Shown: positions 1-61,870 of the stretch, one piece after another | Layout: every line of letters starts with the position of its first letter | How positions within the stretch are numbered: position 1 is the first letter of the stretch | Assembly: GCA_947623805.1 (NCBI GenBank) | Contig: CANQHZ010000008.1 | Span: 1 to 61,870, forward strand | DNA: 61,870 nucleotides | Source of the DNA: an uncultured Lachnospiraceae bacterium | GTDB lineage: Bacteria > Bacillota > Clostridia > Lachnospirales > Lachnospiraceae | Direction: 5' to 3' | Notes under the pieces: generated by a model | Databases searched by the model: none | What the model saw: only the letters and a program-made list of their open reading frames with translations | What the model was told of the DNA's origin: nothing | Position numbers and translations under genes: made by a program

Positions 1-357
1 GAACGGATAAAACACACCACGGATACTTTTTCGCAGTATCTTATGTATCTTATTCAGGACAAAAAAATGGAAAACGCTGAAGTATGGAAACGCGCCATCA
101 TAGATAAAAAGGTCTTTTCAAAGATAAAAAATAATCCTGACTACCACCCGCAGAAACTGACGGCGCTCTGTCTATGCATTGGCGCCAAGCTTAATCTTGA
201 TGAGGCAAAAGACCTTCTTGCAAGGGCGGGCTATGCCCTGTCCCCATGTGACAAGACGGACATTATTTTTTCATATTTTATAGAAAATGAAATATATGAC
301 ATGATAGAGCTTGACATACAGCTCGAAGAACACGGTCTGCCCTGCATTATTTCATAA
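1..357 (+). CDS. C-terminal part of a small HTH-like accessory protein (5' truncated by window edge)
   Basis: The reading frame is open from base 1, so the start lies outside the window; the ATG at 43 is probably internal because the codons before it continue the same protein. The visible 118 residues are helical and resemble the C-terminal half of XRE-like proteins common on clostridial mobile elements. They include a helix-turn-helix-like stretch (residues about 30-60, around DKKVFSKIKNNPDYHP) and a second helical pair beginning LTALCLCIGAKLNLDEAK. Similar proteins often sit beside TerY-type VWA genes, as here. The precise role is unknown; DNA binding is an inference from the fold pattern. 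Confidence 0.6.
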   Translation, partial: ERIKHTTDTFSQYLMYLIQDKKMENAEVWKRAIIDKKVFSKIKNNPDYHPQKLTALCLCIGAKLNLDEAKDLLARAGYALSPCDKTDIIFSYFIENEIYDMIELDIQLEEHGLPCIIS

Positions 358-366
358 AATTATAAA

Positions 367-390
367 GTCGCTTCGCAGGCGACCGTTTTT
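367..390 (+). terminator. Rho-independent terminator
   Basis: Stem GTCGC (367-371) pairs with GCGAC (379-383) across a 7-base loop and is followed by CG and five Ts. It lies just after the stop codon of the upstream HTH-like gene. Confidence 0.7.
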
Positions 391-401
391 GCATAAAGCT
401 T

Positions 402-410
402 TGGTATAAT
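402..410 (+). promoter_or_regulatory. Extended -10 promoter of the VWA gene
   Basis: TGGTATAAT is a perfect -10 hexamer (405-410) with the extended TG element and no convincing -35. It lies about 50 bases before the VWA start codon at 463, which has a strong AAGGAGG ribosome site. A very similar TTTTGGTATAATAA stretch precedes the Uma2-like gene at 14484. Confidence 0.6.
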
Positions 411-462
411 AAACCCATCAGGAGAAATGTTATGAGGCAACATAAATAAGGAGGGTGATATT

Positions 463-1327
463 ATGTGCAAAGGTTTAACGGAGGTTGTTTTTATTCTGGA
501 CAGGAGCGGTTCGATGAGCGGTCTTGAGTCTGACACAATCGGAGGTTTCAACTCGCTGCTAGAGAAACAGCGTAAGGAAGAAGGGGAGGCGTATATTTCA
601 GTCGTGCTTTTTGACGACATCAGCGATGTGATATATGACAGGGTTCCCGTAAGCAAGGTAGAGCCGATGAATGACAGGCAGTATTATGTGCGCGGTCGTA
701 CGGCACTTTTGGATGCGGTAGGAGGCGCGGTTCATCATATCGCAAATGTCCATAAATATGCGCGGGAGGAGGACAGGCCCGAGAAGACGCTTTTTATTGT
801 AACGACCGATGGTATGGAAAACGCCAGTCGTATTTATACATATGCTAGGGTTAGACAGATGGTAGAAAAAGAAAGAAATGAATACGGCTGGGAATCTTGT
901 TTTTGGGCGCAAACATTGATGCGATTAATGTAGCGGACAGATTCGGCATACAGGCTGAAAGGGCAATCAACTATAAAAGCGACAGCATTGGCACGCAGTA
1001 CAATTACAATGCGCTTTCTGATGCATTATCTGCGGTGCGAAAATCAAAGAGCAGGACTGAAACATCCGCAGTGCTTAATGTTTGGACGCAAACATTGACG
1101 CGATTAATGTAGCGGATAGATTCGGCATACAGGCTGAAAGGACAATCAACTATGAAAGCGACAGCATTGGCACGCAGCTCAATTACAATGTGCTTTCTGA
1201 TGCATTATCTGCGGTGCGAAAATCAAAGAGCAGAGCTGAAACATCCGCAGAGCTGAATGAATGCGGTGCACCGATAGTGAATGACTACAAGAAAAGGCAT
1301 AGGTTTCATAGGTTTGGAAAACATTAA
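463..1327 (+). pseudogene. TerY-like VWA-domain protein, frameshifted and internally duplicated
   Basis: The first 144 residues are a von Willebrand A domain with an intact MIDAS start (DRSGSMSG, residues about 12-19) and the conserved TTDGMENAS segment, as in TerY-type proteins of accessory loci. At 894-896 one base is missing: the expected continuation FLFLGANIDAI is present but in another frame, so the reading frame ends about a dozen codons later at 933. The remaining C-terminal third then occurs twice in tandem (units 902-1080 and 1081-1259). The unit is 179 bases, so even the duplication breaks frame. Family members usually act with metal-stress or phosphorelay accessory genes; here the protein is almost certainly non-functional. 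A sequencing indel could explain the frameshift but not the duplication. Confidence 0.8.
902..1259 (+). repeat. 179-bp tandem direct duplication inside the VWA gene
   Basis: Two adjacent copies (902-1080 and 1081-1259) start with TTTGGRCGCAAACATTGAYG and match throughout except for scattered substitutions. The divergence shows that the duplication is not recent. The unit length is not a multiple of three, so neither copy restores the frame. Confidence 0.9.
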
Positions 1328-1369
1328 TTATTTTGAAACGCCGCACGAGATGCGGCAGAATGGAGGATC

Positions 1370-2044
1370 ATGATGAAGAAAAGAATTTGTAAAATGATAA
1401 CAGCAATTACAATAGCAGTATCGCTCTGCTCCATAACAGTATGCGCAAAGGGCAATCCGGAAGCGGACATCCTCAATGCAGCGACAATCACGCCGACGGA
1501 TACGCCGACAGAATCGCAGCCCTTGAATGATGTAATAAACTATCTGCTGTCACAGATAACTACTCCTGAGATGACGACTTACGATAAGGCTAAGGCGTGC
1601 TACGACTGGCTTATAGCATATATGCAGTATGGAATGCCTGATTTTGATATGGTAGATACAGATTCTTTATATTTTGCAAACTTGGATGACTATAGAGGGT
1701 ATGGAGTGATTATGAGTGCGACAGGAGTATGTAGTGATTACTCGTTTATATATTCAAATATGCTTGATGCAATCGGATTAGACAGTTACCTTATATCAGG
1801 GCTGACGCACAAGGCAGGAGGCGGATACACAGGGCACACATGGGTTGTTGCGAATATTGACGGCGTTGAATATGTTTTTGATCCACAGGTGGAAGACAAC
1901 ATAGCTAAAGGCGGTACGGTATATTATTATCGTTTCTGCAAAACATATGCCCAAGTGCCGGATAAGTACATACCTTATGACACACCAGCTTTTGATGACT
2001 TTTGGGCTTATTATGTGGAAGGTGCAACTACGCCAGTGCAATGA
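1370..2044 (+). CDS. Secreted transglutaminase-like cysteine protein
   Basis: The 224-residue protein begins with a basic N-terminus and hydrophobic segment ending near VCAKG (residues about 8-27), a plausible signal peptide. A transglutaminase-like catalytic core follows. The triad is visible as Cys in GVCSDYS (residue about 122), His in GHTWV (about 158) and Asp in VFDPQ (about 170). Family members are extracellular peptidases, cyclases or crosslinkers; the substrate is not deducible. Two adjacent ATG codons follow GGAGG, so the start may be 1370 or 1373. The next gene starts 20 bases downstream, suggesting a small operon. Confidence 0.75.
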   Translation: MMKKRICKMITAITIAVSLCSITVCAKGNPEADILNAATITPTDTPTESQPLNDVINYLLSQITTPEMTTYDKAKACYDWLIAYMQYGMPDFDMVDTDSLYFANLDDYRGYGVIMSATGVCSDYSFIYSNMLDAIGLDSYLISGLTHKAGGGYTGHTWVVANIDGVEYVFDPQVEDNIAKGGTVYYYRFCKTYAQVPDKYIPYDTPAFDDFWAYYVEGATTPVQ

Positions 2045-2063
2045 CTATTATAAGGAAATAGGA

Positions 2064-2735
2064 ATGAAAAACATATCAATCATAGGCGATTCCATCAGCA
2101 CATATGAAGGATATAATCCTCTTGGATATGCTGTTTATTATGAAGCCGATATAATAAAGGAAAATGATATGAGCACGGTCCAAGATACGTGGTGGGCACA
2201 GGTAATTCAGGAGCTTGGGATGAAGCTTTGCGTCAATAATTCATATTCTGGCAGCAAGGTTACAGGTGCAGGTTTTCCGTCTGCCTGCAGTGACGAGCGC
2301 CTTTCAAATCTGCACATTGACGCTTGTAAGCCTGATGTGATAATGATATATATGGGATTTAATGATTTCGGGAGTGGAGTAAGGGTAAAGAGCCGAATGT
2401 TTCAAAAATATTATTTATGCTTTGAAAGTGCGTATCAGTATATGCTGGAAAAGCTGAAGTATTTTTATCCATCAGCAGACATAATATGCGGAACGCTTAT
2501 GAGGAGCGCATTAAAGGGTTATGATGAGTGGATGTTTCCGGAACAGCTTGCAGGCATAGGAATTGAGGAATATAATAATGCCATCCGTGAAGTATGCAGA
2601 AAGGAAAAAGTATATCTGGCAGACATTTCAAAAATGGGCGGCAGGTATGAAACGCTTGATGGAAGCCATCCGACTGTACGAGGACATGAGATTATGGCGC
2701 ATGCGTGGATTGATTGCTTAAAAAATTTATACTAA
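2064..2735 (+). CDS. SGNH/GDSL-family hydrolase
   Basis: The 223-residue protein has the SGNH hydrolase blocks in order: GDSIST at the N-terminus (catalytic Ser about residue 10), the NNSYSG glycine block, MGFNDFG with the block III Asn, and DGSHPT near the C-terminus supplying Asp and His. Such enzymes are esterases or lipases, often deacetylating sugars or cell-wall polymers. The ATG at 2064 is chosen because it follows TAAGGA and begins directly at the conserved first strand; an ATG at 1947 in the same frame would overlap the preceding gene by about 100 bases. There is no clear signal peptide, so a cytoplasmic role is likely. Confidence 0.75.
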   Translation: MKNISIIGDSISTYEGYNPLGYAVYYEADIIKENDMSTVQDTWWAQVIQELGMKLCVNNSYSGSKVTGAGFPSACSDERLSNLHIDACKPDVIMIYMGFNDFGSGVRVKSRMFQKYYLCFESAYQYMLEKLKYFYPSADIICGTLMRSALKGYDEWMFPEQLAGIGIEEYNNAIREVCRKEKVYLADISKMGGRYETLDGSHPTVRGHEIMAHAWIDCLKNLY

Positions 2736-2777
2736 AGGGCAGTGATAAAATAAAATAACGACAGGCACAGAAATGAA

Positions 2778-2816
2778 AAAAGATAATCATTCATCTAAAA
2801 GAATGGTTATCTTTTT
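2778..2816 (+). terminator. Rho-independent terminator after the SGNH gene
   Basis: AAAGATAATCATTC pairs with GAATGGTTATCTTT across an 8-base A-rich loop, flanked by A and T runs, so it could work in both directions. Nearly the same hairpin recurs at 55505 at the end of the glycan locus. Confidence 0.75.
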
Positions 2817-2852
2817 AATTATTCAAAAGTTAATAATTTTACCTGAGATATT

Positions 2853-2891
2853 AAAAAAGGACGTATGGAATGATGCTGTATGTCCTTTTAT
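2853..2891 (+). terminator. Second hairpin terminator
   Basis: AAAAGGACGTA (2855-2865) pairs with TATGTCCTTTT (2879-2889) with one G-U pair, and the stem ends in T-rich sequence. The homologous hairpin is preserved in repeat copy 2 near 6484-6519. Confidence 0.6.
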
Positions 2892-2994
2892 ATTACTCAA
2901 ATCAATTTTTTCAAAATCAAATATGACAAATTTGTATAGAGGATTAACAAATTTTTATAAAAATAAGTTAAAATATGAGAAAAAATCTCAAATA

Positions 2995-3025
2995 TTGTTT
3001 ACAAAATCTCAAATTAGTATATAAT
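2995..3025 (+). promoter_or_regulatory. Promoter of the ATPase gene with overlapping repeat operator
   Basis: TTGTTT (2995-3000), 17 bases, then TATATAAT (3018-3025) form a sigma-A-like promoter about 60 bases before the ATPase start. The element TCTCAAAT occurs twice, 21 bases apart, on either side of the -35. This is two helical turns, as expected for a regulator bound on one face. Most of the arrangement survives in the second copy at 6600-6660. Confidence 0.5.
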
Positions 3026-3083
3026 ATATTTTATCGGAAGCTGTCATAATACCGTAAAATTATATAGAACGGAGGCTAATGGT

Positions 3084-4310
3084 ATGCTGAGCCAATTTAC
3101 TGTAAAAAATTATAAAAGCATTCGTGACGAGCTTACGCTTGATATGCAGGCAACGGCTATTTCAGAGCATAATGATAAAATTATTCAGGATAAAGATGGG
3201 GAAAAGTTTCTGCCTGTATCTGTCATTTACGGACCAAACGGCGGCGGAAAATCCAATGTGCTTGAGGCAATTCATGCGCTGGCATCTAAAGTCCTGCGTC
3301 CTCTTTGCGCTACCTGTGACAAAAACAACTGTGCATACAAGGCAAGAAAAATTCCGGCAGAGCCATTTGCCTTTACGGAGGAAAGCAGAAGTATGCCGAC
3401 GGAATTTGAAATATTCTTCCGTACTATGGCGGCGGAATACCGCTATATTCTTCATGTAAGAAAAGAAAACGTGATTTATGAGAGCCTCGACCGCATAAAG
3501 ATGGAAACGGGAAGACGTTCTGCCTTGTTTGTGCGTGAGGGAAACAGGATAGACTTGAAAGGCACATTTTCAAAATTTAGGATAAGCGAAGACCTGTCAG
3601 AAACATTGCCGCTGCTTTCGTATCTTGGAATAACTTATAAAAAGAATGAAATTGTGAATGATGTACTGGACTGGTTTGAGGATTCCATAGATTTTTTGAA
3701 TTATGGAAACCCTTATCAGGAGATGAAAATGGCAATAGCAAAATCCGATAAAATCAAGGAATTAGTGCTGAAAATGATTCGGGAAATGGATTTGGATATT
3801 GAGGACTTCCGTATTGAGGAAAAAGAGGAAGACACAGTGGAAGTCTATACGAAGCATATTGTAGAAGGAAGAAATACAGAGCTGGCATTATCCCAGGAGT
3901 CCAGTGGGACTCAGAAGCTGTTTGGGCTTTTGCCTTATATTGTGGACAGTCTGATTTATGGTACAACATTAGTCATTGATGAACTGGATGCAAAAATTCA
4001 TCCGTTATTGCTGAAACATATTATTGGAATGTATACAGATATGAGCGTCAACAGGCGTGGGGGACAGTTGATTTTTACTTCTCATGATTTATCTACCATG
4101 AATAATGATATTTACAGGCGGGATGAAATATGGTTTGTGGCAAAGGGAAGAGGGCAGAATACCAAGCTGTACTCACTGGTAGAATTTAAGGGAGGCAATG
4201 GCGTGTCGGTTCGTAAGGATGCCAAATATGATAAGCAGTATCTTGAGGGAAAATATGGCGCCGATCCGTATCTGCGAAGAATTATAGACTGGGGGAAGGT
4301 CAATGCCTAA
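3084..4310 (+). CDS. AAA15/21-type ATPase (RloA-like, defence-associated)
   Basis: The 408-residue protein has an SMC/RecF-like ATPase core: Walker A GPNGGGKSN (about residue 50), an ABC-type signature around LSQESSGTQKL (about 270), and Walker B LVIDELDAKIHP followed by the switch TSHDLS. This is the AAA15/AAA21 family that usually partners with a downstream TOPRIM or RloB nuclease in abortive-infection and restriction-linked loci. It starts MLSQFTVKNYKSI, typical for the family, with an ACGGAGG ribosome site. The expected partner is missing; only a short HsdS-like scrap follows, so the system may be crippled. A cysteine cluster (CATCDKNNC, about residues 78-86) may bind metal. Confidence 0.8.
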   Translation: MLSQFTVKNYKSIRDELTLDMQATAISEHNDKIIQDKDGEKFLPVSVIYGPNGGGKSNVLEAIHALASKVLRPLCATCDKNNCAYKARKIPAEPFAFTEESRSMPTEFEIFFRTMAAEYRYILHVRKENVIYESLDRIKMETGRRSALFVREGNRIDLKGTFSKFRISEDLSETLPLLSYLGITYKKNEIVNDVLDWFEDSIDFLNYGNPYQEMKMAIAKSDKIKELVLKMIREMDLDIEDFRIEEKEEDTVEVYTKHIVEGRNTELALSQESSGTQKLFGLLPYIVDSLIYGTTLVIDELDAKIHPLLLKHIIGMYTDMSVNRRGGQLIFTSHDLSTMNNDIYRRDEIWFVAKGRGQNTKLYSLVEFKGGNGVSVRKDAKYDKQYLEGKYGADPYLRRIIDWGKVNA

Positions 4311-4404
4311 AAATCAGGTGCCGTTGCCACCATTGGGAGAACAAGAAAGGATAATAATAGCGATGAAAAATATTGTGCAATATTGCCAGTTGAGGAAAGA
4401 CTAG
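4303..4404 (+). pseudogene. HsdS-like C-terminal remnant (type I restriction specificity subunit)
   Basis: An ATG overlapping the ATPase stop opens 33 codons beginning MPKNQVPLPPLGEQERI. The PLPPLxEQxRI motif followed by a short helix is the characteristic end of a type I restriction specificity-subunit repeat. The first codons may belong to the lost partner gene of the ATPase, with the HsdS tail joined by deletion. It is too short to be functional and marks a former restriction locus. Confidence 0.55.
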
Positions 4405-4424
4405 AGTTTTTGGAGGTGTTTATT

Positions 4425-5138
4425 TTGAAAAAATATTTAAAGTTTATTGGACTTTTATTAGTAGCTTGCTTGTTTCCAGTGCTTATAGATAAATTGATAT
4501 TTGGAAATAATATTCCAAGCAATGTTTCTAACGAAACATGGGCAGGATTTTTAGGAAGCTACATAGGTGGAATTGCAACATTGATAGCTTTATTTATTAC
4601 AATAAATGATAATAATGAAAAAATAGAAGAACAGAGAAAGATAGAGAAGGAAGAGGAGATTGCACAGAGAAAATTTTTGCTTAGACCATATTTGGATACA
4701 CAACACAAATTTTTTAATCAAGAGGCAATAGCATTAGAAAATGACAGGGTATTTGATATAGGCGGGAATGATGTGAAAAAAATGCGATATGCTTTTAGTA
4801 TTACAGATGAACAATTGATTCAATCAAGACAGTCTATTTCGAAATATGTATACTTAAAATATTCTATTAGAAATATTGGTGCGGGTAGTGCTGTAGATGT
4901 AAAGATTGTGATTAATAATTTTCCAACAGAAATAGCAATTGCCAAAGATGAAACCATTAATCTATATTTGCTGATAGATATGCAAGAGAGTGAGGAGTCT
5001 ATATTAGACATAAGAATTGATTATTGGGATACTGAGCATCGAGCACATTACTCACAAAAAGACTGTTTAGTGATACACATAGAAGGTAGTCATCAAAGTA
5101 TTGAACCGCGAGAGCATACATATCCAATTGAAATATAG
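4425..5138 (+). CDS. Two-helix membrane protein with cytoplasmic domain, function unknown
   Basis: I choose the TTG at 4425 because it follows TGGAGGTG at good spacing; an ATG at 4383 lies inside the HsdS remnant. The 237-residue protein has two N-terminal hydrophobic segments (about residues 5-22 and 37-56), then a charged helix rich in E and K (about 57-80), and a beta-rich C-terminal domain with no motif I recognise. The architecture resembles small membrane effectors found in phage-defence islands, and its place right behind a defence ATPase fits. This is guilt by association only. It ends well before the terminator at 5269. Confidence 0.5.
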   Translation: MKKYLKFIGLLLVACLFPVLIDKLIFGNNIPSNVSNETWAGFLGSYIGGIATLIALFITINDNNEKIEEQRKIEKEEEIAQRKFLLRPYLDTQHKFFNQEAIALENDRVFDIGGNDVKKMRYAFSITDEQLIQSRQSISKYVYLKYSIRNIGAGSAVDVKIVINNFPTEIAIAKDETINLYLLIDMQESEESILDIRIDYWDTEHRAHYSQKDCLVIHIEGSHQSIEPREHTYPIEI

Positions 5139-5268
5139 TTTTGGTTTTTAGTTAATAGAACTTGGGAAAAATCTTAGGCGCTTTTTTCATGGAAAATATA
5201 CAGCATAACAGGCAGAAGGAGATAGAAATTAATTGCAGAAATCGAACTGGATTAAGAGAATTTCTTTA

Positions 5269-5301
5269 GGCTGTGAGAGATTAAAAATGTCACAGCTTTT
5301 T
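5269..5301 (+). terminator. Rho-independent terminator
   Basis: GCTGTGA (5270-5276) pairs perfectly with TCACAGC (5290-5296), followed by five Ts. It lies about 130 bases after the membrane-protein gene. Confidence 0.7.
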
Positions 5302-5319
5302 GCGTAACATATTGCGCAG

Positions 5320-5571
5320 AGCCATAGATGAGAGTCTTGCATGGCGCAATCAGGAGATAGATGATACTTTTATCAGCTTGTATGTGGATAAGGCAAAAGG
5401 GATACTGATGTTTATAGGGGAAATCTGGTGAGATATGCTGTCATTAAAGAACTTGACGAAACTGTATTGAACCGCTTGATTAACCGTATACTGATAGGAG
5501 AGCCTAAGAAAGTTGACGGTATAAAGACACAGGAGGTGCGGATTGTTTATAATTTTGTTGGGGAGCTGTAA
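5320..5571 (+). pseudogene. C-terminal remnant of a large serine recombinase
   Basis: From 5440 to 5571 the frame VIKELDETVLNRLINRIL...VRIVYNFVGEL* is readable. It is the conserved end (DUF4368-like) of the large serine recombinases that move Tn4451/Tn916-like elements. The upstream 120 bases look like further decayed recombinase sequence interrupted by stops. No catalytic domain is present. The 5139-5663 interval otherwise holds only the terminator at 5269. Confidence 0.65.
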
Positions 5572-5663
5572 AATGTTCTCTCCCATTTCGCTGAAAAGCG
5601 TGTTTATAGTGGCATTTTGCAGCAAAATATGATAAAATAAAAAACAGAGGAGATACATACAGG

Positions 5664-6161
5664 ATGGAAGTTGATATTTTAATTGACAAGATTACAGACT
5701 GCCTGATAGATACAAGAACCGGTGAGGAAGTGGAAACGGAATACCGGATGCGAGAAACGCCGATAAGACCGAAGGATTATAAAGGATGGAAATTTAACTG
5801 GAGTATCACAGAGAAAAACGGGTATGATATATATGAGCTGTTCTTGAAGGGTGACGATACGGTTCAGGGCAGGGTTTCGTTAAAAATTGACGGCGGAGTA
5901 GCTGATGTGGATATTGTAGAAACTGCGCCGCATAATTACAGCCACACAGGAAGATATGAAGGAGTTGGCGCACATTTATTTGCAATCGCCTGTCAGGTAA
6001 GCTTTGATGCAGGTTGTGACGGTTTTGTTGCGTTTACGGCAAAAAGTGATTTGGTGGAGTATTATAAGGAAAAGCTGAACGCAGGGGTATTCCGTGACAG
6101 AAGGATGTATATTGATGAAAATGCTGCAAGGATATTGTTAGACAAATATATGAGAAAGTAG
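5664..6161 (+). CDS. GNAT-like N-acetyltransferase of mobile-element type
   Basis: The 165-residue protein has a C-terminal half resembling the GNAT fold: a strand-rich stretch around RVSLKIDGG, then GRYEGVGAHLFAIAC as the acetyl-CoA-binding loop and helix (about residues 98-115), then FVAFTAKSDLVEYYKEKL. Such proteins are common passengers of clostridial conjugative elements; the substrate is unknown. Ribosome site GAGGAG lies 12 bases upstream. The next small gene begins 8 bases after the stop, indicating co-translation, perhaps as a toxin-antitoxin-like pair. Confidence 0.6.
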   Translation: MEVDILIDKITDCLIDTRTGEEVETEYRMRETPIRPKDYKGWKFNWSITEKNGYDIYELFLKGDDTVQGRVSLKIDGGVADVDIVETAPHNYSHTGRYEGVGAHLFAIACQVSFDAGCDGFVAFTAKSDLVEYYKEKLNAGVFRDRRMYIDENAARILLDKYMRK

Positions 6162-6169
6162 GTGGTAAT

Positions 6170-6352
6170 ATGTTGGCGATGGCTGAAAAAGTGACAGAGT
6201 ATGCACATGATATTGCTTATTATGCGAAAGACAGCAGATTAACAGAGCCGTCTGACGGTAAGCGGTATGAGTGGCGTAAAATGATTGAACTTGCAAAAGA
6301 ATTAGGCAGACCACTCACCGATGAAGAAGCAGAGGAATTTATGGTAAAATAA
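6170..6352 (+). CDS. Small protein paired with the GNAT gene
   Basis: This 60-residue, mostly helical protein is encoded directly behind the acetyltransferase with an AGGTGGT ribosome site. It has no membrane segment and no recognised motif; the C-terminus is acidic (DEEAEEFMVK). The tight coupling suggests a partner or antitoxin-like role, but the sequence alone does not show this. Confidence 0.5.
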   Translation: MLAMAEKVTEYAHDIAYYAKDSRLTEPSDGKRYEWRKMIELAKELGRPLTDEEAEEFMVK

Positions 6353-6369
6353 CGGAAAAAAAACATTTG

Positions 6370-6697
6370 ATTGACTGCTTAAAAATATATACTGAAGGGC
6401 AGAGACAAAATAAAGCAATAATAGGCACAAAAAAGATACTATATAATTATTCAAAAGCTAATAATTTTATCTGAGATATTTAAAAAGGACGTATGGAATG
6501 ATGCCGTATGTCCTTTTTATATTATTCAAATCAATTTTCTGCAAAATTAAATATAACAAACTTGTATAGCAAGGCTAGAAAACTAATTTTCACAAAATAA
6601 GTTAAAATATGAGAAAAAATCTCAAATATTGTCTAAAAATTTTAAATTAGCATATAATATATTTTATCGGAAGCTGTCATTATGTCATAAAATTATA
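6370..6697 (+). repeat. Direct repeat copy 2, with the ATPase gene deleted
   Basis: This is the second copy of 2709-3064, starting with the SGNH-gene tail and including the hairpin terminator and promoter region. Where copy 1 continues into the ATPase ribosome site, copy 2 jumps at about 6697 into AAGGTCAATGCCTAAAAAATCAG. That sequence corresponds to the last bases of the ATPase gene and the beginning of the HsdS scrap (4296-4317). The whole ATPase reading frame is therefore absent from this copy. Confidence 0.85.
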
Positions 6698-6719
6698 AGG
6701 TCAATGCCTAAAAAATCAG

Positions 6720-7680
<961 letters not shown>

Positions 7681-7683
<3 letters not shown>

Positions 7684-7717
7684 AAGCTGTCAAAAGGTGT
7701 ACTTTTTGAAACTTTCA
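7681..7717 (+). repeat. Palindrome 1, candidate recombination site (left)
   Basis: The core TCAAAAGGT-GT-ACTTTTTGA (7690-7709) is an inverted repeat around the central dinucleotide GT, with outer arms TGAAAG and CTTTCA. It begins at the recombinase stop codon. The same core recurs at 7869-7888 with a central AC. Size and layout fit a small-serine-recombinase crossover site; a role as hairpin or operator is the alternative. Confidence 0.55.
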
Positions 7718-7868
7718 CTAGCAATAATATTATATATATATATCAATCAGTTTGCAAGTACTTTTTGCAGATTCCTAAGTTTTTCCCACTAATAAATCAG
7801 AATAATTTCACTTTTTTCACAAATGTAAATTTTAAATATGAAATGATTCTGTTCAATAAGGAGTATTG
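7710..7868. promoter_or_regulatory. Putative invertible segment carrying a promoter that now faces left
   Basis: On the minus strand TTGCAA (7757-7752), exactly 17 bases, then TATAAT (7734-7729) form a strong sigma-A promoter reading leftward, away from the downstream gene. The segment is bounded by the two palindromes. Inversion between their centres (about 7699.5 and 7878.5) would place the -10 near 7844-7849 facing right, roughly 70 bases before the TnpB-like start. In the present orientation I see no good rightward promoter here. The inversion itself is inference. Confidence 0.45.
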
Positions 7869-7896
7869 TCAAAAAGTACACTTTTTGACAATACTC
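7861..7896 (+). repeat. Palindrome 2, candidate recombination site (right)
   Basis: Perfect 17-bp arms GAGTATTGTCAAAAAGT and ACTTTTTGACAATACTC flank a central AC. The inner 20 bases match palindrome 1 except for one arm position and the reversed-polarity centre. Opposite polarity predicts inversion rather than deletion of the DNA between. Confidence 0.6.
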
Positions 7897-7921
7897 GATT
7901 CAAAGAACGGGGGCGGAGTCC

Positions 7922-9379
7922 GTGCCTGTGAAGAAGGCAGGATCAGAAACGGCATCGCAGTACAGCGGCGGTGATGAGTTACCGCAGGACGGCAGGAAGA
8001 TATGTAAGGCTGTACATCAGTACAGCAAAGGAAAGATCAGCAGTGAGGAAATGGATGTGCTCATGGACATAGGACATGGGTGCATGGTTGTTAAAAATTA
8101 TATTTACCAAAAATATGGGGGAATCAAAAGCCTTTCAAAAGTGTATTCCGGCTATGAGGTTGATTCTGAAGTAAGGGCATCCGGATTTAGGGAAAAGATA
8201 GGTCTTCCCAGCGTGTATTTTTCCGCATCCGTGAGCAGGGCATTAGCTGATATCAAGATTATGTGGGCACAAGTCAGAAACGGAATAAATGATGCCGTCA
8301 GCAGGAATGAACGATTTTCGCCGGAGGACAGGCACTATATCCGCTTTGTACTTAAAACAGATATCTGTTATTGGAATATATTGAACGAAAAAGCAGCGCC
8401 GCTGCCTGAAAAGATACAGTCAGGATATGAAAAAGTCGTTGCAGAGCTTGGAGACGGGAGCAGAGAGCGCGTAAAAAACCTCAACAGGTATATATGCAGG
8501 CAGACGAGAAAAAGGCTGCACAGACAGCATACAGATAATGAGCTGTATTTTACCATCAAAAAGCAAGGCTACAGATATGGAGAATTGGATGGAACACATG
8601 GAATATTTCTTGCTACAAAGATAAACAGAAAAAGAATCTTTATACCGCTGACGGACCAAAATACCTATGACAGAATGCTTGACATTAAGCTTAATCCCCA
8701 AAAGAGAACAATAGAAATAATAATATCTCTTTTTGTAAATATAAGTCGGCATGAGGACTACACAAATGAAGTCGGCGTCTCGCTTGGCTTGTGGAATATG
8801 ATTACGACAAGCACAGGAAACGTATATGGCAGCGAATTTGGCAAAATGCAGAATGAGATTTCTGATTATATTTTAAAAGAAATGCGCCAAAACGGAAAGA
8901 TGAAGGCATGTGATACAAAAAAGTATGCAGCAGACAGGGCAAAAATGGACGCGGCTCTCAAGAATTACATAAATAGGGAAATTAACAGAATGCTGGATAA
9001 TGAAAAGCCTAAAGCAGTATATATGGCAAAACTGCCGCGTAATTCGGGCATGCCTATGAAGGGCACGGGCGACACCTATTTTCTCAAGATGTGGAAGAAA
9101 GGCTTTGTAACGGAACGGATACAGTGGAAATGCCAGAAAAATGGAGTCCAAATCATAGAAGTAATCGGAAAAGGCATTGGTACTGAATGCAGTGTCTGCG
9201 GGAAGAAAGGACATATAGAAGGCGAGCGTTTTCAATGTCAGGTATGCGGGTTTGAAGAAAATAAGAAAATAAACAGCGCAAAAAATGCCCTGATTAGAGG
9301 AAAAACGGGAAAACAGCTCAATAAGCAGTTTCCGCAGACAAAGAATGAGAAAGCTGCAAAAGAAATGGCAGGACAATAA
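7922..9379 (+). CDS. Nuclease-dead TnpB-family protein (TldR-like candidate)
   Basis: The 485-residue protein keeps the TnpB C-terminal layout, but every RuvC catalytic position is changed. RuvC-I reads GVSLGLWNM with Ser287 in place of Asp. RuvC-II reads VYMAKLP with Ala369 in place of Glu. RuvC-III reads KINSAKNA with Lys449 in place of Asp. The zinc ribbon is intact (CSVCG near 423, CQVCG near 439) and the frame is uninterrupted, so the gene is maintained rather than decayed. Known nuclease-dead TnpB proteins (TldR) are RNA-guided repressors of fliC or oppF, for example. The start is GTG after GGCGGAG. A candidate guide RNA lies downstream and an apparent invertible promoter upstream. DNA cleavage is not expected. 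Confidence 0.75.
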   Translation: MPVKKAGSETASQYSGGDELPQDGRKICKAVHQYSKGKISSEEMDVLMDIGHGCMVVKNYIYQKYGGIKSLSKVYSGYEVDSEVRASGFREKIGLPSVYFSASVSRALADIKIMWAQVRNGINDAVSRNERFSPEDRHYIRFVLKTDICYWNILNEKAAPLPEKIQSGYEKVVAELGDGSRERVKNLNRYICRQTRKRLHRQHTDNELYFTIKKQGYRYGELDGTHGIFLATKINRKRIFIPLTDQNTYDRMLDIKLNPQKRTIEIIISLFVNISRHEDYTNEVGVSLGLWNMITTSTGNVYGSEFGKMQNEISDYILKEMRQNGKMKACDTKKYAADRAKMDAALKNYINREINRMLDNEKPKAVYMAKLPRNSGMPMKGTGDTYFLKMWKKGFVTERIQWKCQKNGVQIIEVIGKGIGTECSVCGKKGHIEGERFQCQVCGFEENKKINSAKNALIRGKTGKQLNKQFPQTKNEKAAKEMAGQ

Positions 9380-9445
9380 ATGGTCAAGCGATCCGTCTGG
9401 AAGATGATCCGATTTGGAAGTCGGTTTTACTGCATATATTTTAAA

Positions 9446-9590
9446 TATAATGCGGACTGTGGCAGACGGCATCTTGATATAAAAACAGAAAAAGGGCGTT
9501 GGGGATATTCAAAAACAGGTACGCCTGTATCCTGTGAACTTAGATTTCCCACGAATGGGAATTAAGAGTAGCAGGAAACGAAGCCAAACT
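9446..9590 (+). ncRNA. Candidate guide RNA (omega-RNA-like) after the dead TnpB gene
   Basis: TnpB guide RNAs lie at the 3' end of the gene. Here a TATAAT (9446-9451) is followed by hairpins: ACAGG-TACG-CCTGT (9515-9528), then TTCCCA-CGAA-TGGGAA (9546-9561), then TTAAGAG. The last hairpin, preceded by CCTGTGAACTTAGA, resembles the right end of IS605-type elements, where the scaffold stops and the guide begins. The guide would start near 9566 (GAGTAGCAGGAAACG...). Exact ends and function are inference. Confidence 0.35.
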
Positions 9591-9602
9591 GATTTGTTTG
9601 GC
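9583..9602 (+). other. Hairpin after the guide-RNA candidate
   Basis: GCCAAAC (9583-9589) and GTTTGGC (9596-9602) form a perfect 7-bp stem with a 6-base loop. There is no T run. It may stabilise or end the guide transcript. Confidence 0.4.
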
Positions 9603-9647
9603 ACCGTCCAAATGGGCGGCTGTGGTTCCCTATTTATCCAATGTATT

Positions 9648-9673
9648 GCGCATGGCATTTGATTGCCATGCGC
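9648..9673 (+). promoter_or_regulatory. Strong hairpin in the leader of the glycan operon
   Basis: GCGCATGGCA and TGCCATGCGC form a perfect 10-bp GC-rich stem with a 6-base loop, 43 bases before the first glycan-locus start codon. With no T tract it is unlikely to be a simple terminator. It could be an attenuator, an RNA-processing site or an operator. Confidence 0.45.
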
Positions 9674-9716
9674 GGATAATGCAGGAAGCGGCTGTGAAAG
9701 GAGTCTAAGCTATATA

Positions 9717-12275
9717 ATGAGAAAAGCGCAGAAAAAAGAATTATTTGATATCATAAACAGCCTGCAGAAGGCTCATGAAGAAATAAAGAATGCGCTGGCG
9801 CAGAATAATGCTGCTTATGCCCAGGATATGATTGCGGAATGTCAGACAACGGCGGTATCCATAGGAGAAACCATTGAAAAATCAGAAGGCGAAGGACATG
9901 TCAGCGTATCGTGCCTTGAAGAATACTGCGAGCTGTTGTTTCGGGTTTATGAAGACATCAATAGCGAAAACGCAAATGTAAATAAAACATATAAGATATT
10001 GCGTAAGCAGCTTATAAAAATAGAAAACAGCATAAAAAACGATATTGTTGTAAGGAAAGAAATAGTGTTCTTTCCTTATAAAGTGTCTATGTGGGACAGT
10101 TTGGAGAGCATTTATCTGGCGGCGAAAGCAGATCCGGAATGTGATGCATACTGTGTTCCAATCCCCTATTATGATTTAAATTCAGACCGAAGTTTTGGAA
10201 AGATGCACTATGAAGGGAATGATTATCCGAAAGATATCGAGATTACGGACTGGCAGGAATATGATTTTGAGCATATCATGCCGGATGTTATTTATACGCA
10301 TAACCCTTATGATGATTGGAATACTGTCACAAGCATTCATCCGAGGTTTTATTCAGCAAATTTAAAGAAATACACGGATTGTCTTGTGTATGTACCATAT
10401 TATGCAACAACTGGCGGTATGAGTGAGGGACAAAAGACGCTGCCGGTATATTTTAATGCGGATTATATCGTGATACAGTCGGAAAAATACAGGAAGTTTT
10501 TTGATACAAGAATACCGAATGAAAAATTTCTGCCATTCGGTTCGCCAAAATTTGATGCGGTGATAAGGAAATGCCAGAATCCTCCGCAAGTTCCTGCAGA
10601 GTGGAAGGAAAAAATGTATGCAAAAGATGGCAGCAGGAAAAGGGTTTATTTTTACAATACGTCAATTGGCGGGATGCTTGACAATACAGAGAACTTTTTG
10701 AAAAAGATGATATACGTTTTTGATAACTTCAAAGGCAGGGATGATGTTTGTCTGCTATGGAGACCGCATCCGCTGATGGATTCTACTTTTGACAGAATGA
10801 GACCGCAGTACAAGCAAAGGTATGAGGCTATTAAGAAGGGATACGTGGAAAGCGGGATAGGTATATACGATACGACGCCGTCTATTGAGGACACTATTGC
10901 GTTGAGCGATGTGTATATTGGGGATTCGGCTACAAGCGTGACTTCACTTTTTGGTGTTGCTGGCAAGCCGATGTTTATGCTAAATAACAGCATAGATACA
11001 CTGCCGACGGAGGAAGACTGGAGAGCCATAATGTTCCAGACACCGTTTCAGACGAGGGACGGTTTATACCATAATAAATATTATGTGTCTTATAACAACA
11101 AGCTTTATTACTTGCCTGATGATGATATGAATTATAAGTATTTCTGCAGCCTTTCCGAATATTTCGGAGGTGGATATTACAGCAGGGCATTTGATTATAA
11201 GGATAAGATATATGTGTTTCCAAGTAATGCGCAGCATATTCTTGTGGTTTCACAGGACAAGACGATACGTAAAATAGAACTTAAAAATGAAATAGAATAC
11301 GCAGACGCATTTGCAGGCTTTTGGATTTATGGAGATTATGCATTTCTGCTCCCCAATAGGTATCCTGCGCTTGTGCGCTTTGACATGAGAACGGAAAAGG
11401 TAACGTATGTAGAAGGAGTAAGTGAATTTAATATTAACCGCATAAATGACGAAAGAATACCTGCACTTAGGTTTATATGGCGGGAAAATATGTATTTTAT
11501 GAATCCTGAAGGCACACGCCTTTTGTGCATTGATATGGATACTTTAAAAACATCAGTGCGTTCGGTAAATATTAATAAATTTATCATAGGGGCAGGTTTA
11601 AAGGAAATAAACAGTGAGGATTTTTGGCTTATTCCATATGAGGGTACGGTAATAACGCGTTGGAATGCGGATACAGGCGAGATAAGGGAATATAATCTTG
11701 CCGTAGATGGGATAGAGGCAATAAACAGAAGGTATAAGATAAAAGATAATAAATACATATTTGGAAGTATGGCTTTCATAGATAACGAGATAATTTTTTC
11801 TCCAAACTGGGGGAATAAATTTGTCAAACTAAACCTTGATACGGGAACAGTACAGGAATGGACATCGCCGTTTGATACCTCCGCAAAGGATGTAAGCCAG
11901 TATAAAAACAATTGGGGAATCGGGTATTTTATGAGGGATATAGCAGATTTAAACAGGTACAGATTTGTCTATGCCCCACAGAGGAAAATTTATGATATTG
12001 ACCTGCATACGAAAGAAATAAAGGAAGTATATCAATCATTTGATGAAAAAGATATATATGACCATGCAGATGGATATGGGAAATCATCACAATGGACGCA
12101 ATACTGCTGCTGTGAATCCTGCTTTAACAGCCTGAAAGACGAATTGGACGGCAATATACATGGAGATGCATTTGACAGAGAACTGCAGATGAATGAGTAT
12201 GCCCGCATAAATGCCAGTCCGAATGGTGACAGTGGAGAAAAAATCTACAGATATGTAACTGAAAAGCTTAAATAA
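9717..12275 (+). CDS. CDP-glycerol glycerophosphotransferase-like protein with C-terminal beta-propeller-like domain
   Basis: The first gene of the locus encodes 852 residues. Residues 1-110 are helical and coiled-coil-like. About 115-450 resemble the TagB/TagF-type glycerophosphotransferase GT-B fold, with RPHPL in the middle and SDVYIGDSATSVTSLFG, equivalent to the family's D-Y-S-S segment. From about 460 on are repeated beta-blades with motifs such as LYYLPDDD, KIYVFPSN, YAFLLPNRYPALVRFD and MYFMNPEG, suggesting a propeller. I choose ATG 9717 after AAAGGAG because upstream codons run into the leader hairpin. It probably transfers a polyol- or sugar-phosphate from a CDP donor in the cytoplasm. 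The propeller may bind the acceptor; the fusion is unusual. Confidence 0.65.
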   Translation: MRKAQKKELFDIINSLQKAHEEIKNALAQNNAAYAQDMIAECQTTAVSIGETIEKSEGEGHVSVSCLEEYCELLFRVYEDINSENANVNKTYKILRKQLIKIENSIKNDIVVRKEIVFFPYKVSMWDSLESIYLAAKADPECDAYCVPIPYYDLNSDRSFGKMHYEGNDYPKDIEITDWQEYDFEHIMPDVIYTHNPYDDWNTVTSIHPRFYSANLKKYTDCLVYVPYYATTGGMSEGQKTLPVYFNADYIVIQSEKYRKFFDTRIPNEKFLPFGSPKFDAVIRKCQNPPQVPAEWKEKMYAKDGSRKRVYFYNTSIGGMLDNTENFLKKMIYVFDNFKGRDDVCLLWRPHPLMDSTFDRMRPQYKQRYEAIKKGYVESGIGIYDTTPSIEDTIALSDVYIGDSATSVTSLFGVAGKPMFMLNNSIDTLPTEEDWRAIMFQTPFQTRDGLYHNKYYVSYNNKLYYLPDDDMNYKYFCSLSEYFGGGYYSRAFDYKDKIYVFPSNAQHILVVSQDKTIRKIELKNEIEYADAFAGFWIYGDYAFLLPNRYPALVRFDMRTEKVTYVEGVSEFNINRINDERIPALRFIWRENMYFMNPEGTRLLCIDMDTLKTSVRSVNINKFIIGAGLKEINSEDFWLIPYEGTVITRWNADTGEIREYNLAVDGIEAINRRYKIKDNKYIFGSMAFIDNEIIFSPNWGNKFVKLNLDTGTVQEWTSPFDTSAKDVSQYKNNWGIGYFMRDIADLNRYRFVYAPQRKIYDIDLHTKEIKEVYQSFDEKDIYDHADGYGKSSQWTQYCCCESCFNSLKDELDGNIHGDAFDRELQMNEYARINASPNGDSGEKIYRYVTEKLK

Positions 12276-12300
12276 AAGGTCTGGGAATGGGAAATGTGTT

Positions 12301-13638
12301 ATGACTAGAGTGATCACATATGGGACTTTTGACCTTTTTCATGAAGGCCATTATCGGCTCCTGCAAAGGGCGAAAGCGTTAGGAGATTATCTAATAGTAG
12401 GCGTTACTACTGAAAATTATGACCGTGCCAGAGGTAAGCTTAATGTTGTTGATGACCTGATGACGCGAATAGAAAATGTCAAAAGGTCAGGATTTGCGGA
12501 TGAAGTCATAATAGAAGAATCAATAGGTCAGAAGATAAGCGACGTACAGAAGTATAAGGTTGATATATTTACCGTGGGAAGCGACTGGACAGGCGTGTTT
12601 GATTATATGTCTGACTATTGCAAGGTAGTGTATCTGGAAAGGACTAAAAATGTATCCAGCACGATGCTTAGAAATCAGAATTTTAAGATACAAAGGATAG
12701 GGATAATAGGCACAGGCAGGATAACAGGTCGATTTTTGATGGAGTCAAAAAGTGTCAGTGGCGTCAGTGTGGAGGGTGCGTATAATCCTCATAAAAGCAG
12801 TGCGGAAAGATTTGCCCAAAGATACGGCATAGAAGTTTTTGGAACATTAAATGAGCTTTATGGCAAATCGGAAATAGTATATGTGGCGTCGCCGCACGAA
12901 ACTCATTATGAATATGTAAGGGACGCGCTTGAACATGGAAAGCATGTCATATGTGAAAAACCGTTTGTCCTGAAAAAAGAGCAGGCAGTGGAGCTTTTTG
13001 ACATAGCAGACCGAAAAAACAGAATCCTTTTTGAAGGAATAAAGACAGCGTACTGCCCGGGATTTACAAAATTGATGGATGTTGCGCGCAGCGGGCTTAT
13101 CGGAAGCATCAGATATGTGGATGCATGCTTTACGAAACTTGAAGATACCGCTTCAAGAGAACTGACGGATACAAAGTATGGCGGAAGCTTTCTGGAGCTT
13201 GGCAGCTACTGCCTGCTTCCAGTGCTGAAGCTTATGGGGCGCGATTATGAGAGCATAACATTTGACAGCATATACGGTCAGGGAAATATTGATATATTTA
13301 CCAAGGCATCGTTAAAGTTTAAGAAGGGTCTTGCTACAGTGACATGCGGACTTGGGGTGAAAAGCGAAGGAAGGCTTTTGATAGCGGGCACAAAGGGATA
13401 TATAACAGCGGAAGCGCCGTGGTGGAAGACGACATACTTTGAAGTGCATTTTGAGGATGCGTCAAAGGTGGAAAAGTATTCTGACAGGTTTCTGGGCGAT
13501 GGGCTCAGGTATGAGATAAGCGACATGCTGAACCAGATAAACGGAAACAGCAAGAGTGAATTTAAGCTGACCAGAAGCGAGAGCATAACAATGTCGGAAA
13601 TAATGGAAGCATTTTTGAAAAAGGAAAACAGGATATAG
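12301..13638 (+). CDS. Fusion: TagD-like cytidylyltransferase + Gfo/Idh/MocA oxidoreductase
   Basis: Residues 1-130 are a glycerol-3-phosphate cytidylyltransferase-type domain: YGTFDLFHEGHYRLL with the HxGH motif, then VGSDW and the end motif NVSSTMLRNQ. Residues about 137-445 are a Gfo/Idh/MocA dehydrogenase: GIIGTGRITG dinucleotide-binding loop, YVASPHETHYEYV, and CEKPF with the catalytic-type Lys. The N-terminal part would activate a polyol phosphate as a CDP derivative; the C-terminal part would oxidise or reduce a sugar or polyol. One polypeptide could thus make and activate an unusual CDP-linked donor for the preceding transferase. It lies 25 bases after gene one and is part of the same operon. 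Confidence 0.8.
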   Translation: MTRVITYGTFDLFHEGHYRLLQRAKALGDYLIVGVTTENYDRARGKLNVVDDLMTRIENVKRSGFADEVIIEESIGQKISDVQKYKVDIFTVGSDWTGVFDYMSDYCKVVYLERTKNVSSTMLRNQNFKIQRIGIIGTGRITGRFLMESKSVSGVSVEGAYNPHKSSAERFAQRYGIEVFGTLNELYGKSEIVYVASPHETHYEYVRDALEHGKHVICEKPFVLKKEQAVELFDIADRKNRILFEGIKTAYCPGFTKLMDVARSGLIGSIRYVDACFTKLEDTASRELTDTKYGGSFLELGSYCLLPVLKLMGRDYESITFDSIYGQGNIDIFTKASLKFKKGLATVTCGLGVKSEGRLLIAGTKGYITAEAPWWKTTYFEVHFEDASKVEKYSDRFLGDGLRYEISDMLNQINGNSKSEFKLTRSESITMSEIMEAFLKKENRI

Positions 13639-13657
13639 AATGGAGAGGTGACGCGGC

Positions 13658-14386
13658 ATGAGGATATGGGCGCACAGGGGATGCAGCCAGAATTATCCTG
13701 AGAACACGCTGCTTTCATTTGAAAAGGCGGCACAGATAAAGGGGCTTGCGGGAATAGAGCTTGATATACAGCTTACAAAGGACAAAGAGTTGGTAGTTAT
13801 CCATGACGAGAGAGTGGACAGGACTACGGAGAGCATCGGATTTGTAAGGGATTATACGCTGGCTGAGCTGAAAAGGCTTCACATATATGCGGACAGTAAT
13901 CCGCCGCAGCAGATACCGACTATGGATGAGGTGTTTGATTTGCTGGAGGACAGGCTCAGTTCGGGAATGAAGCTTAATATAGAATTAAAAAACAGTGTAT
14001 ATCCGTATCCAGGAATGGAAGAAAAGATAGTGAAGATGGCTGCGGACAGGGGGCTTGAAAATGCAATAGTGTATTCAAGCTTTTCGGCTAAATCCATAGA
14101 GAAGCTGAAAAAAATGGAAGTGCCGTCAGAGCTTGCAATACTTGATACGAGGGTTTCGGACTGCCTGTATAAGGCAAGAGGCGGCTGTGGTGCGGTGAGC
14201 CTGCATCCGTTTTGGAGGGCGATGGATCTGACGAAGGCGGAGCTTGAAGGCAGGACAGTTAGAGCTTGGATGAGCGGGCATCTGTATCCTGAGAAGCCGA
14301 CGGGGACGAGGCTTGACTTTAGCCCGTTGGAAGAGCAGGGAATAACGGATATCATACTGAATGAGCCTGAAGCATATTTAGGATAG
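13658..14386 (+). CDS. Glycerophosphodiester phosphodiesterase family protein
   Basis: The 242-residue protein has the GDPD signature: WAHRGCSQNYPENT at the N-terminus (His-Arg pair), then GIELDIQLTKDKELVVIHD with the metal-binding Glu and Asp and catalytic His, and LNIELKN in the middle. It hydrolyses glycerophosphodiesters to glycerol-3-phosphate plus alcohol. There is no signal peptide, so it acts inside the cell and could supply glycerol-3-phosphate to the cytidylyltransferase encoded 20 bases upstream. A GAGAGGTG ribosome site precedes the start. Confidence 0.85.
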   Translation: MRIWAHRGCSQNYPENTLLSFEKAAQIKGLAGIELDIQLTKDKELVVIHDERVDRTTESIGFVRDYTLAELKRLHIYADSNPPQQIPTMDEVFDLLEDRLSSGMKLNIELKNSVYPYPGMEEKIVKMAADRGLENAIVYSSFSAKSIEKLKKMEVPSELAILDTRVSDCLYKARGGCGAVSLHPFWRAMDLTKAELEGRTVRAWMSGHLYPEKPTGTRLDFSPLEEQGITDIILNEPEAYLG

Positions 14387-14431
14387 ATTAAACCGGACTT
14401 TGACAATTTCATACTTTATATGAGGATTTGT

Positions 14432-14460
14432 TTGCTATAGCTTTTTTATTTTGGTATAAT
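14432..14460 (+). promoter_or_regulatory. Sigma-A promoter before the Uma2-like gene
   Basis: TTGCTA (14432-14437), 17 bases, TATAAT (14455-14460) with an extended TGG just before the -10. The Uma2-like start follows about 24 bases later, so the leader is very short. It separates the first three genes from the rest of the locus. Confidence 0.65.
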
Positions 14461-14483
14461 AATGGCAGAATGGAGGGATGCGT

Positions 14484-15029
14484 ATGGCATTGGTACAACG
14501 GGACAGGATAAGGGACGAGAAAATCAACGGCGTGATTTTTGATATGTCGCCGTTGCCGCGCTATGAACATAGCCTTATTAACGGTAATCTTTATGCAATA
14601 ATAAAAGCAGGATTGAAAGACAGTATATGCAGGGTGTTTATGGAAAACATCGATTATGTGTATAATTTAAACTCAGATGATTATCTAGAGCCTGACATTA
14701 TAATATGCTGCGATAAAAATCAGATACGGGGCAATTCGTATTATGGAACTCCTAAGTTTGTTGCGGAAACGATAAGTCCGTCAACTGTGAAAAGGGACAG
14801 GACGATAAAAAAGGACATTTATGAGAAAGCGGGTGTTGATGAATACTGGATTGTGTCGCCTGTTGAGCGGGCTTTGGAGATATATTATCTTAACGATGGG
14901 AAATATGAATTGGTTGAGTCGTATATTGTGGAAGATGATGAAAAGAGTGAGCATTATAATCTTAAGACGGAAGTGACGCTCAAGTGCTTTCCGATAACTA
15001 TGACGTTGGAGGAGATATTTACGATATAG
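14484..15029 (+). CDS. Uma2-family (DUF820) endonuclease-like protein
   Basis: The 181-residue protein matches the Uma2 family, a PD-(D/E)xK-like fold. Key segments are YLEPDIIICCD (residues about 70-80, metal-binding Asp), PKFVAETISPSTVKRDR (E-x-x-S-P-S-T block) and KDIYEKAGVDEYWIVSP. Its function is unknown; a nuclease-like role is inferred from the fold, and the family often accompanies mobile DNA. I choose ATG 14484 because the in-frame ATG at 14478 abuts the GGAGGG ribosome site. It has its own promoter and looks like an insertion between glycan genes. The 197 bases after it hold no gene. Confidence 0.75.
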   Translation: MALVQRDRIRDEKINGVIFDMSPLPRYEHSLINGNLYAIIKAGLKDSICRVFMENIDYVYNLNSDDYLEPDIIICCDKNQIRGNSYYGTPKFVAETISPSTVKRDRTIKKDIYEKAGVDEYWIVSPVERALEIYYLNDGKYELVESYIVEDDEKSEHYNLKTEVTLKCFPITMTLEEIFTI

Positions 15030-15226
15030 AGGAAATGCGTGAGGTGGGAATATACAGAAAATGCATATAAGCTGCTTAATGAAGACAGGGCAGAGGTAAG
15101 ATATAAATATAGAAAAATAAAAATCAAATCCTGATATAAAGTATGAAATTTTTTTTGGTGCTTTATGTTGGGATTTTTTATTGGCAGACTATGGATGTAA
15201 TGATTTGCAGTTATGGGAGAAGTGTG

Positions 15227-16087
15227 ATGAGCAGTAATGTAAATAGAGCAGGGTATAATTTATCAGAAGCTGAATTAAAGGAACTTCAGGCGACAGAAGT
15301 AGAAATGTTGGTAGAAGTAGACAGAATATGCAGAAAATGCGGTATTCAATATTGTATATCTGCTGGTACACAGTTGGGAGCAGTTCGGCACAAAGGATTT
15401 ATTCCTTGGGATGACGATGCGGATGTAGCATTTTTGAGGCAGGAATATGAAAAATTTCGTGAAGCTTGTGAAACGGAATTGGATAAAGAAAGATTTTACT
15501 TTCAGGATTATAGGAATACACCTGGATATCGTTGGGGATATGGAAAGCTGCGGAGAAAAAATACAGAGTTTGTTCGTTTATATCAGGAGCATATGCCATA
15601 TGAGCAGGGTGTATTTATAGATATTATGCCGTATGATAATGTTCCAGATTTCTACCTGACTAGGAAATGGCATAATTTCAGATGTTTTCTTTATAGGAAA
15701 GCGTTTTGGGCTCCATTGGGGAAAATGCAAGAGCGAGGAATCAAAAGGATTATATATGTCTTACTTAGTTGCATACCAGACAAGCAATTATATGATTCCT
15801 TTACGAAATTTACGAATGCGTGTGATAGAAAGCAAACCAAGCGCATTCGTATCTTTGCTTTCCCGGTACCAGGACATGAGAATGGATATATGCGATGTTG
15901 GTTTGAAAAGTTAATACCGACTCAGTTTGAAGGCATAAGTTTGATGGGAATGAAGAATTATGATGAGTACCTAAGTTATAAGTATGGAAACTATATGGAA
16001 TTGCCACCAGTAGAAAAGAGAAAGGTGCATCCAGTTTCAAAATTAACTTTATTATCATGGGAGGAAGAAAAAAATGGATTATATTAG
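15227..16087 (+). CDS. LicD-family phosphotransferase
   Basis: The 286-residue protein shows the LicD/fukutin core: CISAGTQLGAVRHKGFIPWDDDADVAF (residues about 47-73) carries the DDD metal motif, followed by FIDIMPYDNVP. LicD enzymes transfer phosphocholine or related phospho-alcohols from CDP donors to sugars, here presumably one made by the cytidylyltransferases of the locus. ATG 15227 follows GGGAGA at normal spacing; the longer in-frame start at 15143 lacks a ribosome site. The last bases overlap the start of the next gene (16074). Confidence 0.8.
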   Translation: MSSNVNRAGYNLSEAELKELQATEVEMLVEVDRICRKCGIQYCISAGTQLGAVRHKGFIPWDDDADVAFLRQEYEKFREACETELDKERFYFQDYRNTPGYRWGYGKLRRKNTEFVRLYQEHMPYEQGVFIDIMPYDNVPDFYLTRKWHNFRCFLYRKAFWAPLGKMQERGIKRIIYVLLSCIPDKQLYDSFTKFTNACDRKQTKRIRIFAFPVPGHENGYMRCWFEKLIPTQFEGISLMGMKNYDEYLSYKYGNYMELPPVEKRKVHPVSKLTLLSWEEEKNGLY

Positions 16088-17029
16088 GAAAGCAGACAGG
16101 GTTATCAGAAACTTAATACAGGGGGGGGGTATAGAAAGTTTATTTTATTTCCATTTGGTGATAATGGAATGATGATAAAAAATATTTTAAATTTGCGCTA
16201 TGGCATTCAGGAAGAATATATTGTTGACAATAAACTGTCAGAAATATCTAATAATAAAAACATTATTAGTTTAAAGGATTTAAAAGAGAAAAACATTGAT
16301 GACATGATTATACTATTAACAAGTGATATGAATAATATTTATTCAGAAATCCGTAAACAGTTAATGGAAGTGGTTGATATAGAAAAAATAGTAGATGTAT
16401 TTTCCTATTCGGTTTATTTTGATAAGGACATGTACTATAATGTTACGGATTTTAAAGATGATCCAAGATTAATGGCGTTAGAATCAGCTGCCAGAGAAAT
16501 ATATTACAATCATGTAGATGGAGCAATAGCAGAATGTGGGGTTTATCAAGGTGGGTTTGCCAATTACATGAGCCGTTTTATGCCTGATAGGAAATTATAT
16601 TTGTTTGATACTTTTTCTGGATTTGATGATAGGGATATTACCCCACAGGAACAAATTGATTCAGGTCGGTTTAGGAGAGAACATATGCATGATGATACGT
16701 CGGTTGAACTTACCTTGAGTAATATTGGATATTGTACCAATGCAGTTGTGCGAAAAGGATATTTCCCAGATACAGCAATAGGATTGGAAGAAGAAAAATT
16801 TGCATTTGTAAGTTTGGATACAGATTTGTATAAACCTATATTGGCGGGATTGGAGTTCTTCTGGCCTAGACTGAATCCTGGTGGATATATATTTGTAGAT
16901 GATTTTAGACATCCATTACTACTAGGAGTAAGGAAAGCGGTTATAGAATTTTGTAAAAGGGAGGGAATCGGTTATATGAGTCTGCCAGATGGAACAGATG
17001 CTACGGCAGTCATTTCAAAACCCTTGTAA
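16074..17029 (+). CDS. TylF/MycF-type O-methyltransferase, out of phase because of a G9 tract
   Basis: ATG 16074 overlaps the LicD gene and has a GGGAGG site 9 bases upstream. It opens a frame that enters nine Gs at 16121 and then stops at TGA 16170. The rest of the gene continues in another frame from before the ATG at 16169. With ten Gs the two parts join into 318 residues: an N-terminal Rossmann-like module containing KFILFPFG and YIVDN, then the TylF-like core with GAIAECGVYQGGFANYMS, LYLFDTFSGFDD, FVSLDTDLYKP and FVDDFRHP (metal-binding Asp pair). As sequenced the gene is OFF unless internal ATG 16169 is used. The product would methylate a hydroxyl on a sugar of the glycan. Confidence 0.75.
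16121..16129 (+). repeat. Poly-G tract, G9 (phase-variation tract A)
   Basis: Nine consecutive Gs in ACA-G9-TATA. Nine Gs leave the upstream ATG out of frame with the methyltransferase; ten (or seven) put it in frame. Confidence 0.9.
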
Positions 17030-17033
17030 ATTC

Positions 17034-17450
17034 ATGAGAAAGTTAATTGGTTATACTGCAGGAACCTTCGATATGTTTCATATTGGACATTTGAATCTTT
17101 TGAAAAATGCCAAGTCTCGGTGTGATTACCTAATTGTTGGTGTTAATTCTGATAAGCTTGTAGAAGAATACAAAGGAAAAAAAGTAGTAGTTCCTTTGGT
17201 TGAAAGGATGGAAATAATAAGAGCCCTTCGTTTTGTAGATGAGGTGATATCAGTAGATTCTTTGGATAAAAGGATAATTTGGGATCAAAAACACTATGAT
17301 TTACTTTTTATCGGAGATGATTGGAAAGGAAATCCCAGGTGGGAAACCACGAAAAATGAAATGAAACAGTTTGGTGTGGAAACCATATTTTTGCCTTATA
17401 CGAAAGGAACGAATTCTACTCTGCTAAGAGAAAAGTTACAAGATTATTAG
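17034..17450 (+). CDS. TagD-like cytidylyltransferase
   Basis: The 138-residue single-domain nucleotidyltransferase shows GYTAGTFDMFHIGHLNLL (HxGH), FIGDDWKG and the terminal GTNSTLLREK motif, matching the glycerol-3-phosphate cytidylyltransferase family in length and order. It would make CDP-glycerol or a similar CDP-polyol. ATG 17034 lies 4 bases after the methyltransferase stop with no separate ribosome site, so it depends on translational coupling. When the G tract upstream is out of phase, polarity could also lower this gene's output. Confidence 0.8.
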   Translation: MRKLIGYTAGTFDMFHIGHLNLLKNAKSRCDYLIVGVNSDKLVEEYKGKKVVVPLVERMEIIRALRFVDEVISVDSLDKRIIWDQKHYDLLFIGDDWKGNPRWETTKNEMKQFGVETIFLPYTKGTNSTLLREKLQDY

Positions 17451-17475
17451 AAAATTTGATTTGGAGGATACATAG

Positions 17476-19401
17476 TTGCATAATTTGAGGGATGAAATAA
17501 ATTTTTATTTGACGGAGGAAGAATGTAGGCGACTATTTAATGGCAAGAAAGTATTTGTGTTTGGAACAGGAGTTGATGCAGAACAATTTACACAGGAATT
17601 AGAGGATTGCATAGGCATCAGAGCATATATTGATAATAGGCGGGCAGAGTATGGCAGTATGTTTTATGGTAAGAATGTTATTAGCTTAAAACAAGGATTA
17701 GAGAACCGTGGACCAAATGAACCTATTATTATTGCTACTTATAGATTTGCAAGGGAAATTATAAAACAATTGGAGGAAGTTGGATTAATATCGGGCGTGG
17801 ATTTTTTTGTTTATGATAATATGCAGATTTTTCACGCAGATGAGATTACGGAAAGTTATATAAGCTTTTTGAGCAATATATGGAAAGAACATAAAAAATC
17901 CAACATATCTAAGAAAATACTGGTTCCATTCGATAATAGACATGATTTGATGTCAGTAGTGTATGCATATTGTGGTAATTATTTCGCAGAAAAATACAAT
18001 GCCTCTATATATGCGTATTTCAGGGGAGGAGCAGTATATTCAAATATTTCAGAAACCATAAAAAATATATACAGAGCATTTAATGTTGAGGATGTAATCA
18101 ATACAGAATTGGTTAAGGATTTGCAAAATGAAGCTGACAACATATGCTCAGCTGTTTGGAGAAAAGCGTCAACATGGGAGGATTGGGATAACATTACAAT
18201 ATATGGAATACATTTTGGTACTACAATTATAAGAGATTTTTTGAGAAGGTATATTCCTACTTTTGATTTAAGAGAAGAAAAAATGTATCAGTTTTTACAG
18301 AGAACAATTAGAACAATCGTTTTCTGGTATCATTATATTTTTGAGAATGATGTTAGTGTTGTTTTGTTGGCAGATGGAGTAAGCTGGGACGGGTATATTA
18401 GAGATATAGCTATTTCAAAAGGAATCCCTACATACGCATTGGGTTATAAGATGGCTAAGATGACGTTAGACTATTGCGATAGAGCTCAGTATCCGTATTT
18501 TAAAGAAATGTGGATGCAATTAACAAATGATGAGCAAATATATGGAATGAAGTGGGCTAAAGAGCATATTGCAAAAAGGCTGCGTGGAGGAACGGAGGAG
18601 GTTTTTTATACTAATAAAAATAATTTTACTTTTGCTGAAAAGAAAAAGAATAATCGCATATTAGAAGATAATGATAAATTAAAGATTATCATATGTCCAC
18701 ATATATTTGAAGAAGACTGCTATTGGTGTGGAAAGCAAATTTTTGATAATAATTATTTTGCATGGCTGTGCCATTTAGGAGAGCTTTCCGAAAAAACTCC
18801 AGATTATGATTGGTATTTAAAGATGCATCCTTTTGCACAAAGGAGAGACATGATAATTATTAATATGCTATTAGAAAAATATCCAAGGATAAAGAAAATT
18901 CCGTCAAATGTATCGCCATTACAGCTTAAAGAAGAAGGAGCTGCTTATGCGCTTACTGTCTATGGAACGATTGGGCATGAGTTCCCAGAAATCGGAATTC
19001 AAGTAATTAATGCAGGAGTCAATCCTCATAGCGCATATGATTTTACTTGGAATCCTCAAACGAAAGAAGAATATGATGATTTAATTTTGAACTTAGAAAA
19101 TTTAGAAACAAAAGAAGATTATGAAGGTTTGTATCAATTTTATAGTTTGAATTATCTATATTACGACTGGGAGTACATACCATTTCGGAAATTATTTTTT
19201 GAAAATCCAATCTTGGCAATGGATAAATTAGAACTAAAAAATTACGGTAAAGACTTAGGAACCTGGAAGTATGAGGAATACATGAAAGAGTGGACAAAAG
19301 AAAAGCATGAGCAAATTATGAATCAAATGGAAAGCATATTTCAAAAACTTGACGAATGGGAACCGAATATATTGTATAAAAGAAAAGTAATAATTGAATA
19401 A
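17476..19401 (+). CDS. Large putative glycan-synthesis protein with N-terminal Rossmann-like module
   Basis: The gene starts at TTG 17476 after TTGGAGG and encodes 641 residues. Residues about 24-110 are the recurrent module of this locus (KVFVFGTGVDAEQF, AYIDNRR). The body is not confidently recognised. KMHPFAQRR and the late VYGTIGHEFPEIG resemble GT-B capsule-synthesis or glycerophosphotransferase-like enzymes (an R/K-x-HP block and an acidic, glycine-rich donor-site block). It is soluble, with no signal peptide. I expect a transferase using an activated sugar or polyol, but the donor is unknown. Confidence 0.45.
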   Translation: MHNLRDEINFYLTEEECRRLFNGKKVFVFGTGVDAEQFTQELEDCIGIRAYIDNRRAEYGSMFYGKNVISLKQGLENRGPNEPIIIATYRFAREIIKQLEEVGLISGVDFFVYDNMQIFHADEITESYISFLSNIWKEHKKSNISKKILVPFDNRHDLMSVVYAYCGNYFAEKYNASIYAYFRGGAVYSNISETIKNIYRAFNVEDVINTELVKDLQNEADNICSAVWRKASTWEDWDNITIYGIHFGTTIIRDFLRRYIPTFDLREEKMYQFLQRTIRTIVFWYHYIFENDVSVVLLADGVSWDGYIRDIAISKGIPTYALGYKMAKMTLDYCDRAQYPYFKEMWMQLTNDEQIYGMKWAKEHIAKRLRGGTEEVFYTNKNNFTFAEKKKNNRILEDNDKLKIIICPHIFEEDCYWCGKQIFDNNYFAWLCHLGELSEKTPDYDWYLKMHPFAQRRDMIIINMLLEKYPRIKKIPSNVSPLQLKEEGAAYALTVYGTIGHEFPEIGIQVINAGVNPHSAYDFTWNPQTKEEYDDLILNLENLETKEDYEGLYQFYSLNYLYYDWEYIPFRKLFFENPILAMDKLELKNYGKDLGTWKYEEYMKEWTKEKHEQIMNQMESIFQKLDEWEPNILYKRKVIIE

Positions 19402-19460
19402 TGAATTATTAAAAATTAGTACATAAAATTCAGCATAATGTTTTGTCTGGAGTGAATACG

Positions 19461-20531
19461 ATGAATAATAAAGAAACCGAAAAATATGTAGGCTATCCCC
19501 AAATGACGATAGTTGAAGCGATGCGGAAAATTGATATTACCGGGAGTGGTATTTTATTTATTGTAGGCGAATACGGGCAGCTGATGGGGACACTGACAGA
19601 TGGGGATATTCGCAGGTGGCTGATAAAAACAGGCGATTTAAATATTACGGTTTCTGATATTATGCAGAACAATCCATTCTTTTTATCGGATGTAGATAGA
19701 GCACATGCATTAGAAAAAATGATTGAAAAACGTTTGCGTGCATTGCCGATTGTCAATGAACAGCGTCAGATTACAGATATTATTTTCAACACATATAATG
19801 TGAATGAGGGAATTTGTGGGATATCACATGCTTTAAAGAATGTACCTGTTGTAATCATGGCGGGTGGAAAAGGGACAAGGCTGTTACCATATACGCATGT
19901 GTTGCCAAAACCACTCATTCCTATTGGTGACAAGCCAATATTGGAGATGATTATAGATCAGTTCTGTAAATATGGCTGTGAAAAGTTTTTTTTGATACTT
20001 AACTATAAAAAAAATATGATTAAGGCCTACTTTAATGAGCTTGGACATGATTATCAGATTGAATACATTGAGGAGAAAGAGCCGTTGGGAACTGGTGGCG
20101 GCTTATCATTATTGAAAGATAAGCTGAGAGGGACATTTATTTTATCAAATTGCGATATTTTAATAAGGGATGACTTTTCTAGCATGCTGGATTTTCACAA
20201 GAATAGTGGCAACAAAATAAGCATGATTTGCTCATTAAAAAATTTTAAGATACCATATGGAATTGTTCATATGGGGCCGCATGGAGCAGTGGAATCTATG
20301 GAAGAAAAGCCTACAGTGTCTTTTTTTACGAATACGGGCGTATATTTTATCGAATCTGAAATCTTGGAAGAAATACCAAATGATACTTTTATGGGATTTC
20401 CTGAGATTATAGATAGACATAGAAAGCATGGAAATCAGGTGGGTGTATATCCAATAAGTGAATCGGCATGGCTTGACATGGGACAAGCCGAAGAACTTGA
20501 AAAGATGAAGAAAAACTTTGAAGGGATATAA
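19461..20531 (+). CDS. CBS-domain sugar nucleotidyltransferase (PtmE-like, nonulosonate pathway)
   Basis: The 356-residue protein has two CBS motifs in residues 1-120 (GTLTDGDIRRWL, then ALPIVNE) followed by an NTP-transferase domain with VVIMAGGKGTRLLPYTHVLPKPL (about residues 132-154) and GTGGGLSLL. This domain pair is that of PtmE, which makes GDP-glucosamine for legionaminic acid in Campylobacter. It neighbours NeuD-, NeuA-, NeuB- and LegB-like genes, which supports the assignment. ATG 19461 is preferred to the in-frame TTG at 19443 because it follows TGGAGTG. The stop codon is adjacent to the next start, so they are co-translated. Confidence 0.8.
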   Translation: MNNKETEKYVGYPQMTIVEAMRKIDITGSGILFIVGEYGQLMGTLTDGDIRRWLIKTGDLNITVSDIMQNNPFFLSDVDRAHALEKMIEKRLRALPIVNEQRQITDIIFNTYNVNEGICGISHALKNVPVVIMAGGKGTRLLPYTHVLPKPLIPIGDKPILEMIIDQFCKYGCEKFFLILNYKKNMIKAYFNELGHDYQIEYIEEKEPLGTGGGLSLLKDKLRGTFILSNCDILIRDDFSSMLDFHKNSGNKISMICSLKNFKIPYGIVHMGPHGAVESMEEKPTVSFFTNTGVYFIESEILEEIPNDTFMGFPEIIDRHRKHGNQVGVYPISESAWLDMGQAEELEKMKKNFEGI

Positions 20532-21155
20532 ATGAAGAAAATCGTTTTGATAGGATATGGTGGACATGCTGAAAGCATTATAGACAGCATTAAGCAGGCA
20601 GGGGTATATGAAATTGTAGGCTATACTGATTTGAAAAAAGCAGATTTTGAGACAGATTATCCTTATTTGGGAAACGATGATGTATTGGCAGATGTTTATA
20701 GTAAGGGTGTTGACAGCGCTGCGATTTGTATTGGATATTTAGGCCAATCTGATATTAGGGACAGGCTGTATGAGAAAGTAAAGAGAATCGGTTTTCGATT
20801 ACCATGTATTGTAGATAAGACGGCAGCTTTGGCAGCAGATGTTTTGATTGAGGATGGCAGTTATGTGGGAAAAGGAGCGATAGTCAATTCAAAAAGTAAG
20901 ATTGGTAAGATGTGCATTGTTAATTCGGGTGCAGTGGTCGAACATGGGAATCGAGTGGGGGATTTCTCACATGTGTCTGTAGGTGCAGTATTATGTGGAA
21001 ATGTTATGGTTGGTGATCATGTTTTTGTGGGGGCAAATGCGACAGTTGTTCAGGGAGTAAACATCCAAGCATATAGCAGTATTGGGGCAGGGACAATTGT
21101 TTTAAAGGATGTTCCAGACAATACAAAGGTATATGGGATATGGAATGGTAAGTAG
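20532..21155 (+). CDS. NeuD/PglD-family sugar N- or O-acetyltransferase (LegH-like)
   Basis: The 207-residue protein has an N-terminal Rossmann-like UDP-sugar domain (KIVLIGYGGHAESIID) and a left-handed beta-helix of hexapeptide repeats (about residues 95-195). It includes the catalytic-type His in NSGAVVEHGNRVGDFSHVSVGA. Such enzymes acetylate amino sugars in bacillosamine and nonulosonate pathways. Between a PtmE-like gene and nonulosonate genes, a LegH-type N-acetyltransferase is the best guess. It starts directly at the previous stop. Confidence 0.8.
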   Translation: MKKIVLIGYGGHAESIIDSIKQAGVYEIVGYTDLKKADFETDYPYLGNDDVLADVYSKGVDSAAICIGYLGQSDIRDRLYEKVKRIGFRLPCIVDKTAALAADVLIEDGSYVGKGAIVNSKSKIGKMCIVNSGAVVEHGNRVGDFSHVSVGAVLCGNVMVGDHVFVGANATVVQGVNIQAYSSIGAGTIVLKDVPDNTKVYGIWNGK

Positions 21156-21156
21156 T

Positions 21157-21975
21157 ATGAAAACGGTATTTGGAAGCGTTGTTTATCAAAGTGCATTAGA
21201 ATATTTGGAAGATTTTATGCACTCTGTAGATGAACAAGTTGATTGCGATTTTTCGCTGTTTTTGTTAAATGATAACATAAGTCCGGAGATACTGAAAAAA
21301 AGATTATTAAGATATTCCGTTCAGATGAATATTGAACATTTTGATAATAAAACACCTGTGCAGCTAAGGATAGAATTGCTGAAAAAGGCGAAACATGAAA
21401 ATGTAGATTTATTGATAATTGGAGACTGTGACGATTTTTTTTCTAATGCCCGTGTATCAAATACAATCAATGCCAGTATTGAAAATCCGGAATATACTTT
21501 TTTTTATAATGAATTGCGGGACATGCAGGGGATAAGCATTATGCCTGTGTTACCGGAATATATAGAGGATTTTAAAGAGATTGGCGAATATAATTTCTTG
21601 GGATTGTCCAATACTGCGATAAATATGCGGAAAATTAGTAGTGATTTTATTGATTCACTAGAAGGATACCCATATGAGATTTTTGACTGGTATCTTTTTT
21701 CACGGATGTTATTGGAAGGCGGGAGTGGGAAAAGGGTAGATGGCTGTTTTACAGTATATCGAATACATGAAAATAATATTGCGGGGATACAGAGATTTAA
21801 TGAGTATAATGTGAAGCATGAAATCGAAGTGAAAAGAAAGCATTATGGCAGCCTAAAGAAATACCACAAATATTATGAGGAAAAATATAATCAATATCAA
21901 CAGGTAAATGGTTTACAATATTTGAGTGAACGAAAAAAATATTTCTGGTGGAACTTGTTGAGGGCAAATGAGTAA
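21157..21975 (+). CDS. GT2-like glycosyltransferase
   Basis: The 272-residue protein starts MKTVFGSVVYQSALEYL. It has a GT-A-like core with LLIIGDCDDFFSNARV (residues about 87-102) supplying the acidic metal site, and a late FDWYLFSRM acceptor-side block. It lacks the usual long C-terminal part. ATG 21157 overlaps the tail of the acyltransferase region by adjacency only. It probably adds a sugar to the glycan; donor unknown. Confidence 0.6.
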   Translation: MKTVFGSVVYQSALEYLEDFMHSVDEQVDCDFSLFLLNDNISPEILKKRLLRYSVQMNIEHFDNKTPVQLRIELLKKAKHENVDLLIIGDCDDFFSNARVSNTINASIENPEYTFFYNELRDMQGISIMPVLPEYIEDFKEIGEYNFLGLSNTAINMRKISSDFIDSLEGYPYEIFDWYLFSRMLLEGGSGKRVDGCFTVYRIHENNIAGIQRFNEYNVKHEIEVKRKHYGSLKKYHKYYEEKYNQYQQVNGLQYLSERKKYFWWNLLRANE

Positions 21976-22004
21976 ATATAGAGAAGATGAGGAGATAAAA
22001 TAAA

Positions 22005-22661
22005 ATGGAAGGAACATCACATGAGATTCTTTGGAAAGGAAGCTTTGGAAACGAATATACGGTAAGAAATAGGCATGGCGAAGAAATGATAGCATGTAGA
22101 GTGGGAAATCTGGCAAGATGTTTGGCGCGGGCGGATTATATTTCAAGTTCTTTGGAAATTGGAAGTAATATCGGATATAACGAGATTGCGCTACAAAGAT
22201 TATATCCAGATATAAAGATGGATGTTGTAGAAATAAACAAGTATGCTGCTGACGAATGTGCAAAGATAAAAAATGTAAGTGTATACAATACATCGGTATA
22301 TGATTTTACTACGGAAAACAGATATGATCTCACTTTTGTAAATGGGGTGCTTATATACATAGATTTGGATAAATTGGCAAAGGTGTATGAGAGCTTATAT
22401 ACATACAGTAAAAAGTACATTTTAATTGTGGAATATTATAATCCTACGCCAGTTGATGTGAAATATAGAGGTCTGGATGGACAAATGTGTAAACGCGATT
22501 TTGCAGGAGAAATGCTGGATAAATATAGTGATCTTAATTTATTGGATTATGGTTTTATCTATCATCGTGATAAAGCTTTCCCTATGGATGATTTTAACTG
22601 GTTTTTGTTAGAGAAAATATCAAAAACATATACGGGGGGGGGGTATAATGATGGCTTATAA
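22005..22661 (+). CDS. Pseudaminic-acid-associated methyltransferase (PMAM-type)
   Basis: The 218-residue SAM-dependent methyltransferase starts with the WKGSFGNEYTVRN signature of the pseudaminic acid biosynthesis-associated methylases (TIGR03587-like). A SAM-binding LEIGSNIGYNE and VNGVLIYIDLDKL follow. The family sits in flagellin-glycosylation loci, giving one of the best hints to the purpose of this region. The last codons read through a G10 tract (22634-22643) and overlap the next gene. Losing one G would fuse this protein to its neighbour, while eleven Gs would shorten it by three residues. Confidence 0.75.
   Translation: MEGTSHEILWKGSFGNEYTVRNRHGEEMIACRVGNLARCLARADYISSSLEIGSNIGYNEIALQRLYPDIKMDVVEINKYAADECAKIKNVSVYNTSVYDFTTENRYDLTFVNGVLIYIDLDKLAKVYESLYTYSKKYILIVEYYNPTPVDVKYRGLDGQMCKRDFAGEMLDKYSDLNLLDYGFIYHRDKAFPMDDFNWFLLEKISKTYTGGGYNDGL
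22634..22643 (+). repeat. Poly-G tract, G10 (tract B)
   Basis: Ten Gs in TAC-G10-TATAATG, at the end of the methyltransferase and 4 bases before the next start. With G9 the two genes would form one fused frame. The tract can also act as a Shine-Dalgarno sequence for the next gene. Confidence 0.9.
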
Positions 22662-23646
22662 TATTGTTTCCATGGGATGTGCATGTGGTGTCGCAAGATC
22701 TATGGAAAAATATGGATTGCGGCAATGTTCAGGACCTTTTGACTGGTATGTTTCTAAGTTTAGCTCTTTGCTGCATTTTATGGAAACTGATTTTTCAGAT
22801 TTTTTGGATAGGAAAAATATAAAGATTTCATCCAGGCCAAATGAATTTTATGATGAAAAGTATGACTGTTATTTTGCAAATGAAATAACATATGACTTTG
22901 ATGATGAATGGGATTCTGTTTACAACAAATATCAAAGAAGGATAAAAAGATTTCAGCAAATAACAAAATCACCAACGTATTTCATCAGATGTATTCGGGA
23001 TGAGGATGAAGAAAAATATATCTATGAAAATTATGAGTATATTTTATCGATTATTAAGGAGCAGAATGATCTAAATGAAATTATTTTTCTGGGGAGAAAG
23101 GATTCTGTTGAGGGATTTCCGTTCAAATATTTTCCAATAGGATACCAAGTCGGCGATTGTGCCTATAATATTGCAATAGGAAATAATTGGCTGTTTGATA
23201 GAAATTATGATATTTTGAAGTTCCTTTGCGGAGAACTGCCTGAAGAAAGAATTATTAAAAATCTTTTCTTTTACAGGAAAAAGCTTGCTCAAAATGAGTT
23301 GGTAATAAGGGATAGGTATGCAATGGCTGTTAAATTGCTTCAGTGCAAAGAGGAAGAATGGCTTGGCAGACTTCCAGAGCATATAATAATATACGGGGGG
23401 GGGGTAATCGGAAAGGCTTTATATGATAAATGCAAGAAATTCTGCAGTGTGGAGAGTTTTGTAGACCGACACCCAAATGCAAGCAATTATGATGGAGTGA
23501 AAATAGTGCATTATACGGACATTGTTTCACTGAAAGGAAAGAATTTCGTTATAACGCCAATATATGATATCCAAAAAATATCTAAAATAATTTCTAAATA
23601 TAAACCAGACGCCAATATTATTCCATTGGATAAAATATTGATTTAA
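22648..23646 (+). CDS. DUF1796-type papain-like protein with C-terminal Rossmann-like module
   Basis: The 332-residue protein begins MAYNIVSMGCACGVARSMEKYGL, and CSGPFDWYVS follows. This matches DUF1796, a putative papain-like cysteine peptidase family found in glycan loci (Cys about 11-13). Residues about 248-332 are the module shared by many proteins here, starting IIIYGGGVIGKALYDKC. A second G10 tract (23395-23404) encodes the glycine loop. A change of one G would delete the module while leaving the N-terminal domain. Start is ATG 22648 or 22651, with the upstream G tract as ribosome site. Confidence 0.65.
   Translation: MMAYNIVSMGCACGVARSMEKYGLRQCSGPFDWYVSKFSSLLHFMETDFSDFLDRKNIKISSRPNEFYDEKYDCYFANEITYDFDDEWDSVYNKYQRRIKRFQQITKSPTYFIRCIRDEDEEKYIYENYEYILSIIKEQNDLNEIIFLGRKDSVEGFPFKYFPIGYQVGDCAYNIAIGNNWLFDRNYDILKFLCGELPEERIIKNLFFYRKKLAQNELVIRDRYAMAVKLLQCKEEEWLGRLPEHIIIYGGGVIGKALYDKCKKFCSVESFVDRHPNASNYDGVKIVHYTDIVSLKGKNFVITPIYDIQKISKIISKYKPDANIIPLDKILI
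23395..23404 (+). repeat. Poly-G tract, G10 (tract C)
   Basis: Ten Gs inside the coding sequence for IIIYGGGVIG. In the current length the frame is open; G9 or G11 would truncate the C-terminal module. Confidence 0.9.
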
Positions 23647-23684
23647 AAATATTGTTTTGATTGTGTATTAAGTGGGGAGTGGAT

Positions 23685-24371
23685 ATGTTAGCGATTATTC
23701 CTGCAAGAGGAGGTTCCAAAGGGCTGCCAGGAAAAAACATAAAAAATTTAGATGGGAAACCGCTGATTTCTTATACGATAGAAGCAGCATGTGCAGCAGA
23801 ATGTATAGATAGGGTTGTTGTTAGTACTGATGATGAAAAAATTGCTGAGATTTCACGAAGATGCGGCGCAGAGATACCTTTTATCAGAGAACAGAAACTG
23901 GCATCAGATGATGCGTCTGCGATAGATGTGTATATAGATGCGATAAGTCGGTTGGGGGCTGAATACAAGAAGAAACCATTTATGGTTTTGCTGCCTACAG
24001 TTCCATTTCGGACAGCGAAACATATAGATGAAGCTTATAAGTTGTTTTATAAGGAAAATGCAAGAACTTTAATTTCTGTAATGCAGGCAGAAATACCTGC
24101 GAGTTGGTATTTGTCGGTTAATGAAGATGGATTTTTGTCTTCATTAGGATATGGAATGAAAAACGGCAATGTACAGAATCGACAGAACAATCTGATTGAG
24201 TATGTGCCAAACGGAGCAATTTATATTTTGGATTACACATTGCTGAGTGAAAAGCGTACATATTATTGTGAGAGTACAGTACCATATATTATGTGTGGGC
24301 AAGATTCTGTGGATATCGATACATTAGAAGACTTTGAATATGCAGAGTTTCTGATATGTAAGAAAAAATAG
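23685..24371 (+). CDS. neuA: CMP-nonulosonate cytidylyltransferase (NeuA/LegF-like)
   Basis: The 228-residue protein has the CMP-sialic acid synthetase motif IIPARGGSKGLPGKNIKNL at its start. VVSTDDEKIAE, LLPTVPFRT and SVDIDTLEDFEYAE at the C-terminus follow. It activates a nine-carbon sugar (sialic, legionaminic or pseudaminic type) with CTP. ATG 23685 follows GGGGAG; an in-frame TTG at 23661 is less likely. It directly precedes the synthase gene. Confidence 0.88.
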   Translation: MLAIIPARGGSKGLPGKNIKNLDGKPLISYTIEAACAAECIDRVVVSTDDEKIAEISRRCGAEIPFIREQKLASDDASAIDVYIDAISRLGAEYKKKPFMVLLPTVPFRTAKHIDEAYKLFYKENARTLISVMQAEIPASWYLSVNEDGFLSSLGYGMKNGNVQNRQNNLIEYVPNGAIYILDYTLLSEKRTYYCESTVPYIMCGQDSVDIDTLEDFEYAEFLICKKK

Positions 24372-24387
24372 GAAGGGTATTGATTGT

Positions 24388-25434
24388 ATGTTTAGTTATC
24401 CGGATTTATGCAGCGATAAAACAAAACCTTATGTTATAGCTGAAATAGGGGCAAATCACAATGGCGATATGGAACTGGCTAAGAAAATTATTGATGAGGC
24501 AGTATGTTGTGGAGCAGATTGTGTAAAATTTCAGTCATGGACGAAAGAATCTATTTTTTCTAAAAAGACATATGAGGATAATTTTTTTCTTGGAGATGAT
24601 TATCGCAATAGAAAGGATTATACACTGGAGCAGATTGTTGACAAATATCATATTGATTTTGAAAAGCATAAAGAATTAAAACGTTATTGTGACAGCAAGG
24701 GGATTGACTTTAATTCAACACCATTTTCAAAGAAAGAAATGGATTTGCTAACAGATGATATAGGTGTGCCATTTATCAAAATTGCTTCTATGGATTTGAA
24801 CAATATCCCCTTTTTAAAGTATGCAGCAGGAAAGAAGAAACCCGTAGTACTCAGTACAGGGTTATGCGGTTTGACAGAAATAAATAACGCTGTAGAATGT
24901 CTTGAAAAAGAGGGCTGTGATGAAATTGTATTGTTGCATTGCGTCTCAATTTATCCGCCCCAGGATGAAGAAGTAAATTTGAATAATATAGATATGCTGA
25001 AAAAGAATTTTGGGTATCCCGTGGGGTATTCAGACCATACGATTGGGACTGTTGCTCCGATTATGTCTTTAGCAAAAGGTGTAAAAATTATAGAAAAACA
25101 CTTTACGATTGATAAAAACATGGAAGGCTGGGATCACAAAATATCAGCGGATCCACCTGAATTAAGGACAATATGCGATGCCGCGAAAACTGGCTATAAG
25201 ATGCTTGGGAGCTTTAGAAGGCATGTAAACGAAACTGCCGAACGCCGAGAGGCATTTCAAAGGAGTATAGTAGCTGCGAGAAATATAAAAAAAGACGAAA
25301 TTATTTCTATGGAGGATATCGATTTTAAACGTCCGGGAATCGGAATTGCACCGCAATATTACAATTTTATTGTTGGAAAAACTGCAAAAAGAGATATAGC
25401 GTATGATGAAATAATACAATTAATGGATTTTTAA
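24388..25434 (+). CDS. neuB: Nonulosonate synthase (NeuB/LegI-like)
   Basis: The 348-residue protein has a NeuB TIM barrel: VIAEIGANHNGDMELAKKI (residues about 14-32), KFQSW, STPFSKKEMD, KIASMDLNN and GYSDHTIG. A SAF antifreeze-like C-terminal domain (about 285-348, ending with RPGIGIAPQYYNFIVGKTAKRDI) follows. It condenses phosphoenolpyruvate with a six-carbon amino sugar. The LegB- and PtmE-like neighbours favour a legionaminic-type substrate over N-acetylneuraminic acid. Confidence 0.9.
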   Translation: MFSYPDLCSDKTKPYVIAEIGANHNGDMELAKKIIDEAVCCGADCVKFQSWTKESIFSKKTYEDNFFLGDDYRNRKDYTLEQIVDKYHIDFEKHKELKRYCDSKGIDFNSTPFSKKEMDLLTDDIGVPFIKIASMDLNNIPFLKYAAGKKKPVVLSTGLCGLTEINNAVECLEKEGCDEIVLLHCVSIYPPQDEEVNLNNIDMLKKNFGYPVGYSDHTIGTVAPIMSLAKGVKIIEKHFTIDKNMEGWDHKISADPPELRTICDAAKTGYKMLGSFRRHVNETAERREAFQRSIVAARNIKKDEIISMEDIDFKRPGIGIAPQYYNFIVGKTAKRDIAYDEIIQLMDF

Positions 25435-25451
25435 GCAGGGAGGGCATGTAA

Positions 25452-26834
25452 GTGGGAAAAGATGTGTATGTAGTGCATTGCATTGATACGGAAGGCCCAT
25501 TATATGAGTCTATAGATGCAACATTTGCAAGGTTAAAAGAAATTTTTGGCATAGAGATGGAACCATCCATAGAGAATTTAAGAAAGCTGCAGAATAAGGA
25601 GATTGATTTAAAAGGTGCAGAAAATCTTGTTGCGGATGCGTTTGCTGAAAAACGTATTAAGACATTGGGCACTTGGGATCAGATTGATGATGTATTGGAT
25701 GAACTGATGTCGGAGAAATTTAGAACACAGCTTTTGGATTCAGATGGTAATGGATGGGTTTATAATTGGTTCTGCATTGATCATGCTGGATTTGAGGGAG
25801 ATAATCCGAGGCGTCGGGATGCAGGATATGGGAATATATATCGGCATTATTATATGAAACTGCGTGAACACAGATGTGAACAAAAAGATTTATTGCAATT
25901 TCACTATCATCCGTTGCCTTTTAATGGGGCTTATAATTATGCAGGTACATCATATGTGAATTCAGATAATCTGTTTCAGATTTTGGCAAAGAGGATAATT
26001 GACAATCATTCATTTCCGGCAGCTTATCGTGCAGGTATGGAAGCGGAAAGACCTGATGCACACTGGTTTTTGGAACAGTGGATACCATTTGATTACTCCT
26101 GCAATTCGTATTATAAGGAAAATGCAGAGCGTCAGCCAGATCTTAGAGATGGCAGATACGGTGACTGGCGGAGGGCGACAAAAGAATGGAGACCATATCA
26201 CCCTAGTCATGACGATTATCAGATTCCCGGAAACTGTCATAGATGGATAACAAGATGTTTAAGTTTGGATTCCAGATTGATAAAACTGGAATTTAGTGAT
26301 GTAGAGCAAGCATTTACTCAAGCAGAGAAGGGAAAGCCGACGATTTTGTCATTTTCAAGTCATGATTTTAGGGATATGCGCACAGAAGTTATATATGCAC
26401 AGAATTTAATACGCATGGCATCAGAAAAATATCCAAATGTGAGATTTCATTATTGTAATGCGATTGAAGCTATGCAAAGGGCAGAAAGTTTAACACCGAT
26501 ATATGCAGAGTTGGAATTAACGTTGTATGCGGACAAAGAAAAAAATGCAGCGGTATTACGCGCAAGAGCGCAAGGTAAGATATTTGGAACGCAGCCGTTT
26601 TTCTGCTTTAAAACAACAACAGGAAAATATTATTGGGATAACTTGGACTATGGAGAAAATAAAAGGGAATGGTCGTATGTTTTCGATGATAAGACCTTTA
26701 ATTTAAGTGCTATAGAGCAAGTAGCTATATCTGCAAATACACCGGAAGGAATGACGGAGATTGTTATTTATAATGTGACCGAGGATAAAAAAGAACATTA
26801 TTATCTTGAAAATACGGTTATGAAATGTAGGTAA
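25452..26834 (+). CDS. Uncharacterised protein of nonulosonate clusters, possibly deacetylase-like
   Basis: GTG 25452 follows GGGAGGG; the product has 460 residues. The start VYVVHCIDTEGPLYES recalls the first strand of polysaccharide deacetylases (Asp-x-Glu). Further conserved-looking histidines occur in LLQFHYHPLPFNG, HPSHDDY and SFSSHDFRDM, consistent with a metal site. The last 110 residues look like a beta-rich accessory domain. I do not recognise a named family. Its place between the synthase and the LegB-like dehydratase suggests a step on a nonulosonate precursor or product. Confidence 0.5.
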   Translation: MGKDVYVVHCIDTEGPLYESIDATFARLKEIFGIEMEPSIENLRKLQNKEIDLKGAENLVADAFAEKRIKTLGTWDQIDDVLDELMSEKFRTQLLDSDGNGWVYNWFCIDHAGFEGDNPRRRDAGYGNIYRHYYMKLREHRCEQKDLLQFHYHPLPFNGAYNYAGTSYVNSDNLFQILAKRIIDNHSFPAAYRAGMEAERPDAHWFLEQWIPFDYSCNSYYKENAERQPDLRDGRYGDWRRATKEWRPYHPSHDDYQIPGNCHRWITRCLSLDSRLIKLEFSDVEQAFTQAEKGKPTILSFSSHDFRDMRTEVIYAQNLIRMASEKYPNVRFHYCNAIEAMQRAESLTPIYAELELTLYADKEKNAAVLRARAQGKIFGTQPFFCFKTTTGKYYWDNLDYGENKREWSYVFDDKTFNLSAIEQVAISANTPEGMTEIVIYNVTEDKKEHYYLENTVMKCR

Positions 26835-26838
26835 AGAA

Positions 26839-27819
26839 ATGAAAAGAGTATTAGTGACAGGTGCAGATGGTTTTATTGGAAGCCATTTGACTGAATTATT
26901 AGTAAAATCCGGATATAAAGTAAAAGCGTTTGCATTTTATAATTCTTTTGGCACATATGGGTGGATTGACTATCTGCCAGACGAAATAAAAAGCGAAATA
27001 GAGATTTTTTATGGAGATATCAGGGATCCGAATGGTGTCAGGGAGGCAGCAAGGAATACAGATGGTATTTTTCATTTGGCGGCGCTTATTGCAATTCCAT
27101 TTAGTTATCATTCACCAGATTCTTATGTTGATACAAATATAAAAGGAACATTAAATGTTTTACAGGCAGCGCGGGAGTTGGAAACGTCAAAAATTATTAT
27201 TACATCCACATCAGAAGTGTATGGAACGGCACAATATGTGCCGATTGATGAGAAGCATCCGTTTCAAGGACAGTCTCCATATTCTGCCACAAAAATAGGT
27301 GCAGACCGACTTGCGGAAAGCTTTTACAGGAGCTTTGGCATGCCAATTTCTATTGTGCGTCCTTTTAATACATATGGTCCAAGACAGTCAGCTAGAGCTG
27401 TTATTCCGACAATCATTACGCAGCTATTGTCGGGTAGTCAGGAGATAAAGCTAGGGGCGTTAAAACCAACCAGAGATTTTAATTATGTGTTGGATACCGT
27501 AAATGGTTTCAAGAAAATATATGAGTCGGAAAATACTGTTGGAGAAGAAATTAACATTGCTACCATGAAAGAAATATCAATAGGCACGTTAGCAGAGGAG
27601 ATTATAAGACAGATTAATCCGTCAGCAAAGATTATATGTGATGAAGAACGACTCAGGCCCGAAAAAAGTGAAGTGAACAGACTGCTTGGAGATAATGCAA
27701 AAATAAGAAAACTGACAGGATGGGAACCGAAATATACTTTGGAGCAGGGAATTAGTGAAACGATAAGGTGGTTGGAGGATAATTTGTCATTTTATAAGGC
27801 GGGTGTATACAATATATAG
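26839..27819 (+). CDS. NAD-dependent 4,6-dehydratase/epimerase (LegB-like)
   Basis: The 326-residue extended SDR has VLVTGADGFIGSHLTELL at the N-terminus, the catalytic YSATK (residues about 152-156) with upstream TSTSEVYG, and PFNTYGPRQSARAVIPTII. This pattern is typical of the GDP-GlcNAc 4,6-dehydratase LegB group. With the PtmE-like enzyme it would give the keto-sugar on the legionaminic path. The aminotransferase and hydrolysing epimerase normally following are not in this window. It starts 4 bases after the preceding stop. Confidence 0.78.
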   Translation: MKRVLVTGADGFIGSHLTELLVKSGYKVKAFAFYNSFGTYGWIDYLPDEIKSEIEIFYGDIRDPNGVREAARNTDGIFHLAALIAIPFSYHSPDSYVDTNIKGTLNVLQAARELETSKIIITSTSEVYGTAQYVPIDEKHPFQGQSPYSATKIGADRLAESFYRSFGMPISIVRPFNTYGPRQSARAVIPTIITQLLSGSQEIKLGALKPTRDFNYVLDTVNGFKKIYESENTVGEEINIATMKEISIGTLAEEIIRQINPSAKIICDEERLRPEKSEVNRLLGDNAKIRKLTGWEPKYTLEQGISETIRWLEDNLSFYKAGVYNI

Positions 27820-27834
27820 AAAAGAGGGGCGATT

Positions 27835-29001
27835 TTGAAGGTATTAATTTATGCGTGGAATATTTATGATGAGAGTTTAAGCGAGCTTCAGATAAAACCA
27901 AATGGAGGGAGTATAGCGATAAAAAATATCTGTGAGTATATAGGAAGGAAGTGTGAGTTATATTTATTCATAGGTCAGCAGAAAATGTCTTCAAAAAGGT
28001 TAGGGAGTATAAATATAGTTGATACGACCCGTTTCCCCGATTATATAGATGATAGCTTAGATGAAAATGAATGTAAGTTAAGAACTATGTGCAGTGCGTT
28101 TGTGAATGTGGTAAAAGACTTGCAGCCAGACTTTGTAAATTTGCATGGCAATGGAGACCTAGCGAGGATGTGTGTCCTAAAGTGTATTGAAATGGATCAG
28201 CCGTATGCATTTACGGAGCATTTGTATATCGGATTAAAGAAAAAATTGCCAGAAAGCGATAAGACCATTGGATGGGAGAAACAAATATTTAACATACCAA
28301 ATATAAAAATTACTGCCGTAGGAACTATGATGAAACATAATATTCTTAGAGACTATCCGGCAGTAAAGGAAACGGATATTGAGGTAATATTGAACGGAAC
28401 GGATTTCACTTATCAAATACAGGACAGTGAGTTAAGAGTACAATATGGTCTTATGGGTAAAAAAATCCTGCTTTGTGTAGGATCGATTGTAAAGAGAAAA
28501 AATCAAATTCAACTTGTGCATGCTTTTGAGCATATAGAAGATAAGAAGCGAAAAGAACTTGCCATTATCTTTTGTGGTGCGGATCGCATGGATGGAAAGC
28601 TTGAAGATGAAATAAAAAGATTGCATTTAGAAAGAAGCCTGATATATGTAGGCACTATACCTAATAGTGAGATGAGAAAATACTATAGCATTGCAGATGG
28701 CTATATTTTGCCAAGTCTTGAAGAAGGATTGAGCTTAACTATGTTAGAGGCTTTAGTTTTTGGCCTTCCTGTAATAATGTTTGACGACACAAGCGGAGCG
28801 TCGGATTTAGCAGATGAGAATGTAACGCAGTTCATTTATGGAAAGGAAGATCAGGATGTGGCTAATGCAATCGAGCGATGGATAGATAAGGACTGGGATA
28901 AAGACTATATTAGAAGATTTGCCGAGTATTTTACTATGGAGCGAGTAGCGCAGGATTATTTGAATTATTATGAGAAACGACTCGATGAAAAATATGACTA
29001 G
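27835..29001 (+). CDS. GT4-family glycosyltransferase
   Basis: TTG 27835 follows AGAGGGG; the product has 388 residues. The C-terminal GT-B half shows ILLCVGSIVKRKNQIQLV, IYVGTIPNSEMRKYYSIADGYILPSLEEGLSLTMLEAL (the E-x7-E motif) and GLPVIMFD. It uses a nucleotide-sugar donor on a cytoplasmic acceptor; there are no membrane segments. Confidence 0.82.
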   Translation: MKVLIYAWNIYDESLSELQIKPNGGSIAIKNICEYIGRKCELYLFIGQQKMSSKRLGSINIVDTTRFPDYIDDSLDENECKLRTMCSAFVNVVKDLQPDFVNLHGNGDLARMCVLKCIEMDQPYAFTEHLYIGLKKKLPESDKTIGWEKQIFNIPNIKITAVGTMMKHNILRDYPAVKETDIEVILNGTDFTYQIQDSELRVQYGLMGKKILLCVGSIVKRKNQIQLVHAFEHIEDKKRKELAIIFCGADRMDGKLEDEIKRLHLERSLIYVGTIPNSEMRKYYSIADGYILPSLEEGLSLTMLEALVFGLPVIMFDDTSGASDLADENVTQFIYGKEDQDVANAIERWIDKDWDKDYIRRFAEYFTMERVAQDYLNYYEKRLDEKYD

Positions 29002-29016
29002 TTAAAGTGGAGAAAG

Positions 29017-29097
29017 GCATGTGGAAAAACTAGAAAAAGGATAGAATATTTTGTTTTCGTCCCTTTATTGAAAGTGAAAAGAGAGTTCTCCACATGC
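29017..29097 (+). promoter_or_regulatory. Long-range inverted repeat in the leader of the next GT2 gene
   Basis: GCATGTGGA (29017-29025) and TCCACATGC (29089-29097) are perfect 9-bp arms about 63 bases apart. The right arm covers an in-frame ATG at 29094. Folding would hide that start, so the structure may control initiation or favour the inner ATG at 29175. Confidence 0.35.
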
Positions 29098-29174
29098 ATA
29101 GTTTTCAATACGGTTTTGAAGAAAATCAGATGTATCAATTTTTGCAATATAATTTTGAAAGTGTACAAAGATAT

Positions 29175-30278
29175 ATGAAAGTAAGTATTATTACTGCATC
29201 TTATAATGCGGAACAGACAATAGAACAAACGATAAAAAGCGTATTGAATCAATCATATAAAGATATTGAGTATATTATAATAGACGGAGCGTCAACAGAT
29301 TTAACATGTCAGATAATAAGCAAGTATCAACCATACATTAGAACAATTATCAGCGAGAAAGATGAAGGGTTGTATTATGCGATGAATAAGGGCATTGGTT
29401 GCGCAACGGGAGAACTTATCGGGATATTAAACAGTGATGATATTTATACAGAAAATGCAGTAAGTAAGGTTGTGGAATATTATCAAAAGACAGATGCCGA
29501 TGTTGTATATGGAAATGCTATGTGGTTTGAGCAAGGTAAAGAGATTGGAACATACAGATGTGGTGATATTGAGGATTTGTGGTACAGAATGGCAATTCCA
29601 CATCCAGCTACTTTTGTGAAAGCCGAAGTATATAAAAAGTATGGAGGGTTTCTTACAAAATATTCAATAGCAGCGGATTATGAATTGATGTTAAGACTTT
29701 ACAGCAATCATTTAAAATTCGGGCATTTGGAAGAAGTGATAACATATTTTAGAATCGGAGGGAAAAGTTATCAGAACAAGAAACGCTCTATTGAGGATTC
29801 AAAGGAAATTGCTTTGGCTTATATTAGTCAGTGCAACCATAAAGATTATTATAGGAAGAAGATTTATGATAAGTATTATGAAGGATATTTAGATTATTTT
29901 TTGGAAAATGATAGATCACTAATTGAAAAGGTAATATATAACCTGTTAAGCAGTCATTCCTTGAAAAAAATTGTTATTTTTGGGACAGGGAAATGGGGAC
30001 AACGAATGGGGGGCATATTACAAGATAATATAATGATAGAACGTTTTATTGATAATGATAAATCAAAGCAACATCAGTATGTTTGTAGAATAGAAATAGA
30101 GTCTCCTGATTTTTTGAAAAATTACTCTGGTGGAGTATTGATTGCCGTTAGTCAGTATGGAGATAAAATTATGGAACAAGTTAGAAATATGAATAGTAAT
30201 CTATATATTTTGACATTGTCTGATATTGGAAAGGTTGCTATGCAGGAAAACGAAAAAAGGCAAATTAGAAATAAATAA
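29175..30278 (+). CDS. GT2 glycosyltransferase with C-terminal Rossmann-like module
   Basis: From ATG 29175 the protein has 367 residues and begins in the canonical way, MKVSIITASYNAEQTIEQTI. It then has DYELMLRLYS and, for metal binding, LIGILNSDDIY. Residues about 255-360 are the shared module (KIVIFGTGKWGQRM, RFIDNDK). An upstream in-frame ATG at 29094 would add 27 residues but lies in an inverted repeat; neither start has a strong ribosome site. A sugar transferase of the glycan locus is a safe call; specificity is unknown. Confidence 0.8.
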   Translation: MKVSIITASYNAEQTIEQTIKSVLNQSYKDIEYIIIDGASTDLTCQIISKYQPYIRTIISEKDEGLYYAMNKGIGCATGELIGILNSDDIYTENAVSKVVEYYQKTDADVVYGNAMWFEQGKEIGTYRCGDIEDLWYRMAIPHPATFVKAEVYKKYGGFLTKYSIAADYELMLRLYSNHLKFGHLEEVITYFRIGGKSYQNKKRSIEDSKEIALAYISQCNHKDYYRKKIYDKYYEGYLDYFLENDRSLIEKVIYNLLSSHSLKKIVIFGTGKWGQRMGGILQDNIMIERFIDNDKSKQHQYVCRIEIESPDFLKNYSGGVLIAVSQYGDKIMEQVRNMNSNLYILTLSDIGKVAMQENEKRQIRNK

Positions 30279-30439
30279 TAGGTTGGGATATATGTTGATA
30301 ATTTTGGCAAATACAATCAGATTATTCCATAAACGATGTGGAATGAAAAAGAATATAAAGCAATAATTGAAAAATATAGGCGAATACAGGAAATTTTTTT
30401 ATAATTAATCAAAAACAGTGATAAAAGGAAATATTTATA

Positions 30440-31489
30440 ATGTATAAAATATTGATTTGGGGAACAGGCGCTGTTGCAAAGAAATTTATCGAAAATGGTA
30501 TCAACGCAAAGGTAATTGGTTTTGTTGAAACATATAAAACAATAGATGAATATAACGGAGTCCCTTTGTACGGCATAGATGAACTGCCGAAAGGATATGA
30601 CTTTATTATTGTCGCCAGTGCACATACTAATGAGATATATCAGACATGCGTTAAAATCGGTATAGACATGAGAACAATCATTTTTGTGCGTGGTGTCAAA
30701 AGTCAGATTGGCTGTAATGATTTAGAAATAATTCATACCATATTTGGAGAGAAGAATTACACAAATTATTGTGCCGAATATAGTTTGATAGAGGACTCTT
30801 TTTTTCAACGAGATAAGAAACAGTACAATATGTTAAATACAAGAGAGGCATTTCGTATTCAAGAAAGATATGAATGGCCGATTATTGGCGATAAATTTAA
30901 CAATGCCGGAACGGCGGGAAATTATTTTTGGCAGGATTTATGGGCGGCAAAGTTAATCAATAAAAGCGGAATAAAAAATCACTTTGATATTGGCTCAAGA
31001 ATAGATGGATTTATAGCTCATCTGCTTGCTATGGATATTGATGTGACACTGATTGACATCAGGGAGTTTCCGACAGAGATTGAACATTTACATACTTTGG
31101 TAGATGATGCTACGAATTTGGCTCAAGTAGAAAACGAAAGCATTGAAAGTATGTCGGCACTCTGCTCATTGGAGCATTTCGGTCTAGGGCGTTATGGCGA
31201 CCCGATAGACCCGGAAGCCTGCTTTAAGTGCTTTAAGAAAATACAGGATAAAATCTGCAAAGGTGGAAACTTGTATATATCAGTTCCAGTTGGAAAAGAG
31301 AGGCTTGAATTTAATGCGCATAGAGTATTTTATGCAGAAACGATTGTAAAGCAGCTTGATAAAATGAAGCTGAAAGAATTTTCATGTACGGCGGATGGAA
31401 TGATTGAGCATAATGTTGACATTCATAAGTATGACGAAGACAAGCATAATGGGAATTATCGATATGGACTGTTTTATTTTATAAAATAG
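30440..31489 (+). CDS. DUF268 methyltransferase-like protein with N-terminal Rossmann-like module
   Basis: Of 349 residues, about 1-100 are the shared module (KILIWGTGAVAKKF) and about 150-349 resemble DUF268 (FDIGSRIDGFIAHLL, LIDIREFP, CSLEHFGLGRYGDP), a SAM-fold family of glycan loci. The 160 bases before it hold only short, apparently meaningless frames. A methyl or related transfer is inferred, not shown. Confidence 0.65.
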   Translation: MYKILIWGTGAVAKKFIENGINAKVIGFVETYKTIDEYNGVPLYGIDELPKGYDFIIVASAHTNEIYQTCVKIGIDMRTIIFVRGVKSQIGCNDLEIIHTIFGEKNYTNYCAEYSLIEDSFFQRDKKQYNMLNTREAFRIQERYEWPIIGDKFNNAGTAGNYFWQDLWAAKLINKSGIKNHFDIGSRIDGFIAHLLAMDIDVTLIDIREFPTEIEHLHTLVDDATNLAQVENESIESMSALCSLEHFGLGRYGDPIDPEACFKCFKKIQDKICKGGNLYISVPVGKERLEFNAHRVFYAETIVKQLDKMKLKEFSCTADGMIEHNVDIHKYDEDKHNGNYRYGLFYFIK

Positions 31490-31545
31490 CTATTTTTGAG
31501 ATATGGGAGATACATTAAAAAATCAATATATGAGAGGAGTTAGCG

Positions 31546-32478
31546 ATGAAACAATTTATTGTCTATGGAGCAGGCAGCTGTGGAAGAAAATGCTTTGAGT
31601 TTATCGAATGGAAGGGAATAGAAGACATTTATATTAGTGCATTCTGTGACAGAAAGTATAAAGAAATGGGAGAAGTTTATGGTAGAAAGTGCATATCGTA
31701 TTCTGAGGCGATAAATATGGATATGCCTTTTTTGGTTGCTTTGGCTGATGAGAAGATAGGCAATGAAGTTTTGCAGATGATAGAGAATGACGGTGGTAAA
31801 GGATACTTATATAGTGACTTATACAAAATTCTGGGATGGGAGCAACATGTATATTATAGGGAGTGGTGCGCATTTATTCATGCAAGATACAATAATAAAT
31901 GGTTTGATGATGCTGAACAAAAGGAAGCAGTCGATGTATTTTGGGGTGATAATTCAGTGTTTTACCAGTACTTTAAGCGATTAGACTTAAGTAATGTAAT
32001 CGAACTTGCCTGTGGACACGGGAGACATGTACCATATTATATAGACTCTGCTGAAAAGGTTACATTGGTAGATATATTGGAAGAAAATATGGAGATCTGC
32101 AGAGATAGATTTAAGAATTATGACAAAATAGAATATTACAAAAACAACGGGTACAATCTGGAAAAGCTTTCTGATGATAGTTATACAGCATTATTTACAT
32201 ATGATTCTATGGTTCATTTTGAGTTAATGGATATTTATGAATACTTGAAAGATATTTATAGAGTACTGATAGAGGGAGGATATGCGCTTTTTCATCACTC
32301 TAACTATGTATCTGATTATAAGACAAACTTTACGAATGCACCACATGCAAGGTGTTTTATGAGTAAAGACATTTTTGCATATCTGGCATATAGGGCAGGC
32401 TTTAAAGTAGTTGACCAAAGTGTTATAGATTGGTATGGAACGAAAGGATTGGATTGTATTACTCTATTGAAGAAATAG
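31546..32478 (+). CDS. SAM-dependent methyltransferase with N-terminal Rossmann-like module
   Basis: The 310-residue protein starts with the module (KQFIVYGAGSCGRKCFEF) in residues 1-95, then a class I methyltransferase with motif I VIELACGHGRHVPYY (about 148-162), KVTLVDI and TYDSMVHFELMDIYEYL. It probably methylates a sugar. A GAGAGGAG ribosome site precedes the start. Confidence 0.75.
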   Translation: MKQFIVYGAGSCGRKCFEFIEWKGIEDIYISAFCDRKYKEMGEVYGRKCISYSEAINMDMPFLVALADEKIGNEVLQMIENDGGKGYLYSDLYKILGWEQHVYYREWCAFIHARYNNKWFDDAEQKEAVDVFWGDNSVFYQYFKRLDLSNVIELACGHGRHVPYYIDSAEKVTLVDILEENMEICRDRFKNYDKIEYYKNNGYNLEKLSDDSYTALFTYDSMVHFELMDIYEYLKDIYRVLIEGGYALFHHSNYVSDYKTNFTNAPHARCFMSKDIFAYLAYRAGFKVVDQSVIDWYGTKGLDCITLLKK

Positions 32479-32533
32479 TTTTATTAATGGAAAGCTCCAG
32501 AGTGGCTTAAGAAATAGGGAGAACAATAGAAAT

Positions 32534-33826
32534 ATGGAACATATATTATGGCTAAGCTGTATCGTATTGCCGAGTTATGCGCAGGAATTTGGTATAAAGC
32601 AAAATAATAGAGCTGGTTGGATTAGCGGAATGTTGGAAGAACTGGAAAAGAGAAATGAAATAGAAGTGGATTTGTGTTTCCCGATTTATGATAAGCTTCG
32701 CATGAAGAACGGTGAATGTAACGGGCATAAGTATTATACGTTTCATTGCAAAAGTGTAGAAACTTACGATGATGAAATGGTTGAAGAATTTGAGCAGATT
32801 TTGGAGATAAGTAAGCCGAATCTAATTCATATATGGGGAGTGGAATTTTCTTTTGCAACAGCGATGCTGCATGCTTGCCAGCGAAAAGGAATTTTAAATC
32901 GTGTAGTCGCAAGCATTCAAGGGCTAACATCAAATTATGTGCGACATTATTGTGCGGATATACCAACAAAATATGTAAGCATGAAGAGTGAGGATTTAGA
33001 AACGATAGAAGAAGGACGTAACGCATATGAATGTCGCGGCAGATGTGAAATAGAAGCAATAAGTATGCTACAGCATATCATAGGCAGGACAGACTGGGAT
33101 TATGCGGTTGTGAATGCAGTCAGTCCAGATATTTGTTATTATCATTGCGATGAGATTTTGCGGAGTGTCTTTTATGAAAATATGGGTAGATGGAAATATG
33201 AAAATTGTCAAAAGTTTCGTATTTTTGTAAGTCAAGCCACTTATCCTGTAAAGGGACTGCATTATTTACTGCAGGCGATGCCCATAATTATAAGAAAATA
33301 CCCAGGTACGCATATATATATTGCTGGCAAAAATATCATTGAAGCAGAAAAGAAGATCCCATATGCTTGTTATTTAATTGAATTGATTGAAGAAAATCAT
33401 TTGCAGGAGCATGTTACTTTTATCGGAAATTTAAACGCAGAGCAGATGGTAGATCAGTATATTCAGGCTAATGTGTTTGTTTCAGCGTCGAGCATTGAGA
33501 ATTCCAGTAATTCGCTTAATGAGGCTATGCTTGTTGGAACACCTTCGGTTGCCTCTTATGTGGGTGGAACAAACAATAGAATGACTACAGGAGAAGAAGG
33601 CTTTTTGTATCCGCATGATGAACCTGATTTACTGGCATTTTATATTTGCAGGGTATTTGAAAATATGAATGGTCTGTGCGACAAATTATCAGCAAATGCT
33701 GTGATGAAGATGTCACAACTTGTTGATAAAAAAATAAATGTAAAAAGAACATTAGATATATATAGTACAATTATGGAGATAAGCAGCAAGGAGATGCCGA
33801 AAAAAAATGAAGCTGTGGAAAGATGA
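32534..33826 (+). CDS. GT4-family glycosyltransferase
   Basis: The 430-residue GT-B enzyme has FRIFVSQATYPVKGLHYLLQAM in the middle, then THIYIAGK and FVSASSIENSSNSLNEAMLVGTPSVASYVGG near the C-terminus, where the nucleotide-sugar-binding glutamates sit. Cytoplasmic and soluble. The 146 bases after it are AT-rich with no gene; GTATAAAAT near 33936 may be a weak -10. Confidence 0.82.
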   Translation: MEHILWLSCIVLPSYAQEFGIKQNNRAGWISGMLEELEKRNEIEVDLCFPIYDKLRMKNGECNGHKYYTFHCKSVETYDDEMVEEFEQILEISKPNLIHIWGVEFSFATAMLHACQRKGILNRVVASIQGLTSNYVRHYCADIPTKYVSMKSEDLETIEEGRNAYECRGRCEIEAISMLQHIIGRTDWDYAVVNAVSPDICYYHCDEILRSVFYENMGRWKYENCQKFRIFVSQATYPVKGLHYLLQAMPIIIRKYPGTHIYIAGKNIIEAEKKIPYACYLIELIEENHLQEHVTFIGNLNAEQMVDQYIQANVFVSASSIENSSNSLNEAMLVGTPSVASYVGGTNNRMTTGEEGFLYPHDEPDLLAFYICRVFENMNGLCDKLSANAVMKMSQLVDKKINVKRTLDIYSTIMEISSKEMPKKNEAVER

Positions 33827-33972
33827 AAAGATAATTAAAGAAACTAATTTATTATAAAAACAACATGTAATAAGCAAAATTAAATTGTAACAGATATAAA
33901 CATAACAAAAGTTGAATTACTGTAATATATTAATCGCGTATAAAATGTGCAAATTTTTGGAGTAAAGACGAA

Positions 33973-35193
33973 ATGAGAAAACCATATATTTCTATAATTA
34001 TACCATTATATGAAGGGCAAAGATACATCATAAGGCTTTTGAAAATGTTAAAAGAAAATGTCCTATATAAAGATTTAAATAAAACATTTGAAATGGAAAT
34101 TATTTTTGTTAATGACTATCCTTTTGAAAAAATTCAATATAAGTCAGACGATATTTTTTGTGCCATAGAGTGTATTAATAATTATGAAAATATAGGAATA
34201 CACAAGAGCCGCGTAGCAGGAATTCAAGCTTCTAAAGGCGCATACATTATTATGCTGGATCAGGATGATATAATTTGTGAGAATTGGCTATATAGTCAGC
34301 TGAAAAAAATTATAGAAACGAAGGCTGATTATTGCGTGTGCAACGGATGGTCAGGTCGCTTCAAGTTATTATGGAATAATGAACAAAATTATGAAAAGCG
34401 CGTTAATGATGTGGGATATTATTTGGCTGAAGGAAATGCTATTATTTCGCCAGGGCAGGTAATGATAAGAAAGGACGCTTTACCCAATGAGTGGCTGGTA
34501 AATGTTATTAAGAATAACGGAGCAGATGATTGGATGTTATGGGTTATGGTATTGAAGAAAGGGTACAAGTTTGTAATAAATAATGATTATTTGTTTTATC
34601 ATACCCCTGAAAGGACATCTACTTCTATTAAAATGTGGGAAATGACAAATTCAATTAAAGAAGCAAAAGATATTTTATTAACTGAAGGTATGCTGTTAGG
34701 TAAGGAAAAAATATCTGTGGAGCATATGCTTACCAGATATGTTTTAAATTATGGTGAAGTGGGAAAAAATGGTGTTACGAATGTACTTTTAAAATCTTAT
34801 GCGCGGCTTTGTGAGACAAATCGAATATTACAACGTTGGATGAAACTTAAAGTATCAGGTATTGATATTGATGCCTATTTTAAGAAAAAGAATATAAAGA
34901 GTATTGCAATTTATGGCTTAGGTACATTAGGTGAACTCTTATATTTGGATATGTATTCATCGGGGGTAGAGATAAAATATGGTATTGATAAATGTGCAAA
35001 AGATTTTAGAGGTGAATTGAGTATATATAGGGTTGAAAACATTTTGGAAAGTGTAGATATTGTGATTGTTACGATAATAAATATTGATGAGAGAGCATTG
35101 GACGTATTAAAGGAAAAAATTAATTGCGAAGTCATTTCCATGGAGGATTTTTTGCTTAGATTGGAAGAAGATAAATATATGTCAAGCATATAG
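33973..35193 (+). CDS. GT2 glycosyltransferase with C-terminal Rossmann-like module
   Basis: The 406-residue protein begins ISIIIPLYEGQRYIIRLL, and YIIMLDQDDIICENWLY (residues about 93-109) supplies the DxD-type site; DDWMLWVMVLKKG is the acceptor-side block. Residues about 308-400 are the module (IAIYGLGTLGELLY). Unlike most of its neighbours it has a leader that may carry its own weak promoter. Confidence 0.8.
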   Translation: MRKPYISIIIPLYEGQRYIIRLLKMLKENVLYKDLNKTFEMEIIFVNDYPFEKIQYKSDDIFCAIECINNYENIGIHKSRVAGIQASKGAYIIMLDQDDIICENWLYSQLKKIIETKADYCVCNGWSGRFKLLWNNEQNYEKRVNDVGYYLAEGNAIISPGQVMIRKDALPNEWLVNVIKNNGADDWMLWVMVLKKGYKFVINNDYLFYHTPERTSTSIKMWEMTNSIKEAKDILLTEGMLLGKEKISVEHMLTRYVLNYGEVGKNGVTNVLLKSYARLCETNRILQRWMKLKVSGIDIDAYFKKKNIKSIAIYGLGTLGELLYLDMYSSGVEIKYGIDKCAKDFRGELSIYRVENILESVDIVIVTIINIDERALDVLKEKINCEVISMEDFLLRLEEDKYMSSI

Positions 35194-35267
35194 AAGCAGT
35201 TATTACTATTTTTGCTTATAAGGCATATTCACGAGAAATAAATAAGAAGTTAAAGGAGACCCAAAAG

Positions 35268-36674
35268 TTGAATGTAATAATATTCGGAACAGGAAAGAGA
35301 TATGTCCAAAATAAATCGCGCTTTCAATATATGCAGATTATAGCTTTTTTAGATAATGATGTAAAAAAACAGGGCTCTCTTCTTGATGGAATTATCATAG
35401 ATTCTCCTGCTAATATTTATAAATACCAATTTGATTATGTAATTCTGGTAGGAAAATATTATACGGAGATGCATTCCCAACTGCTTTCTTTGGGAGTGGA
35501 TGAAAAGAAAATTTTGGATAAAGATCATAAAGGGATTTACTCTATGATAAAGGAAAGCATACATTATGACGTAATTATGTGCAGTGCTAATCCACATCCC
35601 AAAAAGATTGCAATGATTTCGCATTCAATGTTGTTTGGAGGGGCTCAAATCGCTTACTTATCAATGGCAAAGGTATTAAAAAAGCATTTTTTTGATGTGC
35701 GGATTTATGCAGAGAGTCAAGGTGCAATATTATATGATTTTTTAAAAGCAGAAATTCCTGTGACAGTGTTGGAGGGATTTGAATTAGATGAAAAGGAAAT
35801 AATATATTATTTTTCAGGTTATGATTGCATTATTGTAAATACAATTGCGCTATATGATTTTATGTCAAAGATAAGTATTTTAGGAATTCCGATGGTATGG
35901 TGGCTGCATGAGGAGAATGCCGGATATAGAGCTTATTTAGGAAGCAACAATATAAATATTCGAGAGAATGTTCATGTATATGGCGTGGGTCCTAGAGCTA
36001 TACAAACATTTAGAAAGTATGCAAGAGGCGAGAATATCGGTGATTTACACTATGGCATTCAAAAATACCAAGGAACTGGAATTATAAAAGTGAAAAAAAA
36101 AGTTGTTTTTGCAATGATAGGCGTGGTTGCATATCATAAGGGACAGGATATATTAAGTAAGGCAGTTGAAATCTCTTGGAATATATGGAAAGAACGGGCA
36201 GAGTTTTGGATAATAGGAGCTATTTCTGATGAGCTTAAAAAACAATATGAAATGGAAGGTAGAATTAGAATTTTTGGTGCGGTTGATCATAAAAAGGTAT
36301 TAGAGCTAATGGAAGAAATTGATGTTTTGATATGTGCCTCTCGATACGATACGATGCCAATTGTCTTAGCGGAAGCAATGATGCTGAAGAAGGTATGTAT
36401 TACAACAGATGTTACAGGTACAGCGGATTATATTGTACCATATAAAAATGGCTTGCTTTGTAAGCCGGATGATGTAAAGAGTCTTTCAAAACAGATAGAA
36501 TGGGTTTTGTCAAATAGGCAACAATTGAAAGAAATCGGAGAAGAAGCTTATAAGGTGTATGAAGCGGAATTTTCAGAGGAAGTATTTGAAAAAAATTTAA
36601 TAAGCATTATCAAAAGTGTATTAGCTGATGGAGGCGTCAATGAAAGTGAAGACAGCTGTATTATATTATCATAG
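35268..36674 (+). CDS. GT4 glycosyltransferase with N-terminal Rossmann-like module
   Basis: TTG 35268 follows AAAGGAGA; the product has 468 residues. Residues 1-95 are the module (NVIIFGTGK, IIAFLDNDVKKQG). The GT-B part follows, with KIAMISHSMLFGGAQIAYLS (about 116-135) and a donor-binding end around ICASRYDTMPIVLAEAMMLKK. The gene overlaps the next by 35 bases. Confidence 0.8.
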   Translation: MNVIIFGTGKRYVQNKSRFQYMQIIAFLDNDVKKQGSLLDGIIIDSPANIYKYQFDYVILVGKYYTEMHSQLLSLGVDEKKILDKDHKGIYSMIKESIHYDVIMCSANPHPKKIAMISHSMLFGGAQIAYLSMAKVLKKHFFDVRIYAESQGAILYDFLKAEIPVTVLEGFELDEKEIIYYFSGYDCIIVNTIALYDFMSKISILGIPMVWWLHEENAGYRAYLGSNNINIRENVHVYGVGPRAIQTFRKYARGENIGDLHYGIQKYQGTGIIKVKKKVVFAMIGVVAYHKGQDILSKAVEISWNIWKERAEFWIIGAISDELKKQYEMEGRIRIFGAVDHKKVLELMEEIDVLICASRYDTMPIVLAEAMMLKKVCITTDVTGTADYIVPYKNGLLCKPDDVKSLSKQIEWVLSNRQQLKEIGEEAYKVYEAEFSEEVFEKNLISIIKSVLADGGVNESEDSCIILS

Positions 36675-37560
36675 AGTATATGAAAAGAAGTGTGATATAA
36701 ATTTATTGTGTGTTACACCGAAAAAGTTTGAACAGCAGATGAAATATTTGAAAAAAAACTTTAATATTCTTCGTTTTGAGGAAGACTGGACTCGAAGTGA
36801 TCGTGACAGTATTGTAATTACATTTGATGACGGATATTTGGATAATCTTACATATGCACTTCCAATTCTTGAGGAATTACAAATCCCTGCAACTATATTC
36901 GTTAGTACAGGAACATTATCAGATATCAGAGAACTATGGTGGGACGAATTAGAAACGTTATTGTTGACCGATGGGGATTACTCAGATGTGTTTCGATTGC
37001 AAGATGATATATATAACTGTGAATGGAGAACGGATACATATGAATTTAGGTTAAATTGTTATAAGGCATTACATTATTTAATGAAAAATCATGTAAATCC
37101 TTTAAAGAGAGAAAAATGGTTTGAACAATTGTGGAAATGGCGGGGCGAAACGCGATATGTAAATACAGGAAATTCGACATTGTCAGATAGGACATGTCAG
37201 GAGCTGGCAAAATCAAAATATATTACGATTGGCGCACATACTGTATCACACCCATCGCTGGCAAAGTTAAAGTTTGAGGAACAGAAGTCGCAAATTCAGC
37301 AATCGGTTGCTTATTTAGAAAATTTACTTCAAAAAAAAATAGATATGTTTTCTTATCCTTTTGGGGTAGAAAGCATAGATTTTGATGAAAGTACAATTGC
37401 TGCGTGTAAAGTATCTGGTATAAGGAAGGCAGCGTCGGTCAATGAGGGATTATGGCAAGAACAATTAAATCCATATGCAATACCACGAAATAGTATAGGA
37501 AATTGGGGATTGTATGAATTTAAGTCAAAAATAAATAAACTATTTGGGAAAGAGGAGTAA
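36640..37560 (+). CDS. NodB-type polysaccharide deacetylase
   Basis: The 306-residue protein carries the NodB motifs: VITFDDGYLDN (residues about 54-64, catalytic and metal Asp pair), IGAHTVSHPSLAKL (His-x-x-x-His site) and FSYPFG. It removes acetyl groups from amino sugars. With no signal peptide it would act on a cytoplasmic intermediate rather than on cell-wall polymer. ATG 36640 follows GGAGG and is preferred to the in-frame ATG at 36628. Confidence 0.83.
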   Translation: MKVKTAVLYYHRVYEKKCDINLLCVTPKKFEQQMKYLKKNFNILRFEEDWTRSDRDSIVITFDDGYLDNLTYALPILEELQIPATIFVSTGTLSDIRELWWDELETLLLTDGDYSDVFRLQDDIYNCEWRTDTYEFRLNCYKALHYLMKNHVNPLKREKWFEQLWKWRGETRYVNTGNSTLSDRTCQELAKSKYITIGAHTVSHPSLAKLKFEEQKSQIQQSVAYLENLLQKKIDMFSYPFGVESIDFDESTIAACKVSGIRKAASVNEGLWQEQLNPYAIPRNSIGNWGLYEFKSKINKLFGKEE

Positions 37561-37565
37561 ATACA

Positions 37566-38660
37566 ATGCAGGAGGTAATTATTTTTGGCAGAGGGAAATT
37601 TTATCAAAGTGTTAAAACAGATATACATGCAAAATATCATGTGATTGCTTTTTTGGATAATAAAATAAATATGGGAATGGAAGAATATTTGGAAGACTTA
37701 AATATATCTATTTACAATCCGGCAGACGTGAAAAAAGTCGGTTTATATCCAATTATTATCATGATTAAAAATTTTTGGGGAATATATAGACAACTCTTGG
37801 ACTTAGGAATTGATGAAAAACGGATATTGTTTGGCATAGAATTATTTCCAACTACTAGAAGTGAAAAACTGGTATTTTCAGGTAAAGAGCATTTGATAAT
37901 TGAGGATAAAATGCTGGTATTCAGGTCAGACAAGCATGATGTTATATTAAACAATCGAGAGGAATATGAAAGTCAAATTAAAAAATATGCAAATCAAATA
38001 TACAAAGAAAAATATCCGTATATAGATATCATTGCAAACATGCCGGATGTTCCTGCCAGCAGGATATTTGGGACAGAACGGGGGAAGCCCGTAGATCGTT
38101 ATTATATAGAAAAATTTCTTAATGACAACAAGCAATCTATTTGGGGAGAAACGCTGGAAATCGCAGAAATTACATATTCGTTAAAATATGGGGAAGACAG
38201 AATTAAACATGCATATATGCTTCATGTGAATGGATGGGGAGAAAATGCAATTAAAGGAAATCTGGAAACGGGTGAAGGACTTGAGGACTGCCGATACGAT
38301 ACATTGATTATTACGCAAACACTCATGTTTATATATGATTTGCGCAGCGCAGCAGAAAATATATATAAAACGTTAAGGCATGGAGGAACTGCATTCGTAA
38401 CAGTGGCGGGAATATCGCAAATATCAAGATATGACGCAGACCGATGGGGGAGTTATTACAGTTTCCATGAAGATGCGCTCCATAGGCTTTTTGAGCCGCT
38501 GTTTGGAGTAGAGAATGTGAGCGTTAAATGTTATGGGAATGTCAAGACTGCTATATCAATGTTATATGGGCTGTGTTGTGAAGATTTAGCGGAAAGTGAT
38601 TTTGCCGAATATGACAAAGATTATCCGGTTATTATAGGGGCAGTTCTTCATAAAGTATAA
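37566..38660 (+). CDS. Methyltransferase-like protein with N-terminal Rossmann-like module
   Basis: Of 364 residues, the first 100 are the module (EVIIFGRGKFYQSV, VIAFLDNKI). The C-terminal 190 resemble a type 11 methyltransferase, without an obvious glycine-rich motif I but with DTLIITQTLMFIYDL and TLRHGGTAFVTVAG typical of motifs II and III. The missing motif I makes catalysis uncertain. Confidence 0.6.
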   Translation: MQEVIIFGRGKFYQSVKTDIHAKYHVIAFLDNKINMGMEEYLEDLNISIYNPADVKKVGLYPIIIMIKNFWGIYRQLLDLGIDEKRILFGIELFPTTRSEKLVFSGKEHLIIEDKMLVFRSDKHDVILNNREEYESQIKKYANQIYKEKYPYIDIIANMPDVPASRIFGTERGKPVDRYYIEKFLNDNKQSIWGETLEIAEITYSLKYGEDRIKHAYMLHVNGWGENAIKGNLETGEGLEDCRYDTLIITQTLMFIYDLRSAAENIYKTLRHGGTAFVTVAGISQISRYDADRWGSYYSFHEDALHRLFEPLFGVENVSVKCYGNVKTAISMLYGLCCEDLAESDFAEYDKDYPVIIGAVLHKV

Positions 38661-38677
38661 TATAAGGGCGGTGCAAA

Positions 38678-39004
38678 ATGAAATACGTAGGAAATATTAT
38701 TTATGATGAGAGACTAAGGGATGCTCGGACAAAATTTGTTATTTTTGGAGCAGGGAAAACAGGAAAAGCAATATATGAATTTTTTGATATAAACAATATG
38801 ACCGACAGTATATTATGTTTTTGCGATAGAAATTGTATGTTGTGGGATACAGAATATAAAGGAGTTAAAATTGTCAATCCCGAAAAAATTATACAGGAAC
38901 ATTCAGAATGCCATTTTTTGACTGGCGGTTTATATGGCAAAGAGATTGCGGAGTATTTGATGTCAAATGACATTGAAAATATCCATATATTATTTTTGAA
39001 TTAA
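38678..39004 (+). CDS. Stand-alone copy of the shared Rossmann-like module
   Basis: The 108-residue protein contains only the module: FVIFGAGKTGKAIYEFF, then ILCFCDRN, then GVKIVNPEKII, then HFLTGGLYGKEIAEYL. There is no catalytic domain on either side. It shows that the module can exist alone and may be a binding or docking unit. The domain begins after a 20-residue extension. A GGGCGG site precedes the ATG. Confidence 0.75.
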   Translation: MKYVGNIIYDERLRDARTKFVIFGAGKTGKAIYEFFDINNMTDSILCFCDRNCMLWDTEYKGVKIVNPEKIIQEHSECHFLTGGLYGKEIAEYLMSNDIENIHILFLN

Positions 39005-39030
39005 TGGGTGCGTATTAGTAAAGGGAGATA

Positions 39031-40602
39031 ATGGCAGGCATGTTAAAAAATCAGACCTGGGATTTGTTAGAAAAATCTCTGCAAAAGAAAAAAATAGCTA
39101 TATTTGGCGCTGATATTTTTGCATCTATTCTTTTTTTGCGCTATAAGGATTTGTGCCTTCAAATGGTAATTGATAATGATATAAAAAAACAAGGAAAATA
39201 TTTTGGGGAGTTTGCGTTCGGAATGGAATGTGACAGCATTAAAAATATGCCTGTTTGCGCAGTCAATAAGATAGAAAACCTGATACCATCTGAAACTATA
39301 ATATTGATTACAAGCCTGTACCATTATGAAGAGATGGCTGAACAAATAGAGGAGAAAGGATTCCATGATTATTTCATTTTAAAAATAATGGAAGACAATC
39401 AGCCTACGGAACTGCCAGGAACGGGTAATACGCTTAAGGAAAGACTTCTTGATACATATATAATAAACTGTTGCAATCAAGCAATAGACAGAAAAAAAAT
39501 AGTGGTATATACAGAAGGAAATTACGCAGGACATGGAAAACAAATTGTGAATCAAATGCTGAAGCGCAATAAAGATTGGGATATTGTTTGGATAGTAAAT
39601 GATTTAGCAATTGAAATGCCAAATAATTTTCGCAAAATCCTGGGAACAGATTTTTTTAAAGTTGTATATGAAATGGAAACTTCAGGCTGTTGGCTCTTTG
39701 AAAGTGAAATCCCGTTGCATATAAGAAAACGAGAGGGACAACTGTATTTTCAGTTGAAGCATTGGTCAAGCATTACATTGAAAACTTTTGGTTTTGATTT
39801 TTACGAGTTCCGTAATATTAAGAATGGGATTGCAATATGCGAGCATGACAGAAAGGCAATTGATTATCTGATAACAGGAAGCAGGTTTGATACGGAATCA
39901 TGCCGAAAAGGGTTTCACTATAATGGAAATATATTTGAGGCAGGATCATCAAGGTCGGATGTCTTGTTTCATAGGGAAACATATAAGTCGCTTGTTTGTG
40001 AAAAATATGGGATAAACCCAGAAAGCAGAATTTTATTGTACGCGCCTACTTTTCGAGGCGGAACAGGACAAGACTATATTATGAAACAGGGAAACATTGA
40101 TTTGGATTTTGAAATGCTGCATGAAGCGATTACAGAAAAATACGGTGGAGAGTGTATTATTTTATTTCGTATGCACCCTGTTATTTCAAGGGAGAACATT
40201 AGACGGGCAGAAGACAAATTTGTGATTGACGCGGGGGATTATCAAGACAGCCAGGAACTGGTTGCTGCCGCAGATATTGTGATTACGGATTACTCCAGCA
40301 TTATGTTTGAACCTGCATTTGTTCATAAACCAGTATTTTTGTATGCACCTGACAGGAAAGAGTACATCAATCATGAACGCAGGCTTTTGATAGATTACGA
40401 TACACTTCCGTTCGCGATTGCCGAAAGTAGTTCGCAATTATGCGCGGATATTAGAAACTTTAATCAATGTGAGTATGACCGAAAACTGGATGATTTTTTT
40501 GAAATGTACGGTGTTCATGAGGACGGTCATGCCAGCGAGAGGGCAGCAAAATTTATATCAGAGTTGATAAGCTGTGGGGGCGAAAAAACATGCGGCAGTT
40601 AG
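39031..40602 (+). CDS. CDP-glycerol glycerophosphotransferase with N-terminal Rossmann-like module
   Basis: The 523-residue protein has the module in residues 1-110 (KIAIFGADIFASIL, MVIDNDIKKQGK). A TagF/TagB-type GT-B domain follows, with GSRFDTES, LYAPTFRGGTG, LFRMHPV (His-Pro) and DIVITDYSSIMFEPAF (donor-site D-Y-S-S). It polymerises or caps with glycerol-phosphate-like units from a CDP donor. No amphipathic membrane helix is evident, unlike classical teichoic acid polymerases. The last 13 bases overlap the next gene. Confidence 0.83.
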   Translation: MAGMLKNQTWDLLEKSLQKKKIAIFGADIFASILFLRYKDLCLQMVIDNDIKKQGKYFGEFAFGMECDSIKNMPVCAVNKIENLIPSETIILITSLYHYEEMAEQIEEKGFHDYFILKIMEDNQPTELPGTGNTLKERLLDTYIINCCNQAIDRKKIVVYTEGNYAGHGKQIVNQMLKRNKDWDIVWIVNDLAIEMPNNFRKILGTDFFKVVYEMETSGCWLFESEIPLHIRKREGQLYFQLKHWSSITLKTFGFDFYEFRNIKNGIAICEHDRKAIDYLITGSRFDTESCRKGFHYNGNIFEAGSSRSDVLFHRETYKSLVCEKYGINPESRILLYAPTFRGGTGQDYIMKQGNIDLDFEMLHEAITEKYGGECIILFRMHPVISRENIRRAEDKFVIDAGDYQDSQELVAAADIVITDYSSIMFEPAFVHKPVFLYAPDRKEYINHERRLLIDYDTLPFAIAESSSQLCADIRNFNQCEYDRKLDDFFEMYGVHEDGHASERAAKFISELISCGGEKTCGS

Positions 40603-41777
40603 TTTCTGTCATAGTTCCGATTTATAACACAGAGGAATATTTGCCACGTTGTATAGAGAGTATTCAAAAGCAAAGCTATCCAAAGATAGAGATTATTTTG
40701 GTGGATGATGGTTCTACAGACAAATCAAGGGAGATTTGTGATGATTATGCAGTAAGGGATGAAAGAATCCAAGTAATTCATCAATTAAACCAAGGCATTA
40801 TAGCTGCAAAAAAAGCAGCACTTAAAGAATGTCATGGGGAGTTTGTCATGTTTGTAGATTCCGATGATTGGATTGAAGAAGAACTGCTTGAAGTGATGGT
40901 TAACCAGATGATTGAAAACAGCTGCTCACTTGTCTGCTCAAACGTGTTTATGGATAAAAGTGAAGGTACCATCAAGAAGAAAAATAAGATACCAGGCGGA
41001 GTTTATGAAACAGGTAAAATATGCAGGGATTTATTTTACTATAAGGATACACAGCAGTACGGGGTGTTGCCATACAGTGTTGCAAAACTGTTTATCCGAT
41101 CTATGCTGCAGGAGGTTATGGGAAAAATCGGGAGTGACATAAAGTATGCAGAAGATAAGGCAATTGTATTTGGTTGTGTCTTTCAAAACATAAAAGTCTG
41201 CTTTATGGATGTGGCATATTATCATTATTGTATTCGGTCAGACAGTGCAAGCAATGAGGAAAATCCTGATTTTTTGGTAGAATTGACGGCATTTTATAAA
41301 TACACAAAAAACTTGTTTGAAGCTCATAAAGAGCGCGATTTCCTACTGTGGCAGTTGGGATGTTATTTGATGGATGAAGTGAAATACACTGTCAATTACA
41401 GATTGGGGTTGATTGGAAATGAGAGATCATTGTATGAAGTATCTTATGAGTTAGATCCGTCTGTTTTTCAGATGAATGAAAAAAATGTGATTTTATATGG
41501 AGCGGGCAAGGTTGGAGCAGATTATCATAAGAAATTTGAGGATTGTGTGAAGTTCCGCATTGGCGGATGGGTTGATAAAAACTATGAGAAATATAGGCAA
41601 AACGGTCTTGATGTACAGCCGGTAGAGGATATTAAGAACAGCGAATATGACTACATTTTAGTGGCAGTAAATAATGAAAAGACTTTCTGCGAGATAAAAA
41701 ATGAGCTGAAAGGGCTTGGTGTAATTGAAGACAAAATCATATGGGGCAAGCCTTTAAGGGTAATGCGGTACTGTTAG
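40590..41777 (+). CDS. GT2 glycosyltransferase with C-terminal Rossmann-like module
   Basis: The 395-residue protein has a full GT2 domain: VSVIVPIYNTEEYLPRCIES, IILVDDGSTDKSREICD and FVMFVDSDDWIEEELLEVM. The module follows at about residues 300-390 (VILYGAGKVGADYHKKF, GGWVDKN). It overlaps the preceding gene by 13 bases, so the two are translationally coupled. Confidence 0.85.
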   Translation: MRQLVSVIVPIYNTEEYLPRCIESIQKQSYPKIEIILVDDGSTDKSREICDDYAVRDERIQVIHQLNQGIIAAKKAALKECHGEFVMFVDSDDWIEEELLEVMVNQMIENSCSLVCSNVFMDKSEGTIKKKNKIPGGVYETGKICRDLFYYKDTQQYGVLPYSVAKLFIRSMLQEVMGKIGSDIKYAEDKAIVFGCVFQNIKVCFMDVAYYHYCIRSDSASNEENPDFLVELTAFYKYTKNLFEAHKERDFLLWQLGCYLMDEVKYTVNYRLGLIGNERSLYEVSYELDPSVFQMNEKNVILYGAGKVGADYHKKFEDCVKFRIGGWVDKNYEKYRQNGLDVQPVEDIKNSEYDYILVAVNNEKTFCEIKNELKGLGVIEDKIIWGKPLRVMRYC

Positions 41778-41814
41778 ACGAAGAAAAAGTCAAAGGAGAT
41801 ATGATTATAGTTTT

Positions 41815-43275
41815 ATGAATGACATAAAATTACTGGATATACATAATCTGGATTTTATCAGAAAAGAAAAGATCATAATATATGGAGCGGGAAAATATGG
41901 GGATTATCTGTATTCGTTTTTGGAATTAAAGGGATTGGGGCAAAATGTTGTTTGTTTTGCAGTATCGGCTCAGGAAGAAAATCCTGATTTCTTTCATACA
42001 AAACCAGTTAAGACTATAGATAAGCTTCGGGAAGAGCTGAAAGATTCCATTGTAATTGTTGCCATTGGTGCTTCTCAAATAGGCAGGGTAGTTGAACGGT
42101 TGCAAAAAAATATCGTGAGAGGAATATATCATGTCAGCAAAGAAACAATTGAAGATGTAACAAAAGAAATTATTGCTGAAAGCAGGAAACTGCCGATTGA
42201 GAAAAACAAGGTGATTTTTTCAAATTATGATGGAATGGGGTATGGTGGGAATTGTAAATATATTGCGGAAAAATTTATCGGCGGACATTATCCTGTAAAG
42301 CTTGTGTGGGCAGTTTCAGATAAGAACATACAAGGGATACCGGAGCAGATAGAGAAAGTAATGATTGGAACACCGCGTTATTACAGGGAATTGTTTACAT
42401 CGGGTACATATATAACAAATACGGTTCATAATCTTTACGAGCAAAAAAGGGAAAGGCAGTTTTTTATCAATACATGGCATGGTTACGGTCCGTTTAAGCT
42501 TGCAGAGGGTGCTGTGAACAAGGATGCCGTGAGCAGGGAGCGGTACAGCAAAAGTAATGCTGCAAGTGATTTATTCTTAACAGCAAGCCGTTTTTATACC
42601 AAAATATACAGGGAATCTTTTTTTTATGAAGGCGAAGTGATGGAGTGCGGTGCGCCGCGAAATGATGTGTTTTTTACGGATAATGAAATAAAAGCTTCCG
42701 TATACAAAAAGATTGGGATTCCTTTTGACAAAAAAATCCTGCTTTATGCACCGACATTTCGAGAAGATACAGGCAGTTCGTTCCAAAAATATGATATTGA
42801 TATGAAACGCGTTGTGAATGCTTTAGGACAGCGGTTTGGGGGCGAATACATTTTGGTATACCGTTTCCACCATTATTTATATGCATTAGGAATGCCCCAA
42901 AACTTTTATGCGGATGCAGTTGATGCAACTTACTATGAGGATATCCAGGAGCTTTTAGTAGCGGCAGATATTGTGATTACCGATTACTCATCGCTTATGT
43001 GGGATTTTTCATTGCAAAAGCGGCCGGTATTTTTGTATCAAAATGATGAAAGGGATTATGAAAATGACAGGGGGTTTTATTCTCCCGTGTCAGAATGGCC
43101 ATACCCCAAAGCACACACGCAGGAAGAATTAATTGACGCCATAATACATTTTGATAATGACAGCTATATAAAAAAACTGAATGCCTTTTTTGAGGAGTAT
43201 GGTTCATGTGATGACGGACATGCAGCAGAAAGGGTTGTCAAAAGGATTATGAACGAGATAGATAAAGATAGATAG
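41815..43275 (+). CDS. CDP-glycerol glycerophosphotransferase with N-terminal Rossmann-like module
   Basis: The 486-residue protein is built like the 39031 gene: module in residues 1-110 (KIIIYGAGKYGDYLYSFL), then the transferase with TWHGYGPFKLAEG (His-Gly block), LYAPTFREDTG, YRFHHYLY and DIVITDYSSLMWDF. Here the classical HP pair is replaced by HH, a possible specificity difference. Two such enzymes side by side suggest alternate or sequential polyol-phosphate transfers. Confidence 0.83.
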   Translation: MNDIKLLDIHNLDFIRKEKIIIYGAGKYGDYLYSFLELKGLGQNVVCFAVSAQEENPDFFHTKPVKTIDKLREELKDSIVIVAIGASQIGRVVERLQKNIVRGIYHVSKETIEDVTKEIIAESRKLPIEKNKVIFSNYDGMGYGGNCKYIAEKFIGGHYPVKLVWAVSDKNIQGIPEQIEKVMIGTPRYYRELFTSGTYITNTVHNLYEQKRERQFFINTWHGYGPFKLAEGAVNKDAVSRERYSKSNAASDLFLTASRFYTKIYRESFFYEGEVMECGAPRNDVFFTDNEIKASVYKKIGIPFDKKILLYAPTFREDTGSSFQKYDIDMKRVVNALGQRFGGEYILVYRFHHYLYALGMPQNFYADAVDATYYEDIQELLVAADIVITDYSSLMWDFSLQKRPVFLYQNDERDYENDRGFYSPVSEWPYPKAHTQEELIDAIIHFDNDSYIKKLNAFFEEYGSCDDGHAAERVVKRIMNEIDKDR

Positions 43276-43287
43276 GTGGTATTTTGG

Positions 43288-45171
43288 GTGGAAGTGCAAT
43301 ATAGAAAAGATATGACTTCCGTATTTGTGTTGGAGGAAAATCAGCCAGATTTATCTTGGTTTTTGAAACAGTTTCTGAATCAAAAAGAGGAAGTGCTATA
43401 TTTTGTAAATGATGAAAAGCTAAGGGCTGTAGTGTCTATCGGAGATTTATTCAAATGCCTGGATGGCAGGAAAAAGGAAATCTTAAATACGGACTTTACA
43501 TGTGTACATGAGAAGGATGATGAAAAAATGCTTGCCTTTTTTGGAACTCATCCAACAATTCATGAGCTTCCGTTAATTGACGACGATGAACGGTTCATTG
43601 GTATTGTGAAATCTGGGAAATGTAATTCTGACAGAACTTGGGACAGTTTCCGAATGTACGCGAAGAGCCTGTATTATGATGAAAAAGCCTTTTATATAAA
43701 AACGGCAGAAAAGTTTATGAAACATTTCAAAGGAATTGTGTTTTTGGCAAACCTGCCAGATGATGATTTGGCAGTCAGCTGTTTAAAGAGCAGTGATGAA
43801 CAAGAAAACTTTAATAAGAGGAGCCAAATAGACGCTTTAACACATTTAAGAAATATGACAGGGCAGGAGGAAAAGATATATTGGGGAGATACCGTTTATG
43901 AATCAGGAATTTCTAGGCGTTTTGCGGAGGAATTCTCAAAAATAGAAGTCACCGAAAAAAATGGGATTAAATATTTTGATAGCAATATATCATCGCATTA
44001 TATCACATTTGAAAATGGAAAAAGAAAGCTGCCAAACCAAAACAGTAATGCGAAAAGGAAGATTTACCTTGCCGGTCCATGTACTATATTTGGAGCATAT
44101 GTGACAGACAATCAAACAATTGAATACTATCTGCAACAAATTATTAATGATAATGGATATGAATGGCAGGTGGTCAATTTGGGGGCGCTTGGACCTGGCT
44201 ATGAATTTCAGTATTTGCTGACAGAGTGTATACACGACGAGGACATTGTACTGATTGCATTTCAAAGCAGGAACTGGACTGCGTCTTTTATGGAACAATA
44301 TCAGAATGTGCATTATATAGGGAACTTTTCGGATATATTTGTCAATATACATAATCCGCTTTCATGTATTTTGGATACATTTCGACACACAAATTACAAA
44401 ATATCAGAACTGATTGCCGAGCGGATTTACGCATCAGTGCAGCCATATCTTGGGCATGAGAGCTGCATAAAAAAGAGGGATGATTTTAAGGGTCCGATTC
44501 AAAACTATTTTATCGCATGGGATATTTATGTATATTATAAAGATTTTGCATTGAACTATGACCTTGGAAATCTAGGAGGAACTGTTGGAGCGATTGTAAT
44601 GAACTGTAATCCGTTTACTAAGGGACATAGGTACTTAGCAGAATATGCTGCTGCAAGGACGGATACGCTGATTATATTTGTTGTAGAGGAGGATGCGTCA
44701 GTATTTTCTTTTGCTGACCGTATTGAGATGGTGCGGAAAGGAACACAGGATATCGGCAATATAAAAGTTGTACCATCTGGGAAATACAGTATTTCAAAAA
44801 GCACATTTTCGCAATATTTTGAAAAGGATAAGACAATCAGCCAAATTAACTCAATGGAATATGATGTGCGTATATTTTGTGAAGTAATTGCAGAGTGCAT
44901 GAACATATCATGTCGGTTTGTTGGAGAGGAACCGACCGATTTGGTGACAAGGAAGTATAACCAGACAATGAAGGAGCTGCTTCCGCTGTATGGTATAAAA
45001 TTGGACGAGATTCCAAGATTGAAAATGGATGAAGGATACATAAGCGCATCAAAAGTGCGTGAGTTGATTGCCACAGGGGGGGGGTATATACCAAATATGC
45101 TGCCAGAAACGACGATGCAGTATCTTAAAGAAATTGGTTATAATTGCGACCCTGGAGGAAAACAAGCATGA
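43288..45171 (+). CDS. Multidomain protein: CBS-like, SGNH-like and citrate-lyase-ligase-type nucleotidyltransferase
   Basis: From GTG 43288 (GGTGG upstream) there are 627 residues. About 1-110 look like a CBS pair (VNDEKLRAVVSIGDLFKCL, LPLIDDDERFIGIV). The middle (about 250-370) resembles an SGNH-like strand-helix domain starting KIYLAGPCTIFGAYV. The end (about 430-620) is a CitC-type nucleotidyltransferase: MNCNPFTKGHRYLAEYAA, FSFADRIEMV and the closing ISASKVRELIATGG. CitC makes an adenylated intermediate on citrate lyase; here the fold probably activates another acid or phosphate. A G9 tract at 45076 lies in the last motif. Confidence 0.6.
   Translation: MEVQYRKDMTSVFVLEENQPDLSWFLKQFLNQKEEVLYFVNDEKLRAVVSIGDLFKCLDGRKKEILNTDFTCVHEKDDEKMLAFFGTHPTIHELPLIDDDERFIGIVKSGKCNSDRTWDSFRMYAKSLYYDEKAFYIKTAEKFMKHFKGIVFLANLPDDDLAVSCLKSSDEQENFNKRSQIDALTHLRNMTGQEEKIYWGDTVYESGISRRFAEEFSKIEVTEKNGIKYFDSNISSHYITFENGKRKLPNQNSNAKRKIYLAGPCTIFGAYVTDNQTIEYYLQQIINDNGYEWQVVNLGALGPGYEFQYLLTECIHDEDIVLIAFQSRNWTASFMEQYQNVHYIGNFSDIFVNIHNPLSCILDTFRHTNYKISELIAERIYASVQPYLGHESCIKKRDDFKGPIQNYFIAWDIYVYYKDFALNYDLGNLGGTVGAIVMNCNPFTKGHRYLAEYAAARTDTLIIFVVEEDASVFSFADRIEMVRKGTQDIGNIKVVPSGKYSISKSTFSQYFEKDKTISQINSMEYDVRIFCEVIAECMNISCRFVGEEPTDLVTRKYNQTMKELLPLYGIKLDEIPRLKMDEGYISASKVRELIATGGGYIPNMLPETTMQYLKEIGYNCDPGGKQA
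45076..45084 (+). repeat. Poly-G tract, G9 (tract D)
   Basis: Nine Gs in ACA-G9-TATATACC encode three glycines in IATGGGYIP. Present length is in frame; a one-base change would replace the last 27 or so residues and could disturb the overlapping start of the next gene at 45168. Confidence 0.9.
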
Positions 45172-46457
45172 CAAAATTATCCATTATCGTACCAGTATAT
45201 AACGTGGAGCAATACCTTCCCGCCTGCCTCAACAGTATATTGGCACAGACTTTAACCGATATTGAAATCATTTGCGTAGACGACGGTTCTACAGACCAAA
45301 GCCCTGCCATTTTGGATGAGTATGCGGCAAAAGACAATCGTGTGCATGTCATCCATAAAGCCAACCGTGGATACGGTCATTCAATGAATGTGGGAATGGA
45401 GGCGGCATTAGGAGAGTATATCGGAATCGTGGAGAGCGATGACTGTATATTGCCCAATATGTATGAAACACTCTATGCCGCAGCGAAAGACAATGACTTA
45501 GACTTTGTAAAATCAGATGTCATATTTTGGTGGGAAACATTGCAATATACCTGCGAATACCACAGAGAGGACTTAAATGAGTATTACGGAAAAGTGTTAA
45601 ATTCCTCTGACAGAAAGCGATTCTTTCAATTTTTTATGAATACATGGACAGGTATATACAAGAGAAGTTTTCTGATGGAAAACAACATACGCCACAATGA
45701 AACGCCAGGCGCCGCATACCAGGACAACGGATTTTGGATACAGACGCTGTCATTTTGCGAGAGTGCTATGTGGCTTAAAGACGCTTTCTACCTGTACAGG
45801 CAGGATAATCCACTGGCTTCAATAAAAAGCAAGGGTAATGTTATGGCGATGGTCAGGGAGTATGAATATGTTTCAAGAATATTGGAAGGAAAACACAAAT
45901 GGTATGAACTGGACATCTGTAATTACTATAGGATTTTTCGCCACAGAGGCGTATTCTTGCGCATTGCAGATGAAATGAAACGGGGCTACTGTGACGTAAT
46001 CATCAATGATTTTAAAAAATATCAAAGGCTTGCGTCTGAAAATACAGGTCTATATGAATGGCTTGAGAAAGTGCGTGCCAATCCTGACAATTTTTGTGCA
46101 GAGTTTATCCATGCGAAACGGGAAACGCTGCGAAAACTGGAATGTACTAATCATATTATTATTTACGGGGCAGGCTGGCTTGGACAGACTGCAATGCGCA
46201 TTATCGCCTGCCAGGGTATGCAGGGAAAAATAAAGTGTTTTGCTGTATCGACAGGAAAAACAGCAGAGGGTGTCGGAAATCTTTCGGTAAGATGCATAGA
46301 TGACTTAGTACAATACAAAAACAATTCGGTTGTAGTTATGGGAGTAAGAGAGCATTCAAAATCGTACTATGAAATGAAAGAACAGTTAAAAATTCTGGGA
46401 TTTATGAACATAGTAGATTTATCGCAGCTTACGAACTACTTCTATTATATATATTGA
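45168..46457 (+). CDS. GT2 glycosyltransferase with C-terminal Rossmann-like module
   Basis: The 429-residue protein shows KLSIIVPVYNVEQYLPACLN, IICVDDGSTDQSPAILDEYA and GIVESDDCILPNMYETL (acidic metal site), then the module at about 325-425 (IIIYGAGWLGQTAMRII). ATG 45168 follows TGGAGG and overlaps the preceding stop by 4 bases. Local base composition is somewhat richer in GC than in earlier genes, which may mark a different origin. Confidence 0.85.
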   Translation: MTKLSIIVPVYNVEQYLPACLNSILAQTLTDIEIICVDDGSTDQSPAILDEYAAKDNRVHVIHKANRGYGHSMNVGMEAALGEYIGIVESDDCILPNMYETLYAAAKDNDLDFVKSDVIFWWETLQYTCEYHREDLNEYYGKVLNSSDRKRFFQFFMNTWTGIYKRSFLMENNIRHNETPGAAYQDNGFWIQTLSFCESAMWLKDAFYLYRQDNPLASIKSKGNVMAMVREYEYVSRILEGKHKWYELDICNYYRIFRHRGVFLRIADEMKRGYCDVIINDFKKYQRLASENTGLYEWLEKVRANPDNFCAEFIHAKRETLRKLECTNHIIIYGAGWLGQTAMRIIACQGMQGKIKCFAVSTGKTAEGVGNLSVRCIDDLVQYKNNSVVVMGVREHSKSYYEMKEQLKILGFMNIVDLSQLTNYFYYIY

Positions 46458-46480
46458 TATTATCAAAAAGGAGTCGAAAT

Positions 46481-47197
46481 ATGAACATAGCGCTTATTAT
46501 AGCAGGCGGTTCGGGGCAGCGTTTGGGACAGGACATCCCAAAACAGTTCATCAACGTATACGATAAGCCTGTGCTGGTATATACTTTGGAAAGTTTTCAA
46601 AGACATCCGCAAATTGACGCGATTGAACTGGTTTGCCTTGACGGCTGGCATGATGTCGTCAAAGCCTATGCAAAACAGTTTAATATTGACAAGCTCAGAT
46701 GGATTGTTTCAGGCGGAAGCACAGCGCAGGAATCAATCCGTGACGGTGTGTATAATCTTGACGGAAAATGCAGCGCGGATGACATTATCATCATTCATGA
46801 CGGTATTCGACCGCTTGTGGACGACAGTGTTTTGTCGGATGTCATTATCAAATGCACACAATATGGAAATGCCGTGACAGCGCTGCCATATAATGAACAA
46901 ATTTTTGTGGCTGACGATGATAAATCAACAACACACTATATCCCGCGTGAGACACTGCGCAGGGTGGCTACTCCGCAGGCATACCTGTATGGCAGACTGA
47001 ACAGGGCATATCATGAGGCTTATGAAAGAAAAGTCGGAATTTATGGCTCCTCATATACCAACACGATGATGGTAGAGCTTGGGGAAACGCTGTATTTTGC
47101 GGCAGGATCGGACAAAAACATCAAAATCACCACGAAAGAAGATCTTGAGTTGTTCAAGGCGTATTTAAAAATGGAAAAGGATAAGTGGCTAAAGTAG
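46481..47197 (+). CDS. IspD/TarI-family cytidylyltransferase
   Basis: The 238-residue protein has the family motif ALIIAGGSGQRLGQDIPKQF. IIIHDGIRPLVDDSVLSDVI, PRETLRRVATPQAYLYGRL and an aspartate-rich end (GSDKNIKITTKEDLELF) follow. The family makes CDP-methylerythritol or CDP-ribitol. In a glycan locus with glycerophosphotransferases a TarI-like CDP-polyol role is more likely than isoprenoid synthesis. AAAAGGAG precedes ATG 46481. Confidence 0.82.
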   Translation: MNIALIIAGGSGQRLGQDIPKQFINVYDKPVLVYTLESFQRHPQIDAIELVCLDGWHDVVKAYAKQFNIDKLRWIVSGGSTAQESIRDGVYNLDGKCSADDIIIIHDGIRPLVDDSVLSDVIIKCTQYGNAVTALPYNEQIFVADDDKSTTHYIPRETLRRVATPQAYLYGRLNRAYHEAYERKVGIYGSSYTNTMMVELGETLYFAAGSDKNIKITTKEDLELFKAYLKMEKDKWLK

Positions 47198-47206
47198 GAG
47201 GGGACT

Positions 47207-48274
47207 GTGAGGCTTTTAGAGAGTGAAATGTACATGGAGGATGTTCGATATGTGGCGGAGTGCAGTTTGCCGTGGGACAAGCTTCAGGATAAGAAGCTCC
47301 TGATTACTGGAGCCTGTGGAATGATTGGTAGTTTTGCCATTGACGTGCTGATGAAGAAAAATCAGTCCAGTGGCCTGCATTGTAAGATTTATGCATTAGG
47401 GCGAAACAGTGATGCAGCAAGCGTACGGTTTGCACGTTATTGGGATGATCCGCAGTTTGTTTTTATATGCCATGACGTGAATTTCCCTCTGGAGGAAAAG
47501 ACGCAGGAGGATTTTAATTACATCATCCATCTTGCAAGCTGTACACATCCGATGGCATATGCAAGATATCCTGTTGCCACAATCGCTGCCAATATATTTG
47601 GAACTGATTATTTATTAAGATATGCAGCCGCACATAATGCGCAGCGGTTCATTTTTGCCTCATCAAATGAGATTTATGGGGAAAATAGGGGTGACGTTGA
47701 ATTTTTTACGGAAACATATTGTGGATATATTAATTCAAATACACTTCGGGCAGGCTATCCGGAGAGTAAACGATGCGGTGAGGCGTTGTGTCAGGCTTAT
47801 CTGACAGAAAAGGAAGTTGATGTTGTAATCCCGCGTTTTACACGTACATATGGTCCAACCATGCTTGCATCCGATACGAAGGCAGTTTCCCAATTTATTT
47901 TGAAAGCAATCAAACGTGAACCGATTATTTTAAAAAGCGAGGGAAATCAGTACTATTCTTATACTTATGTGGCGGATGCGGTATCGGGACTTTTTACTGT
48001 GATGTTATGCGGGCGGTGCGGGGAGGCTTATAACATCGCGGACAGTAAAGCGGATATTCGGTTAAAAGATTTGGCAAAAATGGCCGCTGAAATCAGCCGT
48101 ACGCAGGTTCTGTTTGAAATTCCTGATGCTGTTGAAAGAGCAGGTTATAGTACGGCAACTAAGGCTCGGCTCGATGGAAGTAAGCTAAAAGGGCTTGGCT
48201 GGAATATGAAATATGACATTTCGACAGGAATAGGGCGGACAATAGAGATTCTTAGAGAAGTATCTAACATGTGA
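47207..48274 (+). CDS. NAD-dependent sugar epimerase/dehydratase
   Basis: GTG 47207 follows AGGAGGGG; the product has 355 residues. It is an extended SDR with LLITGACGMIGSFAIDVL, IIHLASCTHPMAYARYP, FASSNEIYGENRG and the catalytic-type Y in GYPESKRCGE (YxxxK replaced by P-E-S-K after GY), then PRFTRTYGPTM. It could act on the CDP-sugar or CDP-polyol made by the preceding enzyme. Specificity is unknown. Confidence 0.78.
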   Translation: MRLLESEMYMEDVRYVAECSLPWDKLQDKKLLITGACGMIGSFAIDVLMKKNQSSGLHCKIYALGRNSDAASVRFARYWDDPQFVFICHDVNFPLEEKTQEDFNYIIHLASCTHPMAYARYPVATIAANIFGTDYLLRYAAAHNAQRFIFASSNEIYGENRGDVEFFTETYCGYINSNTLRAGYPESKRCGEALCQAYLTEKEVDVVIPRFTRTYGPTMLASDTKAVSQFILKAIKREPIILKSEGNQYYSYTYVADAVSGLFTVMLCGRCGEAYNIADSKADIRLKDLAKMAAEISRTQVLFEIPDAVERAGYSTATKARLDGSKLKGLGWNMKYDISTGIGRTIEILREVSNM

Positions 48275-48338
48275 CTGTAGACAGACAGCAGGCACAGGAA
48301 ACAGGCAATCAGACAAAACGGAAAGGCAGATAAAAACA

Positions 48339-49550
48339 ATGGATATTAATGTGTTAAGGGAAAAACTGAATAGCTCACAACACATCTATTTGTATGGGGC
48401 AGGGCTGACAGGAATAAATTACCTGCAGCGTTTGAGGCAGTGTCTTCCCAGCCATTCGATTGAAGGCGTTATTGTGTCAAGGAGAGAAGGAAATCCCGAA
48501 AAAATAGGAGGGCTTCGTGTAATGCCGCTTTCAGGGCTTGATGTGAGGAAGGAAGATGCATTTTTTTGGATTGCGGTAGGCGAAATGCACCAAAAAGAGA
48601 TTATTCAGGGACTGGAAGCTTCAGGTTACAGCAGGTATGCTGTTTTAAATCAGGAAATTATGGAAAAGCTTTATATGTTGGAAAAGCACGAATTTACTGA
48701 TAGGCGCCAGTTTGCGGATAAAGTTCTTTTTCTCCTTGCGGGTTATAAAGAATTTCTTTGGAAAGATGTATTTGAAAGATTGGAGAATTATTTACCTGAG
48801 GATGTTGAAGTCTGTATCCTGTCTTCTGGATTAAAAAATGAATGGCTGGTAACATTTGCCGAACAGAAGGGCTGGTCTTATTTAAGTACGATCTACAATT
48901 CTGTTACTATGATACAGAATATTGCAATGGAATATTATCAGCATGCCCAATGGATTTATAAGATGGACGAGGATATATTTCTTACAGAAGGAACGCTGGA
49001 ATCCATGCTTAAGACATTTATCAGAGTTCAGGAGCTGGAACCATGCAATGTTGGCGTAGTGGCGCCATTGATTCCCTTAAACGGATACGGATATATAAGG
49101 ATTTTGGATAAGCTTGGGATGCGAAATACATATGAAAAGAGATTTGACAAGGTATTGAGCGGAGGATATCCCGTAAAAAAAATTGAGTCGGACATTGATG
49201 CTGCGGCATTTATGTGGGGGGCGACAGGGGATCTCCCCAAACTGGATGAATTGAACCGAATTTTTGCAGAAAGCAATGAATACAGTTTCTGCAATGTGCG
49301 CTTTAGTATAGGCTGCATCCTTTTTAGCAGAGTATTTTGGGATAAAATGGGTGGAGCCTATCCATATGGAACAGGTCAGCCTGGTGATGTTGGGGAGGAT
49401 GAGGTACATTTGTGCGCCCGCACGGTTTTGAAATCGCATGTACTGGTTGTTGATGAAAGCAGCGTTGTTGGTCATTTTTCTTTTGGCCCGCAGACGGAAG
49501 GGATGAAAAGCTACTATGATACGCACCATGAACTTTTTGAAATGCAGTAG
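48339..49550 (+). CDS. GT2-like glycosyltransferase with N-terminal Rossmann-like module
   Basis: Of 403 residues, about 1-100 are the module (HIYLYGAGLTGINYLQRL). The remainder is a GT-A-like domain: VEVCILSSGLKNEWL, WIYKMDEDIFLTEGTLESM (acidic site) and GEDEVHLCARTVL toward the end. The family is divergent and the donor cannot be predicted. Confidence 0.7.
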   Translation: MDINVLREKLNSSQHIYLYGAGLTGINYLQRLRQCLPSHSIEGVIVSRREGNPEKIGGLRVMPLSGLDVRKEDAFFWIAVGEMHQKEIIQGLEASGYSRYAVLNQEIMEKLYMLEKHEFTDRRQFADKVLFLLAGYKEFLWKDVFERLENYLPEDVEVCILSSGLKNEWLVTFAEQKGWSYLSTIYNSVTMIQNIAMEYYQHAQWIYKMDEDIFLTEGTLESMLKTFIRVQELEPCNVGVVAPLIPLNGYGYIRILDKLGMRNTYEKRFDKVLSGGYPVKKIESDIDAAAFMWGATGDLPKLDELNRIFAESNEYSFCNVRFSIGCILFSRVFWDKMGGAYPYGTGQPGDVGEDEVHLCARTVLKSHVLVVDESSVVGHFSFGPQTEGMKSYYDTHHELFEMQ

Positions 49551-49570
49551 AAGGGGAGTTTGCAGGAAGC

Positions 49571-50878
49571 ATGAATGAGATAGGTGTCATTATTTGTAAT
49601 TACAACAAGGCAGATTATGTTGTGGAATGTGTGGAAAAGGTAATCAACCAGACATTCAAAAATCTGGATATTTATGTCGTGGACAATGCATCCACGGATG
49701 AATCTGTACCAAAACTGCGCAATCGTTTTGGAGATACCATAACTGTTATTGTAAATTCAGAGAATATTGGTGGTTCCGGCGGGTTTTATACAGGCATAAA
49801 AAAGGCGGAGGAGCTAGGCTACAAGTTTATCATGCTGATTGACAATGATGCAATGTTAGATGAGCGCGCTATAGAATGTCTTTATGAATACTTGAAAACG
49901 CATGATGATGTAGGTTTTTGTGGCGCGGAAACACTGAATATGCATTATCCTGAATTGTATCAGGATTTTGGTGGACGGCTTGATTTTGAGAGCTTTTATA
50001 TGAAAGGAATTATGGCAAAGTCACATATGCTTAAAATTCCTGTGGCGATGGAAGCCGATTATGTGGCAAGCTGCGCCCTTTTGTGCAGAATGGAGGCAGT
50101 GAAAGCTGCCGGTGGAATGCCAAAGGAAAATTTTATCTATTGGGATGACGTAGAGATGTGTACACGGTGTCGGATGGCGGGATACAAGGTTGTCGTGTTA
50201 AGCGCTGCAAAGGCATACCATGATATCTCTGGTGCAGGACCGCAGAATTTGTTTCTGGCATATTATGCAAACCGAAACAGATACCGTTTTTATACAAAAT
50301 ATCTGCCGGAAGAATGTTTGGATGCATTTTATGACAGTGTGACGCAAGAGCTGTTTTCCAAGCTTTACGGTTGTCCGCCCAAAAATCTTGTGCCGACAAT
50401 GATGACAAGGTGGAATGCGTGGGATGATTTTGCTCATGGAATTACGGGAAAGGCAAAAGAAGGAATTATTGGAATATTTATACCGGAAAACAGTCCGCTT
50501 AGACAGCGTCTTTTGGAGTGGAATACGGTTTTAATTCATATGCCGCAACATGATGCTGAAGATTATCAGTCATTGAATATTGTGCTGGATTATTTTTCAA
50601 AAATTAATAATCAAATTGAGGTTACGGTAGTTTTTTCACCAGAAGGTTATGACCTCGGCAGCTTTGACGCGTTATTTCGGCTGTGCAGACATGTGACAAA
50701 GGTAAGTGAAAACATTTTGCCATGGTATTACATTGATGGCTATAAAAATTGGATTGGCAGTGAACGGGACTATTATTATTTTACGGCGTTTGATAGGGCA
50801 TTAGCGCAGTTTAGGAAGATGTACAGACCATATTTTGAGGAGAGGAAGAAGGAGCTGAGGGATGATGGGGAGTCTTGA
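49571..50878 (+). CDS. GT2 glycosyltransferase (rhamnosyl/galactofuranosyl-type)
   Basis: The 435-residue protein opens IGVIICNYNKADYVVECVE. YVVDNASTDESV, NSENIGGSGGFYTGIKKA and FIMLIDNDAMLDERAI follow; the NIGGSGGF motif is typical of the GlfT2/WbbL-like subgroup. WDDVEMCTRCRMAGYKVV is the acceptor-side block. It overlaps the next gene by 17 bases. Confidence 0.82.
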   Translation: MNEIGVIICNYNKADYVVECVEKVINQTFKNLDIYVVDNASTDESVPKLRNRFGDTITVIVNSENIGGSGGFYTGIKKAEELGYKFIMLIDNDAMLDERAIECLYEYLKTHDDVGFCGAETLNMHYPELYQDFGGRLDFESFYMKGIMAKSHMLKIPVAMEADYVASCALLCRMEAVKAAGGMPKENFIYWDDVEMCTRCRMAGYKVVVLSAAKAYHDISGAGPQNLFLAYYANRNRYRFYTKYLPEECLDAFYDSVTQELFSKLYGCPPKNLVPTMMTRWNAWDDFAHGITGKAKEGIIGIFIPENSPLRQRLLEWNTVLIHMPQHDAEDYQSLNIVLDYFSKINNQIEVTVVFSPEGYDLGSFDALFRLCRHVTKVSENILPWYYIDGYKNWIGSERDYYYFTAFDRALAQFRKMYRPYFEERKKELRDDGES

Positions 50879-53144
50879 GAAGACGGAAAAAGCGAAAGCG
50901 CTTTTGCGGGAATTTCCGAAAGGGACGTTAATCTGGTATCCTTTTGAGAAGGAAAAAAAAGCGCTATGCGTAGGCGGCAAAAACTTCCGGATAGAAGAAC
51001 TGCTCCGGGAAAAAGGGCTTGACGTAATGGCTGTTCGCGCGGAGGATTTATTAGAAAACGATATCTTGGATAATATTGCAGGAAAATATGATTATGCCGT
51101 AGGAATTGGTGTTATCGAGCGCTGCGCTGTACCCGCGAAACTGCTTAGCGGTATGAAAAAGGCTTTAAAAAGCGGCGGCAAGCTTCTTTTAGGAACGGAT
51201 AACAGGCTGGGGCTGCGGTATTTCTGCGGCGATCATGAGGATTATACAGGCAGGGCATTTGATGGGCTTGAGAATTATCATGGGATAACCCCACAGGGGG
51301 TGGACAGTTTGGACGGGCGCAGTTATTCAGCCGCCGAAATCGAAAGATTTTTATCAGAATCAGGATTGAAAAATTGGAAAAGGTATTCTGTATTTCCGAA
51401 TCTTGATTATCCCCAAATGTTGTTTGCAAACCATTACTTTCCGAAAGAAAATTTGGAGCTTCGGATTATTCCAAGGTATGGACACAAGGAATCGGTATTC
51501 CTGAAGGAAGAATATCTGTATGGACAGCTTGTGGAAAATGGTACACTACATGAATTTGCAAATGCATATCTTTTTGAATGTATTAATGAGGAAAAGAGTG
51601 ACAAGACAGGATTTTCAAAGGCATTGCAGGTAACGCTCTCCTTAGATCGTGGGAGGGAACGCGGACTCGCCACGATAATAAATGAGGATGAGACCGTTGA
51701 AAAAAAGGCGCTTTTTGCTGAAGGTATTCCACATATCCGTGCGCTGGCAGAGCATGACGTGGATTTGAGAAACCACGGTATTCCGATGGTGGATTCAGAG
51801 CTTATTAATGATACATATGTTATGCCTTTTGTTGACGCGGATACAGCACAGCTCCATTTACAGAGGCTTTTGAAGAAAGATAAGGAAATGTTTATTCGTG
51901 AGATGGATGTATTTCGGGAGTATATTCTAAAATCGTCAGAGCCAGTGAAAGCGGCAGACAGGAACATGCCAGATGAACAGTGTTATAAGAGAGCATATAT
52001 TGACTTGGTACCGTTGAATGCGTTTTACGTGAAAGGAAAATACCTGTTTTATGATCAGGAATTCTGCATGGAAAATTATCCAATTAACATGGCTGTAATG
52101 CGTATGGTTGATTTAATATACAGGGGACATTCGGAATTGGAAAAAATTCTTCCAAGAACTTTTTTTCTTGAAAGATACGGGCTCTCAAAGAATTGTAACA
52201 AACTAATGCAGTATTCTGACGACTTTATGGTCTGGCTGCGGCATCTGGATGTTTTAAGGGAATTTCGAAGGCAGACAGAACAAGATATGGAAACGCTTAA
52301 TGCCAATCGCCTTGCAATGAATTATTCCGCGGGAGAATATCAAAGGCTGTTTGTGAATATTTTGGACGGGCTTGAAAACAGGAAATTGGTGTTGTTTGGA
52401 TCAGGGAAATATGCTTATAAGTTTGTCGAACTTTTTGGTAATGAGTACAAAATAGAAATGATTTTGGATAATAATGCAAAGCGCTGGGGAGACTGCGTGG
52501 AAGGCATTAAGGTGTCAGCACCAGAAGAACTGGAAGGTATGGATGCCGAAAGCTATAAAGTCATTATATGTATTAAGGAATATGGACCTGTTTTAAAACA
52601 AGTAAAGGAACTGGGAGTGAAACATTATGGAATTTATACCCTGGATTTTGAGAGACCGCGGGAAGAGGTGCTAAAAGGAAGGCGGATTAGTGGATTTTCA
52701 TGCGGCGAAATTCATAAACGATATCATATTGGATATGTGGCAGGCGTATTTGATTTGTTTCACATTGGACATTTGAATTTGCTTCGGCGCGCAAAAGAGC
52801 AATGTGATTATCTGATTGTAGGAGTGGTAAGCGATGAGGGAGTACGCAAGAATAAACATACGGAACCGTTTATCCACTTTGAAGAACGTTTGCAAATGGT
52901 GAGTGCCTGTCGGTATGTGGATGAGGCTGTAAAGATACCGTTGTTATATTGCGATACTGCTGACGCATACAGGAAATTTCGGTTTGACGCGCAGTTTTCC
53001 GGAAGTGATTATGAACACAATACGGCATGGCTCAAGAAACAGGCATTTTTAAGGAGCAGGGGCTCGGAGATGGTGTTTTTCCCATATACAGAAAGTACAA
53101 GTTCTACAAAAATTAAGGGATTGATTGAAAAAAAGCTGATGTAA
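50862..53144 (+). CDS. Multidomain methyltransferase-Rossmann-cytidylyltransferase protein
   Basis: The 760-residue protein combines three recognisable parts. About 30-190 is a SAM methyltransferase-like domain (YDYAVGIGVIERCAVPAKLL, KALKSGGKLLLGTDN). About 505-595 is the shared module (KLVLFGSGKYAYKFVELF, MILDNNAKRWGD). About 625-760 is a TagD-like cytidylyltransferase (GYVAGVFDLFHIGHLNLLRRA, ending SSTKIKGL). The 200-500 stretch is helical with no known motif. The order suggests one enzyme that activates a polyol phosphate and also modifies the glycan. Start ATG 50862 or 50865 overlaps the previous gene. Confidence 0.75.
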   Translation: MMGSLEKTEKAKALLREFPKGTLIWYPFEKEKKALCVGGKNFRIEELLREKGLDVMAVRAEDLLENDILDNIAGKYDYAVGIGVIERCAVPAKLLSGMKKALKSGGKLLLGTDNRLGLRYFCGDHEDYTGRAFDGLENYHGITPQGVDSLDGRSYSAAEIERFLSESGLKNWKRYSVFPNLDYPQMLFANHYFPKENLELRIIPRYGHKESVFLKEEYLYGQLVENGTLHEFANAYLFECINEEKSDKTGFSKALQVTLSLDRGRERGLATIINEDETVEKKALFAEGIPHIRALAEHDVDLRNHGIPMVDSELINDTYVMPFVDADTAQLHLQRLLKKDKEMFIREMDVFREYILKSSEPVKAADRNMPDEQCYKRAYIDLVPLNAFYVKGKYLFYDQEFCMENYPINMAVMRMVDLIYRGHSELEKILPRTFFLERYGLSKNCNKLMQYSDDFMVWLRHLDVLREFRRQTEQDMETLNANRLAMNYSAGEYQRLFVNILDGLENRKLVLFGSGKYAYKFVELFGNEYKIEMILDNNAKRWGDCVEGIKVSAPEELEGMDAESYKVIICIKEYGPVLKQVKELGVKHYGIYTLDFERPREEVLKGRRISGFSCGEIHKRYHIGYVAGVFDLFHIGHLNLLRRAKEQCDYLIVGVVSDEGVRKNKHTEPFIHFEERLQMVSACRYVDEAVKIPLLYCDTADAYRKFRFDAQFSGSDYEHNTAWLKKQAFLRSRGSEMVFFPYTESTSSTKIKGLIEKKLM

Positions 53145-53248
53145 AGAAAACTTGGATAAATACAGGATGATTGTTGACAGAATGTATTTTCTAATTATTC
53201 AGAACAGTGGCTGGGCATTAAGGCAGCTGAGTTTTAGAGGAGGTCTAT

Positions 53249-54493
53249 ATGAACGTTAGTTACCGCAATACCTATATGATTGATACGAAAAAACCAGCAG
53301 GAGGAATAAGGGACTTAAAAAATGCGGGGATTCAGAATTTAATGCTCTGTATTTCGGCATGGCTTTGGCCGCCAGAAGAAGAACAGGAGGAAATGCCAAG
53401 GTGGGGGGGGAAGAAAAATGTGCGCAAACGGGAGACACCAGATACGATAAAGAATCGTTATATGGATATGATTACAGCCTGCCGAAGAAACGGGATAGGG
53501 ATATCGGTTTTGTATGCGCCGCGCTTTTCACGAAAAAAAGATAAACCCTGGCTGCAGGATTACATAACGGACATGATGCTAGAATGTATCGAATTTTGCA
53601 AAAGAGCAGGGTGTCCATATCTGATTGTCGGCATGCCTGAAAAAGATTATGATTATATTGGTTTTTATGGAAAGCTTTCTGCAAAAGCGCGGGAAGCGGG
53701 AATAATGATATTGTTGATTAATCAAGCGGAGGATTTTGCGGGACATTTGGTACGAGGCGCTTTATGTGAATCACATGCTGTGGTAGAGCTGATAGACCAG
53801 CTGAATCACGATGCGGGAAATAATGTATTCGGATTCTGTCTTGATATGGGTGTCTGCAATATCTGTGGGAATGACGTGCAAAGTTTTATCAATACGCTTG
53901 GGAACAGGCTAAAGGCTGTGATATTGCGTGATAATGATGGACATCATAACACTGCGCAGATGCCGTTTACCTGTGCGCATGGGGAAAGCCTTGCAACTGA
54001 TTGGATAGGGTTAATCAGAGGTCTTCGTGATATATGTTTTCAGGAAGAACTGATTGTTGATTTTACGGATACACTGGCTGTATTTTCACCACTCCTGCGC
54101 CCGACACTGTTTCGCCTTGCCTGCGAAGTCGGGAATTATATTAAATGGCAGATCCAGCTAGAGCAGAATTTGAAAAAGTATAAATCAATCGTCCTGTTCG
54201 GTGCCGGCAATATGTGCAGGAATTATATGAAATGTTATGGCGGAAAATATCCACCTCTCTTTACCTGTGACAACAATCCCAAGCTCTGGGATACGGAGTT
54301 TGAGGGACTTACTGTAAAAAATCCGGAGGAATTAAAGAATCTTCCCGATGACTGCGGTGTCTATATCTGCAATATATACTACCGCGAGATTGAAACACAA
54401 CTTAGGGAAATGGGAATCAAAAACATAGAGTATTTTAACGATGAATATATGCCGACATTTTATTTTGACAGGCTGGAGCGTGACGAAGAATAG
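53249..54493 (+). CDS. Sugar-phosphate isomerase/epimerase-like TIM barrel with C-terminal Rossmann-like module
   Basis: The 414-residue protein has a xylose-isomerase-like barrel, with PYLIVGMPEKDYDYIGFY, GFCLDMGVCNICGND and LRDNDGHHNTAQMPF giving the metal-site side chains. The module follows at about 310-405 (SIVLFGAGNMCRNYMK, FTCDNNPKLWD). A G8 tract at 53403 encodes a WGGKKN loop near residue 55 that sits in a lysine/arginine-rich insertion. TTAGAGGAGG precedes the start. Confidence 0.75.
   Translation: MNVSYRNTYMIDTKKPAGGIRDLKNAGIQNLMLCISAWLWPPEEEQEEMPRWGGKKNVRKRETPDTIKNRYMDMITACRRNGIGISVLYAPRFSRKKDKPWLQDYITDMMLECIEFCKRAGCPYLIVGMPEKDYDYIGFYGKLSAKAREAGIMILLINQAEDFAGHLVRGALCESHAVVELIDQLNHDAGNNVFGFCLDMGVCNICGNDVQSFINTLGNRLKAVILRDNDGHHNTAQMPFTCAHGESLATDWIGLIRGLRDICFQEELIVDFTDTLAVFSPLLRPTLFRLACEVGNYIKWQIQLEQNLKKYKSIVLFGAGNMCRNYMKCYGGKYPPLFTCDNNPKLWDTEFEGLTVKNPEELKNLPDDCGVYICNIYYREIETQLREMGIKNIEYFNDEYMPTFYFDRLERDEE
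53403..53410 (+). repeat. Poly-G tract, G8 (tract E)
   Basis: Eight Gs after GT at codons 52-54 of the isomerase-like gene. Present length is in frame; loss or gain of one G would truncate the protein early. Confidence 0.85.
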
Positions 54494-54509
54494 GTAAAGG
54501 AGATTAGCT

Positions 54510-55442
54510 ATGGAAATCGGTGTGCAGACAAAAAATGTCATAAAGGACAGCTGTCCCTTGGAAGGATTTACTATGCTGAAACGGGCAGGGTTTTCATGTT
54601 GCGATTTCAGTTTGGATGTTTATTTAAAAAATTTCAATGTTTATCAGAACAGAATCAATGATTTTTTTAGCGCTCCGCTTGATGAACTGAAAGAGTATTT
54701 TACGCCTCATAAACAGGCAGCGCAAACAGCAGACATTACAATCAGCCAGATGCATATGCCGTATCCAAATTATGTGCCTGGGGGGACGGACGAACTGAAC
54801 GAGTACCTGCGCTGCGTAGTAGCCCCTAAAAGCATGGAGATTTGCGCCTTTTTGGAGTGTCCGTATATTGTAGTCCACGGTTTTAAGCTTTCGCATTATC
54901 TTGGTTCAGAAGAAGCGGAATGGGAAAAAACATCAGAGTTTCTGGATTTGATTGCGCCAATGGCAAAGAAGTACGGGATTACCATATGCATTGAAAATCT
55001 TTATACAGGTCTTGGAGGACATATCGTTGAGGGACCATGCTGCGATGCGTCAAAGGCGGCAAAACGCATAGACGAATTTAACGAAAGGTATGGTGCACAG
55101 GTGCTTGGATTCTGCTTTGATACGGGTCATGCCAATCTTGTCGGTCTTGATTTTGAGAACTTTATTACTACGTTGGGACCTCGTCTCAAAGTCCTACACA
55201 TCCACGACAATGACGGTATAAGCGATCTCCACCAGATACCGTTTACATTTACAAGGACAAGGGAAAATACAAGCTCAACAGACTGGGACGGATTTGTGAA
55301 GGGACTAAAGGGCATCGGCTATAAAGGCGTACTGAGCTTTGAGACAGCCCCTGTGCTGACTGCATTCCCTAATGTAATGAAGGCGGATGTTTTAAGGTTT
55401 ATTGCTAATATAGGAAGATATTTTGACGGAATTTTATCATAA
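54510..55442 (+). CDS. Sugar-phosphate isomerase/epimerase-like TIM barrel
   Basis: The 310-residue protein is the last gene of the locus and a relative of its neighbour without the module. Barrel metal-site blocks are ITICIENLYTGLGGHIVEG (Glu), LGFCFDTGHANLVG (Asp-His), LHIHDNDGISDLHQIPF (His-Asp) and LSFETAP (Glu). It probably isomerises or epimerises a small sugar or inositol precursor. A terminator follows 60 bases later. Confidence 0.82.
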   Translation: MEIGVQTKNVIKDSCPLEGFTMLKRAGFSCCDFSLDVYLKNFNVYQNRINDFFSAPLDELKEYFTPHKQAAQTADITISQMHMPYPNYVPGGTDELNEYLRCVVAPKSMEICAFLECPYIVVHGFKLSHYLGSEEAEWEKTSEFLDLIAPMAKKYGITICIENLYTGLGGHIVEGPCCDASKAAKRIDEFNERYGAQVLGFCFDTGHANLVGLDFENFITTLGPRLKVLHIHDNDGISDLHQIPFTFTRTRENTSSTDWDGFVKGLKGIGYKGVLSFETAPVLTAFPNVMKADVLRFIANIGRYFDGILS

Positions 55443-55504
55443 TCCGTCAGGAAAGGTTTTGGAACTTCACGTAAATATACATAGCACATTGCCATAGGCA
55501 TTAT

Positions 55505-55546
55505 AAAGATAATCATTCACCCCAAAAGAATGGTTATCTTTTTTTT
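55505..55546 (+). terminator. Terminator at the end of the glycan locus
   Basis: AAAGATAATCATTC pairs with GAATGGTTATCTTT across a 9-base loop, followed by more Ts. It is nearly the same hairpin as at 2778. The 235 bases from 55443 to the next start otherwise hold a weak -35-like TTGACT near 55593. Confidence 0.75.
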
Positions 55547-55677
55547 ATCTTAAAAAAATATCAGGTTATAAATTTATTATCTTTTTCCCCTTGACTTACT
55601 ATTGCTTTTTCCAAGATTATTTTCGCTGTATGTATCCATTAAAGGATAGCAAAATAATAATCAACAGGAGGAACAAC

Positions 55678-56085
55678 ATGAAAAAAGAAACAATTTCAAA
55701 AGCCATCAAAGGCGTAAGCGCTGCGGCTTCTGCCATTTATTACGGCGGAGCGGATATGCTAGTAGCCCATGCGTCAGGAGTTGACTCTACAATCGACTGG
55801 CTTACAGACGCGGCAAATGCCTCGTCATCAGCATTGAACGGACTGACAAACACCGTAAAGACGGAAGGTGCGGGAGCATACCAGCTGATACTTGTAATCG
55901 GCATTATTGGGCTGCTCATAAGCATTGTGGTACTCGGACTCAGCTTTGCAATTGGAAAGAATGCCAATAAGCGCGATGACAATAAGACACAGCTTGTTTA
56001 TATAGCAGTGGGCGGAATAATACTGTTTGGCGCGGGCGCGCTTGTAGGAGGGCTCAAGACAATCGGCTCGGGAATTTCATTCTAA
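55678..56085 (+). CDS. Pilin-like two-helix protein of the conjugation system (VirB2/TrbC-like)
   Basis: The 135-residue protein has an N-terminal segment with a possible signal (about residues 10-30), then two hydrophobic helices (about 68-90 and 107-128) separated by a basic loop (GKNANKRDDNKTQ). This layout fits VirB2/TrbC-type pilins, and the gene is first in a conjugation operon. ATG 55678 follows ACAGGAGG; an earlier in-frame start at 55591 has no ribosome site. Confidence 0.65.
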   Translation: MKKETISKAIKGVSAAASAIYYGGADMLVAHASGVDSTIDWLTDAANASSSALNGLTNTVKTEGAGAYQLILVIGIIGLLISIVVLGLSFAIGKNANKRDDNKTQLVYIAVGGIILFGAGALVGGLKTIGSGISF

Positions 56086-56106
56086 TACATGCGAGGGAGG
56101 CTGAAA

Positions 56107-56406
56107 ATGAATCCATGGAGTATATTAAGCGGAAACACATTTGGAATCAGCAATGGCGGGGATGTGCTCAAAAGCAATGTCGGCTCTCTGTACCAACTGT
56201 TTCTGGCTGTGGGAATAGTCGGGCTTGCTGCGACGCTGATAATGGGCTTTATTAAGCTTGCTCTTGGCAGAAACTCTGCTGAACGGAGCGAGTGGAAGCA
56301 GGAGATTAAAGGCAAGCTTGCATGCGGCGTGGCGCTTTTTGGAGGTACGGCAATCCTTTCCATTATATGGGGGATATCAGACGGACTTATAAAAGCGGCT
56401 TGGTAG
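56107..56406 (+). CDS. Pilin-like two-helix protein, second paralogue
   Basis: The 99-residue protein has two hydrophobic helices (about 27-47 and 70-90) around a charged loop (GRNSAERSEWKQEIKG), like its neighbour. ATG 56107 follows GAGGGAGG. Probably a second pilin or channel component. Confidence 0.6.
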   Translation: MNPWSILSGNTFGISNGGDVLKSNVGSLYQLFLAVGIVGLAATLIMGFIKLALGRNSAERSEWKQEIKGKLACGVALFGGTAILSIIWGISDGLIKAAW

Positions 56407-56463
56407 GAGGCAGGTAAATCCTGCCTTTTATAAAATGGACATTAAAGAACGGATGGGGCATAT

Positions 56464-56844
56464 ATGAAAAAAAGAAACAGAAAATATTGGCTGCATATGG
56501 CAGGGCTGCCTGCGGCCTTAACGCCTTTTTGGGCGGATAAGCTTTTGGTGAATGCGGCTGCCTATGATTTTTTGAATGATGCAGGCAACAATAAATTGAA
56601 AAAAGCTGTAGATGCCGTAAAAAAGGAAGGCGCAGGATATGTCGTGCTTTGGCAGACGATAGGGGCAGTATCGGTATTGTGCGCCATAATGGCGTGCGGG
56701 CTTGCGCTTGCGGTAAAAAAGAATGCAAATATGAGGGCGGAAACAAAAGAACGCCTTTTATATATCTGCATGGCAGGAATAGGGATATTTTCAATCACAA
56801 CCATACTGAGCATACTTCAATCCCTTGGAATGGGTTTGAAATGA
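56464..56844 (+). CDS. Pilin-like two-helix protein, third paralogue
   Basis: The 126-residue protein is closest to the 55678 gene: signal-like N-terminus with NAAAYDFLNDAGNN, helices about 62-84 and 97-118, and a loop KKNANMRAETKE that echoes KNANKRDDNK. Three tandem relatives suggest gene duplication in the operon. Confidence 0.62.
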   Translation: MKKRNRKYWLHMAGLPAALTPFWADKLLVNAAAYDFLNDAGNNKLKKAVDAVKKEGAGYVVLWQTIGAVSVLCAIMACGLALAVKKNANMRAETKERLLYICMAGIGIFSITTILSILQSLGMGLK

Positions 56845-56865
56845 ATAAAGGGAGGCGTAATTAAT

Positions 56866-57291
56866 ATGGCAAGGTTCAATGTGCCGCGCGAATTTGATGA
56901 GAAAAACGATGATAAGTGGCTAAAAATATTTTCAAAGACTTCGCTGCTGGTTTTTGTTGTGATGTTTGGCGCGTCAGTGCTGGCATGCAGGTTTGCTGCG
57001 CTGTTTACCGAAGACCTGTGGCCTGTGATAATCGCGGGCGGGATAGCGACGGCGGTAATAACGGGCACCACAATGATATCAATACCGGGTGAAAGCTACA
57101 TGAATGGCGGTGGAAACACCATAGCAGTCATACTTTTGAGATGCTATATAAGAAGAAAAAACAGGTGCCTGTATGTAAAGGGCTACAACCAGTGGCTTCT
57201 TGATACAGAGCCGGCTTATCTGGTGCAGAAAAAGCTGGATAATGATGATTTTATGCTGAGATACAGCAAAAGGGAGGGTGCAAAAGAATGA
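56866..57291 (+). CDS. PrgI/VirB3-like conjugation protein
   Basis: The 141-residue protein starts MARFNVPREFDEKND, typical of PrgI-family proteins. Two membrane helices (about 25-45 and 50-70) and a basic cytoplasmic tail follow. It normally works next to the VirB4 ATPase in Gram-positive type IV secretion. It overlaps the next gene by 4 bases. Confidence 0.8.
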   Translation: MARFNVPREFDEKNDDKWLKIFSKTSLLVFVVMFGASVLACRFAALFTEDLWPVIIAGGIATAVITGTTMISIPGESYMNGGGNTIAVILLRCYIRRKNRCLYVKGYNQWLLDTEPAYLVQKKLDNDDFMLRYSKREGAKE

Positions 57292-58328
57292 GTGAGATGA
57301 TACAGAGAGTCACAAATATAATGTATGGCGTTATTGCAGTTCTTGTGCTCATAATCGCGGGCATAGCGGTTTTTTATTTTTGGAGTAAAAAGCACAGGCG
57401 GGCAAAGGTCAGCGACAGGCAGATAAGCGCCAGCCTCAACAGGAAGGACATGAGGGATTATATAAGGATTGACAACATTAAGGATGATATGATCATTGTT
57501 GATAACGGGACAAGGTTTATTGGCGGAATAAGGTGCTTTGGGTACGATTACTACAGTGCGAGCGCTGTTGCAAAGGATCACACCGTTACGGGCTTCATAA
57601 ATTTTATCTCCGGAATAAAAAGTCCTGTGACGTACCGACAGTACACCAGGCTGTCAAACCTTGAACCGACGAAGGAAATGTACAGGAATACGCATAACAA
57701 GCTTCTTGAAGAACTGTATATTATTACGGATGAATATAGGGAGACGGAGGAGCAGTTCAAAAGCATTAAGGGAAAAAACCTGATAAGGGAGAAGGAGCTT
57801 ATCGGCAGAATGGAGGAAATGCAGAAGCAGATTAAATCCCTGGCGTGGCGTGAATACCATATGAGGGACCAGATGGGATACCTGGACAGGATTTCGAGTG
57901 ACGATTCAATACCTGAGAGGGTGGAAACATACCATTTTGACTGGATTTATGATCCGAATATGTTCTCCAGGAACTTAAGTGACGAGGAAATTTATAAAAA
58001 GGCGGTAGGCGAGCTAAAGGCCGCAGAGCACAATATGGCATACGCCCTGTCAAATGCAGGAGTAAAGGCGAAACGGATGCCGACTGCGGAGCTTGTTGAA
58101 ACATGCAGGATGCATTTTGCCCCCATAAGCGCCAGGGATTTTAGGTTTGAGAATGTTGGGCATACATCATATTATGACGATGTCATAGAAAGCGACTGTG
58201 TAGAGGAGAGCCATAATAAGATAATTGAGGAGCTTGGGACAGAGCTTGCCGGTAGGTCAGCACGGATATTCGTAAAAAAATCTGAAGAAATAAAGGCGGA
58301 ACTTGAAAACATGAAAAATGCAGTTTGA
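57288..58328 (+). CDS. Membrane-anchored conjugation accessory protein
   Basis: The 346-residue protein has one N-terminal membrane helix (about 12-32), a beta-rich stretch (DNGTRFIGGIRCFGYDYY) and a long charged coiled region (about 140-185). The part around residues 45-110 resembles the N-terminal domain of VirB4-type ATPases, and it directly precedes VirB4, so it may be a VirB4 partner. Not assigned to a named family. Confidence 0.6.
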   Translation: MSEMIQRVTNIMYGVIAVLVLIIAGIAVFYFWSKKHRRAKVSDRQISASLNRKDMRDYIRIDNIKDDMIIVDNGTRFIGGIRCFGYDYYSASAVAKDHTVTGFINFISGIKSPVTYRQYTRLSNLEPTKEMYRNTHNKLLEELYIITDEYRETEEQFKSIKGKNLIREKELIGRMEEMQKQIKSLAWREYHMRDQMGYLDRISSDDSIPERVETYHFDWIYDPNMFSRNLSDEEIYKKAVGELKAAEHNMAYALSNAGVKAKRMPTAELVETCRMHFAPISARDFRFENVGHTSYYDDVIESDCVEESHNKIIEELGTELAGRSARIFVKKSEEIKAELENMKNAV

Positions 58329-58348
58329 GGCTTGAGGGGAGGGTTATT

Positions 58349-60832
58349 ATGAAAAAGGATAAATGTACTGAAAATATTGAAGACATAAAAGAAGGCAGTA
58401 TCAATACAGTGCCCGTCATTCAGGATGATGCGGAATATGTTAAAAACCTGATATCAAAAATTCAGGAAGAAAAAAATAAGAACCGAAAAATAAAAGGCGC
58501 AGAAGACGAAAATGCTGATGAGGACGAGGAGCTTACAAAATCACAGATAAGGGCAAGGGAAAAGGCGCGTAGGCGGGAACAGAAATTACTGCGCAGGACC
58601 GGACGGGCTGAACGCAGGAAAACACACAGGATGGCAAAAAAAGGGTATCTTCCCGAAAAGACGCAGGAACAGATTATCGAGGACGCCATACGCCATATGA
58701 TAGACGAGAATAACCTGTTTGGCGAGGCAAGGCGCGATATAAAAGAGCTTATAGCGGGGGACGGCATAGATCCCAACCATAACGGATACCTGATTTTAAA
58801 TGACTGCGGAAGGGATATATACGTTATGTGCATGTATATAGAAAAAAATCCGAGAAAAAATGAATTTGCAGGCACATATGAAACACTCATGAATTCAAAG
58901 GGAGTAACCACTTCAATACATATTGAGCCGCTTACGGATGGAAAAGCGTCAAAAGCGATGGATAAGCGCATCCTTATTCTTGACAGTGAACAGCAGGGGG
59001 CGGAGAAGGACGGCGACAGGAACAGGTACCGCAAGCTGGGCTCTAAGCTCCGTGACGCGGAGAATTATGCGGAGGAGGTAGAGGTCGGGGCAAAAAAGAT
59101 GTTTGAGGTATCCTTTATCTTCGTGCTGCACAGCACGGATTTGGACCAGCTTATGCTTGACGCAAATGAATTTCATAATAAGGCACTTAACGCAGGCATA
59201 GACGTATGCTCGTGCTTTGGCGTACATCCCGAAGCCTTTATATCAGCATTCCCTACAAACAGGCTTTACAGGGCGGAATCAGGCCTTGTCAGGACTACAT
59301 GCGTCAAAAAGCATACAATGGATGCGGAGTCGCTCGCATGCATTTTTAACCACACCAAAAGTGATTTTTACCATGAGAACGGCATAATAGCCGGAAGGAA
59401 CATGAATACGGGAAGGGCAGCCACATTTGATCCTTATGACAGAATGTTTGACTCATACGGAGTCATAGTGTCGGGCGCCACGGGAACGGGAAAATCGGCG
59501 ACCGTAAAAATGTACCTTACCCGTTTTACGGATTTTAATATGAAGATAGCTTCGATTGACTTTGAGCGTGTAGGTTCAAGAGGCGAGTACAGCAATGCGT
59601 GTGAGATGTCGGGCGGGCAGAATTTTGTGGTAAAGGTCGGTTCGGATGAGATTATAAATCTTTTTGAGATAGATACACAGACGGAATATGACGAGTCAGG
59701 CAATACGGAGTATGAAGATCTGCTGCTTATGGATAAAGTATCTGACCTTGTTAATCTGCTTATGACGATGGCGACATACAGTAAATCAAAGCCTGACTAT
59801 GATACGGAGGTATTTTACGAGGAAATAATCAGGAAGATTGTAATAGACCTTTTTGATGAAAGGGGGATAGCAGACCATGACATTAACTCGCTGTATGAAA
59901 CAGACATCAATGGAAACAGGGTAAAAAAACAGCTCCCGACAATAACGGATTTTTACAGGAAGCTTCTTTTGGAGAGCAGGAGGAATAAAAGCAGGCTGAA
60001 GGACAAGGCTTTTGAGCTGCTGATATCATCAATGCAGGGGTTTGTAAAATACTGCGCGTATACCGACGATACCCTGAAGTTTTTCACCAAAGAGGAGGCG
60101 GAACAGCTTGGCAGGAATGCGGACGGTCAGGTGGTATATGTGGATGAAGACGGGGCGGAGCATACGGTTGAGGTAGTAGTAGGGACAAGAAGCTTCTTTG
60201 ACGGACAGTCAACAATAAAAGTGGATATGGAAACACCATGGATAAATATTGACATATCACAGCTTATCGAGGCTGACAGGCCTATAGCCGAAGCAATAGC
60301 GGCAAATTACCTGAATGAAAATTTTATAAAGAAAAACTCCGCCAATCCGAGAAAAGCCAGCAAGCGCATTATCATGATTGATGAATGCCATAAAATGTTC
60401 ATCTACGAGCATCTAAGAAGATTTCTGTCAGATTTATACCGCACGGCAAGAAAGAGGCTCATATCCCCATGGCTGATTACACAGGCATTGTATGATTTCA
60501 GCGGCTACAAGGAAACGGAGTCCATCCTCGAACAGACAAGCACCATGATACTGCTGAAACAGGATAAGCATACGGACTTTATCAAAAAAACCACCAGAAT
60601 GACGGATGCGCAGATATCAATGCTTATGGGGCTGGGCGGTGATCCTTTGGACAAGACGCAGGGCAATGCGCGCAAGGGCGAATTATGCATGGTGATGAAA
60701 GGGCATCCCGTGTTCATAAAGGTTGACTACCTGGAAGACTCTGAGTTTGGCATTGTGGAAACTGATCTTATGAAGATAAAGGAAAAACATGAGGGGAGGA
60801 GAATGAAAGACGATGAAGATAAGGCTTCGTAA
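58349..60832 (+). CDS. VirB4-like conjugation ATPase
   Basis: The 827-residue protein begins with a long charged N-terminal extension (about 1-110, RARRREQKLLRR). Walker A GATGTGKSATVKMYL lies near residue 378 and Walker B IIMIDECHKMF near 676, followed by TARKRLISPWLITQAL. It powers type IV secretion. ATG 58349 follows GAGGGGAGGG; an in-frame TTG at 58325 overlaps the previous stop and is less likely. The last 20 bases overlap the next gene. Confidence 0.9.
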   Translation: MKKDKCTENIEDIKEGSINTVPVIQDDAEYVKNLISKIQEEKNKNRKIKGAEDENADEDEELTKSQIRAREKARRREQKLLRRTGRAERRKTHRMAKKGYLPEKTQEQIIEDAIRHMIDENNLFGEARRDIKELIAGDGIDPNHNGYLILNDCGRDIYVMCMYIEKNPRKNEFAGTYETLMNSKGVTTSIHIEPLTDGKASKAMDKRILILDSEQQGAEKDGDRNRYRKLGSKLRDAENYAEEVEVGAKKMFEVSFIFVLHSTDLDQLMLDANEFHNKALNAGIDVCSCFGVHPEAFISAFPTNRLYRAESGLVRTTCVKKHTMDAESLACIFNHTKSDFYHENGIIAGRNMNTGRAATFDPYDRMFDSYGVIVSGATGTGKSATVKMYLTRFTDFNMKIASIDFERVGSRGEYSNACEMSGGQNFVVKVGSDEIINLFEIDTQTEYDESGNTEYEDLLLMDKVSDLVNLLMTMATYSKSKPDYDTEVFYEEIIRKIVIDLFDERGIADHDINSLYETDINGNRVKKQLPTITDFYRKLLLESRRNKSRLKDKAFELLISSMQGFVKYCAYTDDTLKFFTKEEAEQLGRNADGQVVYVDEDGAEHTVEVVVGTRSFFDGQSTIKVDMETPWINIDISQLIEADRPIAEAIAANYLNENFIKKNSANPRKASKRIIMIDECHKMFIYEHLRRFLSDLYRTARKRLISPWLITQALYDFSGYKETESILEQTSTMILLKQDKHTDFIKKTTRMTDAQISMLMGLGGDPLDKTQGNARKGELCMVMKGHPVFIKVDYLEDSEFGIVETDLMKIKEKHEGRRMKDDEDKAS

Positions 60833-61870
60833 ATTATGGTTTTTCAGACTCCTGGTGTCTGCTGTGTTTGTCCTGCTTTTGTGCGCGGCATATGAACCCG
60901 TTACAGTAAACGCAAGCTGGGTGGACCACAGCGGTGAAATATACCAGGGGGGCGGAAATGCGTTAGGGGAGTTTTCCATAGATGTGGAGGAAACGGAAAA
61001 CGAAGCGAACTGGTTTGAGAAGATACTGTATGGAATGCTTAACGGCCTCAGCGATGGGATATTTTCCATGCTTAAGAAATGCAATGCATCCCTGGACCAG
61101 CTTGTGTTTGGGCGCGTAATGGGCAAATCAGGCACGGCATATTTTGGGTTTGAGCTTACATCAGGCAATCCGTATGGCGTTATCGGAAGCATTGTTTATA
61201 ACATTATGAGGGGAGCCGTGTATGTTTTTATCGCGGTGGTATTTGGGGCGAAGCTTGCCGCCGCGATGTGGAAACATGGCAGGGGCGCGTCAACCATAGC
61301 CGCTAAGGATGCAGTGAAAACAGCGTTTTTGGTTATGCTCCTGCTTGCGTTCCTTCCGACATTTCTTGACCTTGCCATATATATCAGGGATATACTTTTG
61401 TATGCTGTCGGGAATACGCTGTACAGTAACAGTGATATAGCAGGCGGAGGCTCCATAATTGAGATTTTCCACGACCTGGCTTCGCTTGACGGGGATTCCG
61501 TGAGCTTCTTAAATACCCTGATGTATCTTGGGCTTGTTGTCCTTAACCTTCTATTTATGTTCGTTTATGCGGGAACGGCGTTAAACCTTACGATACTGTT
61601 TGCGATGTTTCCCATAGCGGTGCTGAAGTTTTCATATGATAAAAATATGCTTAACCAGTGGGTCAGCCTTCTGATTGGCTGCCTGTTTGTTCCTGTGGGA
61701 GATGCGATGCTGCTTGCCATTCCATGTTATATAGGTAAGCTCGGCTCTGCATCAAGCTTTGGGACAGGAGATGATGTGGCGCTCGGCTTCGCGCAGATAG
61801 TTACCTGCGCCATGATGCTGACAGCGAGGCATATGGTAAAACAGGCAATAGGCGTCCATGGAGTGGCAGG
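60813..61870 (+). CDS. VirB6/TrbL-like membrane protein (3' truncated by window edge)
   Basis: From ATG 60813 (GAGGGGAGGAG upstream) the frame stays open to the last base. An N-terminal signal-like helix (FRLLVSAVFVLLLCAA) is followed by an extracellular stretch. After it come at least five hydrophobic helices, among them VYVFIAVVFGAKLAAAMW, FLVMLLLAFLPTFLDLAIY and TLMYLGLVVLNLLFMFVYAGTA. This fits the multi-pass VirB6/TrbL channel protein expected next to VirB4. The C-terminus is outside the window. Confidence 0.78.
   Translation, partial: MKIRLRKLWFFRLLVSAVFVLLLCAAYEPVTVNASWVDHSGEIYQGGGNALGEFSIDVEETENEANWFEKILYGMLNGLSDGIFSMLKKCNASLDQLVFGRVMGKSGTAYFGFELTSGNPYGVIGSIVYNIMRGAVYVFIAVVFGAKLAAAMWKHGRGASTIAAKDAVKTAFLVMLLLAFLPTFLDLAIYIRDILLYAVGNTLYSNSDIAGGGSIIEIFHDLASLDGDSVSFLNTLMYLGLVVLNLLFMFVYAGTALNLTILFAMFPIAVLKFSYDKNMLNQWVSLLIGCLFVPVGDAMLLAIPCYIGKLGSASSFGTGDDVALGFAQIVTCAMMLTARHMVKQAIGVHGVA

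Follow-up and report, generated by a model that had tools for sequence, protein, structure and literature searches.

Poly-G runs in a surface-glycan locus

Does a cluster of long G-runs in a bacterial glycan locus make that locus a contingency region, or is the cluster part of something wider? We addressed this question in the window, a stretch of 61,870 nt from an uncultured Lachnospiraceae bacterium that forms contig C8 of a 3.96-Mb draft genome (229 contigs). A first-pass annotation had reported five long runs, all in or at the edge of coding sequences of a glycan locus and none this long elsewhere in the window, and had attributed them to slipped-strand phase variation. All five runs are exact in position and length, and the other G or C runs of the whole window do not exceed 6. 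The runs and the genes around them are listed below; Pfam was searched with the window genes outside 23661-41815 and with a minority of the ORFs after 55442.

15143..16087, + strand: LicD-family gene (Pfam LicD, E 3e-37), just upstream of run 1
16074..17029, + strand: gene for a TylF-type methyltransferase, split by run 1 (the body matches Pfam TylF, E 6e-23)
16121..16129, + strand: run 1, G9 in ACA-Gn-TAT; splits the TylF-type methyltransferase gene
22005..22661, + strand: methyltransferase-like ORF, 218 aa (Pfam Methyltransf_12, E 2e-4, below cut-off); ends just past run 2
22634..22643, + strand: run 2, G10 in AC-Gn-TAT; junction of the methyltransferase-like and DUF1796 ORFs
22648..23646, + strand: DUF1796 protein, 332 aa (Pfam DUF1796, E 2e-18); holds run 3
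23395..23404, + strand: run 3, G10 in AC-Gn-TAA; in frame inside the DUF1796 protein
41815..43275, + strand: CDP-glycerol glycerophosphotransferase-type gene (Pfam Glyphos_transf, E 5e-78), upstream of the run 4 gene
43276..45171, + strand: 631-aa protein with a citrate-lyase-ligase-type nucleotidyltransferase end (Pfam Citrate_ly_lig at 437-617, E 3e-61)
45076..45084, + strand: run 4, G9 in ACA-Gn-TAT; in frame near the C-terminus of the 631-aa protein
53403..53410, + strand: run 5, G8 in GGT-Gn-AAG; in frame in a TIM-barrel gene

Runs 1-4 share the flank A(C/CA)-Gn-TA, as had been claimed. Run 5 is without it and lies in a TIM-barrel gene with no recognisable role in glycan synthesis (an AP_endonuc_2 match under the Pfam cut-off, with its own paralogue adjoining), so that the placement of all five runs in glycan coding sequence fails for this one. 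Because its flank is missing and it is outside the glycan genes, run 5 probably does not belong to the system and was not counted in it.

At the assembled length of run 1, the body of the methyltransferase gene (16130-17026) is out of frame with the short segment that begins at its ATG (16074). Two run-free homologues (L389, L390) have both TylF parts in one frame (..RLIIEG-YKKFYIYPFG), and a further one (L388) is also continuous, with a different start. Insertion of a ready-made module at this site is not favoured, since two homologues have a short GAAGGATAT there. The ATG of the DUF1796 ORF (22648) follows run 2 by four bases; this run could couple, fuse or separate the two ORFs, or act as a ribosome-binding site. 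Run 3 encodes part of a glycine-rich segment of the DUF1796 protein, IIIYGGGVIGK, which we take to be a Rossmann-like motif.

For run 4, 29 homologous loci were collected from other genomes of the family; none of the 20 readable at the site carries a run there, and at two of the 29 (L362, L375) a run of 8 Gs lies nearby, at another position. The same-genome paralogue on contig C34 (L067, 57% identical) has its G-run elsewhere in the gene. Being differently placed, the runs of the two paralogues arose separately. Here too a ready-made inserted module is not favoured: in the homologues the place is taken by a variable stretch of similar length.

Neighbouring genes of the locus (LicD, CDP-glycerol glycerophosphotransferase type, cytidylyltransferases, GT2, epimerase) suggest, by their domain assignments, a surface phosphopolymer. 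The interval 15000-24400 gave only partial matches to the 38 genomes of the genus (65-92% identity, the longest being 747 bp at 72%), which at the level of sequence comparison marks the locus as accessory and goes no further. The mobility of the 'mobile glycan island' proposed earlier does not follow from this or from the TraG-like and TnpB-like genes that lie near the window edges. The former is an 835-aa ORF with a TraG P-loop domain (58325-60832), which suggests a conjugative element at the right edge; the latter is a 485-aa ORF (7922-9379), TnpB-like by its Cas12f1-like TNB domain. An 870-aa ORF (9663-12275) that separates the TnpB-like gene from the glycan genes has no convincing Pfam match. 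An AAA_21 ATPase (AbiEii-type Pfam model, 3084-4310) and a putative Uma2 endonuclease (14478-15029) also lie beside the glycan locus. A search of the window for RNA families and tRNAs found none.

Long G-runs are spread over the genome

The clustering had been judged far from chance. Against sequence composition this is correct: for the window, Markov models of order 1-5, built with the runs masked, predict 0.06-0.84 runs of at least 8 Gs, and 0.008-0.22 when the minimum is set at 9. It does not hold against the genome's own run density. The genome has 59 maximal G/C runs of at least 8 (58 without one that begins a contig), which are spread beyond the glycan locus, and the absence of such runs elsewhere is thus true of the window and not of the genome. 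Five runs in 61.9 kb compare with 0.92 expected from the genome average (Poisson P = 0.003); as 7% of uniform placements reach at least five runs in some 50-kb bin, the window is not remarkable within its own genome.

G/C homopolymers are both longer and commoner than chance in this genome. Their length distribution drops and rises again at 9-10, with 27 runs of exactly 7 followed by 8, 28, 20 and 3 runs of 8, 9, 10 and 11. The run count is the highest among the 38 genomes of the genus (next, 35) and the third among 299 of the family, behind G183 (214) and G331 (121). Runs also lie close together: 25 of the 59 have a neighbour within 5 kb (mean 8 and maximum 23 in 5,000 uniform placements). 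Contig C10, unlike the window, is exceptional within the genome, with nine runs (P = 2e-7), a number never reached in 20,000 uniform placements. The longest ORF at a run is on the G strand in 44 of 59 cases and on the C strand in 6 (9 unclear). Our reading of the Pfam matches places about half of the 59 runs in or at genes from families often found in surface-glycan synthesis or modification; this is a raw share, and the methyltransferases in it are generic.

Three contigs (C30, C63, C120) start inside a G-run, compared with 0.07 expected for 458 contig ends. This reflects either a mixture of lengths or a sequencing failure at poly-G, which is described as troublesome for Illumina sequencing in the portion of PMC9187656 consulted.

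Two of the run-rich genomes deserve separate mention. G183 (L350-L353) has 214 runs of at least 8 Gs in 1.6 Mb and is 68% complete; the 22 runs sampled are 8-9 long and only one of them has TAC within 5 bases, while 11 of the 12 tested for frame are in frame, so that the phenomenon is apparently a different one. Helicobacter sp. 16-1353 (G348) has 142 such runs in 1.9 Mb.

Run length and reading frame

A run was tested for its effect on frame where at least 60 codons are open on either side, by comparing the best frames before and after it. These frames differ at 10 of 23 runs in the genome and at 15 of 47 in three relatives (G033, G034 and G035). The corresponding counts are 2/69 and 6/47 for runs of 5-6 Gs (Fisher P = 8e-6 and 0.046), and 0/26 and 0/12 for A-runs of at least 8 (pooled P = 5e-6). 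The share of tested runs that are in frame, 57% in the genome and 68% in the relatives, counts against phase variation.

Nine split genes were searched against Pfam with their halves apart, together with two further pieces alone. For three of the nine, the two halves hit consecutive stretches of a single family: WcbI (3-86 and 139-204), Ig_Rha78A_N (2-71 and 71-105) and MBOAT (80-252 and 258-317). For each of the remaining six, at least one half had no Pfam match. Some splits may be due to decay or assembly error, as 6/47 of the short-run controls in the relatives also look split. Together, the frame statistics, the split genes and run 1 indicate that run length sets the reading frame of otherwise intact genes.

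The same runs in related species

The three relatives list 96 runs. Five coding loci were matched by tblastn (71-99% identity) in a comparison that took in loci carrying a run. An AMP-binding gene has 9 Gs and is in frame in the genome, compared with 10 Gs and out of frame in G035, with almost the same sequence for 40 bp to either side. The MBOAT gene is split at 9 Gs in the genome and in G033 and in frame at 11 Gs in G034; apart from the run, its halves are open and 97-99% identical to the relatives' genes. A membrane-protein gene is in frame with 10 Gs in the genome and out of frame with 11 Gs in G033. Both length and frame thus differ between species at three of the five matched coding runs. 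The other two keep their frame state: the run at C13:12407 has 9 and 9 Gs and is out of frame in both genomes, and that at C13:7153 has 9, 9 and 10 Gs and is in frame in all, the flank compensating. The support that runs 1-4 receive comes from their class, not from variants of these four.

Poly-G runs in promoter spacers

Upstream of two genes for secreted LysM-domain proteins (C27:1333 and C64:11754), a G-run lies between TTGACA and a -10-like box (TATCAT, TATAGT). No run of the window is placed in this way. Homologous promoters in G033 (five) and G035 (one) read TTGACA-N6-TAC(A), Gs, TATAAT, with runs of 10, 10, 10, 12 or 11 Gs and an interrupted fifth copy in G033. Total spacers of the LysM promoters are 19-21 bp; the usual spacer between -35 and -10 boxes, 17 bp, is shorter. 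The C64 promoter and its counterpart on C36 of G033 have 10 and 10 Gs, with no change of length, and a promoter-like run at C87:9442 appears by eye to have 10 Gs in the genome and all three relatives. In two G033 promoters of the same form (L270, L273) a single T or A breaks the run, as though it had been locked.

We then scanned a collection of 84,980 species for TTGACA, 8-14 bases, G8 and TATAAT, a pattern to which spacers below 16 are invisible. At least 119 stretches were found, with about 3 expected by chance (arithmetic at equal base composition). The 80 loci listed (L097-L176) include many assemblies of gut Clostridia and Bacilli; Spirochaetia, Saccharibacteria, Streptobacillus and a Helicobacter are also among the matches listed. 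The 85 matches at these loci have spacers of 16 (15 matches), 17 (3), 18 (24), 19 (30), 20 (10) and 21 bp (3). Spacers of 17 bp are few among these listed matches, 3 of 85, compared with 15 at 16 and 54 at 18-19.

A role of the coding runs as internal promoters was rejected: before non-promoter TA runs, the mean score of the best -35 match was 3.2 in the genome, where control windows gave 3.1 and 2.9, and 3.1 in the relatives, where they gave 3.2 and 3.2.

A shared flank, (A)TAC-N10-TA

Many of the runs sit in one DNA context, (A)TAC-N10-TA, independent of reading frame. Flanks were counted for 56 of the 59 runs, three that touch a contig end being dropped. TA directly follows 42 of the 56, compared with 97 of 906 runs of 4-6 Gs in the same DNA (P = 2e-26). 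An origin at the protein level, for example a Gly-Gly-Tyr motif, was rejected: the reading-frame phases of the TA runs are evenly spread (11/8/8 upstream, 10/12/7 downstream), and the flank is therefore not a codon effect.

TAC stands exactly 10 bp before the run end in 21 of 56 cases (mean 8.7, maximum 18 in 5,000 permutations of run length). Where TAC abuts the run, n is 10 in 10/10; with one base between them, n is 9 in 9/10; with two, n is 8 or 9 in 5/5. Where TAC is near in the relatives, its distance is 10 or 11 in 14/19 (G033), 10/11 (G034) and 15/16 (G035), the permutation test being weaker there (P = 0.018).

In 27 chosen genomes, the motif GGGGGGGGTA was counted against its own reversal. 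A preference for the TA flank is seen in the genome studied (43 to 5), in a Bacilli genome (54 to 1), in Streptobacillus (23 to 4) and in a Spirochaetaceae genome (17 to 2); there is none in G331 (7 to 5). Helicobacter sp. 16-1353 is reversed, with AT before the run in 78 cases and TA after it in 34, the opposite of the Firmicutes pattern. Three runs of G331 and one of G352 were set aside as samples too small.

Origin and role of the runs

We consider it very probable that runs 1-4 are poly-G tracts of slippage phase variation, members by length and flank of a genome-wide set of contingency tracts. Polymerase slippage would change the number of Gs; inside genes, this would shift the frame and switch enzymes that make or modify surface glycans (methyltransferases, acyltransferases, sulfatases, nucleotidyltransferases), and at a few promoters it would alter the -35/-10 spacing of LysM surface-protein genes. 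The combined run states could give many surface types in one clone, plausibly acting against phages or host antibodies. The phase variation proposed by the first-pass annotation is well supported for the run class, by frame statistics, cross-species lengths, split genes and promoter spacers, and not as a property of this locus, the system being genome-wide and run 5 probably outside it.

Run lengths could instead be fixed in the genome, slippage of RNA polymerase or the ribosome giving a constant mixture of products and no heritable switch. Such slippage would still yield some full product from the split genes, and it agrees with the tight tie between run length and flank; the lengths of matched runs differ between related species, however, and product slippage is of no use to a run in a promoter spacer. 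We regard it as improbable. Ordinary mutational decay, in which runs grew by chance in accessory genes and the split genes are pseudogenes, appears to us equally so. Many run-bearing genes are indeed accessory, and short-run controls in the relatives are sometimes split (6/47). Decay would leave unexplained that the split halves are otherwise open, that the MBOAT halves are 97-99% identical to the relatives' genes, one of which is in frame, that long A-runs are without splits (0/38 pooled), and that run and flank recur in all reading frames and in paralogous promoters.

That the homopolymer lengths are artefacts of assembly or sequencing is the least probable of these alternatives, and very improbable as a general account. 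The assemblies are drafts, partly metagenome-derived, and poly-G is hard to sequence according to the part of PMC9187656 cited above, so individual lengths may be off by one; half of the runs are nevertheless in frame in open genes, the flanks are strongly non-random (42/56 against 97/906), long A-runs show no frame error and the same runs occur in independent species assemblies.

The strongest point against freely slipping runs is the tight flank-length tie in the genome, which free slippage does not predict. The two matched coding runs that keep their frame state, the C64 promoter pair and the C87 run with their constant 10 Gs, and the long spacers of the LysM promoters also count against the phase-variation reading. 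A different reading, which we hold to be unlikely though less so than the three just weighed, is that the runs represent copies of a defined DNA element, (A)TAC-N10-TA(T), which is placed regardless of frame, and that a sequence-specific process creates them or sets their lengths. A binding protein, a pause site of replication or repair, or directed tract formation would be candidates for this process. If so, these gut bacteria would carry a managed phasome and not a collection of accidental slippery sites.

With slippage phase variation as the preferred explanation, the finding is that a genome from a family with many gut bacteria carries some sixty poly-G runs, and that promoter-spacer poly-G occurs in many other gut Firmicutes assemblies. 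In commensals of the gut, surface variation would matter for resistance to phages, coating by antibodies and the stability of strains.

Comparison with known systems

In Campylobacter jejuni, many poly-G loci are present per genome and they are clustered in glycan loci, as in the genome studied. We know of no fixed (A)TAC-N10-TA context for Campylobacter poly-G; the one Helicobacter genome counted shows no preference for the TA flank (34, with 78 for the reversed pattern), whereas it is favoured here. The cgtB gene of C. jejuni, in the passages of PMC6437147 consulted, is a surface-glycan gene with an intragenic G-run of 8-9 in which a one-base change shifts the frame. The present coding runs are likewise intragenic, would set the frame by their length and in many cases lie in surface-glycan-type genes; C. 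jejuni, unlike the host here, is a Gram-negative pathogen.

The porA gene of Neisseria meningitidis has a poly-G between its -35 and -10 boxes whose length is said to set transcription (PMC3899988, in the part consulted). The promoter runs described here differ in that LysM surface-protein genes lie downstream and the spacers are 19-21 bp. Bifidobacterium breve is likewise a Gram-positive gut commensal with a G-tract dividing one gene: in the excerpt of PMC9187656 used here, the tract of a sortase-pilus locus separates two ORFs of one gene, and a range of lengths was measured that shifted in vivo. That excerpt concerns pilus genes, whereas the present set, as seen in assembled genomes, comprises about sixty runs, many of which lie in genes for glycan-type enzymes and some in promoters.

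The first-pass annotation had called such a design little described in Clostridia. In agreement, we recognised no account of poly-G phase variation from Lachnospiraceae or any other Clostridia in the PubMed Central open subset; Table 3 of a review gives long repeats in 153 genera, so that absence from print is not established. The mechanism itself is already known from Campylobacter, Neisseria and Bifidobacterium. Within the literature searched, what appears to be new is the scale that it reaches in this host group, the presence of runs both inside genes and in promoters, and the flank element.
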